Source: Daedaleopsis sinensis (Eukaryota > Basidiomycota > Agaricomycetes > Polyporales > Polyporaceae). Taken from it: DNA of 64,000 nt. Below are positions 1 to 64,000 of the stretch, piece after piece. The DNA lies in assembly GCA_033807695.1 (NCBI GenBank), contig CM066308.1, positions 2,232,001 through 2,296,000 of the forward strand. Reading direction: 5' to 3'. A program made the translations under genes and the position numbers. The notes beneath the pieces were generated by a model. That model did no database searches. It had not been told where the DNA came from and saw only the letters and a program-made list of their open reading frames with translations. Position 1 is the stretch's first letter. Each line of letters opens with the position of its first letter.

Positions 1-1659
1 TAGATTATCTATGCTCCACCAGCTGTCCTCACGCTTGCCGTGCAAATCTTCTACCAGCCCGCACAAGTGAGCCAACGCGCCGCTCGTGAGCGCACGGTCG
101 CTATAGCCGCCTTCTAGCACGCTAATGAGACGACCCTTGGCATAGCGGTCTGCGAACTCGCGAGCATCTCGTGCGAATGCGTGATAGAACGATGTCGGAA
201 CCTTGCGCTGATGACGAGACATTGATGGATACTCGTGTTCGCTTGCGTCAAAGCCACAGCTACAGCAGTATTGTTAGGCATATAATCGAATGATCTACAC
301 AGTAGACAGACCTGATGAGGACCAGTACATCGTCTGAGGCCCCGAGAGTGCTGTCGAGAAATTCGGCAGCCTTGGAAAGGAGACGAGAATATGACCCGTT
401 GTACAGATTAGCCCAGAAATCTGCCTCGGTCGTGTACGGCTTGAGGTGGACATTCTCGATATGTTGCCCGTGCGGACCATGAATGGAGACCGACGCGGCT
501 TGGATAAGCTCAGCCTTGCCATCCTCGCACGGGTACGAGAGTATGTCATGGATGCTACTGTAATAGACTTGCAGTCCTGGTTGTCCCGGGGGGGCCCCGC
601 CTTCAACTTCGAGTCGTTTGCGGTAAGTCTCCTCGTTGATCTGCCACGCGATTGCCTGTGTACCGTTTCCTGAGCAGCAGTCAACATTGAACATTGACAG
701 TGTCGTTAGAGGGAGCGTCGTAACGTACCGTGATGCAGGTCAATATCGAAGACGACTACACGATTGATGCTATGCTTGAGGTGTGCTGCTATGTCGTTAG
801 CTTACAAGACCTAGTGGTTAAGTGCCGACTCACCGTGAGCGGCAGCGACAGCTACATTGTTCACGAAGCAGAAACCAGATGGTGTGCTCTATTCGAGACG
901 GGTAAGCCTCAAATTTCGTCATAGGCTTTACTTGAGACAACTCACTTCTCCGCAGTGGTGGCCAGGTGGTCGAATTGCTACGAATGCCCGTTTCGTTTGT
1001 TCTGTGGAGACTAGACTGGAAGGGGCCCGCGAGCCTTCAACCACTGCGTCCACTGCTTCGCAGACGGTCCCAATCGCGCCTTGGATCGCCTCCAGAGATC
1101 CTGGACATACTGTGTCGTGCGTCAGTTCCGGACCAGATCGGAATTGCGAGTACTGACAGTAGAGGTCTCCTTGAGAGTATCCTTCCGGTATCTCGCTCTC
1201 CCCTTTGCCGACCTTCTCTTGACTCTCCGTCGCCCAACGTTTGAGGTTCTCCAGGTATACATCGCGCTCTATATCGCCATGCACGAATTTGACTGCAGCG
1301 TTATTCAGTATGTCCACGGACGCGCCACTATGGATGAAGGTTACAGGAACACCAACGGGCCGTTGGCTGCGCGAGTCCGACGGTGTGGAGATTTGCAGTT
1401 GACCGAGTGCCTTTGTGAGCTCGTCCGGGTCTTCTTCCGCCTTCAACGAGCCTGCGTTCAACGAGCCTGCGGAGTCGGAGTTGTTGGGCAATATAGCCGT
1501 GGTCAGAACGCGCTCCTCCAGTCGCGCAACAGCGGCCGCGAGTCCGAGACTGATTGCGCGCAGGCGTTCGGGTCGCTCTACGATGTGCGAGTTGTCTCGC
1601 GTCCGAATGTACCTGTGTTGTAGACACGCATTCTGGAGATATATTGCGGTCGGAGACAT
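1..1659 (-). CDS. HOS3-like histone deacetylase, 3' end outside window
   Basis: Zinc-dependent lysine deacetylase of the fungal Hos3 type, expected to remove acetyl groups from histones. Five exons can be chained in phase: 1659-946, 888-834, 788-729, 669-312 and 259-1 (continuing outside). Visible motifs are RPERLRAI near residue 30, the paired active-site histidines in PPGHHC near residue 232, the metal-binding DIDLHHGNGTQ across the exon 3/4 junction, and CGFDASEHE at the start of exon 5, followed by SMSRHQR and LEGGYSD. This SCGFDASEHE type block is characteristic of Hos3 rather than Rpd3 or Hda1. Every splice site is GT-AG. The gene is divergent from the RING gene at 1896. It is the only copy with an intact reading frame; the array carries three decayed 5' fragments of it. 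Family assignment is firm; substrate is inferred. Confidence 0.9.
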
Positions 1660-1895
1660 CCTCGCGGCAGGAAAGAAGGTGGTGGTTTGGAATTCGGTTA
1701 CGAACAGACGCGTCGCGCGTAAGAAGATTTACGTCGGAGACTCAATTTGTTGCTTTCGGAATATGAACCTGAGCATTCAGACGCCCATTTCGTATTTCAG
1801 AGTCCTCCAACCTTGTCTCCGCCCCCTTCCGCTGCCCCCCTCACTCGATTCTTGTTGCAGCACAAGCTACTGGCGTTGAACATTGACCGAACGAC
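1660..1895. promoter_or_regulatory. Bidirectional promoter between deacetylase and RING genes
   Basis: The two start codons are 236 bp apart and point away from each other, so this interval must hold both promoters. It contains a pyrimidine-rich GC stretch around 1815-1850 (CCGCCCCC followed by further C runs). Nearly the same interval recurs three more times at the same place relative to the RING start codon. Confidence 0.7.
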
Positions 1896-3163
1896 ATGGA
1901 TCGGACCGCTGACCATCTCGCCGCCTTTGCTCGTCTTGCAAATCTCCGACGAGATGCTGGTGCTCGTCAGAATGCCACGGACGAACCGGACAGCTTACTG
2001 GAGATGTTGCTGAACCCAGACTTTGTTTCTTCACCTTTGGGTATCGCTGGCGAGGTACGCAGAGATGACTCGTCGTACGAAGATCTCCCACCCCTCGAAG
2101 ACGCCTCGGACGATGATCGTTCTCGCCCAACAACACCCCGCTCGTCCGGAGATAACATGCCGCCTCTCGAAGACGAGCAGACGTTATCTGTGGACTCGGA
2201 CGTCATTCCTTCTGCGGCGGAAACTCCTGCGGCGGAAACTTTTACGGCTTCACCAGTAGTCCCAAGTCCGAGTGGCGTAACTGCTTCAGCACGTTCAGCT
2301 AGGCCGCTCGTCAGCCGTGCGAGAACCGGACGTACACGGACAACCATTCCCCCATCGTCCACGGCTGCTGAAGAAGAAGAAGCCGGCGCAGATAGCGACA
2401 GCAGTCTGCCCTCGCTTCAAAGCGTGTCCGACTCCTCTGACGATGAAGACTATATTTCCGAATCCGATTGGGATGAAGAAGATAGTTTGGACGACTCCGA
2501 CGAGGAAAGCAATCTCGTGAGCCAGATGCTAGAGCAAGCCGAACGCGTGTCCGCCGAAACCTCGCGGGCTCCACTGGCTCCCATCGACTCCATGGACATC
2601 GAACTGGACAGAGACCTAGACCCGATGGGGTTCACCGCCTCGCTACAGGCATACCGGAATCTCCTAGAGAGAGCGGTGAGTCTCGATTGTGCGCATGCGT
2701 TTTCTGCAGTATTGTTCAAGTCACATTGCAGCGCACTCTAGTTCCCGATATCGACGCTCGCTTCCATCCTCCGCCGATGTGGGTTGCTGATCTGGCCATG
2801 CGTGCCACCGGCGCAGACAATGACCCCGAACGTGCGAAGACACTACTTGCTGGAATGGAAGAGGTTCCGGATGTTCTTGTGCAACGCTATGAGAAGTTGC
2901 GAACCGGGAACGAGGAAGACGTCGATGGTTGCGCAATATGTCGAGAGGACCTACTCGCCAAGGTTCCTTCGTCAACGGAGGATCCTGTGGTCGTTGCACA
3001 CTTCGTCGCTCTACCTTTTCATCCCGACCCGGACTGCATCGTAGCATTTCCATGTGCAGGCAAACACCTGTTCCACAAGGAGTGCCTCTCGCCCTGGCTA
3101 GCGCGCCGGTTCGACATCGATCCGGCCGAGTGCGGGGGATCTCCGGTGCGTGTTGCTCGCTGA
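1896..3163 (+). CDS. RING-H2 protein copy R1, truncated by array junction, last Cys pair lost
   Basis: Exon 1 is 1896-2675 and exon 2 is 2732-3163; predicted 403 aa. The N-terminal ~260 residues are acidic, Ser-rich and probably disordered. Exon 2 carries a RING-H2 finger starting at CAIC, then FPC, the two histidines of GKHLFH, and KEC. The final CPTC pair is missing because seven codons present in R2 and R4 are deleted at about 3102. After GATCCG (3124) the frame runs into array sequence and stops 12 codons later. This is the native 5' half of the RING gene, cut off from its 3' half at 33,666. A complete RING-H2 finger would mark an E3 ubiquitin ligase; this copy should not fold a complete second zinc site. 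Confidence 0.75.
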
Positions 3164-3347
3164 TGTCCGTGATGGCTAGGACTGCCAACCACAGAATTAA
3201 TGCGAGAGATAGGGAGTGCGCAGGGGTATAAGGGTGTCGAGGGGCGGGGGCGGATATGGTGGGGGGCGGGGGCTGGGCACGAGGAGCAGCAGCGTGTACA
3301 TAGGAACGAAATATATTTCGTGGCTACTCTACACACTGCGAGACAGG

Positions 3348-3400
3348 CGAGGAGGAGGAGGAGGAGGAGGAAGGGGGAGAGGGAGGAGGAGAAGGAGAAG
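3348..3400 (+). repeat. GGA-rich purine microsatellite
   Basis: A run of GGA/GAG triplets grading into AAGGGGGAGAGGGAGGAGG. It recurs with different length at 13,524-13,575 and 23,729-23,780. Confidence 0.8.
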
Positions 3401-3902
3401 GACACCTCTACTCGACATGCGCACGCACACCCGCACTCGCACTGGACACTCCGCTCGTGCAGCCCGAGAGTCCCCGTTCCATCCGCAAATCGCACTGGTC
3501 CCGTCTGCCTCGTTCGTCACCGCGTCGCGTTCGTTTGCAACCACTACCGTACACGCGGGCGCCTCCATGCCCGTTCTCGGACTGCAAGTGGACGTGCTCG
3601 CACCTAGGCTCTTCCACTGCCCACCACCTCCGTCGCTAGTGCCTCCCGTCTCCCCTCTGCACTCGCCGCTGCGCCCTGCTCTGATCTCGGGCTCTGTGCT
3701 GCCAGAGACGTCTCTGCATCCTGCCGCCATCGACTCGTCAGCCTGAGCTTCGGACTCCAGCGGAAAACACTCGGAATCGGCTCGTACCTGGTGCTCGTAT
3801 GCGACTCTTCTTGCTGGTCGAGTCTGACAATGCACTCGCCGTCCGAGTCGTCCGTTGAATCCGTCCCTCTGCTTCCGGGCCTCGTCCGTTCTATGCCTCA
3901 GC

Positions 3903-4082
3903 ACTCGCCGCCGTTCTTGTCCCTGGCTCTCGCCCGCCGTTCTTGGCCTGCCGACTCTGAATATCCGCTCGCCGTCCTTGGCTGCCGACACTGACTGTGC
4001 GCTCGCCGTCCTCGTCCGTCAACTCCGCTCGCTGTTCTTGTCCGTCAACTCCGAATATGCGCTCGCCGTCCCTGTCTACCGA
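3903..4082. repeat. Minisatellite, period about 34 bp
   Basis: Repeated modules of the type GCCGTCCTTG followed by a CCGACACTGA-like part and ending in TGCGCTC, with one 26-bp variant. The corresponding blocks are near 14,083-14,264 and 24,286-24,467. Order and number of modules differ between units. Confidence 0.65.
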
Positions 4083-4287
4083 CACTCACCTGCCTCGTCT
4101 GCCGGGGGCATCTCTCCCGCGCCGACGTCCTCTGTCCCCTGGGCTCTAGTCGCGCTCCCCGGTACCCTCGACCGTCTGATTGACTCGCGCTGTACCGACG
4201 ACTCGCCGCCGGAGGAAAAGCACGGTGACACCTGGTGACACGTTCCCGGCGCACTTAGGTGTCTCCGTGCGAGCGCGCTTCAAGCTG

Positions 4288-4300
4288 ACGCGTGACGTCA
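4288..4300. promoter_or_regulatory. Overlapping MCB and CRE palindromes
   Basis: ACGCGT (4288-4293) overlaps the CRE palindrome TGACGTCA (4293-4300). The same composite occurs in units 2 (CRE 14,462-14,469) and 3 (24,674-24,681). Binding is inference. Confidence 0.35.
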
Positions 4301-5663
4301 CTGATCCTCGGTCTCTGAGTCGACGCGTCGACAGCACTTCCTGCAGCTAGTCAGCTTCGTCGATTGCGTCAAATGCCGATGTACGTACCCACACGCGATG
4401 TCGCGCCGCCGGCCGATGACTCCTGCCTTCACCGTCTGCGCTGACAGCCGCAACCTTGCTGCCGGACCGCCGCTGCGCTACTATGTAGTGTCCGTGCGCT
4501 CATGAGTGTCGCGGTAGCCACGTCGTCACGTACAATCGGAAGAGTACCTTAACATGGTCCGTCAGTATTGTCTTGGCCCCTGTTCGCTGTTAAGGTACGT
4601 ACCCGGATGCATCATAGAATTGCGACCGACGGCCTCGTGCAAACTTCTCCGACAGTGTCGCACGAGGTCTTGTTCAGTGATCTCCTTGACGGCCGCCGTT
4701 GTGCCATGCTCATGCTGTCCGATAGAAGCTCGTTGAGGTCTGAAGTTATATGTCATACAGTTGACACGCACCTGATGAACCTTCGTGCTTCTTACGGAAG
4801 GTACGGAGTCCATCGTCCGCTATGAGAGCAGTGCAGCATCTTCCCATAGACCTCTGCAATGACGTCGTCGGCGTGTCTATCGCCTAGAGTCTGCACCAGC
4901 ATGTAAGCTCACGAGCACCCCTCAAATCATAGAAGGTGAGACTTGCGAGACTACTCACAGCATTACCCGCCCCACTGTGTGCACCTTGCATCGCGCGCCC
5001 TCCGAGTCCGTGAGTCCGGTCTTGCATCTCGTGCTAGTAGTCCAGTGCAAGGTCAGTTGATTGCGGCACATGTAAGACTCGGAGCTGTGCACGTACCTAC
5101 GAGCAGCCCTCCCAGCCGTCAAAAAAGACACATGCATCGGCGCGCGTGATCAGACACGGTGCGTACGCGTCTTGCGAAGCTCCGTCTAGACTCAGAGCGT
5201 GCTCGGGGGATGTGTCGTCGCTGGCGGTATCTATGGCCTCGGAGTCAGCCTCACGCAGTGTCCGGAAATGCTCGAGACAGACAGAATATGGGGTGTGTAC
5301 TCGACGTGTCGACACGTGCAGAAGGCCCGGAAGGACCAGCGCAAGCAGGCGAGCAATGTCTCGCCCGCAATGTGGAGCCTGAGGTGCTGAGTGTGTCTCA
5401 GCACTACGAGCAGATGAGCAGGTGGACTGTGTACTTACGAGAGCCGGCGGACATCATCAGCTCAGGCTGCAACTGTGTTGGGATGAGATGCTCGGAGAGG
5501 GAGATACAATGGAGGGAGAATCCTGTAGAGAGAGAGCAGGTGGTGGTACGTGGAGAAGGGGTGTGAGGAGGGGAAGCTACCGTTGGCTGTAAACAAACAG
5601 ACCTCGGAGTCTGGGCCCGAATTCCAGTCTCCCGACGGCCGGAGGAACTTACGTGTTCAGGAC

Positions 5664-6311
5664 CTATCGAGACACTATTCGGATGCGCCCGTAAGGAGAT
5701 TCTTCATGCCACTGAGCTTTCCCACCGCCATGGAATGTTTCAAAACTAATGCATACTGCACCGCTCCGAGAGTGATCACATTCATCCCCTCGAATCTGTG
5801 GAACTTACAAGCTGCTATCAGAGTCGAGCAGGAGAGGAATTCATGCACACAGAGAGACTTCTCTCCATGCACAGGGATTCCTACCCTGCTCGATTCTCAG
5901 GCTGGTCCATACGCCGCCGTCAGAGTGCTTCCATCAGTGGACGAGGACTCAGTCTTGGTCATGCCCGGGAGCACCGAGCCCAGAGCTCACTGCCTTGGGC
6001 GGATAGGACATCCTGTTCGGGTCAGGTACTGGAACATATTTTGGGCGGGGGATGACGTAGGTACTCACACGGAGCGGCGAACTCGAATATTGCTGCTTGA
6101 ATAGCGAGCGGAGGATTCCGTAGATTTGATGCGCCGGAACGTGGGATTCCAGCGACAGATATCGGGACAGCTCAGCAAGCCTGGAATGTTCCTCATTGAG
6201 AACGGAGCTACGAAAAATCAGCTGGTATCTTGAGAACGACTTGAACCACCTGCAGCAGAGCTCTTGAATGTCTATGCATAGAAAACATTCAGCAGTCCTT
6301 GACAGCGACAT
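5664..6311 (-). CDS. Candidate gene A, unit 1: spliced ORF of unknown function
   Basis: Four exons chain in phase: 6311-6069, 6012-5991, 5895-5809 and 5755-5664, giving 147 aa. The introns have GTGAGT, GTGAGC and GTAAGT donors, and CTGAC branch-like sites lie upstream of the first two acceptors. Exon 1 encodes an amphipathic, leucine-rich stretch (HSRLAELSRYLSLES). I recognise no family. The weak point is the third acceptor: the better CAG at 5902-5904 would add six bases and a stop codon, so the open chain needs an unusual GAG acceptor. It may be a decayed gene or chance. Confidence 0.3.
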
Positions 6312-6473
6312 GTTTGGCGGACTTACTGAGAGTTGGGGACCCCTACACCCGCGGCAGTTTGCCCATTTTGGCGGGCTCTAGTAAGCGGACCGGTACGGCG
6401 GGACATTGAGTGATTCGAGACCCAGAACAACGCTTGAAGTTGTTCAATTCGAAGGGATTCATCTTGAGCTGCA

Positions 6474-7229
6474 ATGCATCTTTACAATATTCTGGGTAAG
6501 TCTTGCTGTCCGCGCGAACATGGGCATGGGCGAGGCGAGGACGGTAGACGCGAGTGGGAAGTGGCCGGGATGAGCGTCGTGATCAAGCCACGCGTGGGTA
6601 GAACGGCGGTCCAAATACGGACAGCCATACTCACCGCCGGGCGTCTATCTCGCTCTTCCTCCCGCTGATCACTGACATTAAACTGACGCACCCCCTCAGC
6701 AGACAGGTTATTGCAGCAGCATATCATTTTGGATACTGCTCTACAATCTGAGCAACCTGTGACTCTCAAGAGCTGGTCTCAATTGCAGGCAAGTCTTGTA
6801 TTAACGTGATTTTACTCAAAACTTCGGAATTGCTGATCAATTTGCGATATACCACATTCCTGAATACGATACTGACTACAGCATGGCCTGATACAGACCT
6901 CGACATATGGGTAGCACGATCTAGGCCTCGATCCATCTCCCGCCCTTGCCGAAATTGCCAGATACCTTGCAGACGGCATTATCCACCCGGGACCCTCTCC
7001 TCGAGCCTCCTCCGCCCTAATTTACGACAGCATCACAACGAGAACCGAGTCAGACATTAGCCGAGCGCCCACGCCACTGCCCGGAGACAGCACGGAAGCT
7101 TCGATGCTCCTCCCTGCTCGGAACCTGTGGCATGCCCGTCCACACGAACAGGGTCTCCCTTCCCCTCCTCCTCATCCCCCGTGTCGCCTCCTGGTTGGTC
7201 CCGCCTCCGGCACCCCGGATCGTGCGTGA
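6474..7229 (+). CDS. Candidate gene B, unit 1: spliced ORF of unknown function
   Basis: A small exon 6474-6495 (ATG start) joins in phase to 6700-6788 across an intron with GTAAGT donor, CTGAC branch site and CTCAG acceptor. Exon 2 ends at a GC-type donor (GCAAGT). A long open stretch beginning HDLGLDPSPALAEIARYLAD runs from 6932 to 7229 after a TAG acceptor; how it joins exon 2 is uncertain. A further GTGCGT donor lies near 7224. No family recognised. Confidence 0.25.
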
Positions 7230-7380
7230 GAAGTGCCCTGTTGTCACTTCCACACGGTCGAGTCTCCTGACCGTGGGGCCTGCGCACGGGCCAGGCTCGA
7301 GGGATACAAATACGTGCGCAATCTCGTAGAGTCCGACCAGCACTCGCCACCCCCCGACTCGAGTACGTCCTCCCCTCTCC

Positions 7381-7403
7381 CTTCCCCCTTCCCCCTTCCC
7401 CCT
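7381..7403 (+). repeat. TTCCCCC microsatellite
   Basis: A short 7-bp tandem repeat. It is longer in unit 2 (17,521-17,565) and shorter in unit 3 (27,771-27,793), so length varies between units. Confidence 0.7.
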
Positions 7404-7704
7404 ACTACACTCACTCTATACTGACTATACTGCACTTGTACCTGTATATAGTACTCGACGCACTCCCCTTCGCTGACACCATTCCGAGCCCCCCCGTCCT
7501 CCTTCCTATCCCGCACGTCCGCCGCCGCCGCACTCGCTACCCCCGGACGTCGATTGGATCTGCGCGGACCACCGGCCTCACTCTTTGTCTCTCTCAGCCA
7601 CGATCTAGTCGCGAACGATATACGCGTATTGAATCTACTAGTGAGATTGCTTCCTTTTGGCTAGTGTCCTCACTTGACTGACTTCGACTTGTTTACCTTT
7701 CTAG

Positions 7705-8236
7705 CCTCTCCCTTCCGAGTCAACGTCAGACAGGCTCATTAAACGTGTACGTACAGTACTTATTGACGTTCACGTGCTACACCTCTACTGACATGCTCTC
7801 ATGTTATCTACAGATTCCGGACCTATGATTGTGGTTCGAGACTCTACGCGCACTTCAACTCGTATTCGGATGTTTGATTCATGTCTGACTACTATCTCCT
7901 TCAGATCCCCCGTAAACGACGTCAATAACAGCTATCGCACATGGCGGCGACTAGTTGTGTCTCCCGACTCGGAGGCAAGGTATGTGCGCACACCGGTCTC
8001 CTACCCAATCCGTACCAGGCTGACCAGACTTCAATCAGTCGCAGCTACATATTCCACTTAGATTCGCGAAGTAATCGCGATGCGTTCACGATTCCCGCGA
8101 GCTACAGGTGCGTACAACTTGTACATCTGCGTGCGCGGTATCCAATGCATGAATAACTTTGTCCATTCGCAGGACCAGCTCTCGGTCCCGCACACCGGAG
8201 GTCGTGTCGCGTCCGGCGCACTCGCCGGCATCCTAG
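7705..8236 (+). pseudogene. Candidate gene C, unit 1: broken by loss of a splice donor
   Basis: Matches the five-exon chain described for unit 3 (28,096-28,648). Here about 20 bases covering the end of exon 2 and its GTACGT donor are absent (near 7850), so the chain cannot be spliced as in units 2 and 3. Confidence 0.3.
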
Positions 8237-8289
8237 AATGTCACCGCGACTCGAGCAGTACGTCGCCGCCTTCGCGCCATGCGTGCTAG

Positions 8290-8826
8290 CCTGCACATCT
8301 CCGCGAACGCTGACCGTCCCGTTTCTCAGATCCCCGTGTACGATTCCGCGCGACTCGTGAGTCCGACACACGAGCATAATCTCAGATGCGCACGCCCGAC
8401 GTGAGTACGTCCCCGTGTCCGCTGTGTTGGTACAGATGCTGACTTGCCCTTCAATCTCGCAAGGCTGCTGGTGTAGATGGAGGAGAGTTTGGACGTGAAC
8501 ACCTGCCAATGGCATCGGCGTGCTACGCCCCTGACAAGACACAGTGTGAGTCGAAATCAATTCGTGCCAGCTTGGACATCTCCCCGAACGCTGACCGCCT
8601 TTCAGGTTCCCGTGTACAGTGGCGAACGTGAGCGCGAACTTGCAAGTCGCACACGAGCACGAGCATGATCTCAGATGCACACGCCCCACGTACGTACGTC
8701 CCGAACCGTGTCTGCAGACTCGGAGGCCGTGCTGACTTGACCTGCAACCTCAGACAGCTGCCGACGTAGACCGTGACGGACTCGACTCGGACGTGCACGG
8801 CTGGCATTGACGTGCTACGGCGTTCC
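8290..8826 (+). repeat. Internal tandem duplication of an exon pair (two copies of about 270 bp)
   Basis: Two neighbouring segments (about 8290-8560 and 8561-8826) share the order GAACGCTGACCG, a CAG acceptor, CCCGTGTAC, GATCTCAGATG, a GT donor, GCTGACTTG, an acceptor, then GGCATCGGCGTGCTAC or GGCATTGACGTGCTAC, then CAA..GTGAGTCGA. The duplication is present in all three units. Confidence 0.6.
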
Positions 8827-9167
8827 TAACAAGCAACGTGAGTCGATATCACTCTCGCGCCGCTGGTCCGGCTCCTCGCCTTGAGGCTTGAGTACTTGAG
8901 TTCTGACACTGGCTGCTGTACAGGCGGCCTCCGAGTGCCGACTGAACGCGTTCCGGGCAAGTCCGCGGCTGGTGGCCGCTACGCACCGAGCTCGATTCGC
9001 GCTCGCACCCGTGCAGAACAGGTGTGTCCGGCCAGTCTCCGTCCAGCCTGAGCCCGATTCGCGCTGACGGCAGTCGCCGCACCTCCTCGTTCGCACTCGA
9101 ATCGCGCGCAGCTCCGAGGGAGAGTAGGATTGGCTGTACTGCATTATATCTACGTACCGTACGATAG
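8675..9167 (+). pseudogene. Candidate gene D, unit 1: in-frame TGA in exon 2
   Basis: Matches the four-exon chain intact in unit 3 (29,089-29,581). Here the second exon reads CAT TGA CGT where unit 3 has CAT CGA CGT, giving a stop at 8808-8810. CGA to TGA is the change expected from deamination at a CpG. The rest of the chain stays open to the TAG at 9165-9167. Confidence 0.3.
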
Positions 9168-9189
9168 GACTGCGCTCATGTACTGTGCC

Positions 9190-10240
9190 ACGCCGACCCG
9201 CTGTCCCCGACAGTGCCGCCGTCCGTGCTCGGCCCGTCCCCGCAGGCCGTCCATCGCGCTCGCGCAGACCTCACGCACGCGTCCGTGCCGTCGTGCGTGC
9301 CGTTGCGGGACCACTGGTCCGGCGACGGGCCCATTCGCGTGCGGGATGGCGGACGTCTTCGACGCCGTGATGCTCGAGCGCGATGTGCTCGGAGCCCTCT
9401 CGAGCTCGATTGACGGCGGGAGGTCTTCGGGGCCTCGGGCGGGTTGGCACCCCGCCCGCGTACAGCCCAACCCCATCCGACGCATCCCGCCACTCGGGAC
9501 GCGCCGCTGGCGCAGACGTCTTGGTGCCGTTGCGAGCCCACGAGTCTGGAGACCGGCGTCGGGACTCGCGCGCGGGCTGGGCGGACTCGGAGGGCTCTTG
9601 ACCGACGGCGGGGATGCTCCCGACGGCGAGCCCTCGCGCGCGCGCTGCCAGAGGATCGGCCAGCGTCGGGATCCCGGCGCCGCGGGGCGACAGAGACGGA
9701 GACGGAGACAGAGACGGTCGGCAGTCAGGCCGCGGGGACAGCCTGAGCGGGCTGTCGTCCGGACTCCGGACAGCGGGTGGCCTGAGTTTGGGCTGGGGCG
9801 CGCACCGTGTTGCCTCCCGCGTCTGAGCTCCGAGAGGGTGGCCGTCACCGTGAGCCGTGCACGTCGGGCGGGCCTGGGACGGAGTGATGGGCGTGGACGT
9901 TCGCTAGCGGGCGGGCGGGCAGGCGGGGCGTCGTTCGTGAGTTCGTGAGTTCGTGAGTTCGGCCATGGGCCCCGCCCGCGCGGACGTTGGTTCCCGCGTG
10001 TCGTACGGCCCGGACGGCTTCGAAAGCGTGTGCACGCTACTCGTCGAGCGTGTCGGTGTCGGTGTCGAGTCTGCGCGCACCGGACGGCCGGGATAAGCTG
10101 TACAGTGAGTTCGGGGCCACGCCGCACGCGCAAGCGGCCGATTTTCAGACCTCGCATCCGGGGCCCGGAAACCGGTCGTACGTGTGCGGTGCAGTCAGCG
10201 CATGCGCGCTGTATGAGTCTCGCGGCTCGGCGGGGCGTCG
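9190..10240. other. GC-rich island in the unit body, no assignable gene
   Basis: Very GC-rich and CpG-rich. Long ORFs are open on both strands at once because stop codons are rare in such sequence. It includes a GACGGA-type 6-bp repeat near 9700 and a 9-bp repeat (GAGTTCGTG) at 9933-9960. Equivalent stretches lie at about 19,400-20,470 and 29,600-30,630. I see no motif that favours one frame. Confidence 0.5.
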
Positions 10241-11640
10241 TGTGGACGGAATACGGTGCTCACCGGCATCTCCGGGGCCCATGAAATCGCTGTGAAAGTG
10301 AATTTCGTGACCTCGTCGGATCGGGCGGCGACCGGGCGCGTTGGACGCGGAGTGTGCGGCGCATTCTGGTGGTATGAGTTAGCACGCGTGATGATGGATA
10401 TTGGAAGGGTTGTTACAGATTTCGTGCCGGGCGGCACAGAGATCGGGGTGCAGCCGTCGACTACGACGGCGGCAACGGCGGGGAACGTCGCCGTGAAGCG
10501 TCCGAGAGTCGTTCGGGGTGTAGTCGAGTGGGACAGTTGAGTCCCAGCCGGATGGGAGTGAAATGGTGACGAAAGAGTCGGACAGGGTGAAAAATGCAAT
10601 GAAATCGAAGATTTTGAAGCAATCTTGAAAGTCGTCGGATTGCGGCGCAAATGGAAGGGCTGGTAGAGACCGTTCACGGCATGCTTGTAGTCGTAGTTTG
10701 CCGGCCGGAGGAGGTCGGGAGCGAGGATGGGGAGAGTTCTTGACCTCGGGTGCACAGTGTTTGGGTTGTGGGCGGACGGAGAGTCGCCGCGGGGCGACGA
10801 GGCGCATATCGCCGAGTTCGGACGTTCGAGGGCTACCGGACACAGCTGATTTTGGGCTGATCCGTGTCGAAGCGGATGCGCTATGTCGAAATCTCTGTCG
10901 CGGCGGACATGAGATTTGGCCTACTCGGGCACGGAGGGATCGAGTTTCTGTGTTGTGGGTGAGTATGAGGCGAGCGGAGGAGAGTGAGGGGCGGACAGAC
11001 CTGAGAAGACGGGCGGGAAGCGAGGGACGGAGGGACGAGGGGATGGCGAACTGACCTGAGGAGGCGAGAGGACGGACGCGAGGCTCGGGACGGAAGCACA
11101 TCACGCGGCATTGATATGAGCAATGTACTAGATTGGGTGTATAGATACGATTACAAGCAGCGTAGTAAGAGAGAGCGAAGAGCGCGGATGGAGGGACGAC
11201 GCGGGCGGCGGCGTGAGGACTCGAGGACGGGCGGGGAGGAACTGAGGGAGTAAGGGCGTACCATAGATCACAGTGAGCAGCGACAGGTGGCCATTCGCGA
11301 TCGGTAGCCATGGCACGAGGGAAGGGAGATTTGCAAGTCGCAGCTCCCCCCCGGTGGGTCTTCTTCTGCGGACTTGCCTGTTATGGAGCCAGGGGGACGG
11401 AGGGAAGGCGAGGTTTGTTGATGAAGGCGCACAGCTGGCGCGGCAAACGGAATCGAATACGAGCTTGATTTGGCTGTATGTACGAGTACAGGCACGGTAG
11501 TAAGAGGGAAGGGCGAGAGCGGGCGGACGGACGGACGGAGGCAAGCGGTGTGAGAACGGGAGGAGGGGACAGGGACAGGGAGCGAGGGAGAGAGCGTAGG
11601 GAGGAGGCACGTCAGCGAGCACGCAGCGGACAGGGAGTCA
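10240..11640. other. Unit body, strand-asymmetric purine-rich section, no assignable gene
   Basis: From about 10,960 the + strand is dominated by G and A (GGACGGAGGGACGAGG-like), so the - strand is pyrimidine-rich with several CAG acceptor-like ends. Open frames of 100-310 codons exist on the - strand (for example 10,379-11,311), but two other frames are equally open. I make no coding call. Confidence 0.4.
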
Positions 11641-11798
11641 TGGCCACCGTGCGCGGGCAGCTCGTGCGGGTCCTGTTCGGGTGGGCGAGTGCGAGTCGAG
11701 AGGCGTGCAACAGCGGCGGCGAGTGCGAGAGAGTGTGCGAGTGGGATCGAGCTGTGTTGTAGACGGCCCTTCTCGAGATAGATTGCGGTCGGGGACAT
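11640..11798 (-). pseudogene. Deacetylase 5' relic, unit 1
   Basis: Begins MSPTAIYL like the real deacetylase at 1659 and keeps LQH and AAAVARL. The RPERLRAI block between them is lost through an internal deletion, and similarity fades after about residue 45. It cannot encode a deacetylase. Confidence 0.8.
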
Positions 11799-12030
11799 CC
11801 TTGGGGCTGCACAGAAGGTGGTGGTTTGGAGTTCGGTTACGGACAGACGCGTCGCGCGTCAGAAGATACGTCGGAGACTCAATGTTGCTTTCGGAACATG
11901 AACCTGAGCATTCAGACGCCCATTTCGTATTCCAGAGTCCTCCAACCTTGTCTCCGCCCCCTTCCGCTGCCCCCCTCACTCGATTCCTGTTGCAGCACAA
12001 GCTACTGGCGTTGAACATTGACCGAACGAC
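11799..12030. promoter_or_regulatory. Copy of bidirectional promoter, unit 1
   Basis: 232 bp between the relic start codon and the R2 start codon, nearly the same as 1660-1895 and including the C-rich stretch. Confidence 0.65.
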
Positions 12031-13340
12031 ATGGATCGGACCGCTGACCATCTCGCCGCCTTTGCTCGTCTTGCAAATCTCCGACGAGATGCTGGTGCTC
12101 GTCAGAATGCCACGGACGAACCGGACAGCTTACTGGAGATGTTGCTGAACCCAGACTTTGTTTCTTCACCTTTGGGTATCGCTGGCGAGGTACGCAGAGA
12201 TGACTCGTCGTACGAAGATCTCCCACCCCTCGAAGACGCCTCGGACGATGATCGTTCTCGCCCAACAACACCCCGCTCGTCCGGAGATAACATGCCGCCT
12301 CTCGAAGACGAGCAGACGTTATCTGTGGACTCGCAGACGTTATCTGTGGACTCGGACGTCATTCCTTCTGCGGCGGAAACTCCTGCGGCGGAAACTTCTA
12401 CGGCTTCACCAGTAGTCCCAAGTCCGAGTGGCGTAACTGCTTCAGCACGTTCAGCTAGGCCGCTCGTCAGCCGTGCGAGAACCGGACGTACACGGACAAC
12501 CATTCCCCCATCGTCCACGGCTGCTGAAGAAGAAGAAGCCGGCGCAGATAGCGACAGCAGTCTGCCCTCGCTTCAAAGCGTGTCCGACTCCTCTGACGAT
12601 GAAGACTATATTTCCGAATCCGATTGGGATGAAGAAGATAGTTTGGACGACTCCGACGAGGAAAGCAATCTCGTGAGCCAGATGCTAGAGCAAGCCGAAC
12701 GCGTGTCCGCCGAAACCTCGCGGGCTCCACTGGCTCCCATCGACTCCATGGACATCGAACTGGACAGAGACCTAGACCCGATGGGGTTCACCGCCTCGCT
12801 ACAGGCATACCGGAATCTCCTAGAGAGAGCGGTGAGTCTCGATTGTGCGCATGCGTTTTCTGCAGTATTGTTCAAGTCACATTCCAGCGCACTCTAGTTC
12901 CCGATATCGACGCTCGCTTCCATCCTCCGCCGATGTGGGTTGCTGATCTGGCCATGCGTGCCACCGGCGCAGACAATGACCCCGAACGTGCGAAGACACT
13001 ACTTGCTGGAATGGAAGAGGTTCCGGATGTTCTTGTGCAACGCTATGAGAAGTTGCGAACCGGGAACGAGGAAGACGTCGATGGTTGCGCAATATGTCGA
13101 GAGGACCTACTCGCCAAGGTTCCTTCGTCAACGGAGGATCCTGTGGTCGTTGCACACTTCGTCGCTCTACCTTTTCATCCCGACCCGGACTGCATCGTAG
13201 CATTTCCATGTGCAGGCAAACACCTGTTCCACAAGGAGTGCCTCTCGCCCTGGCTAGCTAGGAAGACCACTTGTCCCACGTGCCGGTTCGACATCGATCC
13301 GGCCGAGTGCGGGGGATCTCCGGTGCGTGTTGCTCGCTGA
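12031..13340 (+). CDS. RING-H2 protein copy R2, RING complete, C-terminal half missing
   Basis: Exons 12,031-12,831 and 12,888-13,340; predicted 417 aa. It has a complete RING-H2 set (CAIC, FPC, GKH, LFH, KEC, CPTC). It carries a 21-bp in-frame tandem duplication (12,313-12,354) that R1 and R4 lack. After GATCCG (13,301) it takes the same 12-codon tail as R1. If expressed, it would be an E3-like protein without the proline-rich C-terminal half of R4. Confidence 0.75.
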
Positions 13341-15829
13341 TGTCCGTGATGGCTAGGACTGCCAACCACAGAATTAATGCGAGAGATAGGGAGTGCGCAG
13401 GGGTATAAGGGTGTCGAGGGGCGGGGGCGGATATGGTGGGGGGGCGGGGGCTGGGCACGAGGAGCAGCGTGTACGTAGGAACGAAATATATTTTGTGGCT
13501 ACTCTACACACCGCCAGACAGGCGAGGAGGAGGAGGAGGAGGAGGAAGGGGGAGAGGGAGGAGGAGAAGGAGAAGGACACCTCTACTCGACATGCGCACG
13601 CACACCCGCACTCGCACTGGACACTCCGCTCGTGCAGCCCGAGAGTCCCCGTTCCATCCGCAAATCGCACTGGCCCCGTCTGGCTCGTTCGTCACCGCGT
13701 CGCATTCGTTTGCAACCACTACCGTACACGCGGGCGCCTCCATGCCCGTTCTCGGACTGCAAGTGGACGTTCTCGCACCTAGGCTCTTCCACTGCCCACC
13801 ACCTCCGTCGCTAGTGCCTCCCGTCTCCCCTCTGCACTCGCCGCTGCGCCCTGCTCTGATCTCGGGCTCTGTGCTGCCAGAGACATCTCTGCATCCTGCG
13901 GCCATTGACTCGTCAGCCTGAGCTTCGGACTCCAGCGGAAAACACTCGCAATCGGCTCGTACCTGGCAGTGCTCGTATGCGACTCTTCTTGCTGGTCGAG
14001 TCTGACAATGCACTCGCCGTCCGAGTCGTCCGTTGAATCCGTCCCTCTGCTTCCGGGCCTCGTCCGTTCTATGCCTCAGCACTCGCCGCCGTTCTTGTCC
14101 CTGGCTCTCGCCCGCCGTTCTTGGCCTGCCGACACTGAATGTCCGCTCGCCGTCCTTGGCTGTCGACACTGACTGTGCGCTCGCCGTCCTCGTCCGTCAA
14201 CTCCGCTCGCTGTTTTTGTTCGTCAACTCCGAATATGCACTCGCCGTCCCTGTCTGCCGACACTCACCTGCCTCGTCTGCCGGCAGCATCTCTATCACGC
14301 GCCGACGTCCTCTGTCCCCTGGGCTCCAGTTGCACTCCCCGGTACTGTCTGATTGATTCGCGCTGTACCGACGACTCGCCACCGGAGGGAAAGCACGGTG
14401 AAACGTTCAGCAGCTTCCCGGCGCACTGAGTCTCCGCGCGAGTGCGCCTCACGCTGACGCGTGACGTCACTGATCCTCGGTCTCTTGACGCGTCGACAGC
14501 AATTCCTGCAGCTAGTCAGTTTCGTCGATTGCGTCAAATGCTGAAGGTACGTACCCACACGCGACGTCGCGCCGCCGGCCGATGACTCCTGCCTTCACCG
14601 TCTGCGCTGACAGCCGCAACCTTGCTGCCGGACCGCCGCCGCGCTACTATGTAGCATCCGCGCGCTCATGAGTGTCGCGGTAGCCACGTCGTCGCGCACA
14701 ATCGGAAGAGTCCCTTAACATGGTCCGTCAGTATTGTCTTGGCCCCCGTTCGCTGTTAAGGTACGTACCCGGATGCATCATAGAATTGCAACCGACGGCC
14801 TCGTGCAAACTTCGTCGACAGTGTCACACGAGGTCTTGTTCAGTGATCTCCTTGACGGCCGCCGTTGTGCCATGATCATGCTGGCCGATAGAAGCTCGTT
14901 GAGGTCTGAAGTTATATGTCATACAGTTGACACGCACCTGATGAACCTTCGTGCTTCTTACGGAAGGTACGGAGTCCATCGTCCGCTATGAGAGCAGTGC
15001 AGCATCTTCCCATAGACCTCTGCAATGACGTCGTCGGCGTGTCTATCGCCTAGAGTCTGCACCAGCATGTAAGCTCACGAGCACCCCTCAAATCATAGAA
15101 GGTGAGACTTGCGAGACTACTCACAGCATTACCCGCCCCACTGTGTGCACCTTGCATCGCGCGCCCTCCGAGTCCGTGAGTCCGGTCTTGCATCTCGTGC
15201 TAGTAGTCCAGTGCAAGGTCAGTTGATTGCAGCACATGTAAGACTCGGAGCTGCGCACATACCTACGAGCAGCCTGACCAGCCGTCAATAAAGACACATG
15301 CATCGGCGCGCGTGATCAGACACGGTGCGTACATGTCTTGCGAAGCTCCGTCTAGACTCGGAGCGTGCTCGGGGGATGTGTCGCTGCTGGCGGTATCTAT
15401 GGCCTCGGAGTCAGCCTCACGCAGTGTCCGGAAATGCTCGAGACAGACAGAATATGGGGTGTGTACTCGACGTGTCGACACGTGCAGAAGGCCCGGAAGG
15501 ACCAGCGCAAGCAGGCGAGCAATGTCTCGCCCGCAATGTGGAGCCTGAGGTGCTGAGTGTGTCTCAGCACTACGAGCAGATGAGCAGGTGGACTGTGTAC
15601 TTACGAGAGCCGGCGGACATCATCAGCTCAGGCTGCAACTGTGTTGGGATGAGATGCTCGGAGAGGGAGATACAATGGAGGGAGAATCCTGTAGAGAGAG
15701 AGCAGGTGGTGGTACGTGGAGAAGGGGTGTGAGGAGGGGAAGCTACCGTTGGCTGTAAACAAACAGACCTCGGAGTCTGGGCCCGAATTCCAGTCTCCCG
15801 ACGGCCGGAGGAACTTACGTGTTCAGGAC

Positions 15830-16471
15830 CTATCGAGACACTATTCGGATGCGCCCGTAAGGAGATTCTTCATGCCACTGAGCTTTCCCACCGCCATGGA
15901 ATGTTTCAAAACTAATGCATACTGCACCGCTCCGAGAGTGATCACATTCATCCCCTCGAATCTGTGGAACTTACAAGCTGCTATCAGAGTCGAGCAGGAG
16001 AGGAATTCATGCACACAGAGAGACTTCTCTCCATGCACAGGGATTCCTACCCTGCTCGATTCTCAGGCTGGTCCATACGCCGCCGTCAGAGTGCTTCCAT
16101 CAGTGGACGAGGACTCAGTCTTGGTCATGCCCGGGAGCACCGAGCCCAGAGCTCACTGCCTTGGGCGGATAGGACATCCTGTTCGGGTCAGGTACTGGAA
16201 CATATTTTGGGCGGGGGATGACGTAGGTACTCACACGGAGCGGCGAACTCGAATATTGCTGCTTGAATAACGAACGGAGGATTCCGTAGATTTGATGCGC
16301 CGGAACGTGGGATTCCAGCGACAGATATCGGGACAGCTCAGCAAGTACGGAATGTTCCTCATTGAGAACGGAGCTACGAAAACACAGCTGGTATCTTGAC
16401 TTGAACCACCTGCAGCAGAACTCTTGAATATCTATGCATAGAGAACAATCAGCAGTCTTTGACAGCGACAT
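15830..16471 (-). CDS. Candidate gene A, unit 2
   Basis: Same four-exon layout as in unit 1. Exon 1 has a six-base in-frame deletion (FKSFSRYQ becomes FKSRYQ) and keeps the frame. It has the same weak third acceptor as unit 1. Function unknown. Confidence 0.28.
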
Positions 16472-16633
16472 GTTCGGCGGACTTACTGAGAGTTGGGGAC
16501 CCCTACACCCGCGGCAGTTTGCCCATTTTGCCGGGCTCTAGTAAGCGGACCGGTACGGCGGGACATTGAGTGATTCGAGACCCAGAACAACACTTGAAGT
16601 TGTTCAATTCGAAGTGATTCATCTTGAGCTGCA

Positions 16634-17370
16634 ATGCATCTTTACAATATTCTGGGTAAGTCTTGCTGTCCGCGCGAACATGGGCATGGGCGAGGCGAGG
16701 ACGGTAGACGCGAGTGGGAAGGATCAAGCCACGCGTGGGTAGAACAGCGGTCCAAATACGGACAGCCATACTCACCGCCGGGCGTCTATCCCGCTCTTCC
16801 TCCCGCTGATCACTGACATGAAACTGACGCACCCCCTCAGCAGACAGGTTATTGCAGCAGCATATTATTTTGGATGCTGCTCTACAATCTGAGCAACCTG
16901 TGACTCTCAAGAGCTGGTCTCAATTGCAGGCAAGTCTTGTATTAACGTGATTTTACTCAAAACTTCGGAATTGCTGATCAATTTGCGATATACCACATTC
17001 CTGAATACGATACTGACTACAGCATGGCCTAATACAGACCTCAACATATGGGTAGCACGATCTAGGCCTCGATCCCTCTCCCGTCCTTGCCGAAATTGCC
17101 AGATACCTTGCAGACGGCATTATCCACCTGGGACCCTCTCCTCGAGCCTCCTCCGCCCTAATTTACGACAGCATCACAACGAGAACCGAGTCAGACATTA
17201 GCCGAGCGCCCACGCCACTGCCCGGAGACAGCACGGAAGCTTCGATGCTCCTCCCTGCTCGGAACCTGTGGCATGCCCGTCCACACGAACAGGGTCTCCC
17301 TTCCCCTCCTCCTCATCCCCCGTGTCGCCTCCTGGTTGGTCCCGCCTCCGGCACCCCGGATCGTGCGTGA
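16634..17370 (+). CDS. Candidate gene B, unit 2
   Basis: Same exons as in unit 1: ATG exon from 16,634, second exon ending at a GC-type donor, and the long open stretch at about 17,073-17,370. Differences include a silent change (Ile ATC/ATT) and Ala-to-Val and Pro-to-Leu changes. No family recognised. Confidence 0.22.
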
Positions 17371-17865
17371 GAAGTGCCCTGTTGTCACTTCCACACGGTC
17401 GAGTCTCCTGACCGTGGGGCCTGCGCACGGGCCAGGCTCGAGGGATACAAATACGTGCGCAACCTCGTAGAGTCCGACCAGCACTCGCCACCCCCCGACT
17501 CGACTACGTCCTCCTCTCTCCCTTCCCCTTCCCCCCTTCCCCCTTCCCCCTTCTCTCTTCCCCCTATTACACTCACTATATACTGACTATACTGCACTTG
17601 TACCTGTATATAGTACTCTACGCACTCCCCTTCGCCGACACCGTTCCGAGCCCCCTCTTCCTCATTCCTATCCCGCACGTCCGCCGCCGCCGCTCTCGCT
17701 ACCCCCGCACATCGATTGGATCTGCGCGGACCACCGGCCTACTCTTGTTTCTCTCAGCCACGATCTAGTCGCGAACGATATACGCGTATTGAATCTACTA
17801 GTGAGTTCGGTTCTTTTTTGGCTAGTGTCCTCACTTGACTGACTTCGACTTGTTTACCTTTCTAG

Positions 17866-18553
17866 CCTCTCCCTTCCGAGTCAGCGTCAGACAGGCTCAT
17901 TGAACGTGTACGTACAGTACTTATTGACATCCGCGTGCTACACCTCTACTGACATGCTCTCTTGTTATCTACAGATTCCGGACCTATGATTGTGGTCCGA
18001 GACTCTACACGCACGGCGATCTGCAGGTACGTCCCTTCGACTCGTATTCGGACGTTTGATTGATGTCTGACTACTATCTACTATAGATCCCCCGTGAACG
18101 ACGTCAAGAACAGCTATCGCACATCGCGACTAGTAGTTGCGTCCCCCGACTCGGAGGCGAGGTATGTGCGCACACCGGTCTCCTACCCAATCCGTACCAG
18201 GCTGACCAGACTTCAATCAGTCGCAGCTACATATTCCACTTAGATTCGCGAAGTGATCGCGATGCGTTCACAATCCCCGGGCCCACGAACTACAGGTGCG
18301 TACAACTTGTACATCTGCGTGCACCGTACCATTCAATGCATGAATAACTTTGTCTATTCGCAGGACCAGTTTTCGGTCCCGCACACCGGGGATCGTGTCG
18401 CGTCCGCCGCGCACTCGCCGGCATCCTAGAATGTCACCTCGACTCGAGCAATACGTCGCCGCCTTCGCGCCATGCGTGCTGGTCTGCACATCTCCGCGAA
18501 CGCTTACCGCCCCGCTTTTCAGATACCCGTGTACGGTTCCGCGCGACTCGTGA
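17866..18553 (+). CDS. Candidate gene C, unit 2: longer C-terminus
   Basis: Same exon chain as unit 3, with intact GTACGT, GTATGT and GTGCGT donors. In the last exon an extra base relative to units 1 and 3 shifts the frame past their TAG, so the ORF ends at 18,553. Which end is ancestral is unclear. No family recognised. Confidence 0.28.
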
Positions 18554-18873
18554 GTCCGACACACGAGCATAATCTCAGATGCGCACGCCCGACGTGAGTA
18601 CGTCCCCGTGTCCGCTGTGTTGGTACAGATGCTGACTTGCCCTTCAATCTCGCAAGGCTGCTGGTGTAGATGGAGGAGAGTTTGGACGTGAACACCTGCC
18701 AATGGCATCGGCGTGCTACGCCCCTGACAAAACACAGTGTGAGTCGAAATCAATTCGTGCCAGGTTGGACATCTCTGCGAATGCTGACCGTCCCGTTTCT
18801 CAGATCCCCGTGCACTCTTCCGAACGCGAGCGCGACTCGCGAATCCGACACGCGAGCATGAGCATGATCTCAG

Positions 18874-19372
18874 ATGCGCACACACGACGTACGTACGTCC
18901 CGATCCATGTCCGCAGACTCGGAGGCCGTGCTGACTTGACCTGCAACCTCAGACGGCTGCCGACATAGACCGTGACGGACTCGACTCGGACGTGCACGGC
19001 TGGCATTGACGTGCTACCACGCTCCTAACAAGCAACGTGAGTCGAGATCACTCTCGCGCCGCTGGTCCTGCTCCTCGCCTTGAGGCTTGAGTACTTGAGT
19101 TCTGACACTGGCTGCTGTACAGGCGGCCTCCGAGTGCCGACTGAACGCGTTCCGGACAAGTCCACGGCTGGTGGCCGCTACGTACCGAGCTCGATTCGCG
19201 CTCGCACCCGTGCAGAACAGGTGTGTCCGGCCAGTCTCCGTCCAGCCTGAGCCCGATTCGCGCTGACGGCAGTCGCCGCACTTCCTCGTTCGCACTCGAA
19301 TCGCGCGCAGCTCCGAGGGAGAGTACTAGTAGGATTGGCTATACTGCATTATATCTACGTACCGTACGCTAA
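18874..19372 (+). pseudogene. Candidate gene D, unit 2: in-frame TGA in exon 2
   Basis: Four-exon chain as in unit 3, with the same CAT TGA CGT stop as unit 1. The last exon has a six-base in-frame insertion (ACTAGT), and its final two codons are CGC TAA instead of CGA TAG, both silent with respect to Arg-stop. Confidence 0.3.
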
Positions 19373-21865
19373 GACTGCGCTCATGTACTGTGCCACGCCG
19401 ACCCGCTGTCCCGCCCGCTGACCTCTGGCTCCCCGACAGTGCCGCCGTCCGTGCTCGGCCCGTCCCCGCAGGCCGTCCATCGCGCTCGCGCAGACCTCAC
19501 GCACGCGTCCGTGCCGTCGTGCGTGCCGTTGCGGGACCACTGGTCCGGCGACGGGCCCATTCGCGTGCGGGATGGCGGACGTCTTCGACGCCGTGATGCT
19601 CGAGCGCGATGTGCTCGGAGCCCTCTCGAGCTCGATTGACGGCGGGAGGTCTTCGGGGCCTCGGGCGGGTTGGCACCCCGCCCGCGTACAGCCCAACCCC
19701 ATCCGACGCATCCCGCCACTCGGGACGCGCCGCTGGCGCAGACGTCTCGGTGCCGTTGCGAGCCCACGAGTCTGGAGTCCGGCGTCGGGACTCGCGCGCG
19801 GGCTGGGCGGACTCGGAGGGCTCTCGACCGACGGCGGGGATGCTCCCGACGGCGAGCCCTCGCGCGCGCGCTGCCAGAGGATCGGCCAGCGTCGGGATCC
19901 CGGCGCCGCGGGGCGACAGAGACGGAGACGGAGACAGAGACGGTCGGCAGTCAGGCCGCGGGGACAGCCTGAGCGGGCTGTCGTCCGGACTCCGGACAGC
20001 GGGTGGCCTGAGTTTGGGCTGGGGCGCGCACCGTGTTGCCTCCCGCGTCTGAGCTCCGAGAGGGTGGCCGTCACCGTGAGCCGTGCACGTCGGGCGGGCC
20101 TGGGACGGAGTGATGGGCGTGGACGTTCGCTAGCGGGCGGGCGGGCAGGCGGGGCGTCGTTCGTGAGTTCGTGAGTTCGTGAGTTCGGCCATGGGCCCCG
20201 CCCGCGCGGACGTTGGTTCCCGCGTGTCGTACGGCCCGGACGGCTTCGAAAGCGTGTGCACGCTACTCGTCGAGCGTGTCGGTGTCGGTGTCGAGTCTGT
20301 GCGCACCGGACGGCCGGGATAAGCTGTACAGTGAGTTCGGGGCCACGCCGCACGCGCAAGCGGCCGATTTTCAGACCTCGCATCCGGGGCCCGGAAACCG
20401 GTCGTACGTGTGCGGTGCAGTCAGCGCATGCGCGCTGTATGAGTCTCGCGGCTCGGCGGGGCGTCGTGTGGACGGAATACGGTGCTCACCGGCATCTCCG
20501 GGGCCCATGAAATCGCTGTGAAAGTGAATTTCGTGACCTCGTCGGATCGGGCGGCGACCGGGCGCGTTGGACGCGGAGTGTGCGGCGCATTCTGGTGGTA
20601 TGAGTTAGCACGCGTGATGATGGATATTGGAAGGGTTGTTACAGATTTCGTGCCGGGCGGCACAGAGATCGGGGTGCAGCCGTCGACTACGACGGCGGCA
20701 ACGGCGGGGAACGTCGCCGTGAAGCGTCCGAGAGTCGTTCGGGGTGTAGTCGAGTGGGACAGTTGAGTCCCAGCCGGATGGGAGTGAAATGGTGACGAAA
20801 GAGTCGGACAGGGTGAAAAATGCAATGAAATCGAAGATTTTGAAGCAATCTTGAAAGTCGTCGGATTGCGGCGCAAATGGAAGGGCTGGTAGAGACCGTT
20901 CACGGCATGCTTGTAGTCGTAGTTTGCCGGCCGGAGGAGGTCGGGAGCGAGGATGGGGAGAGTTCTTGACCTCGGGTGCACAGTGTTTGGGTTGTGGGCG
21001 GACGGAGAGTCGCCGCGGGGCGACGAGGCGCATATCGCCGAGTTCGGACGTTCGAGGGCTACCGGACACAGCTGATTTTGGGCTGATCCGTGTCGAAGCG
21101 GATGCGCTATGTCGAAATCTCTGTCGCGGCGGACATGAGATTTGGCCTACTCGGGCACGGAGGGATCGAGTTTCTGTGTTGTGGGTGAGTATGAGGCGAG
21201 CGGAGGAGAGTGAGGGGCGGACAGACCTGAGAAGACGGGCGGGAAGCGAGGGACGGAGGGACGAGGGGATGGCGAACTGACCTGAGGAGGCGAGAGGACG
21301 GACGCGAGGCTCGGGACGGAAGCACATCACGCGGCATTGATATGAGCAATGTACTAGATTGGGTGTATAGATACGATTACAAGCAGCGTAGTAAGAGAGA
21401 GCGAAGAGCGCGGATGGAGGGACGACGCGGGCGGCGGCGTGAGGACTCGAGGACGGGCGGGGAGGAACTGAGGGAGTAAGGGCGTACCATAGATCACAGT
21501 GAGCAGCGACAGGTGGCCATTCGCGATCGGTAGCCATGGCACGAGGGAAGGGAGATTTGCAAGTCGCAGCTCCCCCCCGGTGGGTCTTCTTCTGCGGACT
21601 TGCCTGTTATGGAGCCAGGGGGACGGAGGGAAGGCGAGGTTTGTTGATGAAGGCGCACAGCTGGCGCGGCAAACGGAATCGAATACGAGCTTGATTTGGC
21701 TGTATGTACGAGTACAGGCACGGTAGTAAGAGGGAAGGGCGAGAGCGGGCGGACGGACGGACGGAGGCAAGCGGTGTGAGAACGGGAGGAGGGGACAGGG
21801 ACAGGGAGCGAGGGAGAGAGCGTAGGGAGGAGGCACGTCAGCGAGCACGCAGCGGACAGGGAGTC

Positions 21866-22024
21866 ATGGCCACCGTGCGCGGGCAGCTCGTGCGGGTCCT
21901 GTTCGGGTGGGCGAGTGCGAGTCGAGAGGCGTGCAACAGCGGCGGCGAGTGCGAGAGAGTGTGCGAGTGGGATCGAGCTGTGTTGTAGACGGCCCTTCTC
22001 GAGATAGATTGCGGTCGGGGACAT
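21866..22024 (-). pseudogene. Deacetylase 5' relic, unit 2
   Basis: Same decayed fragment as at 11,640-11,798, and translated identically to it. Confidence 0.8.
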
Positions 22025-22256
22025 CCTTGGGGCTGCACAGAAGGTGGTGGTTTGGAGTTCGGTTACGGACAGACGCGTCGCGCGTCAGAAGATACGTCGG
22101 AGACTCAATGTTGCTTTCGGAACATGAACCTGAGCATTCAGACGCCCATTTCGTATTCCAGAGTCCTCCAACCTTGTCTCCGCCCCCTTCCGCTGCCCCC
22201 CTCACTCGATTCCTGTTGCAGCACAAGCTACTGGCGTTGAACATTGACCGAACGAC
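22025..22256. promoter_or_regulatory. Copy of bidirectional promoter, unit 2
   Basis: Interval between the relic start and the R3 start. I see no difference from 11,799-12,030. Confidence 0.65.
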
Positions 22257-23545
22257 ATGGATCGGACCGCTGACCATCTCGCCGCCTTTGCTCGTCTTGC
22301 AAATCTCCGACGAGATGCTGGTGCTCGTCAGAATGCCACGGACGAACCGGACAGCTTACTGGAGATGTTGCTGAACCCAGACTTTGTTTCTTCACCTTTG
22401 GGTATCGCTGGCGAGGTACGCAGAGATGACTCGTCGTACGAAGATCTCCCACCCCTCGAAGACGCCTCGGACGATGATCGTTCTCGCCCAACAACACCCC
22501 GCTCGTCCGGAGATAACATGCCGCCTCTCGAAGACGAGCAGACGTTATCTGTGGACTCGCAGACGTTATCTGTGGACTCGGACGTCATTCCTTCTGCGGC
22601 GGAAACTCCTGCGGCGGAAACTTCTACGGCTTCACCAGTAGTCCCAAGTCCGAGTGGCGTAACTGCTTCAGCACGTTCAGCTAGGCCGCTCGTCAGCCGT
22701 GCGAGAACCGGACGTACACGGACAACCATTCCCCCATCGTCCACGGCTGCTGAAGAAGAAGAAGCCGGCGCAGATAGCGACAGCAGTCTGCCCTCGCTTC
22801 AAAGCGTGTCCGACTCCTCTGACGATGAAGACTATATTTCCGAATCCGATTGGGATGAAGAAGATAGTTTGGACGACTCCGACGAGGAAAGCAATCTCGT
22901 GAGCCAGATGCTAGAGCAAGCCGAACGCGTGTCCGCCGAAACCTCGCGGGCTCCACTGGCTCCCATCGACTCCATGGACATCGAACTGGACAGAGACCTA
23001 GACCCGATGGGGTTCACCGCCTCGCTACAGGCATACCGGAATCTCCTAGAGAGAGCGGTGAGTCTCGATTGTGCGCATGCGTTTTCTGCAGTATTGTTCA
23101 AGTCACATTCCAGCGCACTCTAGTTCCCGATATCGACGCTCGCTTCCATCCTCCGCCGATGTGGGTTGCTGATCTGGCCATGCGTGCCACCGGCGCAGAC
23201 AATGACCCCGAACGTGCGAAGACACTACTTGCTGGAATGGAAGAGGTTCCGGATGTTCTTGTGCAACGCTATGAGAAGTTGCGAACCGGGAACGAGGAAG
23301 ACGTCGATGGTTGCGCAATATGTCGAGAGGACCTACTCGCCAAGGTTCCTTCGTCAACGGAGGATCCTGTGGTCGTTGCACACTTCGTCGCTCTACCTTT
23401 TCATCCCGACCCGGACTGCATCGTAGCATTTCCATGTGCAGGCAAACACCTGTTCCACAAGGAGTGCCTCTCGCCCTGGCTAGCGCGCCGGTTCGACATC
23501 GATCCGGCCGAGTGCGGGGGATCTCCGGTGCGTGTTGCTCGCTGA
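22257..23545 (+). CDS. RING-H2 protein copy R3, truncated, last Cys pair lost
   Basis: Exons 22,257-23,057 and 23,114-23,545; predicted 410 aa. It combines the 21-bp duplication of R2 (22,539-22,580) with the seven-codon deletion of R1 (near 23,485), so the CPTC zinc ligands are gone. Same 12-codon array-derived tail. Probably not an active ligase by itself. Confidence 0.75.
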
Positions 23546-26077
23546 TGTCCGTGATGGCTAGGACTGCCAACCACAGAATTAATGCGAGAGATAGGGAGTG
23601 CGCAGGGGTATAAGGGTGTCGAGGGGCGGGGGCGGATATGGTAGGGGGGCGGGGGCTGGGCACGAGGAGCAGCGTGTACGTAGGAACGAAATATATTTTG
23701 TGGCTACTCTACACACCGCGAGACAGGTGAGGAGGAGGAGGAGGAGGAAGGGGGGAGAGGGAGGAGGAGAAGGAGAAGGACACCTCTACTCGACATGCGC
23801 ACGCACACCCGCACTCGCACTGGACACTCAGCCCGTGCAGCCCGAGAGTCCCCGTTCCATCCGCAAATCGCACTGGCCCCGTCTGGCTCGTTCGTCACCG
23901 CGTCGCGTTCGTTTGCAACCACTACCGTACACGCGGGCGCCTCCATGCCCGTTCTCGGACTGCAAGTGGACGTGCTCGCACCTAGGCTCTTCCACTGCCC
24001 ACCACCTCCGTCGCTAGTGCCTCCCGTCTCCCCTCTGCACTCGCCGCTGCGCCCTGCTCTGATCTCGGGCTCTGTGCTGCCAGAGACATCTCTGCATCCT
24101 GCGGCCATTGACTCGTCAGCCTGAGCTTCGGACTCCAGCGGAAAACACTCGCAATCGGCTCGTACCTGGCAGTGCTCGTATGCGACTCTTCTTGCTGGTC
24201 GAGTCTGACAATGCACTCGCCGTCCGAGTCGTCCGTTGAATCCGTCCCTCTGCTTCCGGGCCTCGTCCGTTCTATGCCTCAGCACTCGCCGCCGTTCTTG
24301 TCCCTGGCTCTCGCCCGCCGTTCTTGGCCTGCCGACACTGACTGTGCGCTCGCCGTCCTTGTTCGTCGACTCGGACTGTGCGTTCGCAGTCCTCGTCCGT
24401 CAACTCCGCTCGCTGTTCTTGTCCGTCAACTCCGAATATGCGCTCGCCGTCCCTGTCTACCGACACTCACCTGCCTCGTCTGCCGGCGGCATCTCTCCCA
24501 CGCCGACGTCCTCTGTCCCCTGGGCTCTAGTCGCGCTCCCCGGTACCCTCGACCGTCTGATTGACTCGCGCTGTACCGACGACTCGCCGCCGGAGGAAAA
24601 GCACGGTGACACCTGGTGACACGTTCCCGGCGCACTTAGGTGTCTCCGTGCGAGCGCGCTTCAAGCTGACGCGTGACGTCACTGATCCTCGGTCTCTGAG
24701 TCGACGCGTCGACAGCACTTCCTGCAGCTAGTCAGCTTCGTCGATTGCGTCAAATGCCGATGTACGTACCCACACGCGACGTCGCGCCGCCGGCCGATGA
24801 CTTCCGCCTTCACCGTTCGCGCTGACAACCGCAACCTTGCTGCCGGACCGCCGCCGCGCTACTATGTAGCATCCGCGCGCTCATGAGTGTCGCGGTAGCC
24901 ACGTCGTCACGTACAATCGGAAGAGTACCTTAACATGGTCCGTCAGTATTGTCTTGGTCCCCGTTCGCTGTCAAGGTACGTACCCGGATGCATCATAGAA
25001 TTGCAACCGACGGCCTCGCGCGAACTTCGTCGACAGTGTCACACGAGGTCTTGTTCAGTGATCTCCTTGACGGCCGCCGTTGTGCCATGATCATGCTGGC
25101 CGATAGAAGCTCGTTGAGGTCTGAAGTTATATGTCATACAGTTGACACGCACCTGATGAACCTTCGTGCTTCTTACGGAAGGTACGGAGTCCATCGTCCG
25201 CTATGAGAGCAGTGCAGCATCTTCCCATAGACCTCTGCAATGACGTCGTCGGCGTGTCTATCGCCTAGAGTCTGCACCAGCATGTAAGCTCACGAGCACC
25301 CCTCAAATCATAGAAGGTGAGACTTGCGAGACTACTCACAGCATTACCCGCCCCACTGTGTGCACCTTGCATCGCGCGCCCTCCGAGTCCGTGAGTCCGG
25401 TCTTGCATCTCGTGCTAGCAGTCCAGTGCAAGATCAGTTGATTGCAGCACATGTAAGACTCGGAGCTGCGCATATACCTACGAGCAGCCTGACCAGCCGT
25501 CAATAAAGACACATGCATCGGCGCGCGTGATCAGACACGGTGCGTACGCGTCTTGCGAAGCTCTGTCTAGACTCCGAGTCGGATAACACCACCGTTTTCG
25601 ACTCGAAGCGTGCTCGGGGGATGTGTCGTTGCTGGCGGTATCCATGGCCTCGGAGTCGGCCTCATGCAGTGTGCGAACATGCTCGAGACAGACAGAATAT
25701 GGGGCGTGTCCGAGACGTGCTGACACGTGCAGAAGGCCCGGACTTGGAAGGACCAGCGCAAGCAGGCGAGCTTGAATGTCTCGCCCGCAATGTGGAGGTG
25801 CTGAGCATTGTGTCTCAGTACTTACTACGAGCAGATGAGCAGGTGGACTGTGTACTCACGAGAGCCGGCGGACATCATCAGCTGCAACTGTGTTGGCATG
25901 AGATGCTCGGAGAGGGAGATACAACAGAGGGAGAATCCTGTAGGGAGAGAGCAGGTAGTGGTACGTGGAGAAGGGGTGCGAGGAGGGGAAACTACCGTTG
26001 GCTGTAAACAAACAGACCTCGGAGTCTGGGCCCGAATTCCAGTCTTCCGATGGCCGGAGGAACTTACGTGTTCAGGA

Positions 26078-26721
26078 CTAGTATCGAGACGCTATTCGGA
26101 TGCGCCCGTAAGGAGATTCTTCATGCCGCTGAGCTTTCCCACCGCCATGGAATGTTTCAACACTAATGCATACTGCACCGCTCCGAGAGTGATCACATTC
26201 ATCCCCTCGAATCTGTGGAACTTACAAGCTGCTATCAGAGTCGAGCAGGAGAGGAATTCATGCACATGGAGAGATGTCTCTCCATGCACAGGGATTCCTA
26301 CCCTGCTCGATTCTGGTCCATACGCCGCCGTCAGAGTGCTTCCATCAGTGGACGAGGACTCAGTCTGGGTCATGCCCGGGAGCACCGAGCCCAGAGCTCA
26401 CTGCCTTGGGCGGATAGGACATCCTGTTCGGGTCAGGTACTGGAACATATTTTGGGCGGGGGATGACGTAGGTACTCACACGAGCGGCGAACTCGAATAT
26501 TGCTGCTTGAATAACGAACGGAGGATTCCGTAGATTTGATGCGCCGGAACGTGGGATTCCAGCGACAGATATCGGGACAGCTCAGCAAGCCTGGAATGTT
26601 CCTCATTGAGAACGGAGCTATGAAAACACAGCTGGTATCTTGAGAACGACTTGAACCACCTGCAGCAGAGCTCTTGAATATCTATGCATAGAGAACAATC
26701 AGCAGTCTTTGACAGCGACAT
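26078..26721 (-). pseudogene. Candidate gene A, unit 3: frameshifted at exon 1 end
   Basis: One base is missing at the end of exon 1 (around 26,482) compared with units 1 and 2, which puts exons 2-4 out of frame. Exon 3 has the clean CCAG acceptor that the other units lack. So no unit holds a fully convincing version. Confidence 0.28.
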
Positions 26722-26883
26722 GTTCGGCGGACTTACTGAGAGTTGGGGACCCCTACACCCGCGGCAGTTTGCCCATTTTGGCGGGCTCTAGTAAGCGGAC
26801 CGGTACGGCGGGACATTGAGTGATTCGAGACCCAGAACAACGCTTGAAGTTGTTCAATTCGAAGGGATTCATCTTGAGCTGCA

Positions 26884-27620
26884 ATGCATCTTTACAATAT
26901 TCTGGGTAAGTCTTGCTGTCCGCGCGAACATGGGCATGGGCGAGGCGAGGACGGTAGACGCGAGTGGGAAGGATCAAGCCACGCGTGGGTAGAACGGCGG
27001 TCCAAATACGGACAGCCATACTCACCGCCGGGCGTCTATCTCGCTCTTCCTCCCGCTGATCACTGACATTAAACTGACGCACCCCCTCAGCAGACAGGTT
27101 ATTGCAGCAGCATATCATTTTGGATACTGCTCTACAATCTGAGCAACCTGTGACTCTCAAGAGCTGGTCTCAATTGCAGGCAAGTCTTGTATTAACGTGA
27201 TTTTACTCAAAACTTCGGAATTGCTGATCAATTTGCGATATACCACATTCCTGAATACGATACTGACTACAGCATGGCCTGATACAGACCTCGACATATG
27301 GGTAGCACGATCTAGGCCTCGATCCATCTCCCGCCCTTGCCGAAATTGCCAGATACCTTGCAGACGGCATTATCCACCCGGGACCCTCTCCTCGAGCCTC
27401 CTCCGCCCTAATTTACGACAGCATCACAACGAGAACCGAGTCAGACATTAGCCGAGCGCCCACGCCACTGCCCGGAGACAGCACGGAAGCTTCGATGCTC
27501 CTCCCTGCTCGGAACCTGTGGCATGCCCGTCCACACGAACAGGGTCTCCCTTCCCCTCCTCCTCATCCCCCGTGTCGCCTCCTGGTTGGTCCCGCCTCCG
27601 GCACCCCGGATCGTGCGTGA
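26884..27620 (+). CDS. Candidate gene B, unit 3
   Basis: Same small ATG exon, second exon with GC-type donor, and long open stretch at about 27,323-27,620, whose sequence is closer to unit 1 than to unit 2. Function unknown. Confidence 0.22.
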
Positions 27621-28095
27621 GAAGTGCCCTGTTGTCACTTCCACACGGTCGAGTCTCCTGACCGTGGGGCCTGCGCACGGGCCAGGCTCGAGGGATACAA
27701 ATACGTGCGCAACCTCGTAGAGTCCGACCAGCACTCGCCACCCCCCGACTCGACTACGTCCTCCTCTCTCCCTTCCCCCTCCCCCCTTCCCCCTATTACA
27801 CTCACTATATACTGACTATACTGCACTTGTACCTGTATATAGTACTCTATGCACTCCCCTTCGCCGACACCGTTCCGAGCCCCCTCTTCCTCATTTCTAT
27901 CCCGCACGTCCGCCGCCGCCGCTCTCGCTACCCCCGCACATCGATTGGATCTGTGCAGACCACCGGCCTCACTCTTGTTTCTCTCAGCCACGATCTAGTC
28001 GCGAACGATATACGCGTATTGAATCTACTAGTGAGTTCGGTTCTTTTTTGGCTAGTGTCCTCACTTGACTGACTTCGACTTGTTTACCTTTCTAG

Positions 28096-28648
28096 CCTCT
28101 CCCTTCCGAGTCAACGTCAGACATGCTCATTGAACGTGTACGTACAGTACTTATTGACATTCGTGTGCTGCACTTCTACTGACATGCTCTCATGTTATCT
28201 ACAGATTCCGGACCTATGATTGTGGTCCGAGACTTTACACGCATGGCGATCTACAGGTACGTCTCTTCAACTCGTATTCGGACGTTTGATTGATGTCTGA
28301 CTACTATCTACTATAGATCCCCCGTGAACGACGTCAAGAACAGCTATCGCACATCGCGACTAGTAGTTGCGTCCCCCGACTCGGAGGCGAGGTATGTGCG
28401 CACACCGGTCTCCTACCCAATCCGTACCAGGCTGACCAGACTTCAATCAGTCGCAGCTACATATTCCACTTAGATTCGCGAAGTAATCGCGATGCGTTCA
28501 CGATTCCCGCGAGCTACAGGTGCGTACAACTTGTACATCTGCGTGCGCGGTATCCAATGCATGAATAACTTTGTCCATTCGCAGGACCAGCTCTCGGTCC
28601 CGCACACCGGAGATCGTGTCGCGTCCGGCGCACTCGCCGGCATCCTAG
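28096..28648 (+). CDS. Candidate gene C, unit 3: five-exon open chain of unknown function
   Basis: Exons 28,096-~28,141, 28,205-28,256, 28,317-28,391, 28,451-28,519 and 28,585-28,648 read through without a stop (phrases SGPMIVVRDFTR, SRSYIFHLDSRS, then TAG). Exons 2-5 share phase 2 junctions with GTACGT, GTATGT and GTGCGT donors. The exon 1 donor is ambiguous: the strongest GTACGT gives the wrong phase, and a neighbouring GT site is needed. No start codon is fixed; more exons may lie upstream of 28,030. No family recognised. Confidence 0.35.
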
Positions 28649-29088
28649 AATGTCACCACGAGAGCGGTACGTCGCCGCCTTCGCTACATGCGTGCTAGCC
28701 TGGACATCTCCGCGAACGCTTACCGCCCCGCTTTTCAGATACCCGTGTTCGGTTCCGCGCGACTCGTGAGTCCGACACACGAGCATAATCTCAGATGCGC
28801 ACGCCCGACGTGAGTACGTCCCCGTGTCCGCTGTGTTGGTACAGATGCTGACTTGCCCTTCAATCTCGCAAGGCTGCTGGTGTAGATGGAGGAGAGTTTG
28901 GACGTGAACACCTGCCAATGGCATCGGCGTGCTACGCCCCTGACAAGTCGGACATGTGAGTCGAAAGACATTCGTGCTAGCTTGGACATCTCCCCGAACG
29001 CTGACCGTCCCGTTTCTCAGATCCCCGTGTACGATTCCGAACGCGAGCGCGACTCGCGAGTCGCACACGAGCACGAGCATGATCTCAG

Positions 29089-29581
29089 ATGCACACGCCC
29101 CACGTACGTACGTCCCGAACCGTGTCTGCAGACTCGGAGGCCGTGCTGACTTGTCCTGCAACCTCAGACGGCTGCCGACGTAGACCGTGACGGACTCGAC
29201 TCGGACGTGCACGGCTGGCATCGACGTGCTACCACGCTCCTAACAAGCAACGTGAGTCGAGATCACTCTCGCGCCGCTGGTCCTGCTCCTCGCCTTGAGG
29301 CTTGAGTACTTGAGTTCTGACACTGGCTGCTGTACAGGCGGCCTCCGAGTGCCGACTGAACGCGTTCCGGGCAAGTCCGCGGCTGGTGGCCGCTACGCAC
29401 CGAGCTCGATTCGCGCTCGCACCCGTGCAGAACAGGTGTGTCCGGCCAGTCTCCGTCCAGCCTGAGCCCAATTCGCGCTGACGGCAGTCGCCGCACTTCC
29501 TCGTTCGCACTCAAATCGCGCGCAGCTCCGATGGAGAGTAGGATTGGCTGTACTGCATTATATCTACGTACCGTACGATAG
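29089..29581 (+). CDS. Candidate gene D, unit 3: four-exon ORF of 96 aa, unknown function
   Basis: Exons 29,089-29,103, 29,168-29,251, 29,338-29,435 and 29,488-29,581 give a complete frame from ATG to TAG. Introns are GT-AG; two have CTGAC branch-like sites. The product contains DVDRDGLDSDVHGWHRRAT and an Arg/Ala-rich C-terminal half. There is no signal peptide or known domain. Units 1 and 2 carry a stop in exon 2, while indels in exon 4 keep the frame. It may be the 3' part of a longer transcript including the duplicated upstream exons. Confidence 0.38.
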
Positions 29582-32024
29582 GACTGCGCTCATGTACTGT
29601 GCCACGCCGACCCGCTGTCCCCGACAGTGCCGCCGTCCGTGCTCGGCCCGTCCCCGCAGGCCGTCCATCGCGCTCGCGCAGACCTCACGCACGCGTCCGT
29701 GCCGTCGTGCGTGCCGTTGCGGGACCACTGGTCCGGCGACGGGCCCATTCGCGTGCGGGATGGCGGACGTCTTCGACGCCGTGATGCTCGAGCGCGATGT
29801 GCTCGGAGCCCTCTCGAGCTCGATTGACGGCGGGAGGTCTTCGGGGCCTCGGGCGGGTTGGCACCCCGCCCGCGTACAGCCCAACCCCATCCGACGCATC
29901 CCGCCACTCGGGACGCGCCGCTGGCGCAGACGTCTCGGTGCCGTTGCGAGCCCACGAGTCTGGAGTCCGGCGTCGGGACTCGCGCGCGGGCTGGGCGGAC
30001 TCGGAGGGCTCTCGACCGACGGCGGGGATGCTCCCGACGGCGAGCCCTCGCGCGCGCGCTGCCAGAGGATCGGCCAGCGTCGGGATCCCGGCGCCGCGGG
30101 GCGACAGAGACGGAGACGGAGACGGAGACGGTCGGCAGTCAGGCCGCGGGGACAGCCTGAGCGGGCTGTCGTCCGGACTCCGGACAGCGGGTGGCCTGAG
30201 TTTGGGCTGGGGCGCGCACCGTGTTGCCTCCCGCGTCTGAGCTCCGAGAGGGCGGCCGTGCCGTGAACCATGCACGTCGGGCGGGCCTGGGACGGAGTGA
30301 TGGGCGTGGACGTTCGCTAGCGGGCGGGCGGGGCGTCGTTCGTGAGTTCGTGAGTTCTGCCATGGGCCCCGCCCGCGCGGACGTTGGTTCCCGCGTCGTG
30401 TACGACCTCGAAAGCGTGTGCACGCTAGTCGTCGAGCGTATCGGTGTCGAGTCTGCGCGCACCGGACGGCCGGGATAAGCTGTACAGTGAGTTCGGGGCC
30501 ACGCCGCACGCGCATGCGGCCGATTTTCAGACCTCGCATCCGGGGCCCGGAAACCGGTCGTACGTGTGCGGTGCAGTCAGCGCATGCGCGCTGTATGATA
30601 TTCGCGGCTCGGCGGGGCGTCGTGTGGACGGAATACGGTGCTCACCGGCATCTCCGGGGCCCATGAAATCGCTGTGAAAGTGAATTTCGTGACCTCGTCG
30701 GATCGGGCGGCGACCGGGCGCGTTGGACGCGGAGTGTGCGGCGCATTCTGGTGGTATGAGTTAGCACGCGTGATGATGGAAACTGGAAGAGTTATTGCGG
30801 ATTTTGTGCCGGGCGGCACAGAGATCGGGGTGCAGCCGTCGACTACGACGGCGGCAACGGCGGGGAACGTCGCCGTGAAGCGTCCGAGAGTCGTTCGGGG
30901 TGTAGTCGAGTGGGACAGTTGAGTCCCAGCCGGATGGGAGTGAAATGGTGACGAAAGAGTCGGACAGGGTGAAAAATGCAATGAAATCGAAGGTTTTGAA
31001 GCAATTTTGGAAGTCGTCGGAATGCGGCGCAAATGAAAGGGCTGGTAAAGACCGTTCACGGCATGCTTGTAGTCGTAGTTTGCCGGCCGGAGGAGGTCGG
31101 GAGCGAGGATGGGGAGAGTTCTTGACCTCGGGTGCACAGTGTTTGGGTTGTGGGCGGACGGAGAGTCGCCGCGGGGCGACGAGGCGCATATCGCCGAGTT
31201 CGGACGTTCGAGGGCTACCGGACACAGCTGATTTTGGGCTGATCCGTGTCGAAGCGGATGCGCTATGTCGAAATCTCTGTCGCGGCGGACATGATATTTG
31301 GCCTACTCGGGCACGGAGGGATCGAGTTTCTGTGTTGTGGGTGAGTATGAGGCGAGCGGAGGAGAGTGAGGGGCGGACAGACCTGAGAAGACGGACGGGA
31401 AGCGAGGGACGGAGGGCTCGGGACGAGGGGATGGCGAACTGACCTGAGGAGGCAGGGGGGACGGACGCGAGGCTCGGGACGGAAGGACATCACGCGGCAT
31501 TGATATGAGCAATGTACTAGATTGGGTGTATAGATACGATTACAAGCAGCGTAGTAAGAGAGAGCGAAGAGCGCGGATGGAGGGACGACGCGGGCGGCGG
31601 CGTGAGGATTCGAGGACGGGCGGGGAGGAACTGAGGGAGTAAGGGCGTACCATAGATCACAGTGAGCAGCGACAGGTGGCCATCGGTAGCCATGACACGA
31701 CGGAAGGGAGAGATTTGCAAGTCGCAGCTCCCCCCCGGTGGGTCTTCTTCTGCGGACTTGCCTGTTATGGAGCCAGGGGGACGGAGGGAAGGCGAGGTTT
31801 GTTGATGAAGGCGCACAGCTGGCCCGGCAAACGGAATCGAATACGAGCTTGATTTGGCTGTATGTACAAGTACAGGCACGGTAGTAAGAGGGAAGGGCGA
31901 GAGCGGGCGGGCGGACGGGCGCAGGCAAGCGGCGTGAGAACGGGAGGAGGGGACAGGGACAGGGAGCGAGGGAGAGAGCGTAGGGGGGACGTACGACAGT
32001 GGGCACGCAGCGGACAGGGAGTCC

Positions 32025-32183
32025 ATGGCCACCGTGCGCGGGCAGCTCGTGCGGGTCCTGTTCGGGTGGGCGAGTGCGAGTCGAGAGGCGTGCAACAGCG
32101 GCGGCGAGTGCGAGAGAGAGTGCAAGTGGGATCGAGCTGTGTTGTAGACAGCCCTTCTCGAGATAGATTGCGGTCGGGGACAT
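32025..32183 (-). pseudogene. Deacetylase 5' relic, unit 3
   Basis: Same decayed fragment. In this unit the relic start codon opens a 306-codon frame (32,183-31,263) that runs into the unit body. Confidence 0.75.
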
Positions 32184-32415
32184 CCTTGGGGCTGCACAGA
32201 AGGTGGTGGTTTGGAGTTCGGTTACGGACAGACGCGTCGCGCGTCAGAAGATACGTCGGAGACTCAATGTTGCTTTCGGAACATGAACCTGAGCATTCAG
32301 ACGCCCATTTCGTATTCCAGAGTCCTCCAACCTTGTCTCCGCCCCCTTCCGCTGCCCCCCTCACTCGATTCCTGTTGCAGCACAAGCTACTGGCGTTGAA
32401 CATTGACCGAACGAC
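32184..32415. promoter_or_regulatory. Copy of bidirectional promoter, unit 3
   Basis: Interval between the relic start and the R4 start. This copy would drive the only full-length RING gene. Confidence 0.65.
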
Positions 32416-35075
32416 ATGGATCGGACCGCTGACCATCTCGCCGCCTTTGCTCGTCTTGCAAATCTCCGACGAGATGCTGGTGCTCGTCAGAATGCCACGG
32501 ACGAACCGGACAGCTTACTGGAGATGTTGCTGAACCCAGACTTTGTTTCTTCACCTCTGGGTATCGCTGGCGAGGTACGCAGAGATGACTCGTCGTACGA
32601 AGATCTCCCACCCCTCGAAGACGCCTCGGACGATGATCGTTCTCGCCCAACAACACCCCGCTCGTCCGGAGATAACATGCCGCCTCTCGAAGACGAGCAG
32701 ACGTTATCTGTGGACTCGGACGTCATTCCTTCTGCGGCGGAAACTCCTGCGGCGGAAACTTCTACGGCTTCACCAGTAGTCCCAAGTCCGAGTGGCGTAA
32801 CTGCTTCAGCACGTTCAGCTAGGCCGCTCGTCAGCCGTGCGAGAACCGGACGTACACGGACAACCATTCCCCCATCGTCCACGGCTGCTGAAGAAGAAGA
32901 AGCCGGCGCAGATAGCGACAGCAGTCTGCCCTCGCTTCAAAGCGTGTCCGACTCCTCTGACGATGAAGACTATATTTCCGAATCCGATTGGGACGAAGAA
33001 GATAGTTTGGACGACTCCGACGAGGAAAGCAATCTCGTGAGCCAGATGCTAGAGCAAGCCGAACGCGTGTCCGCCGAAACCTCGCGGGCTCCACTGGCTC
33101 CCATCGACTCCATGGACATCGAACTGGACAGAGACCTAGACCCGATGGGGTTCACCGCCTCGCTACAGGCATACCGGAATCTCCTAGAGAGAGCGGTGAG
33201 TCTCGATTGTGCGCATGCGTTTTCTGCAGTATTGTTCAAGTCACATTCCAGCGCACTCTAGTTCCCGATATCGACGCTCGTTTCCATCCTCCGCCGATGT
33301 GGGTTGCTGATCTGGCCATGCGTGCCACCGGCGCAGACAATGACCCCGAACGTGCGAAGACACTACTTGCTGGAATGGAAGAGGTTCCGGATGTTCTTGT
33401 GCAACGCTATGAGAAGTTGCGAACCGGGAACGAGGAAGACGTCGATGGTTGCGCAATATGTCGAGAGGACCTACTCGCCAAGGTTCCTTCGTCAACGGAG
33501 GATCCTGTGGTCGTTGCACACTTCGTCGCTCTACCTTTTCATCCCGACCCGGACTGCATCGTAGCATTTCCATGTGCAGGCAAACACCTGTTCCACAAGG
33601 AGTGCCTCTCGCCCTGGCTAGCTAGGAAGACCACTTGTCCCACGTGCCGGTTCGACATCGATCCGTTGTCGTTGACCTTGCAAATCACCAGGAGTATTCG
33701 TGATCCGGGAGGGCACGATCATGAAACAGAGGTACTCGGGCCTGAACGTGTCTGGCAACCTCCACAATCTGAGACTTTGAGCGACTGGCTTTTCGCTGAA
33801 GAACAAGCGCAGGAAGCGGGTGTTCCGCGTACCCGACCTGCAGTACGCATGCCAGAATGTGAGTACAACTTAGGGTAGTTCACGAGCACCTATTGATTGC
33901 GTTATACAGATCCATCACTGGCCACAGCGACAACGACTGCAACAAGTGGTGCACCTCCACCTAGGCCTGCGCGACCGATGGGAGCGATACTTGACTTGTT
34001 CGATTCGTCCCCGCTGTTCTCTCCTCTTCCACCGGCGGGGCCGTGGGAACTGAACGACGGACATATCCAGCTCCCTGCCGGGCATACCCCATCCCGTACC
34101 TACCAGGAATTGAGTCAGAGGCTGGTCGATCTAGAGGCCAGGCGAATGCAGCTAGAGAGCGATGTCATGCCGATCCTCTCTACTCACAGACCCACGGTGC
34201 CTCCCCGTTCACCCTCTGCTCCCCCAAACCCTTCAGCCGGGACGCCTCCTCCACGGTCCGACCTATACGCACCTCTGCCTCCTATGGAGCACGGCGTGTT
34301 CAGGGAACTGGCGAGACATGCCGAACGAGACTTGAGCCATTTCCTGTCGTCGCCTCCGTTGGATGACGCCTCCAGTGTCCATCCCCTTGCGTCTACACAC
34401 AGCGATGATCCCTCCACGCATTTGCACAACACACCGCTCGTCTTGTCTCATCCGCCAAACGAAATCGATGTCAACGTCCTGGCCGCGAATCCCACTCGCC
34501 ATGTCCAACGTGATGCTGGTGGACATCGGTCACGCCGTGCTACTCCCTCGGCATCCTCATCGCCGGCTGTGCCAATGCCATCCTCATCCACTGCAAGAGG
34601 TCCGGATGACCCGTCCAGCTCTTCAACCCCACTGTTCCGCACGCTAAGTGGCCCGCTCAGCGACATTGCCAGCCGCTATATGGAGCTCGCGAGAGCTACT
34701 GCAGCTCTTCAAGGACGCTTAGCGACACCTGCAGCACCTCTTGTCCCTTCGTTCCCTCGGCGATCTGACGACGAGCGCGATGGCATGCACAGAAGCCGTG
34801 AGACTGGTCCCACCACACCTGCCACGTCTCTAACACGCTATTCTTCATCCACTGTCGTTTCGTCGACTTCTATGACTACTGTCATCGTCGATGGCCACCC
34901 CATACATGATGTTCACCAGCACACGGAAGTGCGGAGGACTGATACTGCATCTCCTGGTGGACGTCCCACAACCCAGCACGGCCACAGCGGGGGGGTCGGT
35001 GGGCGACAGCCGCGGTCCGCGCCAGGCGGCGCTGGTGCTCTCCCGGATTACAACCCTGCGGACGACTGGGACTGA
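32416..35075 (+). CDS. RING-H2 protein, full-length copy R4
   Basis: Putative E3 ubiquitin ligase. Exons are 32,416-33,195, 33,252-33,858 and 33,910-35,075; predicted 850 aa. Residues 1-260 are acidic and Ser-rich (SDSSDDEDY, DWDEEDSLDD). The RING-H2 finger follows (CAIC ... FPCAGKHLFHKEC ... CPTC) with all eight ligands. The C-terminal ~430 residues are Pro/Ser/Thr-rich and look disordered, ending in a Gly-rich GGVGGRQPR segment. The sequence leaves R1-R3 just after GATCCG at 33,665, which shows where the array was inserted. All introns are GT-AG. Ligase activity is inferred from the finger; partner and substrate are unknown. Confidence 0.85.
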
Positions 35076-35681
35076 GCGTCCAACAAATCTGTCAGGCGCT
35101 GTCAGAACTACCTAGAGAGTGTCGATTCATGCTCTTCACTACCGCTATGCTGTGTCGATGTTCGGGTTCTCGGTCGTGTGTATAGTATGGTCAAGTCCAG
35201 GATCAGTCAAACGGAAGTCTTCGTCGTGAATAATACGCGTTCCAATGTACATCAATCGCATCCATCCTCACGCATCCACTCCACTTATATGCCTGCTCTC
35301 TTCTCGGTCCTGCGGAGCTGTGGAACCTATGGCACCCTACACTTTACGAATTATCATGTGCATTCATGCTATCGAAATCTACATCATAGACAACGCCCAG
35401 GGCCCCAACTGTAGTATATGTATGCATACGTCGTTGCGCTCGTGGGGACGGGGCCCGGGTGTGGAGACGATGAAGTCAAGGCTGGCTCACAGCTCCCACA
35501 ACTCCTCTTCGCAGCACTCCCCCAACCGTACCGCTAGATCATGTGTGTACGTACTCCACCACCCAATAGGCATATAATGCCCACTTGGCTCGCAATGCGG
35601 AAATCTCACAACACCCCATACCGATCCTACTCCCTCTGAGACAAACCTCAAATTCCCAGAATAATCTCTCCAACCAACGAC
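35076..35681. other. Intergenic, no gene seen
   Basis: 3' flank of the RING gene and 5' flank of the next gene. Short AT-richer stretches, no supported feature. Confidence 0.5.
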
Positions 35682-36357
35682 ATGTCTTACTCTCAGCAGC
35701 GCACGACCGAGTCCTGGAACAACGACCCGAACCGCTTCTCCAACACCCAGGGCCCCGACGCCGGCTTCCATGATGGCTTCAGCAAGCCGCCCGGCGAGCC
35801 CGGTTCGTTCTTCCCTGGAGACCTTCGGGTAAGTCGCACTTGTCTCCACCTTCGCGGGGTCTTCGCCGTCCGTCCTATATCTGGGGATCTTCAGCTAACG
35901 GCAGGTCACCTCATAGGACTCGCACCCGACGCAGGATCCCACCGACACAGCGACGTGGGGCACAGACACAACCGGTCGCCGCCAACGTCAAGGGGAGTGG
36001 GACGGCTCTGGCGCGAGCGGCGGGACGCAGCCCAGTGGAGGCGCGAACGACACACTGTGGACTGCCGGTCGGGGCGAGAACTACGGCAGGACTGGCACCG
36101 CGGGCAACACGACCGACGTGAATACGTTCGGAGCTGGGGGAAACGCGTTCGAGGGGAGCGGCGGCCGCGGTGCTCGCGATAGTAATAACTGGGATAACCC
36201 TAACTCTGGCGCGGGCGGGAAGCCTTCGATGACCGAGAAGCTTAAAGGTACGTCAATACGAGCGGGTACATGTATGACGGATGCTTACACATGCGATCTG
36301 GTGGTAGGCAACGTTGAGAAGATGGCGGAGCGTGTCACTGGAAGTGGCCGCCACTGA
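35682..36357 (+). CDS. Small Gly/Asn-rich hydrophilic protein, CsbD-like C-terminus
   Basis: Exons 35,682-35,828, 35,917-36,247 and 36,308-36,357; 175 aa. The N-terminus is MSYSQQRTTESWNND, the middle is rich in Gly, Thr, Asn and Gln, and the C-terminus reads KPSMTEKLKGNVEKMAERVTG. The last block resembles the KxKGxxEKxxGKxTG pattern of fungal CsbD-like, stress-associated small proteins. There is no signal peptide or membrane segment. Function is inferred only from that resemblance. The LINE lies just downstream in the opposite orientation. Confidence 0.7.
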
Positions 36358-36763
36358 GTCGAAGAGGTCGATTGTAGCCAATACGCAATGTTTAATGAAG
36401 TCTTGTATCTTTTTTTTGGAATCCAATTTTATATCCGCTTCAGGGCGGAGCCCTATGTCAGATAGTACGTACGCGTGTAGTAGTAGTTCGGAATAAGTAT
36501 CGTAGGATTCTGTCATCGTATGCAGTACCATTGTGGGTACGCGAGCCGGGTCTGTCAGGTGGGCTACAGACGCGTGGGTGCTGCCAGCATGGAGTGGGGT
36601 CATGTGTCGAGGTCGCCGGTGAGGGCGTGGGGTTGGCGTAAGCGTAGCGATAGGTTGTGGCGAGAAGTGTAGAGGGCGTATAGTAGCGGGAAGGTGTACA
36701 GTATGACGGGCCTATTAAACAAGGGTGGCGGGTAGTATAGTGGACGGAGAGGAGAGGGCAGCA

Positions 36764-36782
36764 GAATGGAGAGAGAGAGGGA

Positions 36783-36824
<42 letters not shown>

Positions 36825-36844
36825 GAGAGAGGAGAGAGTGAGTG

Positions 36845-36875
<31 letters not shown>

Positions 36876-36930
36876 GGAGAGAGAAGGAGAGGGAGAGAAG
36901 AGGGAGAGAATCAGGGGAGGGAGAGAGGGG
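36764..36930 (+). repeat. GA-rich microsatellite at the LINE 3' side
   Basis: Nearly uninterrupted (GA)n/(GGGA)n on + strand, hence (CT)n on the LINE sense strand. It begins about 100-300 bp beyond the ORF2 stop codon. Confidence 0.85.
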
Positions 36931-37066
36931 GAGGAGGGCGAGGGGAGGGGGGTAGGTACAGGGGACCGTGTATAGTAAAGTGACCATGACGGCAGAGCTC
37001 GCGGGCAGCCTGCCGCCTCCGAGAACCATCCATCCTTCCCAGCGCCGTCTCTCTTCTTCGTCGTCC

Positions 37067-40000
37067 CTACCGATCTTCTTCGTCCCCGTCGAGGTGCAAG
37101 TGCGCGAAGCGTCCGCTGACGCTGACATAGCGCACCAATGTCTGGATCCTGTCCTTCGAGGACAGCAGCTCGGATATGAGTGGGGTCGAGCCGCGGAAGG
37201 CGCGGCTGACGACATTTCGCGCGGATCGGTGCGCGCGACACTCTAGGAGGAAATGGGAGACAGATTCGCGACCACGGTGACACGCTGGACATGTGGGGGA
37301 TCCGACCTTGCCAAGGCGGTAGAGGTGCAGTTGGAGGGGCGCGTGCCCAGTGCGCAGCTGAGTGAGCATGCTCACCACTGGGCGTGAGCGGCTGGCGATG
37401 AGCTTCATATACGCTTTCGAGGGGAGAGACTTGTCGATGCGCGCCATCTTCGCGTAGCGTGGGGACTTCTTCCAAAGCTCGCGCGCCGACCGCTCGAGGT
37501 CCCGCTCAATGCGCTGTTTCACCGCTGACGCGCTGGACGGTATGCAGCCCCGTAGCTTCCGTACGTTCACCTCTGCCGGCGGGGACGCGTCGCCTTGGGC
37601 GGCTTTCTTGGCCTGCTCGTCGACCGCCTCGTTCCCGGGTACGCCTACGTGACTTGGGATCCACCGCATGGTGACCGTCGCGCGGGGGTGACGCTGCACG
37701 AGCCTGTCGTATTGGTGGAGGACGAGATCGGTGAGGTGGTGTCCGGGGCGGGCCCTTGCGGTCAGCAGTGCCTTGAGGGCTGCCTGGCTGTCGGAGTAGA
37801 GGGTGACCCGAGAAAGGTGGCGCTGTCGTCGCGCGAGCTCCAGCGCAAGCGCTAGTCCAACGTTCTCCGCATCGAAGATCGTGTGCTTCTCCTCGCAACC
37901 CAGGTGAACACGCAGCGACTGCCGTGTCACCCGGTCCCCCTCCACAACCACTGCAGCCCCTCCTACCGCACCCTCCAGCACCGAGCCGTCGCTGAAGACC
38001 TTGATCGGGGCGGTGTCATCCTCCTCGTCCAGCATGGCACGCTCCGGGTCCTCGGATACGATGACAGTGAACGGAGGGGGTAGGCGGGGGCTCCGCCGAA
38101 CGGACAGGACAGTTTCTGTGGTAGAGGGATCAATATTGAAGCCATGTAGCAGGTTATGGAGAGGAGTGCGATGCCGCTTAATGAGACGCTTAGCTGATTT
38201 GTGCACGACTCGACGCAGAGGGTGTGTCTTCGGGAGGGTCGACATGCGGACCACCGAGCGTGCGCAGATTTTATCAACTAGAAGGGGCAGGGGGAGGAGA
38301 TTAGCGTGCGCATCGAGTATATCAGTAGCGGTAGAAAACATGGCTCCTAGGGCCTGTGTCGCCACCTGGCGCTGGATGCGCGACAATTTCTTGACGAGGC
38401 CGGAGTGACGTCGCGTGAACGTAGTCCTGTCAGTGTTTGGAGCCAGGGAGGGCGTCCCCCACACGTCGATGGCATACATCATCCGGGGGACGGCGACCGA
38501 CATGTATAGCTGGCGGGCGTAGCGCGCTGGCATCCCTGATGAAGGCCGGGCGAGCCTGCGGAACTGCCCCGCCCAGTATGACCCCTTCCCAAAGGCGTAT
38601 TGCGCGTGTTCTTGGAAACGGAGTTCCTGGTCGAGGATGACCCCGATGTACTTGTGCGACTTGACGGGCACGACACGCTGGCCGGCGATGGTGAATGCTG
38701 GGCGGGTTAAGGGGCGGGTGCGTCCGGGGCGGCTCGGATCTGGCTCGCGTCGACGAGTGAAGCCTACGGATGCGGTTTTTGTCAGCTCAAAATTCACGAA
38801 GTGAGTCTGGGACCAGCTGCGAGCTCCCTTCGTCCGGGTCATCATGTCGTCGAGGATGGCGTTGCAAGTCTCGAAGTCCGGGCCTTCGGCACCAAGCCCC
38901 GAGTCGTCGACGAAGCCGGAGTCACGTTCGGACTTGCTACGTGCGAGCTCGCACATTTCGGCGTGGTAGAAGTGGTGACACAGAACCGAGAGCGAGTCGC
39001 CTTGGTCGAGGCCACGGAGGACGGTGTGTGGCGGTGAAACAAAGTCGTCGAAGCAAAGCGAGGTCTTGCGCCCGTCCAGCCGTCGTGAGATCCAGTCGGT
39101 GATCTCCTTGGGGACGCCCCTGTTCCGCATGTCATGCGCGAGCACGTCCGGGACCACGCTGGGGAAGGCAGATTTTATGTCAAGGAAGACGTAGGAGACA
39201 ACGTTACCGCGCCGCCACGCTGCTTTGACGTGATCTACGAGAAGATGTAGCGCGTCAGTCGTGGTTCGACCAGCTCGCCCGCCGAATTGCGATGCAGGGA
39301 GCATGTTGAGACGCTCGGCCTGATAGGCGAGCTCTTCCGCTATGCATGCAGATAGGATCTTGCCCAGCGTGTTGAGGAGAGCGATCGGACGGTGGGCTTT
39401 GGGGACGCAGTAGTCCGGCTTCCCCGGCTTGCGCAGTACGATCGTCTTGAAGGACTTCCAAGCGTCGGGATAGTGCTGCAAGGTAAAGGTGGCGCGGAAG
39501 ATTGGGCCTAGATGAGGGACGATGTAGGGGGAGGCCGACTTATACACCGCGTTCGTGATACCGTCGGGGCCTGGCGCCTTGTTCGGGGGGAGTCGGTTGA
39601 TCACCTGTTCGATTTGGAAATCCGTGGGTGGCCTGAACTTATACGCAGCGGCTGGATACTCGTGGTCTGGGTCAATCTGCAACGCATCCGGCGGCGGTGG
39701 CGGCAGGAAGAACTGGTGGAAGAAGACGTCAGCCTTCTGCGTATTATCAGCGATCTGCTCGGGCCCGTGCCCGCGGTCGACAGTCAGTGTCGGCACTCGC
39801 GCCGCGCACGCGTCCGAGCCCCCGTTTACCACATAGCGATTGGCGACATATGCATCCTTTTGCGAGATATTCTCCAACCATGAGTGCCAATGCTGACGCT
39901 TGGCTTTGCGGATGGCCTCTCCGTAGTCGTTCCGCGAGCGGCGTGCAAGGGCATGCGAGGGATGGGCCGGGTCTGCCTTGTGTCTTCCTGCTTCACGCGA

Positions 40001-41050
40001 TAGCCTAATTTTCTCCTGTCGGAGGCTCGTGAGGTCGGAGGACCACCAACGCCGCTGGAAAGGGGACGGGCGACGCTTGGGTACGTGCTGCTCGACGGTC
40101 CTGTGTATGATGTCAGTGAGTTGCGCCAGTCGTTCATCGAAGTCGTCCACAGTGGTAATCTCGGACGGAGCAGGGAGGTGGGCTAGCTCCCGATAGAAAG
40201 TCGACCCAATTTCTCCCCAATCGGCGTGGGCGTAGTTGTAAGAAGGCTCGGCGCGGGCCATGCGCGTGTCGAGGTCGATCGCCGTCAACACCGGGTAGTG
40301 GTCGGTTCGTGTCGGTCGCAGGTCCGGGTACACCTGGCAGTGGACGACGCGGTCTGCTAGTTCCGATGATGCGAATACATTGTCGGGGCGCGTCTCGTTC
40401 CCGGTGTTGCTCGCCCTGAGGGTGGGTATTGAGGGCGGTAGCACCATGAGGAGGTCTAGCCGGGCTGTAGATGCTAGGAGGCGGTCAGCTGCGTCTAGGT
40501 TCGCACGTGTAAAGAGATGGCCGTTGTGTGGGGCGTCCCAAATCGGGGAGTGCCTGTTAAAGTCCCCCAACCACAATACAAACGTCCTGGACCGGTGGCG
40601 AGCTCGCTGCAGTCGCATACGAGTGTCGCTCTCCAGGGTTTTCTGTGTGTCGTCATGCTGCTGTGAGTTGTAAGTATTATAGATGTAGATCGTATCGCCC
40701 CCGGCGACAAGGCGGACGGCGGTGATGTCCGGGGAGGGTACGGCGAGTGGCTCCCACGTGTTCGATGAGAGGGACTTGTTGACGAGGAGAAAAGAGCGCG
40801 GCACCGGGGTCTTAGGGTCCTGGTGGTTTGGGGGATAGACAGCGACCCAACGTGAGCTGCCGCGGCTGTTGCGCAGGCGGTCGAATGCAGGTTCCTGTAA
40901 AGCAATAATGTCAAAGCAACGAGGATCGACATTGTTGAGCAGATCGAGCTGGCCTGTGATTGATTTATTAATGTTCTGCTGCCAGATGCGCAGCCGCGAC
41001 GGTTGGAGAAAGACGCCTTCGGGGAGATGTTGTGGTGGGTCGTCTAACAT
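37067..41050 (-). CDS. LINE ORF2: endonuclease, reverse transcriptase, RNase H
   Basis: 1327 aa, single exon. An APE-type endonuclease fills roughly residues 10-265 (LQEPAF near 50, LGDFNRHSPIWD near 163, TRTDHYPV near 249). Reverse transcriptase follows with NKAPGPDGI near 494, LDIKSAFPSV, GLDQGDSLS and the catalytic FVDD near 713. RNase H starts with FSDGS near 1017 and has DAENVGLAL, YSDSQAAL and WIPSHVGVPGNEAVDE. A C-terminal zinc motif (CPACHRGRESVSHFLLEC) is near 1253. This endonuclease-RT-RNase H order is that of fungal Tad1-type and I-type LINEs. The start codon overlaps the ORF1 stop. Confidence 0.92.
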   Translation of the reverse strand: MLDDPPQHLPEGVFLQPSRLRIWQQNINKSITGQLDLLNNVDPRCFDIIALQEPAFDRLRNSRGSSRWVAVYPPNHQDPKTPVPRSFLLVNKSLSSNTWEPLAVPSPDITAVRLVAGGDTIYIYNTYNSQQHDDTQKTLESDTRMRLQRARHRSRTFVLWLGDFNRHSPIWDAPHNGHLFTRANLDAADRLLASTARLDLLMVLPPSIPTLRASNTGNETRPDNVFASSELADRVVHCQVYPDLRPTRTDHYPVLTAIDLDTRMARAEPSYNYAHADWGEIGSTFYRELAHLPAPSEITTVDDFDERLAQLTDIIHRTVEQHVPKRRPSPFQRRWWSSDLTSLRQEKIRLSREAGRHKADPAHPSHALARRSRNDYGEAIRKAKRQHWHSWLENISQKDAYVANRYVVNGGSDACAARVPTLTVDRGHGPEQIADNTQKADVFFHQFFLPPPPPDALQIDPDHEYPAAAYKFRPPTDFQIEQVINRLPPNKAPGPDGITNAVYKSASPYIVPHLGPIFRATFTLQHYPDAWKSFKTIVLRKPGKPDYCVPKAHRPIALLNTLGKILSACIAEELAYQAERLNMLPASQFGGRAGRTTTDALHLLVDHVKAAWRRGNVVSYVFLDIKSAFPSVVPDVLAHDMRNRGVPKEITDWISRRLDGRKTSLCFDDFVSPPHTVLRGLDQGDSLSVLCHHFYHAEMCELARSKSERDSGFVDDSGLGAEGPDFETCNAILDDMMTRTKGARSWSQTHFVNFELTKTASVGFTRRREPDPSRPGRTRPLTRPAFTIAGQRVVPVKSHKYIGVILDQELRFQEHAQYAFGKGSYWAGQFRRLARPSSGMPARYARQLYMSVAVPRMMYAIDVWGTPSLAPNTDRTTFTRRHSGLVKKLSRIQRQVATQALGAMFSTATDILDAHANLLPLPLLVDKICARSVVRMSTLPKTHPLRRVVHKSAKRLIKRHRTPLHNLLHGFNIDPSTTETVLSVRRSPRLPPPFTVIVSEDPERAMLDEEDDTAPIKVFSDGSVLEGAVGGAAVVVEGDRVTRQSLRVHLGCEEKHTIFDAENVGLALALELARRQRHLSRVTLYSDSQAALKALLTARARPGHHLTDLVLHQYDRLVQRHPRATVTMRWIPSHVGVPGNEAVDEQAKKAAQGDASPPAEVNVRKLRGCIPSSASAVKQRIERDLERSARELWKKSPRYAKMARIDKSLPSKAYMKLIASRSRPVVSMLTQLRTGHAPLQLHLYRLGKVGSPTCPACHRGRESVSHFLLECRAHRSARNVVSRAFRGSTPLISELLSSKDRIQTLVRYVSVSGRFAHLHLDGDEEDR

Positions 41051-43041
41051 TGCGTGACAGGTGGGGACGGGCCGTCGACGTTGCTGGTCTCGCCAGCCTC
41101 TTGAGTTGCTGCGGGGTGCTGGGTGGAGGGGGGAGTGGTAGAGTTCGATGGGGAGGTGGGGCGCCCTGTGTTCGGCTGGCTAGGCATCCAGAAGTCGGCG
41201 AGGGACGACTGCCCAAAGGTCGGTGTCGTGGCCTGGGCGCGTCCCCGCTGCGCATAGCCTGAGTCCGTGGTGGGGGGTGGACGGAAGGGAGCCGCCCGAG
41301 ACCTCGCGCGGGCCTTCGACTTCGGCCCGCGTTTCGACGAGGCGGGCTGGACCGGCACGTCCGCCAAGGTGGCCGGGGGGCGTGATTGCTGCTGCTGTTG
41401 CTGCCGTGGGGTCGTATGATGCTGCTCGCTCTGTGTGCTGGTCCTGTCGTCGAGGAGGGCCCAAGTCGACGGGTCCCCGGTCGGGTAGAACCGATAGCGG
41501 TTTGACGGAGTCCTTTCGTTGAAGCGTACCAAGGCGGCCACGAAGGAGGGGCAAGCGCGATCCCACGCGGCGTGCCCGTCAGCCTTGCAGTTACAACAGC
41601 GCATACGCTGCTTGTCTTTCACGGTGCAGTTCGAGGTGCGGTGGCCACCCGCGCAGGTACCGCAGGTGTCCGCCGCCGCCGGGCACGTCGCAGCGATGTG
41701 GGAGGCGCCGACCTCCTGGCACTTCATGCAACGACGTGGCTCGCGGAGCAACTTACGCGTCGAAACGCTCTTGCCTTCGATGTTGAGTCCCTCGCGGATG
41801 GCTTGATTCGCGGCCTCCGGGGTGCGCAGCGTGACGATCAAGTGCGCCACGCGCTGTTCGTCGTGGCGCTGGTCCTCGGGCTTGATCCAGCGTGACGAGG
41901 AGATGACGCCGTCGGCCAGGCTCGAGTCACACTCGACTTGGGATTGTCCCAGTGTGGTTGCGTTGAATTCTATAGGGACGAACTCCGCAAGGACTGGATA
42001 GTTAGCTCTTTTCATAGTCGCCTGACCGCCATCATAGGACAGCAGGAAGGCGTGCATCGCGGCCTCGCCCTGCAACCAGTCCGCCGCCGCGACTGAGTTG
42101 AGCTCGAGGAAAACGCCCCCCGTGCGCAGCTTACGGGCACTACGGAACACCGTGCCGGCGGGCATGCCCTCTTTGTGTAAAGGGTCCATCATGTCCAGGG
42201 CGAGTGTGGCTTTCTCGACGAGCTCTCGCTCAGTGAGTGCGGTGGCGGACGCCGCCGGAGCGGGTCCACTGTCGATGAGCACCTGCTTGCGTCTCACCAC
42301 GTTCTTCTCTACCAATGCAGTGTGCTCCGGCGGGAGCGAACGCGAGGCCGCCGCAGCGTACGTGAGCGCGATGGGGTCAAAGTCGGCGGTCTTTGCGAGC
42401 GTTGGACCGCTCGAGAGCATGGTCCCCACTTTGGAGACCAGGTCCTCGAGCCTGTCCACCACGCCATTCACCGAGTGTGCCGCCGCGGGCAGGTCCCTCA
42501 ATATGAAGACGGCTGCCCGCAGCGCATCGCGGCGGAATGCGTCCGGCTGGTACATGGCCCACAGGATCACATTACATAATGTTGTAGGCGCCGAGAAGTC
42601 AACGCCAGCTACTGCTGGGCTCCCCAGGACGGCGTACTCGCGGAGGAAGGCGACGGCGGACTCAATGGACGTTACCTTTGCGCCCTCAGAGGACGGGTCC
42701 CATGTCTCGAGCGTCGGGGCCGCCACGGTCTTTTCACGCCGTGTGGGCGCTGCTCCGCGAGATTGGGCTGCTCGTGCTGCCTGGCTGGGCGGCCCACCCC
42801 CTGCTCTTGGTGCTGTCTGCGACGTCCTGTTCTGCGAAGATGTATCCGTTGGGGGGATCATGTTGCGTCCTGAGGTTGCCAGGTTGCTGGTAAGTCGATT
42901 CGAAGCCACCAGTGTGCCGTATTCCGCACGTCCGTGGCCAGCTCCTATTGGCTGCGGGCGTGGGAAAGTCGCCGAGGTGGTGGTAAGAAGCAAAGAGGAG
43001 AAGTCTTGTATCAGTATCAAGTAACATAGCCAAGGCGACAC
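41044..43041 (-). CDS. LINE ORF1: gag-like nucleic-acid-binding protein
   Basis: Open for 665 codons; the start at 42,861 (MIPPTDTSSQ) is more likely than the far upstream one, because the first 60 codons look like leader sequence. The C-terminal part has tandem zinc knuckles (CMKCQEVGASHIAATC, CGTCAGGHRTSNC, CCNCKADGHAAWDRAC) that should bind RNA. A Gln-rich and Pro/Ser-rich tail follows. It ends in VTQC with TAG inside the ATG-containing overlap with ORF2. Confidence 0.88.
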   Translation of the reverse strand: MSPWLCYLILIQDFSSLLLTTTSATFPRPQPIGAGHGRAEYGTLVASNRLTSNLATSGRNMIPPTDTSSQNRTSQTAPRAGGGPPSQAARAAQSRGAAPTRREKTVAAPTLETWDPSSEGAKVTSIESAVAFLREYAVLGSPAVAGVDFSAPTTLCNVILWAMYQPDAFRRDALRAAVFILRDLPAAAHSVNGVVDRLEDLVSKVGTMLSSGPTLAKTADFDPIALTYAAAASRSLPPEHTALVEKNVVRRKQVLIDSGPAPAASATALTERELVEKATLALDMMDPLHKEGMPAGTVFRSARKLRTGGVFLELNSVAAADWLQGEAAMHAFLLSYDGGQATMKRANYPVLAEFVPIEFNATTLGQSQVECDSSLADGVISSSRWIKPEDQRHDEQRVAHLIVTLRTPEAANQAIREGLNIEGKSVSTRKLLREPRRCMKCQEVGASHIAATCPAAADTCGTCAGGHRTSNCTVKDKQRMRCCNCKADGHAAWDRACPSFVAALVRFNERTPSNRYRFYPTGDPSTWALLDDRTSTQSEQHHTTPRQQQQQQSRPPATLADVPVQPASSKRGPKSKARARSRAAPFRPPPTTDSGYAQRGRAQATTPTFGQSSLADFWMPSQPNTGRPTSPSNSTTPPSTQHPAATQEAGETSNVDGPSPPVTQC

Positions 43042-43532
43042 GTACTTATTGACATTGCCTGATGGACAAGTCGGACCATACTACCCACTGATCCCGGTAC
43101 ACCCGACGAGTCTTCGGAGATGTAGAGGAGAGCGCTCAACGGACTCATCCGACAAGACGGTCGTGTCGCAAGTTGCCTTGCTTTAAATTGACCAATCAAA
43201 TCAAGTAGTTCTCAAGAAGAGGAGGGAACGGATGCCGGTGAGAGCGAGACGAGCATCATCAAAGGCATTCTCCTGGCGTGGTTGCAAGTTCCGCATTCCG
43301 AGGAGGTGCTTGTGCGGCTCTACCTATGGGTCAGAAACGGTTAGTAGTAATTGAGAGCCGCAGGTAGTAGGTGACTTCGACAGGCAGAGGCTCATGCTAC
43401 AATGGATTGCGATAGTACATACAACAAGCCTTTCAACGTTTGAACACAGAAACACAACAGCGCAAACAGACAGGGTCATAAGTACGCTCGGCCAGGGGTT
43501 CTCGACGCATTGCCGCGTGATGCGACTTCAAG
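43042..43532. other. Between LINE and P450 gene, no gene seen
   Basis: May contain the LINE 5' untranslated region and the P450 3' untranslated region. No supported feature. Confidence 0.4.
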
Positions 43533-45875
43533 TTATTCCTCGGTATAGCCAGCAATTTTCTCTCTGAGATTCTCGACGCGTGGTCTGAAATGCGCCACAA
43601 AATGCTGAGGGTGTGCAAGCGCGCCGTCCTTGATAGCCAGTGTGTCGATGGGGTGTTTCGGATCCTCAGAAATCTCGAATGCCCACAGCGCGAGAGCCGT
43701 GTTGATGAAGACAGACCTGTAGGAAGTCAGTTCGGCGAACGTTGGTACCTTCGATGAGATGCTCGCCTATCAGCAAGGTGCTGTCCCGGACAGATTCTGT
43801 ATGGGGTTACATCAGTGTCAGTGCTGTAGGCAGTCGTATGACTTGGAACTGACCTGCGCCCGAAACCCCAATTGAAGAACTTAAGGTCTTCCCTGAGGTA
43901 GCCCTTCTCGTTCAACCATCTGGCGGGCTTGAATGCTTCTGGGTCTGGGAAGACTTCTGGATCTCGCGCAATAGCCCTATAGTTACAGAAAGTGCTCTTC
44001 AGCAATCGGCAACGCTACCTAGATATTTCCGCTCACCAGTGACATCCGACCACTTCGGTCCCCGCAGGGATGACGTAGTCTTTCTATGGATCGTGTCGTT
44101 TAATGTGAAGACCCCACGCATCGTGCATACTACGCACCCAAACAATGTCCGCCGTAGCAGCATGTGATATACCTGCATGATAGCAATCTTATGTATGAGA
44201 AGTTGTGACAAATGCGAGTCAAAGAAGTTTACCTCCGGGGACCACCGGCCTCCAGCGATACAGCTCTTCGATGTATGCCCAGATTTCCGGCAGTTTATCC
44301 ATGTCCGCGAATGTAGGGACTAAACAGCGTAGGCGTGAGACAGGTAGGACGACAATTTGCAATCGTACTTACTCCGGTCGCGACCAACAACAGCATCTAG
44401 CTGAGCTTGCGCTCTGTGCTGAGCCTCCGGGTATCGCGCGGACGCCATGACGAGAAACGCGAGTACGCCACCCGTCTAGGTACAATGTGAGCGGAGGTTT
44501 CGTCCATGCCACGGAGCGAAATAGGGCTCACAGTGTCCGATCCGGCACCAAACATCGAGCCGGCAAGGTATGCCAGTTCATCGTCGGACAATCCTAGCTC
44601 TTCTTGATGTTCCAATAGATACGTCACGAAACACGGGTTTGCTTCATTCTTGGCCTGTAGAACGCTATCAGCAGTGCCCTTCGAAGCCACGAAGACACGA
44701 AAGGTGCCCACCAATTGTTGTCTCACTGCGTCAGCTTGCCCGCTGAAGAGCGCAAGCTCCTCCTCGTGAAAGCGCTTGAGCTCCGATGTAAACCAAGGGA
44801 CATGGCGCAGAAACGGATAAGAGTCGACGAGGTACCGGCCCGGGCGAAGCGCATCTCCAAGCCGCGCCGCGCTCTTGTTGACTTCGACCACTTCGGGGTC
44901 GGAATATGAGGTCGGAGTTGTCTTTCCGTATGTCACGGACATGATAACGCTCGCTGCGTACCTACCAGTGGTAGAAGGTAGAAATGAGTACATGAACCTC
45001 AGGAGCAGAGCGGAGTACTCACCGCCTTGCGTGGTCGATGTGCTGGTCAGGGCGATCGAGAATGTCGAGGATGTAGTTTCGCGCGTTGAGCATCTGGATG
45101 GGCTGGTACTTTGCAGCAGTCTGCGGTTGCAGTGCGGAGTGCAGCGAGCTTCCGCCGCGTAGACAGGTCCCGACCGATTTCGGTTCCCGCAGGTCCGCAC
45201 CGATGATGACATATCAGATCGGGTGCGGGGAGGGGTACGGTGCCATGGAACAGGGTCGGAACCGCACACAATGGAGAAGACGATGTTTAAGATGTATATC
45301 AATATAATGATGGAAGGCCCGTGAGAATGCACGAAGGAAGTAGTGAATATTTGAATGCGTACCTTCTGAGCCTTCGCAAACGGTCTCCTGCGCCAGTGAT
45401 GAGGACGCGCATATTCGCTGAGATGAGTTCCCCAGCGGCGATGTAGCGGGGGCGGTCAATCAGTTTGTGGGATTGCTTCACCATGATGTCTACGGCGGCC
45501 TGCGGAGCTCATGTTAGACAGAACTCTGAAGAGTGGAAATGCGCCGACCTGGTGTCTTCCAATTATGACAACGTTGCGAGAGCCATAGCGCATTGTGAAA
45601 ACGGGGCCATACAGCTCAGCCAAATCCGAGTAATAGCGGTATGCACTATGAGCGGAGAAGGTAAGACACCGTCGCCATAAGGTGTCTGATGGCACTTACT
45701 GGGACGAGGGTGGCGTGTTACCGAGTAGCCAGTGTCCAGGAGGGCCGGGTGGCAAGCGATCGTTGTACTTGGTCAAGCGCAGTTGTCGAACGGTGAAATA
45801 TAGTACTAAAGCCACGAGGACCCCGAGGGCTATCGACGTGCTAGGCAGCTGCTGTATCAAAGCACCGCTGAGCAT
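43533..45875 (-). CDS. Cytochrome P450 monooxygenase
   Basis: Twelve exons chain in phase (45,875-45,700; 45,645-45,549; 45,499-45,363; 45,148-45,023; 44,961-44,532; 44,475-44,373; 44,319-44,233; 44,172-44,138; 44,083-44,037; 43,976-43,854; 43,796-43,767; 43,716-43,533), giving 524 aa, the usual length. There is an N-terminal membrane anchor (ALGVLVALVLYFTV) then the proline hinge RLPPGPPG. The I-helix oxygen-binding GAGSDT ends exon 5 (near 320), the K-helix ExxR is EELYR (near 372), and the heme loop is FNWGFGRRICPGQHLAD with the axial Cys near 456. Intron 11 appears to use a GC donor. It should sit in the ER membrane and oxidise an unknown lipophilic substrate; the family cannot be named from sequence alone. 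Confidence 0.9.
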
Positions 45876-47292
45876 CGTAAACGGAAAATGAGGAAGCTCG
45901 GTCAGATAGAGCCAGGATAGCAAGATGTGAAAGGGAGACGGAAGCCAGCTGGTGGGCCCGAGTCGCTCGGGCGGGGGGGTTTTGTACGAGATCACCGAGT
46001 CAGGGCTCCCAGTCTTGTCGGCGATGGGCGCATAACGTGGAAGAGCAGGGGTGCGAAGGTGCATCCGAATTTGGGCCTTCCAAGGGCAAGAAGCCGTCTA
46101 CGCGCCGGGTGGCTGCTATAGGTAGAGTAGGAGCGTCCTTCTCTAGATGTCATGATGAAGGTCATGAGGGCGACGCACAGGCGCATAGGGAGGAGTCAAG
46201 GACGTTTATGGCCCGAATGGAGCGTGAGATGAGACCGTTTTCTTCGGGAGGGTGCTTCTCAGAGGTTCGCGATGCCGAGAAGCTGTCGTCGGCGAACTTG
46301 GAGTCGCATTTGAGCGTCATCATGGTAGTCAATTTGAGGTATGAGCGCAGGGAGAGCAGGAAAATAGCTGAGGCTGAATGTTTAGCCCGCTGTATAGCGC
46401 TGCGAGTTTAATTTTGGATCTGCAGGCTGGTCAGAGGTCGCATCCGGTGTGTAGTAAGTCGACCGCTAATAGGTTGCTCACCTGGAGAGTAAGACTGCGA
46501 CTCGGAGTTATGGCAGACATTGCGCAAAGCAATCTCTAATCCGAGGTCACTGAGCCACGCCTACGAAGGATAACCAGAGTTTGTCCTCCACTTATTCCCG
46601 ATGGTGCTATGTAGGTCGACATCTTCTCCGTGTTTGGAGCGTTTGCAAATGATGGGAAGAGGAGTCCGCGCGCGCGCAGCCGGCGTGGTGTTGCATCAGC
46701 AGCTGACCAACCTGAGTAGCAAAGGACGAAAGAATAGCACATTAATGGCGCAGATGCCGGCACCAGGGACACACATTCCTTGGCTGCGCGCCGTAGGGCA
46801 TTGAATAAGAAAGAGTAGGGAGTAACATTGAAGGACATCGAAGAGCTCGAGCAGAGCTGGGGGAGGAGTACTAGTCACGGTAGTACTAGGGCCCGCCTCC
46901 GAGCTCCTCCGAGTCGGCCTCTGAGATCTAATTGGCTCAACGACTGGCGCCTGTGGAACGTTATCGCAGCCGCCGGGGGTTTAAGAACGTTTAAGCTTTG
47001 GTTGACCGTTGCAATTTAGTAAGTTGATGATTTCTGCTAGCACGTCTCTCGTTGAACTCGAAAGGGCCCCGCGACTGTAGTTCTATCTATCATACGTCGA
47101 GCGAATTTGTGAGATAGGCAAATCGCTTAAGGGACGTTTCAATGAAATTATAGTAGTAGTAGACGAGCTGTCTGACCATCTGTAATCAACCATTGGGCTC
47201 GCATAATCATGTCATCAAATCCTAGTCCGCAATAGCACAACCGAGGCTAGACTGAGAGCACACTTGCTCCCGGTGCAGCTTGTATCCACCAT
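45876..47292. other. Intergenic 1.4 kb, no gene seen
   Basis: P450 upstream region plus the 3' flank of the next gene. A 124-codon ORF (46,037-46,411, +) lacks recognisable motifs and intron context; I do not call it. Confidence 0.4.
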
Positions 47293-47780
47293 TTAGTTGG
47301 CAATGGTGAACTTAGGAGAGATGTTGCCCGAATCTCCGATCACTGGGGTAGAGGATTAGTTCCAGAGTTGCATCGTTATGTCAGAGGCTTTACTCACGCG
47401 CAATGATGTAGTTGTCGCGAGAAACAACCGCTGGGACAGTGACATTGACAGCTCCGGCAGCGATGGGGAAGCCCTGAGCGAGGGGGTGGTCTATATTGGA
47501 TGTCAGTGAGCCGTATGTGATATGCATTATGAGAACAAGTATACGCACCGACGTCCAGGTGTTCATCGAGGCTGCCGTCCTCAACGTATCCGAGGAAAAT
47601 GATGCCGTTTTGGCCCACGCTAACGGCAGGGACCTCCCATGTGACGGTCTGCATGCTGCCAACGGTCCAGAGGTCACCGGCCTTGGGGGAGGTGATCGGA
47701 GGACGGGTGACATCGAGCGCAGCGGCGGACACGGTGGTCGCAACGGCGGCGAGGGCGAAGAGGAACTTGGAAGCGAACAT
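47293..47780 (-). CDS. Kre9/KNH-like small secreted protein
   Basis: Exons 47,780-47,549, 47,490-47,398 and 47,342-47,293; 124 aa. It has an N-terminal signal peptide (MFASKFLFALAAVATTVSAA). The body shows the Kre9/KNH N-terminal Ig-like pattern: ITSPKAGDLWTVGSMQTVTW, then GIIFLGY, NVTVP and IGDSGNISPKFTI. Such proteins are secreted or wall-bound; Kre9/Knh1 act in beta-1,6-glucan assembly, but the short single-domain basidiomycete forms have no proven role. Intron positions and phases match the paralogue at 54,814, and both middle exons are 93 nt. A TATA-like CATATAAAG lies about 80 bp upstream (47,856-47,864). Confidence 0.85.
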
Positions 47781-48713
47781 GGTAAACCTAAAGAACTGTA
47801 GGAGGGCTGGAGAGCAGATGAAGAGTGTGCTGAGGATGGGAGACCGTTGCCTACGCCTTTATATGCTATGGCAGCTGGTTAAGCGGTTAAAGGCGCTCCG
47901 AGTCTTGACCTCAGACCGACTCATGGGTTCTGACTATCTGGATGTGAAGAGTACGAAGGCTCAAGGCCGAAACCCAGCCTCGTGAGAGTTGGAATGAGCC
48001 CACTGAAATGCGCTTATAAGCTCGTGAAAGTGTTTGGGTCTCGACGCCAACGATAGACGGTGGTAATCTTACCTTGAACGCCGTACATGCCCGTACTGGG
48101 CGTTCTGGAGGCTCGTAGCCAATGTGAGGGTGACGGCATTTGTACTTCATTGATTCCTGGGCTACAGTTAATTTTTAGAATAAAGCTCGAGGGCAAGACT
48201 TACGGTGTCGCGTTGGTCCTCATACCGTATGGGGATAAAGCCAGTGCACAGGGTCTTTTGTGGTCACCAACTATAAAACATGAATTCTCATAGGGGCAAG
48301 AATGTGAGTGCCAGCGTTACTTTTCAGCCGTCATAGCGGCCGAGTCAGGGTGAAGTTACAATGTGTTAGAGTGTTTCATCATGAAAATAGAAAGAGACGG
48401 ATAACACAGTGGTCCCAAGCCTGAGGTGTTGAGGGATTGACTAGTGTACACGAGGATGAGCACTAGTACTCGGACGGGAGTCAAGGGACGGGCGCCTGCG
48501 GACGCGTCGCGACACGCCCCACGTGCTTTGACGCGTCAACAAGACGCGTCAATAGGACCAAATAACTAATTAGGCGCACTGCGCGCCTGAGTCGCTTGGC
48601 CACTGTCCCTTCACCCCTCTCGTCTTCACTCATCATCGCTCTCGTTGCCGTCGACAGCGCCCGGCACGCGTTGTTCGGTCTCTCCTCCACGAAAAAGTCG
48701 ACGGCGACCCGCG
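47781..48713. other. Divergent intergenic region between KNH-like and RIF1 genes
   Basis: Holds the promoter of the KNH-like gene on the left and that of RIF1 on the right. No further gene seen. Confidence 0.5.
48502..48549. promoter_or_regulatory. Cluster of three MluI cell-cycle boxes
   Basis: ACGCGT occurs at 48,502-48,507, 48,531-48,536 and 48,544-48,549, about 165-212 bp before the RIF1 start codon. In yeasts this is the core of the MBF site driving G1/S transcription. Function here is inferred. Confidence 0.6.
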
Positions 48714-51700
48714 ATGAGCCTTCCCACACCTCCCAGCACGTCCCACAGGGACGAGAAGGAGAATCGCGCTCCTCGCTTTTCACGAGTCTCCTGGTCTGAC
48801 ACGGCTCAGTATCACGCGATCACAACGAGCCCGCCTCACACGTTGTCAACGAAGCCAAGTGCATCGAAGGCTGGCCCATATCGCTCAATTCTGAAGAGAA
48901 CCCCCCATCCTACCCTACCTCTTGTCGATGAGGATGCCAAAGAGTCGACCCCCGAGCCTGAGGATCCCCTCGCGGATCTTCATTACCTCGACCATCCTGT
49001 TGCACGCATCATTGCTTCTGACGCGCCATTGCAACCACTCATCCAAGCTTACTCGGATTTGACTGCTCGTCTACGAAACAGCGTCTCGGGTAACACCGAC
49101 GCCGACGCGTCCTGGCCGCTCTTCCAGCCTTTCAGGAAACACCGGGAAGCTTTTGTTCAGGCAGTCGTACGTGATATCTGCCAGGTCTTCGTCGACCCTC
49201 TTGAGGGCTCCGCGTCTGTCACCGACTCGCCCACGTCACCACGCGAACCACGATCGATGTCGTCGCTCCCTTCACCCCGAGAGAGCCCCAAGAAAAGAAA
49301 GCGGGGGATGTCCGAAGATCAGGTCAAGCGTGCACGCGATCTATGCGGCGTCTGCCATGCAGTCCTCAGGTTGCTCAGCGTCGTTTTCACCATACCGGCG
49401 TTATACAACCTTTTTGAAGGTGAGTACTCAAGTTTCTAAGACGCGAATGCATAGCTGACACATACTGCAGAGAAAGAACTTGGTTATATGTTGACGCAAG
49501 TTCTCGCTGTTCCAATGGCTAAGGAGCTCCCGACACCAAATGCGAGGAAAACATGCGCGTTGGCAATTTGGCTTGTCCAGACTCAGCGTTTGCCCGTCGA
49601 AGTCCTTGAACCCGCGAGGGACAGGATCGCATATGCACTTCGCCGTGGCATCGAGGGAGAGCTTGGCAAAGAGGGTAAGAAAGGATCCCAAACGGACGGT
49701 TTGAAGGTACGTACTGTGACTGCTGAGGCATGAGTATATGCGCTCACATCCTAAACAGGCCATCCACGATCTGGCACTGTATCAGCCTGGCACCTTCGTA
49801 CCCGCATTCGCACCGCTGCTAGGGCCCATACTCAATGCTCTTCTGGCCCCAACACTTGTTATTCGCAACCAAGCATGTCACGCCCTCGGTGGTCTGGCGC
49901 TTGCTGCCGCTTCACTGCCTCCCAGTGAGGCCCACACTCGTATGGCGATGATCATGGCATCCCGTTTGACGAAGTCAGTGGACCCAAGTCCAACGACCCC
50001 ATCGAAGAGGCGACTGGACGCGAGCCCCTCCAAGGATACCATCCTCGTTCGCACTCTCCGGACGACACTTCAGGCGACCGACCCGAAGCATGCTGCACAA
50101 GGTCCTGTGTGGGCGTTCAGCGTGATCGCTCATATTGTGGTCCTTCTAGGGCCAACGGTGTTCTTGCACTCCGAAGTCACACGTACGATGGTCGCGTTGT
50201 TCTCCCTCGGTATGCGCCATACGAAGAGCTCTGTAAGAGCCTTGGGATGTCTAGCTTGGCGCTCGATGACCTGGGCTTTCTTCCGCCCTCCGCACGTCAA
50301 GCTCACCCTCGACGCCGAAACCGATGGAGAGGAAGAGTCCGCCACCGAAGACGATCTCGTTACCGAGCGCCAGCAGCACGACGAGACCCTCCGAGGGAAC
50401 TTCAAACTGCTCCCTTCTCTTGTTGACATGGGGGCAGGTGTCTCAACAGTGGGGGCGCTTCTTGGGCAGGAGGTTATGGACGACTTCCAGGTACGAGGGG
50501 CGATGCGCGTGATGCGCAACATGAGCCGCAAGGGCGGGCAGACCTGCAAGGAGGCGATGGATCTTACGCGTCACCTGCTTAGTGCCGCCACTGTCGCGCA
50601 CGAAACGGAAGAGAATGTGTGGGACCATCGTAGACTGCTCGCGCCGGACTTCTTCTCGGCAAATCCAGGTTTGCTCACCGCCGACTGGAAGTCACTGTCT
50701 TCAGTGGTGAAGCCTCTGCTCGAACAGTGCCCGCAAGTGTCGGATGTCCGGACGTTATCCCCGGAGGAGATTTCAGCCGATGGCATGTGGGACCAGTTCC
50801 TCACGGTGTGGAAAGATGGCCTGTCGGTCCTACGATTGTCGTGGGGTAGCGAGGAGGTTCCGGTGCGTTGGATCTTGCTCTGTATGTGGGGAATTATAGC
50901 TGATGGTGCGCAGAGCGAGGTTCGGGAGATCTGGTTTAATCTCCTCAAGTGCAACGCTGCGCCCCTTCTCGGTGAGCATGGTTCCCCTCTATACGTGAAT
51001 GTGTCTGACCGAAGAGTGTGTAGATAACGAGGACCAGGATGGCTTGGCGGAGTTGGCTGCCAATGCTCGGGACGTCCTCATCAACATCCTGGACGACTCT
51101 GAACTGGACTTCACGTTGCGTAAGGAAGATCTCGCTGATGAGATCCCGACCTCGCCTGTCAAGCCGACGGGTTCCAACAAGACGAGGGGATCCGATGAAC
51201 CTTTGCCCGAGTCGCGCTGGAACTACGCTATGAAGCTCTTCCTCGTCCGTGACCTCTTCACCATCACCCGCGCTGTCTTCCCGTCAGACATATTCGCCGA
51301 GGTCGCAGAAACGGTTCTTCGATACCTCAACGTTCACGAAGAGGAGCTAGTCGGAGACGTGCAATGCTCGGATGAGGTTCGCGAGCAATGGGCGAATCTC
51401 TGCGCCGATGCCGTCTTCGCTTGTGACACGTCGATTGTGCATGCATTTTGGGACAACTCGCTACGAAAAGGCGAGCGGGAATCTGATTGGGATGCGGACG
51501 TCCGGGGCACGGTCTGGCAAGCTTTCCTCGAACGTTGGTACAATGGCGACCCAGAGGTGCAGACTCTGGAGACTGCGGTCGTCCTGCTATCTGCGCCATT
51601 CCTGGGTTCAAGCAGCTGGGACATGTCCAATGCGGACGTCGAGGCATGGGACGCCTTCCTACGCCGCGCGATCGACGCTGCGCTCGACCACGGCATCGAT

Positions 51701-53876
51701 GCGACCACCCTCGTGGACCAGATCGCAAGAGTCATCGCTGCGAACAGTAGCCCGGTCGCGACCTCCACCGTCCGGGTTGCGGACTTGCTTTTGTCGAATA
51801 TCGAAATCACTGACGCGCGCCAAGTTCCAAGGGAGATCCTCGACTTCACCAACGACACTCTTCAGACAGCCTACCCCCCAGCTCCGAGGCACAAGGTCAT
51901 GTGCATGTGGCTCATTCGCACGCTCACGCGGGTCATCGACGGTTGTCCCCAGGAGCTGTCCTTGTCGATGTTGGAATTGCTCGAAGAGGGCTTGCGTACC
52001 TGGTTTACGGATGAGTATGAGGTACTCACTGAAGAAGAGTACTCGCACGACGTACGTGTGTTTCAGCACTGCGTGTTTCGTCTGAACTCACGCCTTTCTA
52101 CAGATCCTTCCTCTGTACCAAACAGTGCTCCTCAGCTTGCAGGCATTGCCGACCAGCACAGTGATCCTCGAGACGCTTGGTCCGGTCTTGGCGTCGCCGT
52201 TCTATGGGCGGAGAGACAAGCATACCGGGACTGTGGATGCCTTCGAAGAGTTCTGGCAGGCTACGTACTCCAAACTTCCCGAGCCGCCGTCTGGGTTCTC
52301 GGACGCCATCGCTCAATGTCTCGACGCCGTTGCACAGGCTAAGTTCGAAGAGCAGGAGGACGAAGCGAAGGTCGAGAACATGACTGTGCTCCGCGATGAC
52401 GAGATCGACAGTCCTACGGCGGAGCGTCTTGATCGGGTCAAGGATAAGAACGTCGTTACGATTGTCCCAGCCGACGATCCCTGTGAAAGTGAGGATGAGG
52501 GCTCCGTCGTCGTCCCTTCACCTGGTACCCTCGCCCAAATGTCGTTACCGTTCAAGATCGCCACTATCCCGACTGTCACTCATCCCGAGACCTACCCCGT
52601 TTCGCCTTCGACGCCGAAGACGAGCCCTCGACGCAGAGAAGCGCAAGCGACTCGTTCTCACCGGTCGGCGGCCAAGGACCACGATCCCCTACTCGAGTCT
52701 TCATCACCCAAAGCCTCGTCAGCTATGGACTTTACACTCATGCAAGCGCCAACTACGCCCACGCGATCGCCGGCCAAGTCGTACTCCCGCAGGAACAAGG
52801 AGAATGCGTCCCCAATGCAGCCTGGTGCTACCGTCATGGAACGGCTGGCCATGCGCTCGCCCTTGCTTCTCGAGTCGATTCTTGGCAAACGTTCTCGGTT
52901 GGAAGATGCTGACGACCTCGCTGCCTTGAACGAGAACGCGTTCAAGAAGGGGCGCCTCGAGGCGTCTCCACTTGCTCCTTCGGCTCTCAGCAGCAACGTT
53001 CAAGTGCACATGGCCTTGCATGACGGTGCGGGTGGAGAGGAGGATTTGTTGACTGCCATGAAGACCACGAAGCCTGTTGACAACGCAGAGGACGCCACAG
53101 AAGCGCAACTGGTTGAAGACGACGCGTCTTCCAGATCGTTTGAAGCCGATGCGGTCAGTGCACCCGCGGAGACCACTCCCACGCCAGTAACTCGCAAACG
53201 CAAGGGTGTCTTCCTCGACGCCGTCGAAGTACCTTCTGTGGAAACTATTGTTCGTACGAGGCGTCGCGCCAGCATGCAGGCTGGTCCATCGACTACAGCG
53301 TCGAGTGAAGGGCCATCTACAGAGAAGCCTCAACCCGTTCTCCGGCGCACGCGTTCGTCCACCAGGTCCCTTGGCAAGGAGGTCGACTTCCAGAAGTTGA
53401 GCACTCCAAAGAGGCGCAGGGTGGGCCGCGCGACCCAGTTGCGCGAGGAAGCTGCCTTAATGTCGTCTCCGCTCCGGTCCATCCGTGATGCCCCACAGTT
53501 TGGTAGTGGTACGTCTCTTCTTCTGGTTTAGTCACCGTGTTCCACGCTCATCGCGGGTTGCTCAACAGATGACTCCATCATGCTTGCCTCGCCGTCCGCC
53601 GTCGTCGATGACCTCCCGCCGTCCGACGATGATCCGCTCATTGGGCAGGTGACTCCCCACCGTCTCGTCTCCCCCGCCCTGCGCCGCGTGCAAGCCATGA
53701 TGTTCGACTCGGACCCTCCGAGCGACGACTCGAATATGTCGGACAGCCCCACGAGCGCACGTGTTTCGCGCAAGTTCGGGAGGCTGGTCAGCGAGCGACT
53801 CCCGAGACTGAGGTCTTTGGCTACGCGTTCGCGCTCGTTGAGCCTTTCTTCATCCTCTCTGGGGAGCGATTCGTAA
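48714..53876 (+). CDS. RIF1: RIF1 homologue (telomere and replication-timing factor)
   Basis: Six exons (48,714-49,419; 49,471-49,706; 49,759-50,971; 51,024-52,051; 52,104-53,508; 53,569-53,876), all GT-AG and in phase, give 1631 aa. Residues of roughly 220-900 form the alpha-helical, HEAT-like Rif1 N-terminal domain (RNQACHALGGLALAAA, VRALGCLAWRSM). The first 65 residues carry a PP1-docking pair, RVSW (24-27) and SILK (58-61), as in yeast Rif1. A KEN box sits at 15-17 and a second KEN in RRNKENASP further on. The long C-terminal half is Ser/Thr/Pro-rich. By analogy it recruits PP1 to late origins and telomeres in the nucleus. Start chosen at MSLPTPP, the first ATG that leaves the docking motifs in the usual N-terminal place. 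Confidence 0.85.
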
Positions 53877-54813
53877 TCCCATCTCCGCAGCGCTCCATGC
53901 GCGATCGCATTCGCACCCTTGATCCAGCCAACGTAAGTGGTCGAATGTTCGAGCTCTGTTCCCCTTCCCCTTTGTCTATACGATCGTACGACCCCACCTA
54001 TACGCATATGTTTCGCTATGATCCATCTCCCATTCATCGTCGATAGCTTTGTACCAGCACATGCACCCAATCCGTTACTTACATACTGTAGAATAGGCAA
54101 CTATCATTCGCTCACAAGTACCTCTCGTCATGCTAGTAGTAGTATAGGAATACATACGTCTGAATCCACGTCGTCATGTTTCAATGATCAACTTCGGGCC
54201 TTTTACTTCCTCGACTCTCCCTTGGTCTCTGATACGCCGAGAGCTTGAGTTCACGAAGGGGGGAGCGTTGTGGGGTCATCGTGATTCGTCGCCCCATTAT
54301 TAACCTGGCACTGCCACCGCCAGCATCGAATCAGAACCTCGACTGAGACTCAACTCATCTTGCTACTCGTTTGGACAGCGCATTGTGGCAAGGACGGAAG
54401 CATACTGCTATAGACTTGGTACAGGTGTAGTCCACCCATGAACTGTTACTTGTCCGTTGCTAATCATCGTTGTCTGAGATAGGTCCTGGTCTAATGCATG
54501 GGCGCGTACTCATACTGCGACCGAGCGAGTCGGCAGGCTTAGCTAGGCTAAACGGCAACGTCGCGTATTGCAGACATTAATGTTATGCGATGCCGCATAC
54601 CCTATGATACCGATTTCCCGAAGGTGTGCTGGATACGGAAGAAGGGCAATCAGGGCTCCGCGGCGCGAGTATATAAGTTGCTCTCGGCTGGCAATCGAGG
54701 GTCTCCAGCACCTTTTGCTTTCCGTCCCCTTCACGTCCCCAGCCTCCTCCTCGCGTCTCGCCAGTCGTTCACTGCCCCGACCCCGACACTCATTTCTTAC
54801 GATACCTGTCGCC
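53877..54813. other. Intergenic, promoter of second KNH-like gene
   Basis: 3' flank of RIF1 and upstream region of the gene at 54,814; no other gene seen. Confidence 0.5.
54670..54677 (+). promoter_or_regulatory. TATA box of KNH-like gene
   Basis: TATATAAG, 137 bp before the last base preceding the start codon, followed by a pyrimidine-rich leader. Confidence 0.6.
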
Positions 54814-55383
54814 ATGTTCGCCTCCACCAAGCTCGTCGCCGCCTTCTCCGTCCTCGCCGCCGCCGCGTCTGCCGTGTGCGCAGCCCCCGCGTCCGTCTTC
54901 GACCCCTCCGGGTACAACACGGACATTGTCTTCAAGCCAGCCATCACCGCGCCCGTCGCGGGTGCTTCGTGGCCCATCGGGTCCACCCAGACCATCACTT
55001 GGGAGACCAAGGACATCCCCGAGGAGCTCCGTAACCAGACGGGCCTCCTCCTCCTCGGCTACATCCAGGATGGCAGCGACAGCGAGCATCTCGACCTGGG
55101 TACGTTCCTCGTCGCCGTTATCGCTCACAGAATTGCGCTGAACACGTATCGTGCAGCACGCCCCCTGGCAGTGAGCTTCCCCATCACCGCCGGCACCGTC
55201 AACGTCACGGTGCCCACCGTATGGCCCCGCGACGACTACGTCGTTGTTTGTGAGTCATCCCGCCCCCCACTCTCACAACGTCGCAGCATACAGACTGACA
55301 CTTCCATTGCAGTGTTCGGCGACTCTGGCAACGCATCCCCTAAGTTCTCCATCACCCCCGCTGAGGGTTCAGGCTTGTTCTAA
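54814..55383 (+). CDS. Kre9/KNH-like small secreted protein, paralogue
   Basis: Exons 54,814-55,099, 55,157-55,249 and 55,313-55,383; 149 aa. The signal peptide ends near SAVCAAPA. It has the same domain pattern as the gene at 47,293: ITAPVAGASWPIGSTQTITW, LLLLGYIQDGSDSEHLDL, NVTVPTVW and FGDSGNASPKFSIT. The identical intron phases show descent from one gene by duplication. The high proportion of C-ending codons and the clear TATA box suggest strong expression (inference). Likely secreted or in the cell wall. Confidence 0.88.
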   Translation: MFASTKLVAAFSVLAAAASAVCAAPASVFDPSGYNTDIVFKPAITAPVAGASWPIGSTQTITWETKDIPEELRNQTGLLLLGYIQDGSDSEHLDLGTFLVAVIAHRIALNTYRAARPLAVSFPITAGTVNVTVPTVWPRDDYVVVCESSRPPLSQRRSIQTDTSIAVFGDSGNASPKFSITPAEGSGLF

Positions 55384-55664
55384 TGAGACGAGCCTATCGT
55401 GTAGTTGCACGGACTTTACTAGTAGGATTACATCTTGCGCGGACCATCATAATACATTCGTTTCAAACTTGCGAGCTCCTACACTGGCACCTCGACACAT
55501 CGCGAGAGTAGCATGTTATGCAAAATTCCGTTCCCCGCGTCAATGCGTCTTTCAACTGTTTAAACTAAGTCCCTCAGCTGTCTATAATGATACTCCTTCA
55601 ACTGTCTATCTGGCCGTAGCGGCCGGTCGTGCGCATACAATCCAACTAGCTAGTCCAGGCAAGT

Positions 55665-55670
55665 AAAAAA
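55665..55670 (-). terminator. Pol III terminator
   Basis: A run of six T on the - strand, four bases after the end of the tRNA. Confidence 0.75.
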
Positions 55671-55674
55671 GGCG

Positions 55675-55767
55675 TGACAACAGAGGGATTCGAACCCTCG
55701 CCCTTTCGGACTGGATGCTTACGTAATAACCTGATTCCAGCGCCTTAGACCACTCGGCCATATTGCC
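55675..55767 (-). tRNA. tRNA-Leu(CAG) with 13-nt intron
   Basis: Acceptor stem GGCAATA pairs with TGTTGTC with G-U wobbles. D-arm is GGCCGAGTGGTCTAAGGC. Anticodon stem CTGGA/TCCAG encloses the loop AT-CAG-G plus final A, split after position 37 by TTATTACGTAAGC. A long variable arm precedes the T-arm GAGGG-TTCGAAT-CCCTC. The variable arm and the anticodon CAG identify leucine, reading CUG. CCA is not encoded. Confidence 0.93.
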
Positions 55768-55895
55768 GTTGCGAAAATGTATTCGCATATATAGAGGTTC
55801 TCAGTGGGCTGTTTCTATATCTTCCTATTCTTAGCTCTATTGATGACCTCACGCGTCCAGCTTCCGGCAAAAGCCCCTCCCCGCGACCCATGGTG

Positions 55896-55903
55896 TATAT
55901 AAA
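55896..55903 (+). promoter_or_regulatory. TATA box of Cys-rich protein gene
   Basis: TATATAAA, about 100 bp before the start codon at 56,000. Confidence 0.6.
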
Positions 55904-55999
55904 TACCAGAGGGAGGCCGCACGACCAGAACTTCCCCTGCTCTCAACGCGCCCTCGACCTCCTCCGTTTGCCTCACCCCCATATTACTTGTCGATCACG

Positions 56000-56549
56000 A
56001 TGGAAGCACCCAAGCCCGCGATGACCACCTCGTCCCAGCCTCAAGCCATTCAAATGAGTACGTTCCCCTTATCATGTCCCTCGCCGCCAGTTGCTCAACC
56101 CAGGGGCAGATGCGATGAACCCCCCTGCTCGGCAAGGCAACCATACCCAAGAGTGCCAGCGCAAGCGTGGACCGGCCGAACGTCTCCGTGGAGGTGGTGC
56201 TGGAAAGGTGCGCATGGTCCGAAGCTCGCTGCGGCCTCGCGTCGCTCACCGTTAGTTCACAGGACTGCTTCCTAGGGTTGATCGAGTGCTTCCTGTGCTT
56301 TGGTACGTCTTCGCGCAACCCTCATAGTAGCTTCTAACTGACTTGACATTCCCCGCCCTACAGAGTGTTGCAAAGTGAGTGTCGTCGAAGGTAGTCCACC
56401 GCTCGCTGTTCTCAACGACTTGCGGCTCTGCAGGACTGCTGCGAGTGCTGCGCGGACATCATTTGTACGTCCGGCCTTTCGCCCCCCTCTAGTCCCGTTT
56501 CCCCTAACCTCGTACCACTTCAGGTTGCCCGTGCGAGATGTGCTGCTGA
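56000..56549 (+). CDS. Small Cys-rich protein with six exons
   Basis: Exons 56,000-56,057, 56,104-56,207, 56,263-56,302, 56,364-56,374, 56,434-56,464 and 56,524-56,549; 89 aa. The fourth exon is only 11 nt. The N-terminal half is polar (MNPPARQGNHTQECQRKRG, then RLRGGGAGK). The C-terminal 35 residues hold 15 cysteines in CC and CxxC steps (CFLCFECCKDCCECC, ending CCPCEMCC). I believe this matches a family of small fungal Cys-rich proteins with the PAERLRGGGAGKDC block; no role is established as far as I know. Metal binding or palmitoylated membrane attachment are possibilities. Confidence 0.8.
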
Positions 56550-58928
56550 GCGCAACACCTGGCCTTGGACACGCCGTATGCCGTATGACGTACTAGTATT
56601 CCGCCCCACTAGCGCGATGCCATTCGGACCTTGTAGAATATTCACTGAAGTACCTGTTGGAGCATGTAGCGTATACCTGATATACGAAGTCGAAGTTGTT
56701 CAGATAGAGAGCATTGGGTCCGTAGTATATGCCTGGAACTGAGTACTGAGGATGGATGAGCATCGCTCGTATCGACTGCTACGCACGTTCTGAGTCTCCG
56801 AGTCTAGGCCACTGCCTCCTGTCAACAGTTACACATGGCGACCCGCTGACGTCCAAGAATAGCACCAGGGGGAACGCTGTCATTAATAGAAGCCCCGGCC
56901 GTGTTGTTGCAGGTTGTTGCGGGGACGCATAAAGGGGGTTTGATGCGGCAGTCCACTCGGTGTGTCCGACGCATGCATGAAGTTGAACGCAATCTTCAAG
57001 GGAGCTTCCGAAAGATTTCTACTTGACGGTCTTGTTCGTATCCAGACGGGAGAACTTCTGAGGCCTATCTGAGGGGTTGAATGAACAGCACTCCGGCATG
57101 AACACAAGCTGTATAGGCTCGCTCCGCAGCTATGACGGAAGCGTGGTAGCGTGTTGAGTGCTGCCGGAGATCGGGGGCCGGCACGAGAACAGGCTGCGCG
57201 AAATTGAATGGGGTAGGTTGGTATGTCGTATTGTTTTTGGAGCCTAGACTGAAGAGAGGAGGAGGGCGCGCTGCGGTGGCAGCCCACGGGCCATGGGCGT
57301 ATCATCTGAAAATAGAACGCGGCATCATACATGTGTGAGCGGCACATCACCTGCAGCCTGTGGGCGGAGGTCTGCGGGAGGTACGATGATGATGATGCAT
57401 GATGACCTACATATGCATAGAATGCAGGAGGCAAGAGCGGGCGAGAGGCATCATCATGCGAAGCTCAAGCTATCCGGACGGTAATGTGAGGCTTCGAGTC
57501 GCACACGCAAATAGACGTATACGCACTCACCGGGGAGTCGTCTATTCCGACTACATCTCCGCGCTCGTTCTGCACTTGGAAGTTCTTTAGTCGCCGTGGT
57601 ACGATGCCAACTGAAAGATACGTGCTTCAAGCTGGACAGATTGAGATGATACGGCACGCAAGCCGCCGACCAGCTGAAGACGTCCCCGGTAAGCCGCACC
57701 ATATTATCGCGTGTCCAGCGCATGTCGTCCATTTCGTAAGAGAACGTGTCCATGACCGCACGGGAGACGGGAATATGTACTTACAATCATATCCGCTTCG
57801 AGCGTCCTGTATCGTGCATGTGTTCTTGAAAAAGCCACGAGGGAGGAAAACGTGTGGCAGGGCGGCGTGCGCATGACAGCCACATGTTGTTCATGACGAT
57901 GGCCTCGCCTAGCGATCGTCCAAAGCTTGCCCATCGCCATAGGTAGGGCAACAAACCACAAACGCAGGCGTATATCTACTTCCAGAGCCGGCAATGTCGG
58001 ACAGTAGATGCCGAGGAGTGCGATGCCGCATTCGACAACGGTGTGATTGCCAGGGGAATATGTGAGGAGGACCACTCACTGGGGAAGAGTAGTCGCAAAG
58101 CCTCTGCAGCCCACAGTTCTCGGCACACGAAGCAAATGAGCATAAGTTCGTACTCACAATCTTTTACGTCGAGCTGAGGGACAGCTCCCTTCGGTCATCT
58201 GCTGCGGCAGTCTAGAGCGCGCACGGCATCACACCGTAGACCAGGTCCAGGACGGCCCTATAAGCTTGAGTGCTGCTTCAGAGAGAGAGATATCGTGAAA
58301 AGACCAAGGATCGTGCGGCGATTGCAGGAGTCGATTTGACTACTCAATGTCTAGCACGGAACTTGGGAGGAGAGCGTAGTAGTAGCCCCGAAGACAACGA
58401 GTGAAGTTTGCTGGACGTAGCGAGTGTTGGGTGCATATTGAGTACGCGACAAGTTGCTGGCCCCTCTACTGCAAGATGAGAGGGTGTAACGGTGAGAGAA
58501 TTGTGTATTAGATATCTGGATCCTGACGCAAGGAAGGTACATAATGGCGTGCACCGTACATCGATATTGGCCTTGGCCGGCGCCTCATGTAAACCGTTCA
58601 CGGTCACATGACAATGTCAGACGCGACTCTCGCGACGCGTCCACAGCAGACGTGAAAATCAACAGTTTCGAGAATGTCGACGAGAGCGAGATTTATAGAA
58701 CGCGTCCTTGTCTCTGTCTGCTATAAATGGCCACGCACTGCTGACACTGAGTACACCTTCGCATTCCGCTGCCACTGTTTTCTCCCAGAGGCCGTGCAGT
58801 GTCATAACATCGATCCCCATCCTTCAGACCTGCAAAGTTGCGCATACATGACTTCTCTCGATCTTCCTCATCCGATTCGTGGCATGTTAGATGAGTAAAG
58901 AGTCGTAATGGTAAGAAGAGATTCCGAC
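56550..58928. other. 2.4 kb without a confident gene; possible spliced transcript on - strand
   Basis: On the - strand there are several intron-like signals between 58,160 and 57,600 (GTGAGT and GTAAGT donors, AG acceptors) and a TATAAAT near 58,690. Short open pieces such as MLICFVCRELWAAEALRLLF and LRLWFVALPMAMGKLWTIA look partly hydrophobic. I could not join them into one frame, so no gene is called. Confidence 0.3.
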
Positions 58929-60706
58929 TCACCGTTCGCGCTGCCTCATACGACCATACGCTTCGATGATCGTCCTGTTTTCTCGAGCCGCAGTCAAAAG
59001 GTCGACTTCCGCGTCCAGTTCAACTCCATAGCCGGTGTAGTACTTGCGTCTGTCGGAACGCTTCCGTGGGGCTTCTTCACGGCGTACATCGACGAGCGTA
59101 TCCATAAGCTTGCTCACCTCCGACCAACCTTCCATCTGCACGGCGGCCTGATCGGAGTCTACCGGAAGGTCGTCCAAGTACCAGTCTTCCCGTTCTTCCC
59201 AGTCTTCCCAGTCTGATTGGATTACTTCAAGATTCGGAGCGATATAGGACAAGTACACCGCTAAAGAGGCCGGATCCCGCACCTTCGAGAGACCGACGTC
59301 CAGTCTGCTCAGGGAGGAGTTGATGTGGCCGAACGCGTAGCGGAGGGCACAGGCGGCAAGCGGCATTTGCGATAAATCTGTGTCGAGCGGGAGAGTGAGG
59401 TGTGTGAGATTCTTGCACCGGCTGACAAGGTGTGCGAGCATCGGGATCGAAACCGCCGAAGCTGTTGGATCCATGCTTTGACCGAGGACGAGAGTGTTGA
59501 CCTTGGGCCACGCGGCGGGTATTTGCCGCACGAAATCGTCGTCCACGCGTAAAGGTATGCTTAACTGGACGTGGAAGAGCTCGCTTAAGCGCAGCAGAGG
59601 CACGAGGATGGTGGGAGGTAGGCAGACGAGAAGATGCCTCGGTTGCCTGACTCGGACGTCCATGCGAACAATCTGCAGCCGAGTCTGTCGCTCGGACAAC
59701 GCGGAGAACACGTTGCTGATACCGGGCCCGACAACATCGTGGATTATCAGGGTAAGCTCGACCAAGGACGTCGATGCTATGTTCTCCACGATTATCTGCG
59801 CAGCTTGAGCGGAGTCAAAGTCGAGAAGTAGCGAGCGGATGTGACGGAGGACTTCCGAAGCAGTCTTCGGCCAATTGATCGGCGCGGATCCAAATCGAAG
59901 TTGCAGACGTAGATCTTCGAGAGCTTGGAGATCAGGGATTCGTGCTGGTGCTCGAAGGTTCAGATCAACTATCAGCTCCCGAGAGGAAGATACACACCGA
60001 GGACGGTATTCGCAAAGACTCCACTTGTGCAATAATCATCAGGTAGTTTCTCCATGAGAAATCGTCGTATAGACCGGCCGTAGTGATTTGGAATCAATCC
60101 AAACAGGCTCTTACAAATTGGCGTGTCTTCAGGTTCAGAGGGAAGACTGGGACTGAAAGTCATCTGTTGGAGCGCTGGGAATAAGCAGGAAGGAGAGGCA
60201 GACACCATGGCCTCAACCACAGTCGGCGGAATGTGAACCGAGCTAATGTCTTCGTGAGCCAGGGGATCCAGTATCCTCACTCGAGAAGAGTATGTGAGGA
60301 GGCGGGTGAAGTCTTCCGCAACAAGCTGCCGAGCGAAGGTCTATATTGCCTCATGATCAGTCATCCATCTGTTTCAGTTTCATGTGGAACTCACCAGCAG
60401 AACAATTTTATCACCATACTCTAACATCCACACATTCCGAGGGAGGGTGTAGATCAATGGCACCAAAGACGGTATCGAATACCATATTCGGTTCATAGCT
60501 GCTTCCGAAAGAGCGCGACATGTGGTCAGCAGTGAGAAGAGAGAACCAGGCGGTTGGATCTGGAACCAGTGAGCTGATCCATCCCAATGAGTTGTCTTGC
60601 GTTTTCGCGGCTGAGGGAGGAAGGAAACAATGTGCGCCAGGAGTTCTGGTGAGAGTTTTTGAAGTGGATGATGAGTCGGAACGGCGGTGTTGACATGTAC
60701 GGCCAT
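58929..60706 (-). CDS. F-box protein
   Basis: Exons 60,706-60,395, 60,325-59,998 and 59,950-58,929; 553 aa. The F-box is near residues 16-31 (LQKLSPELLAHIVSFLP), then the typical basidiomycete follow-up ALSEAAMNRIWYSIPSLVPL and, across the first intron, EDFTRLLTYSSRVRILD. The rest has leucine-rich, LRR-like spacing (LVELTLIIHD, LTHLTLPLD, SLSRLDVGLS). It ends with an Arg/Glu-rich tail. F-box proteins dock substrates to SCF ubiquitin ligases through Skp1; this large, fast-changing fungal family has few known substrates. Confidence 0.88.
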
Positions 60707-61206
60707 TCCGACACTTTCTGAGTCGGTGTGAGAGGTAGAGAATACGTAGATAGTTCACGCTCAAGAGTCGCTGTTAAGTACCATGGAGAATCGAGAGAAT
60801 CAGACAACGGTGGTTTGAGCGATCACACGCGTGACGTCAGAACCACCATCACATGATCAGCGCGCTGCAGTCGAAATTGAAAATCATTTCTTTGACTCTG
60901 CCCTACTCTGCCGCTGCGCTCCCCCCATCGCTCATTCTATCCGATTGACACGTCTCAGCCTCTCACTTTCTGCCACGTAATGCACTTTGGCCCGGGGTTT
61001 TATGCAGGATGCGACTAGACTGCACCAGGAGCGGTACAATGGAAAAGGAAAGAAATAATAAGGAAAGTGATACAGTATACAAGGGAGTCATTGACTGGCC
61101 CTAAGGCATGAGCTATACGCCTGCAGGTGCGTTGGATACTGACATGATATAGACGATAAGGGTCAGGGAATCGATGGGCCGGGCTGAATCTGCGATAGCC
61201 TCGCGT
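60707..61206. other. Intergenic, no gene seen
   Basis: F-box gene promoter on the left and 3' flank of the BRI3-like gene on the right. Confidence 0.5.
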
Positions 61207-61535
61207 TCAGCACTTCACGCCGCAGCGCACGCAACGGTTCTCAACGTCCGAGCTGGGGAGTAGCAACGGGTAAGTGTCACATACTACAGCGGTCTATAGT
61301 GCATTGACACGTACAAGAGACAGATGAGACCGCAGGGGAAGCAGAGGATCGCGGTGATGATACCGCAGATACCGTGCTTCTTGGTCGGGTCGTGGTTACC
61401 CGCAGCGCACATGCTCATGACTACAGAGAGGCCAGTCAGAAACGGAAGAAAACGCGCCATAGAAACGATCTAGAAGGAATTGCCAAACTGTCGACAATAG
61501 TACTCACGGTTATCCTGGTAAGCCTTGCCGTCCAT
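61207..61535 (-). CDS. BRI3-like small membrane protein, short form
   Basis: Exons 61,535-61,508, 61,420-61,315 and 61,252-61,207; 59 aa. After a nine-residue leader it reads MCAAGNHDPTKKHGICG, then a hydrophobic segment ITAILCFPCGLICLF and the closing zinc-like NRCVRCGVKC. The pattern Cys-x-x-Gly-x-His, membrane segment, Cys-x-x-Cys-Gly is that of Brain protein I3 and its fungal relatives, membrane proteins of unclear role. The middle exon is 106 nt, as in the paralogue at 62,715. Confidence 0.75.
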
Positions 61536-62714
61536 TTTGAAAGTAGTCGGATGTGTTGATAGATAATATAAGGGGCCTGGCGAATACTCGACGAAGGGAC
61601 GTGAAGATATAGAGATGTACGCGAGAAGCCAAGTGGCCGACACGAAGTGTACGAGTCGGGCGAAGAAAGGGAGAGGAAGATGCAATGGAGATAACTCCGA
61701 CGCGAGCAGGGGCCCAATCTTTTATACGATGCAACCCCTCAGCGGTCCCGGTCACCGCCCGGCATGAGATAGGCCCATACGCCACTTGGCGGGCACCTTG
61801 GGCATGGCAGCGATGATAGCTTTACGAGATATGCAAGCATCGCCCACGAATTACTATCACCCGGACTGCATATAATGGAGGAGGAGGGTAGGTTCTATCA
61901 GCGCTCGCTGTCGTGCCACTGTACAGCTAAACTCGATCGGCTTGCCAGGGGAGACACATTAACCAAATTGCAACCTCAGTACTTCTGTCTGTTCCGAACA
62001 TGCGTCAACACAGGTGACCGTTATCAACGAGGCTGAGGCTATACCGACTACTAGTAGTTCAAATTTGAAGTTGGCGCGGTAGTGCTCTGCCACTAAACGG
62101 CGGTGCATGTTACACTGCATTTGATTCTATCACATCAAGTCCCCAATTAACGTTGATGAGCTGTTCCTGCAATCACACTGCAGCGAGGACCCTGAGTGTG
62201 GGGATACGAACATTCTTTATCCTGTCGATGCGAAGAGGGCGGAATGAAGATGGAAAAGGTGTTATATGGACACTATGCGATCATTGATGTCTGCAGTTGT
62301 CCCGATTGACACCCTCCGAGAGTACCGGTGTCGCCGGTCGAAGGTATACAAACCAACAGCGCGCCGGCGCAATCACAGAAGTGGGCACGAGAAAGCCTGA
62401 CCGCTGAGTCGCAGACCGATATCTCCGAGACTCGTACTCCGTATACAATATGTTATTGCATACATCTCCATTTGTCTGCTAGCTTCGAACATGACATCTG
62501 CCAGCGCCGCCGCCGGAAGTTTACATCAAATGCCTTCTGGGCCGCGTGAAATATAGATACTGTAAAAGGCGAGGAATGACAACAGCGAGACACCGATTTG
62601 AACGCATGCCGTTCTAGCAACGATAGCAACGAGGCAAATTACCATTACCCAGGTTCGAGTCATCAACCCGGTATCGGTACCGCGCCTCGTGTATCATGCG
62701 CGGATCCCGACCGC
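61536..62714. other. Intergenic 1.2 kb, no gene seen
   Basis: Upstream region of the short BRI3-like gene (with a TATAAAAG-like site near 61,720 on - strand) and 3' flank of the long one. Confidence 0.45.
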
Positions 62715-63324
62715 CTAAGCGACTCGGACACCACAACGTGCGCACCGCTTCTCGGTGTCCATACTAAGACGAGGGGTGAGCAATTCGACATATATGGTAG
62801 CAGCGATACTTGTACTCACAAGAGACAGATGAGACCGCAGGGGAAGCATACTACTGCAGTGATGATACCTGCAATGCCGTACTTGGTGGTCACGTCGTGG
62901 TTTCCAGAGGCGCACATGCCCAAGACTAGAATGGAGACGTGTAAGTCACCGCAAATTGGAATATCGGACAGTCTCGCGAACAGACTGCTGCGAAGGCGCG
63001 TTTCAAAGGACAGCAGGGAGGGAACTCACGTTGTTGCTGGTACTGTTGCCCCGGCGTCATGCCAGTCATCATTGGAGGGCTCTGGGCTGGGGGGTACGCG
63101 GACATGCCCCCGACGCCACCGACACCGCTGCCTTGGTTCCCAGGTGCAAAGTACGAGTTCGGTTGCTGGCCCTGCATGGGGTGGGGACCAGGGGGACTCC
63201 CGTAGGGTTGTGGCGGGTATTGTTGTGCTTGAGGAGGGTGTGTCGGGGGTGCATACGACGCTTGTCCATGCTGCTGTGATGGGGGGGACATGTACGAGGG
63301 AGGCGAGTTCTTCTCGTCAATCAT
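62715..63324 (-). CDS. BRI3-like membrane protein with Pro/Gln-rich N-terminus
   Basis: Exons 63,324-63,030, 62,925-62,820 and 62,763-62,715; 149 aa. Residues 1-98 are Pro, Gln, Tyr and Gly-rich (SPPSYMSPPSQQ, PPQAQQYPPQPYG), probably disordered and with PPxY-like motifs. The C-terminal 50 residues are the BRI3-like core: MCASGNHDVTTKYGIAG, the membrane segment ITAVVCFPCGLICLL, and EKRCARCGVRVA. Intron phases and the 106-nt middle exon equal those at 61,207, so the two are paralogues. PPxY motifs could recruit NEDD4-type ligases (inference). Confidence 0.82.
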
Positions 63325-64000
63325 AGTGACCGTAGGCGAAGAGATAGGAGAGGGAGCGTCGAGGTAGACAGATATCTGCTGGAGATGAACGATGGCAAGA
63401 GCTGAGTTTGCGAGGAGCCCGTCTGACCAGTGACCGACGTGGGAGTACGAAGGATGGAGAGCGTAAGGACAGTCGCCTTTGTGGATAGCTGCATGCTCGG
63501 GCTGTGTATATAGAAATAAAACTTAGTGTCAATATGCCCATCAAACGTGTACCGCTTGTTACCCCCTTTTATGCGCCACTTCCGGACAGTTGGATCAGGG
63601 GCCGCACAGGTCGGAGCCTATACGAGCGCTAATATATTCCGGACGAATACGGCTTGCCTTTCTCGGTGTCCTCCTCCTGATCCTGATCCTAAAGTATAAC
63701 CAGGCGCTGGACTGCGATCTGCCAGAGAGGAGGAAGGAGAAGTGCTGGAGGCGCCGAGAGCCTAGCATGGTGCCATGTTCGTCCGAAGGCGTCGTGCGAG
63801 TGCACTGCAGTCGATCGTCGAAGGAGCCTGCAGCACAACATCTCCGAGTCGGTGCACCTCGGCAATCACTTCGCTCAGAGAGTCAGGACGAGGGATAGAT
63901 ATTGAGGTGAGTACCCATACGAGAAGGTATTTTATGGTCCGGCGACTCTAGGGAAACTCGCTCACAGTCACTGACCGGGGTCCGGCACGCGCCCGTTGCA
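63325..64000. other. Upstream region of BRI3-like gene, no gene seen
   Basis: A 102-codon ORF at 63,590-63,898 (+) contains a short hydrophobic stretch (LAFLGVLLLILILKY) but no other support; not called. Confidence 0.4.

Follow-up and report, generated by a model that had tools for sequence, protein, structure and literature searches.

Helitrons include non-autonomous copies, capture gene fragments and can form head-to-tail arrays, traits shared in part by the arrays described here; their hallmarks are a 5' TC, a 3' CTRR end and insertion between A and T. LARD and TRIM, the non-coding derivatives of LTR elements, resemble the sequences of this work in their long non-coding interior with conserved sequence. 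In fungal transformation, single-crossover integration of circular plasmids gives S-(B-S)n structures (in the notation used below) with duplicated homology. Helitrons and tandem Helitron arrays, as treated in part of PMC4289320, were taken as a compared system. The macrosatellites D4Z4 and DXZ4 share with the present arrays the large tandem units, and DXZ4 is described as not obviously protein coding in passages of PMC3018141 and PMC3218863. In contrast to D4Z4 and DXZ4, the family reported here has more than 20 dispersed loci, and in the seven that were read the units include host promoter DNA specific to the locus.

The window, i.e. the whole stretch of 64,000 nucleotides of Daedaleopsis sinensis that was analysed, is free of N bases and hosts an array in which three units of 10.14-10.23 kb, placed head to tail, precede a partial fourth of 1.5 kb (Table 1). 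A sequence-only reading had described the array, and the analysis confirms it; kilobase units in head-to-tail order make it, as that reading held, a macrosatellite in the anatomical sense. Each full unit consists of 1.5 kb of host DNA, called S, which holds the 5' end of a histone deacetylase gene (first codons, minus strand), a shared divergent promoter and exons 1-2, the 5' half, of a RING-H2 gene, followed by a body of about 8.6 kb, called B. Four S and three B alternate in the order S-B-S-B-S-B-S, or (S-B)3-S. The array had been thought to start at 3125; homology begins instead at about 1613, within the deacetylase start, and the span is 1613-33665. The GATCCG hexamer does mark the junctions: the RING homology of R1 stops there (3119-3124), as it does in R2 and R3, and R4 runs on from there into the gene (33660-33665). 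Differently from a ribosomal DNA array, the unit contains no rRNA genes (Rfam, gathering level). At that level, the sole Rfam match in the window is one tRNA gene outside the array (55674-55767, minus strand; anticodon unresolved by ARAGORN). A LINE encoding endonuclease, reverse transcriptase and RNase H (Pfam) lies to the right of the array (37067-43080, minus strand), and has a second ORF without Pfam match.

Table 1. Features of the window and loci built on the same plan (window coordinates, or contig and position)
Feature	Position	Strand	Remarks
R1	1613-11751	+	full unit (S+B)
R2	11752-21977	+	full unit (S+B)
R3	21978-32136	+	full unit (S+B)
R4	32137-33665	+	partial unit, S only
S copy 1	1613-3124	+	deacetylase 5' end (-), divergent promoter, truncated RING exons 1-2
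B copy 1	3125-11751	+	homologues in other arrays
S copy 2	11752-13301	+	truncated RING copy, RING-H2 ligands complete
B copy 2	13302-21977	+	
S copy 3	21978-23506	+	truncated RING copy, last two ligands deleted
B copy 3	23507-32136	+	
S copy 4 (= R4)	32137-33665	+	runs on into intact RING gene
Histone deacetylase gene, N-terminal part	1-1659	-	PF00850; extends left beyond window
Intact RING-H2 gene, 850 aa	32416-35072	+	exons 32416-33195, 33252-33858, 33910-35072; Pfam RING
Left-end motif of B	3162-3214 (also 13339-13391, 23544-23596)	+	
TATA-like motif of B	3227-3242 (also 13404-13419, 23609-23624)	+	
Hairpin HP1	5820-5897 (also about 15986-16063, 26237-26314)	+	
HP2 conserved block	6563-6680	+	weak structure; matched in 16/18 other loci sampled
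Most conserved B block	7090-7330	+	74-84% identity in 16/18 other loci sampled
Conserved right-hand block of B	9900-10915	+	
Window locus			host genes: deacetylase/RING
Locus	C9:1.97M		host genes: TAF6/F-box
Locus	C8:3.15M		pyridine nucleotide-disulphide oxidoreductase; single-unit S-B-S locus
Locus	C12:0.81M		DNA primase/ABC transporter; ABC domain scores slightly under its Pfam cut-off
Locus	C9:0.78M		protein kinase
Locus	C10:1.11M		PUF-like gene; Pfam match below cut-off
Locus	C2:4.69M		heat-shock-factor-like gene, by eye

The RING gene had been regarded as split by the array. Since R4 and the right flank encode the whole 850-aa protein behind its own copy of the promoter, the gene is rather partly duplicated (its intron ends are inferred, and an alternative acceptor gives 844 aa). 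R1, R2 and R3 carry truncated duplicates of 403, 417 and 410 aa, all finishing with an identical short tail encoded by B; R1 and R3, unlike R2, have a 21-bp deletion that removes the last two zinc ligands. Among the 45 relatives of the RING protein listed, the best is from Daedaleopsis nitida (76% identical over 100% of the query). In the alignment with D. nitida and three other polypores, the protein is unbroken across the junction, and continuous through both the CRFDIDP and SLTL residues which flank it. Contiguity in the relatives makes the S-to-R order the older state at this locus, and backs the empty site (L-S-R) previously drawn on paper; for the window locus, a B-free state is thus shown at the level of protein continuity.

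The bodies are 97.5% (R1/R2) or 97.0% (R1/R3, R2/R3) identical. The 382 informative sites of R1-R3 fall in 101 runs, compared with a mean of 255 and a minimum of 220 in 2000 shuffles. Judged from the sequences of the units, this patchwork shows that exchange or conversion occurred among them. Of the two routes contemplated by the sequence-only reading, a circular intermediate or unequal exchange, the patchwork favors exchange, or conversion, for the upkeep of the array, and a circle keeps some plausibility as a source. The array might be an assembly artefact, as long tandem repeats are difficult to assemble, and a 1.60% heterozygous k-mer rate is reported, in a part of PMC10826855, for a D. 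sinensis strain called monokaryotic. Yet simple assembly duplication does not give a patchwork divergence of 2.5-3% between copies, arrays occur at many loci, each with a different S, and the genome probably corresponds to a published assembly obtained from PacBio Sequel reads and Hifiasm (51.67 Mb, 24 contigs, in the same part of PMC10826855). Overall, an artefact seems highly improbable. The passages of PMC10826855 giving the total tandem-repeat content leave these arrays unmentioned, and a literature search which missed most subscription journals found no account of similar arrays.

Though the window array had been implicitly treated as a one-off, a pattern search of the genome (51,596,361 bases, 24 contigs) identifies B as a member of a genome-wide family of similar arrays. 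Pieces of B recur elsewhere at about 10-kb spacing. The pattern derived from the most conserved B block has 78 matches, and no control match, in 23 clusters on 12 contigs (C2-C13); two or more matches are present in 18 clusters, one in 5, and matches within a cluster are all on one strand. Grouping into clusters is ours, C8:3371k having been joined to 3410-3440k, and C10:2373k to 2320-2339k. Beyond the 23 clusters, B is matched at C6:3.73M and C4:2.87M. Neighbour spacings (n=52; a 20.5-kb spacing and the still wider gaps C8:3371-3410k and C10:2339-2373k were set aside) range from 9.8 to 14.2 kb with a median of 10.6 kb; most clusters are arrays with a period of about 10 kb, reaching up to about eight units. 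As many as 40 of the 52 spacings measure 9.7-11.2 kb, despite an S of 1.5-3.3 kb at the seven loci read. B copies are alike inside each locus read; between loci, blocks are mostly 65-84% identical, and much is unalignable, the C9:1.97M and C11:2.67M bodies being 81% identical over 5.3 kb. The arrays at C13:4-24k and C8:3.41-3.44M are identical in pattern sequence over the portion compared, and both have a spacing of 9782 bp; the former may be a broken-off piece of the latter.

Seven loci, listed in Table 1, have both array ends readable, and S is found at both ends in all of them. The arrays at C8:2.5M and C11:2.67M, read without both ends, and the loci read only as a 2-kb inner piece are outside this count. 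At the seven loci the (S-B)n-S plan is thus constant, and S varies from locus to locus in sequence and in length (1.5-3.3 kb); at C8:3.15M the first copy measures about 2.2 kb, the second 2.8 kb. Drift and indels make certain S boundaries imprecise. S segments of the seven loci match none of the other array sequences compared. Besides its four copies at home, the window S is matched in the genome by a relic on C4 (75%) and, over 35 bp, at one further place. Open frames, inspected by eye, place B behind the 5' portion of a gene of like orientation at six of the seven loci, and S ends inside the gene at five of these (by eye), C9:1.97M being the sixth; at C9:0.78M the kinase gene runs the opposite way (by eye). 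At C2:4.69M a 137-kb inversion has its breakpoint in the last S, whose two parts reside at C2:4709k and C2:4847k (C2:4845501-4850500).

The left end of B is similarly placed at different loci. In 5 of the 7 the S-to-B junction is found 36-74 bp before the left-end motif (0-2 mismatches), which argues for a discrete element. The motif has 22 exact genome matches, and none in the control; every one of them belongs to an array locus, and 8 of the 23 clusters are represented. Two loci depart from the rule: at C8:3.15M the motif is recognizable only at 4 mismatches and the TATA-like motif is absent, and at C9:0.78M the motif lies 184 bp from the junction. The TATA-like motif has 61 genome matches, 59 of which at array loci, and one control match. 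At unit starts of C11:2.67M, a 28-bp piece including this motif is itself repeated, and the exact motif occurs 13, 6 and 1 times in three units. Right junctions were seen at four loci; the idea that the right end of B is a diverged S was rejected (seven comparisons, six loci, z -0.9 to 3.2).

We favor, with moderate confidence, the hypothesis that B is a dispersed and apparently non-coding element, that kilobases of host DNA were duplicated when it integrated, and that unequal exchange or conversion followed. According to this view, B would enter host DNA at or near the 5' region of a gene, and 1.5-3.3 kb of host sequence would be duplicated upon entry, for example by template-switching repair synthesis, yielding L-S-B-S-R. 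As S is duplicated on both sides of B, a host gene with its promoter in S is complete at one end of the array. The long S and B repeats would then permit unequal exchange and gene conversion, and (S-B)n-S arrays may be formed, in which copies are kept alike within a locus and different between loci. The patchwork, the dispersal over 23 clusters and the single-unit locus at C8:3.15M speak in favor of insertion followed by exchange, as do the plan common to the seven loci, their locus-specific S, the similarly placed left end and the unbroken RING protein of the relatives. We infer that B is mobile as an element, that its integration duplicated S, and that it is transcribed. Against B being an element stand the lack of a transposase domain in the ORFs analyzed and of a terminal inverted repeat at three loci, and the two of seven loci departing from the left-end rule; kilobase-long target duplications are not known as a normal product of transposition.

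Differently from TIR DNA transposons, B exhibits no terminal inverted repeats better than shuffles at the three loci analyzed (scores reached in 155, 300 and 240 of 300 shuffles). B is flanked by repeats of host DNA that differ by locus, and not by the shared LTRs of LTR elements and LARDs. In contrast to LINEs and SINEs, B has no Pfam match in 10 body ORFs, and no 3' tail at the junctions read. Integrated plasmids differ too, the present arrays being natural and located at many loci.

Alternatively, B may be mobilized together with the adjacent S through a circular or rolling-circle route, in which copying would start at a fixed left end and, the right end being loose, run on into host DNA. 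Such read-through capture would generate a circle or a concatemer (B-S)n, which might recombine by homology with an allele of S to give S-(B-S)n. A single scheme would account for the head-to-tail order, the similarly placed left end, the variable end of S inside genes and the terminal S. The relic on C4 (2866335-2869048, minus strand) contains sequence of the right end of B followed by 88 N-terminal RING residues (65% identity, one stop), which resembles the outcome of moving a window-type B-S unit, and hints that B and S may have moved together once, though the relic could have another origin. However, B may differ from Helitrons in that no Helitron 5' signature was seen at the left junctions read, where no shared TC or A/T site is apparent (six loci, by eye), and S derives, on both sides, from the array's own locus. 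Moreover, when an older captured flank was sought at C9:0.78M, only B-family units (its own five copies and seven C3 units) and C9:982k (85%) matched, giving no support to older S relics. We regard this route as rather unlikely, though a serious rival to insertion followed by exchange.

Segmental duplication by template switching may do without any mobile element, repair synthesis copying a piece of B from elsewhere and then returning to S. Duplicated flanks are typical of template-switching events, and no long homology was found at the S-B junctions read. Random switching would not produce the 36-74 bp distance between junction and motif that 5/7 loci share for the left end of B, and the hypothesis appears quite improbable.

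B is apparently non-coding. The early remark that the body carries no transposase or reverse transcriptase holds: the 10 ORFs of copy 1 have no Pfam match, and no protein relatives were retrieved at E 0.1 with two queries. Coding was rejected by several analyses. Comparison of one unit with five loci by tblastx revealed no consistent frame; codons scanned in the best block at 17 loci gave a z of 3.2 at most, and indels of a length not divisible by three are frequent there (by eye); pN/pS ranged from 0.60 to 1.71 in five pieces and all six frames. Hints for coding are the lowest pN/pS values on the plus strand, 0.60 (window 7270-7350, one stop) and 0.67 (7195-7260, no stops), and a peptide-like stretch, at about 6954-7130, alike in many loci.

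A functional non-coding RNA encoded by B, such as the precursor of a small RNA, could be the reason why the arrays are maintained, a hypothesis compatible with the others, which we deem unlikely. The candidate is HP1, a strongly conserved hairpin, aligned from 9 sequences of 8 loci. Its alignment folds with z scores of -11.8 (plus strand) and -12.0 (minus strand), reached by none of 100 shuffles and the lowest among 208 windows scanned over six loci; 6 of 32 pairs show a double Watson-Crick change, and a TATA-like motif is found at unit starts. The word of the 5' arm occurs 12 times in the genome, always in arrays, with one control match. Yet G-U (24) and A-C (19) cells are similarly frequent on the plus strand; hence there is no strand signal, and the counts fail to tell RNA from DNA. 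In addition, HP1 was not found at 10 of the 19 loci sampled, where several stretches may stop before it, and two of the nine loci with HP1 have partial matches. The 7090-7330 block is weak as a structured RNA (z -2.3, 3/100 shuffles reach the score). An Rfam match to mir-491 at HP1, on the minus strand, scores 29.7 bits against a gathering score of 62, and was not counted, as were not two weaker Rfam matches elsewhere in the unit. Five stretches taken from other loci had no Rfam match at E 0.1.

Tentatively, and with doubts like those on the circular route, B may be viewed as representative of a new class of non-coding mobile element, in which the left end is fixed and bears a promoter, whereas copying runs out past the right end into adjacent host DNA and returns by homology; the arrays so built would multiply host promoters and front halves of genes, the host gene remaining intact. 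Such arrays would reveal how tandem arrays can originate and disperse with no gene being broken. At many places in one genome the arrays multiply promoters and truncated genes of the host, and the gene types involved include RING, F-box, heat-shock-factor-like, ABC transporter, PUF-like, oxidoreductase and kinase genes.
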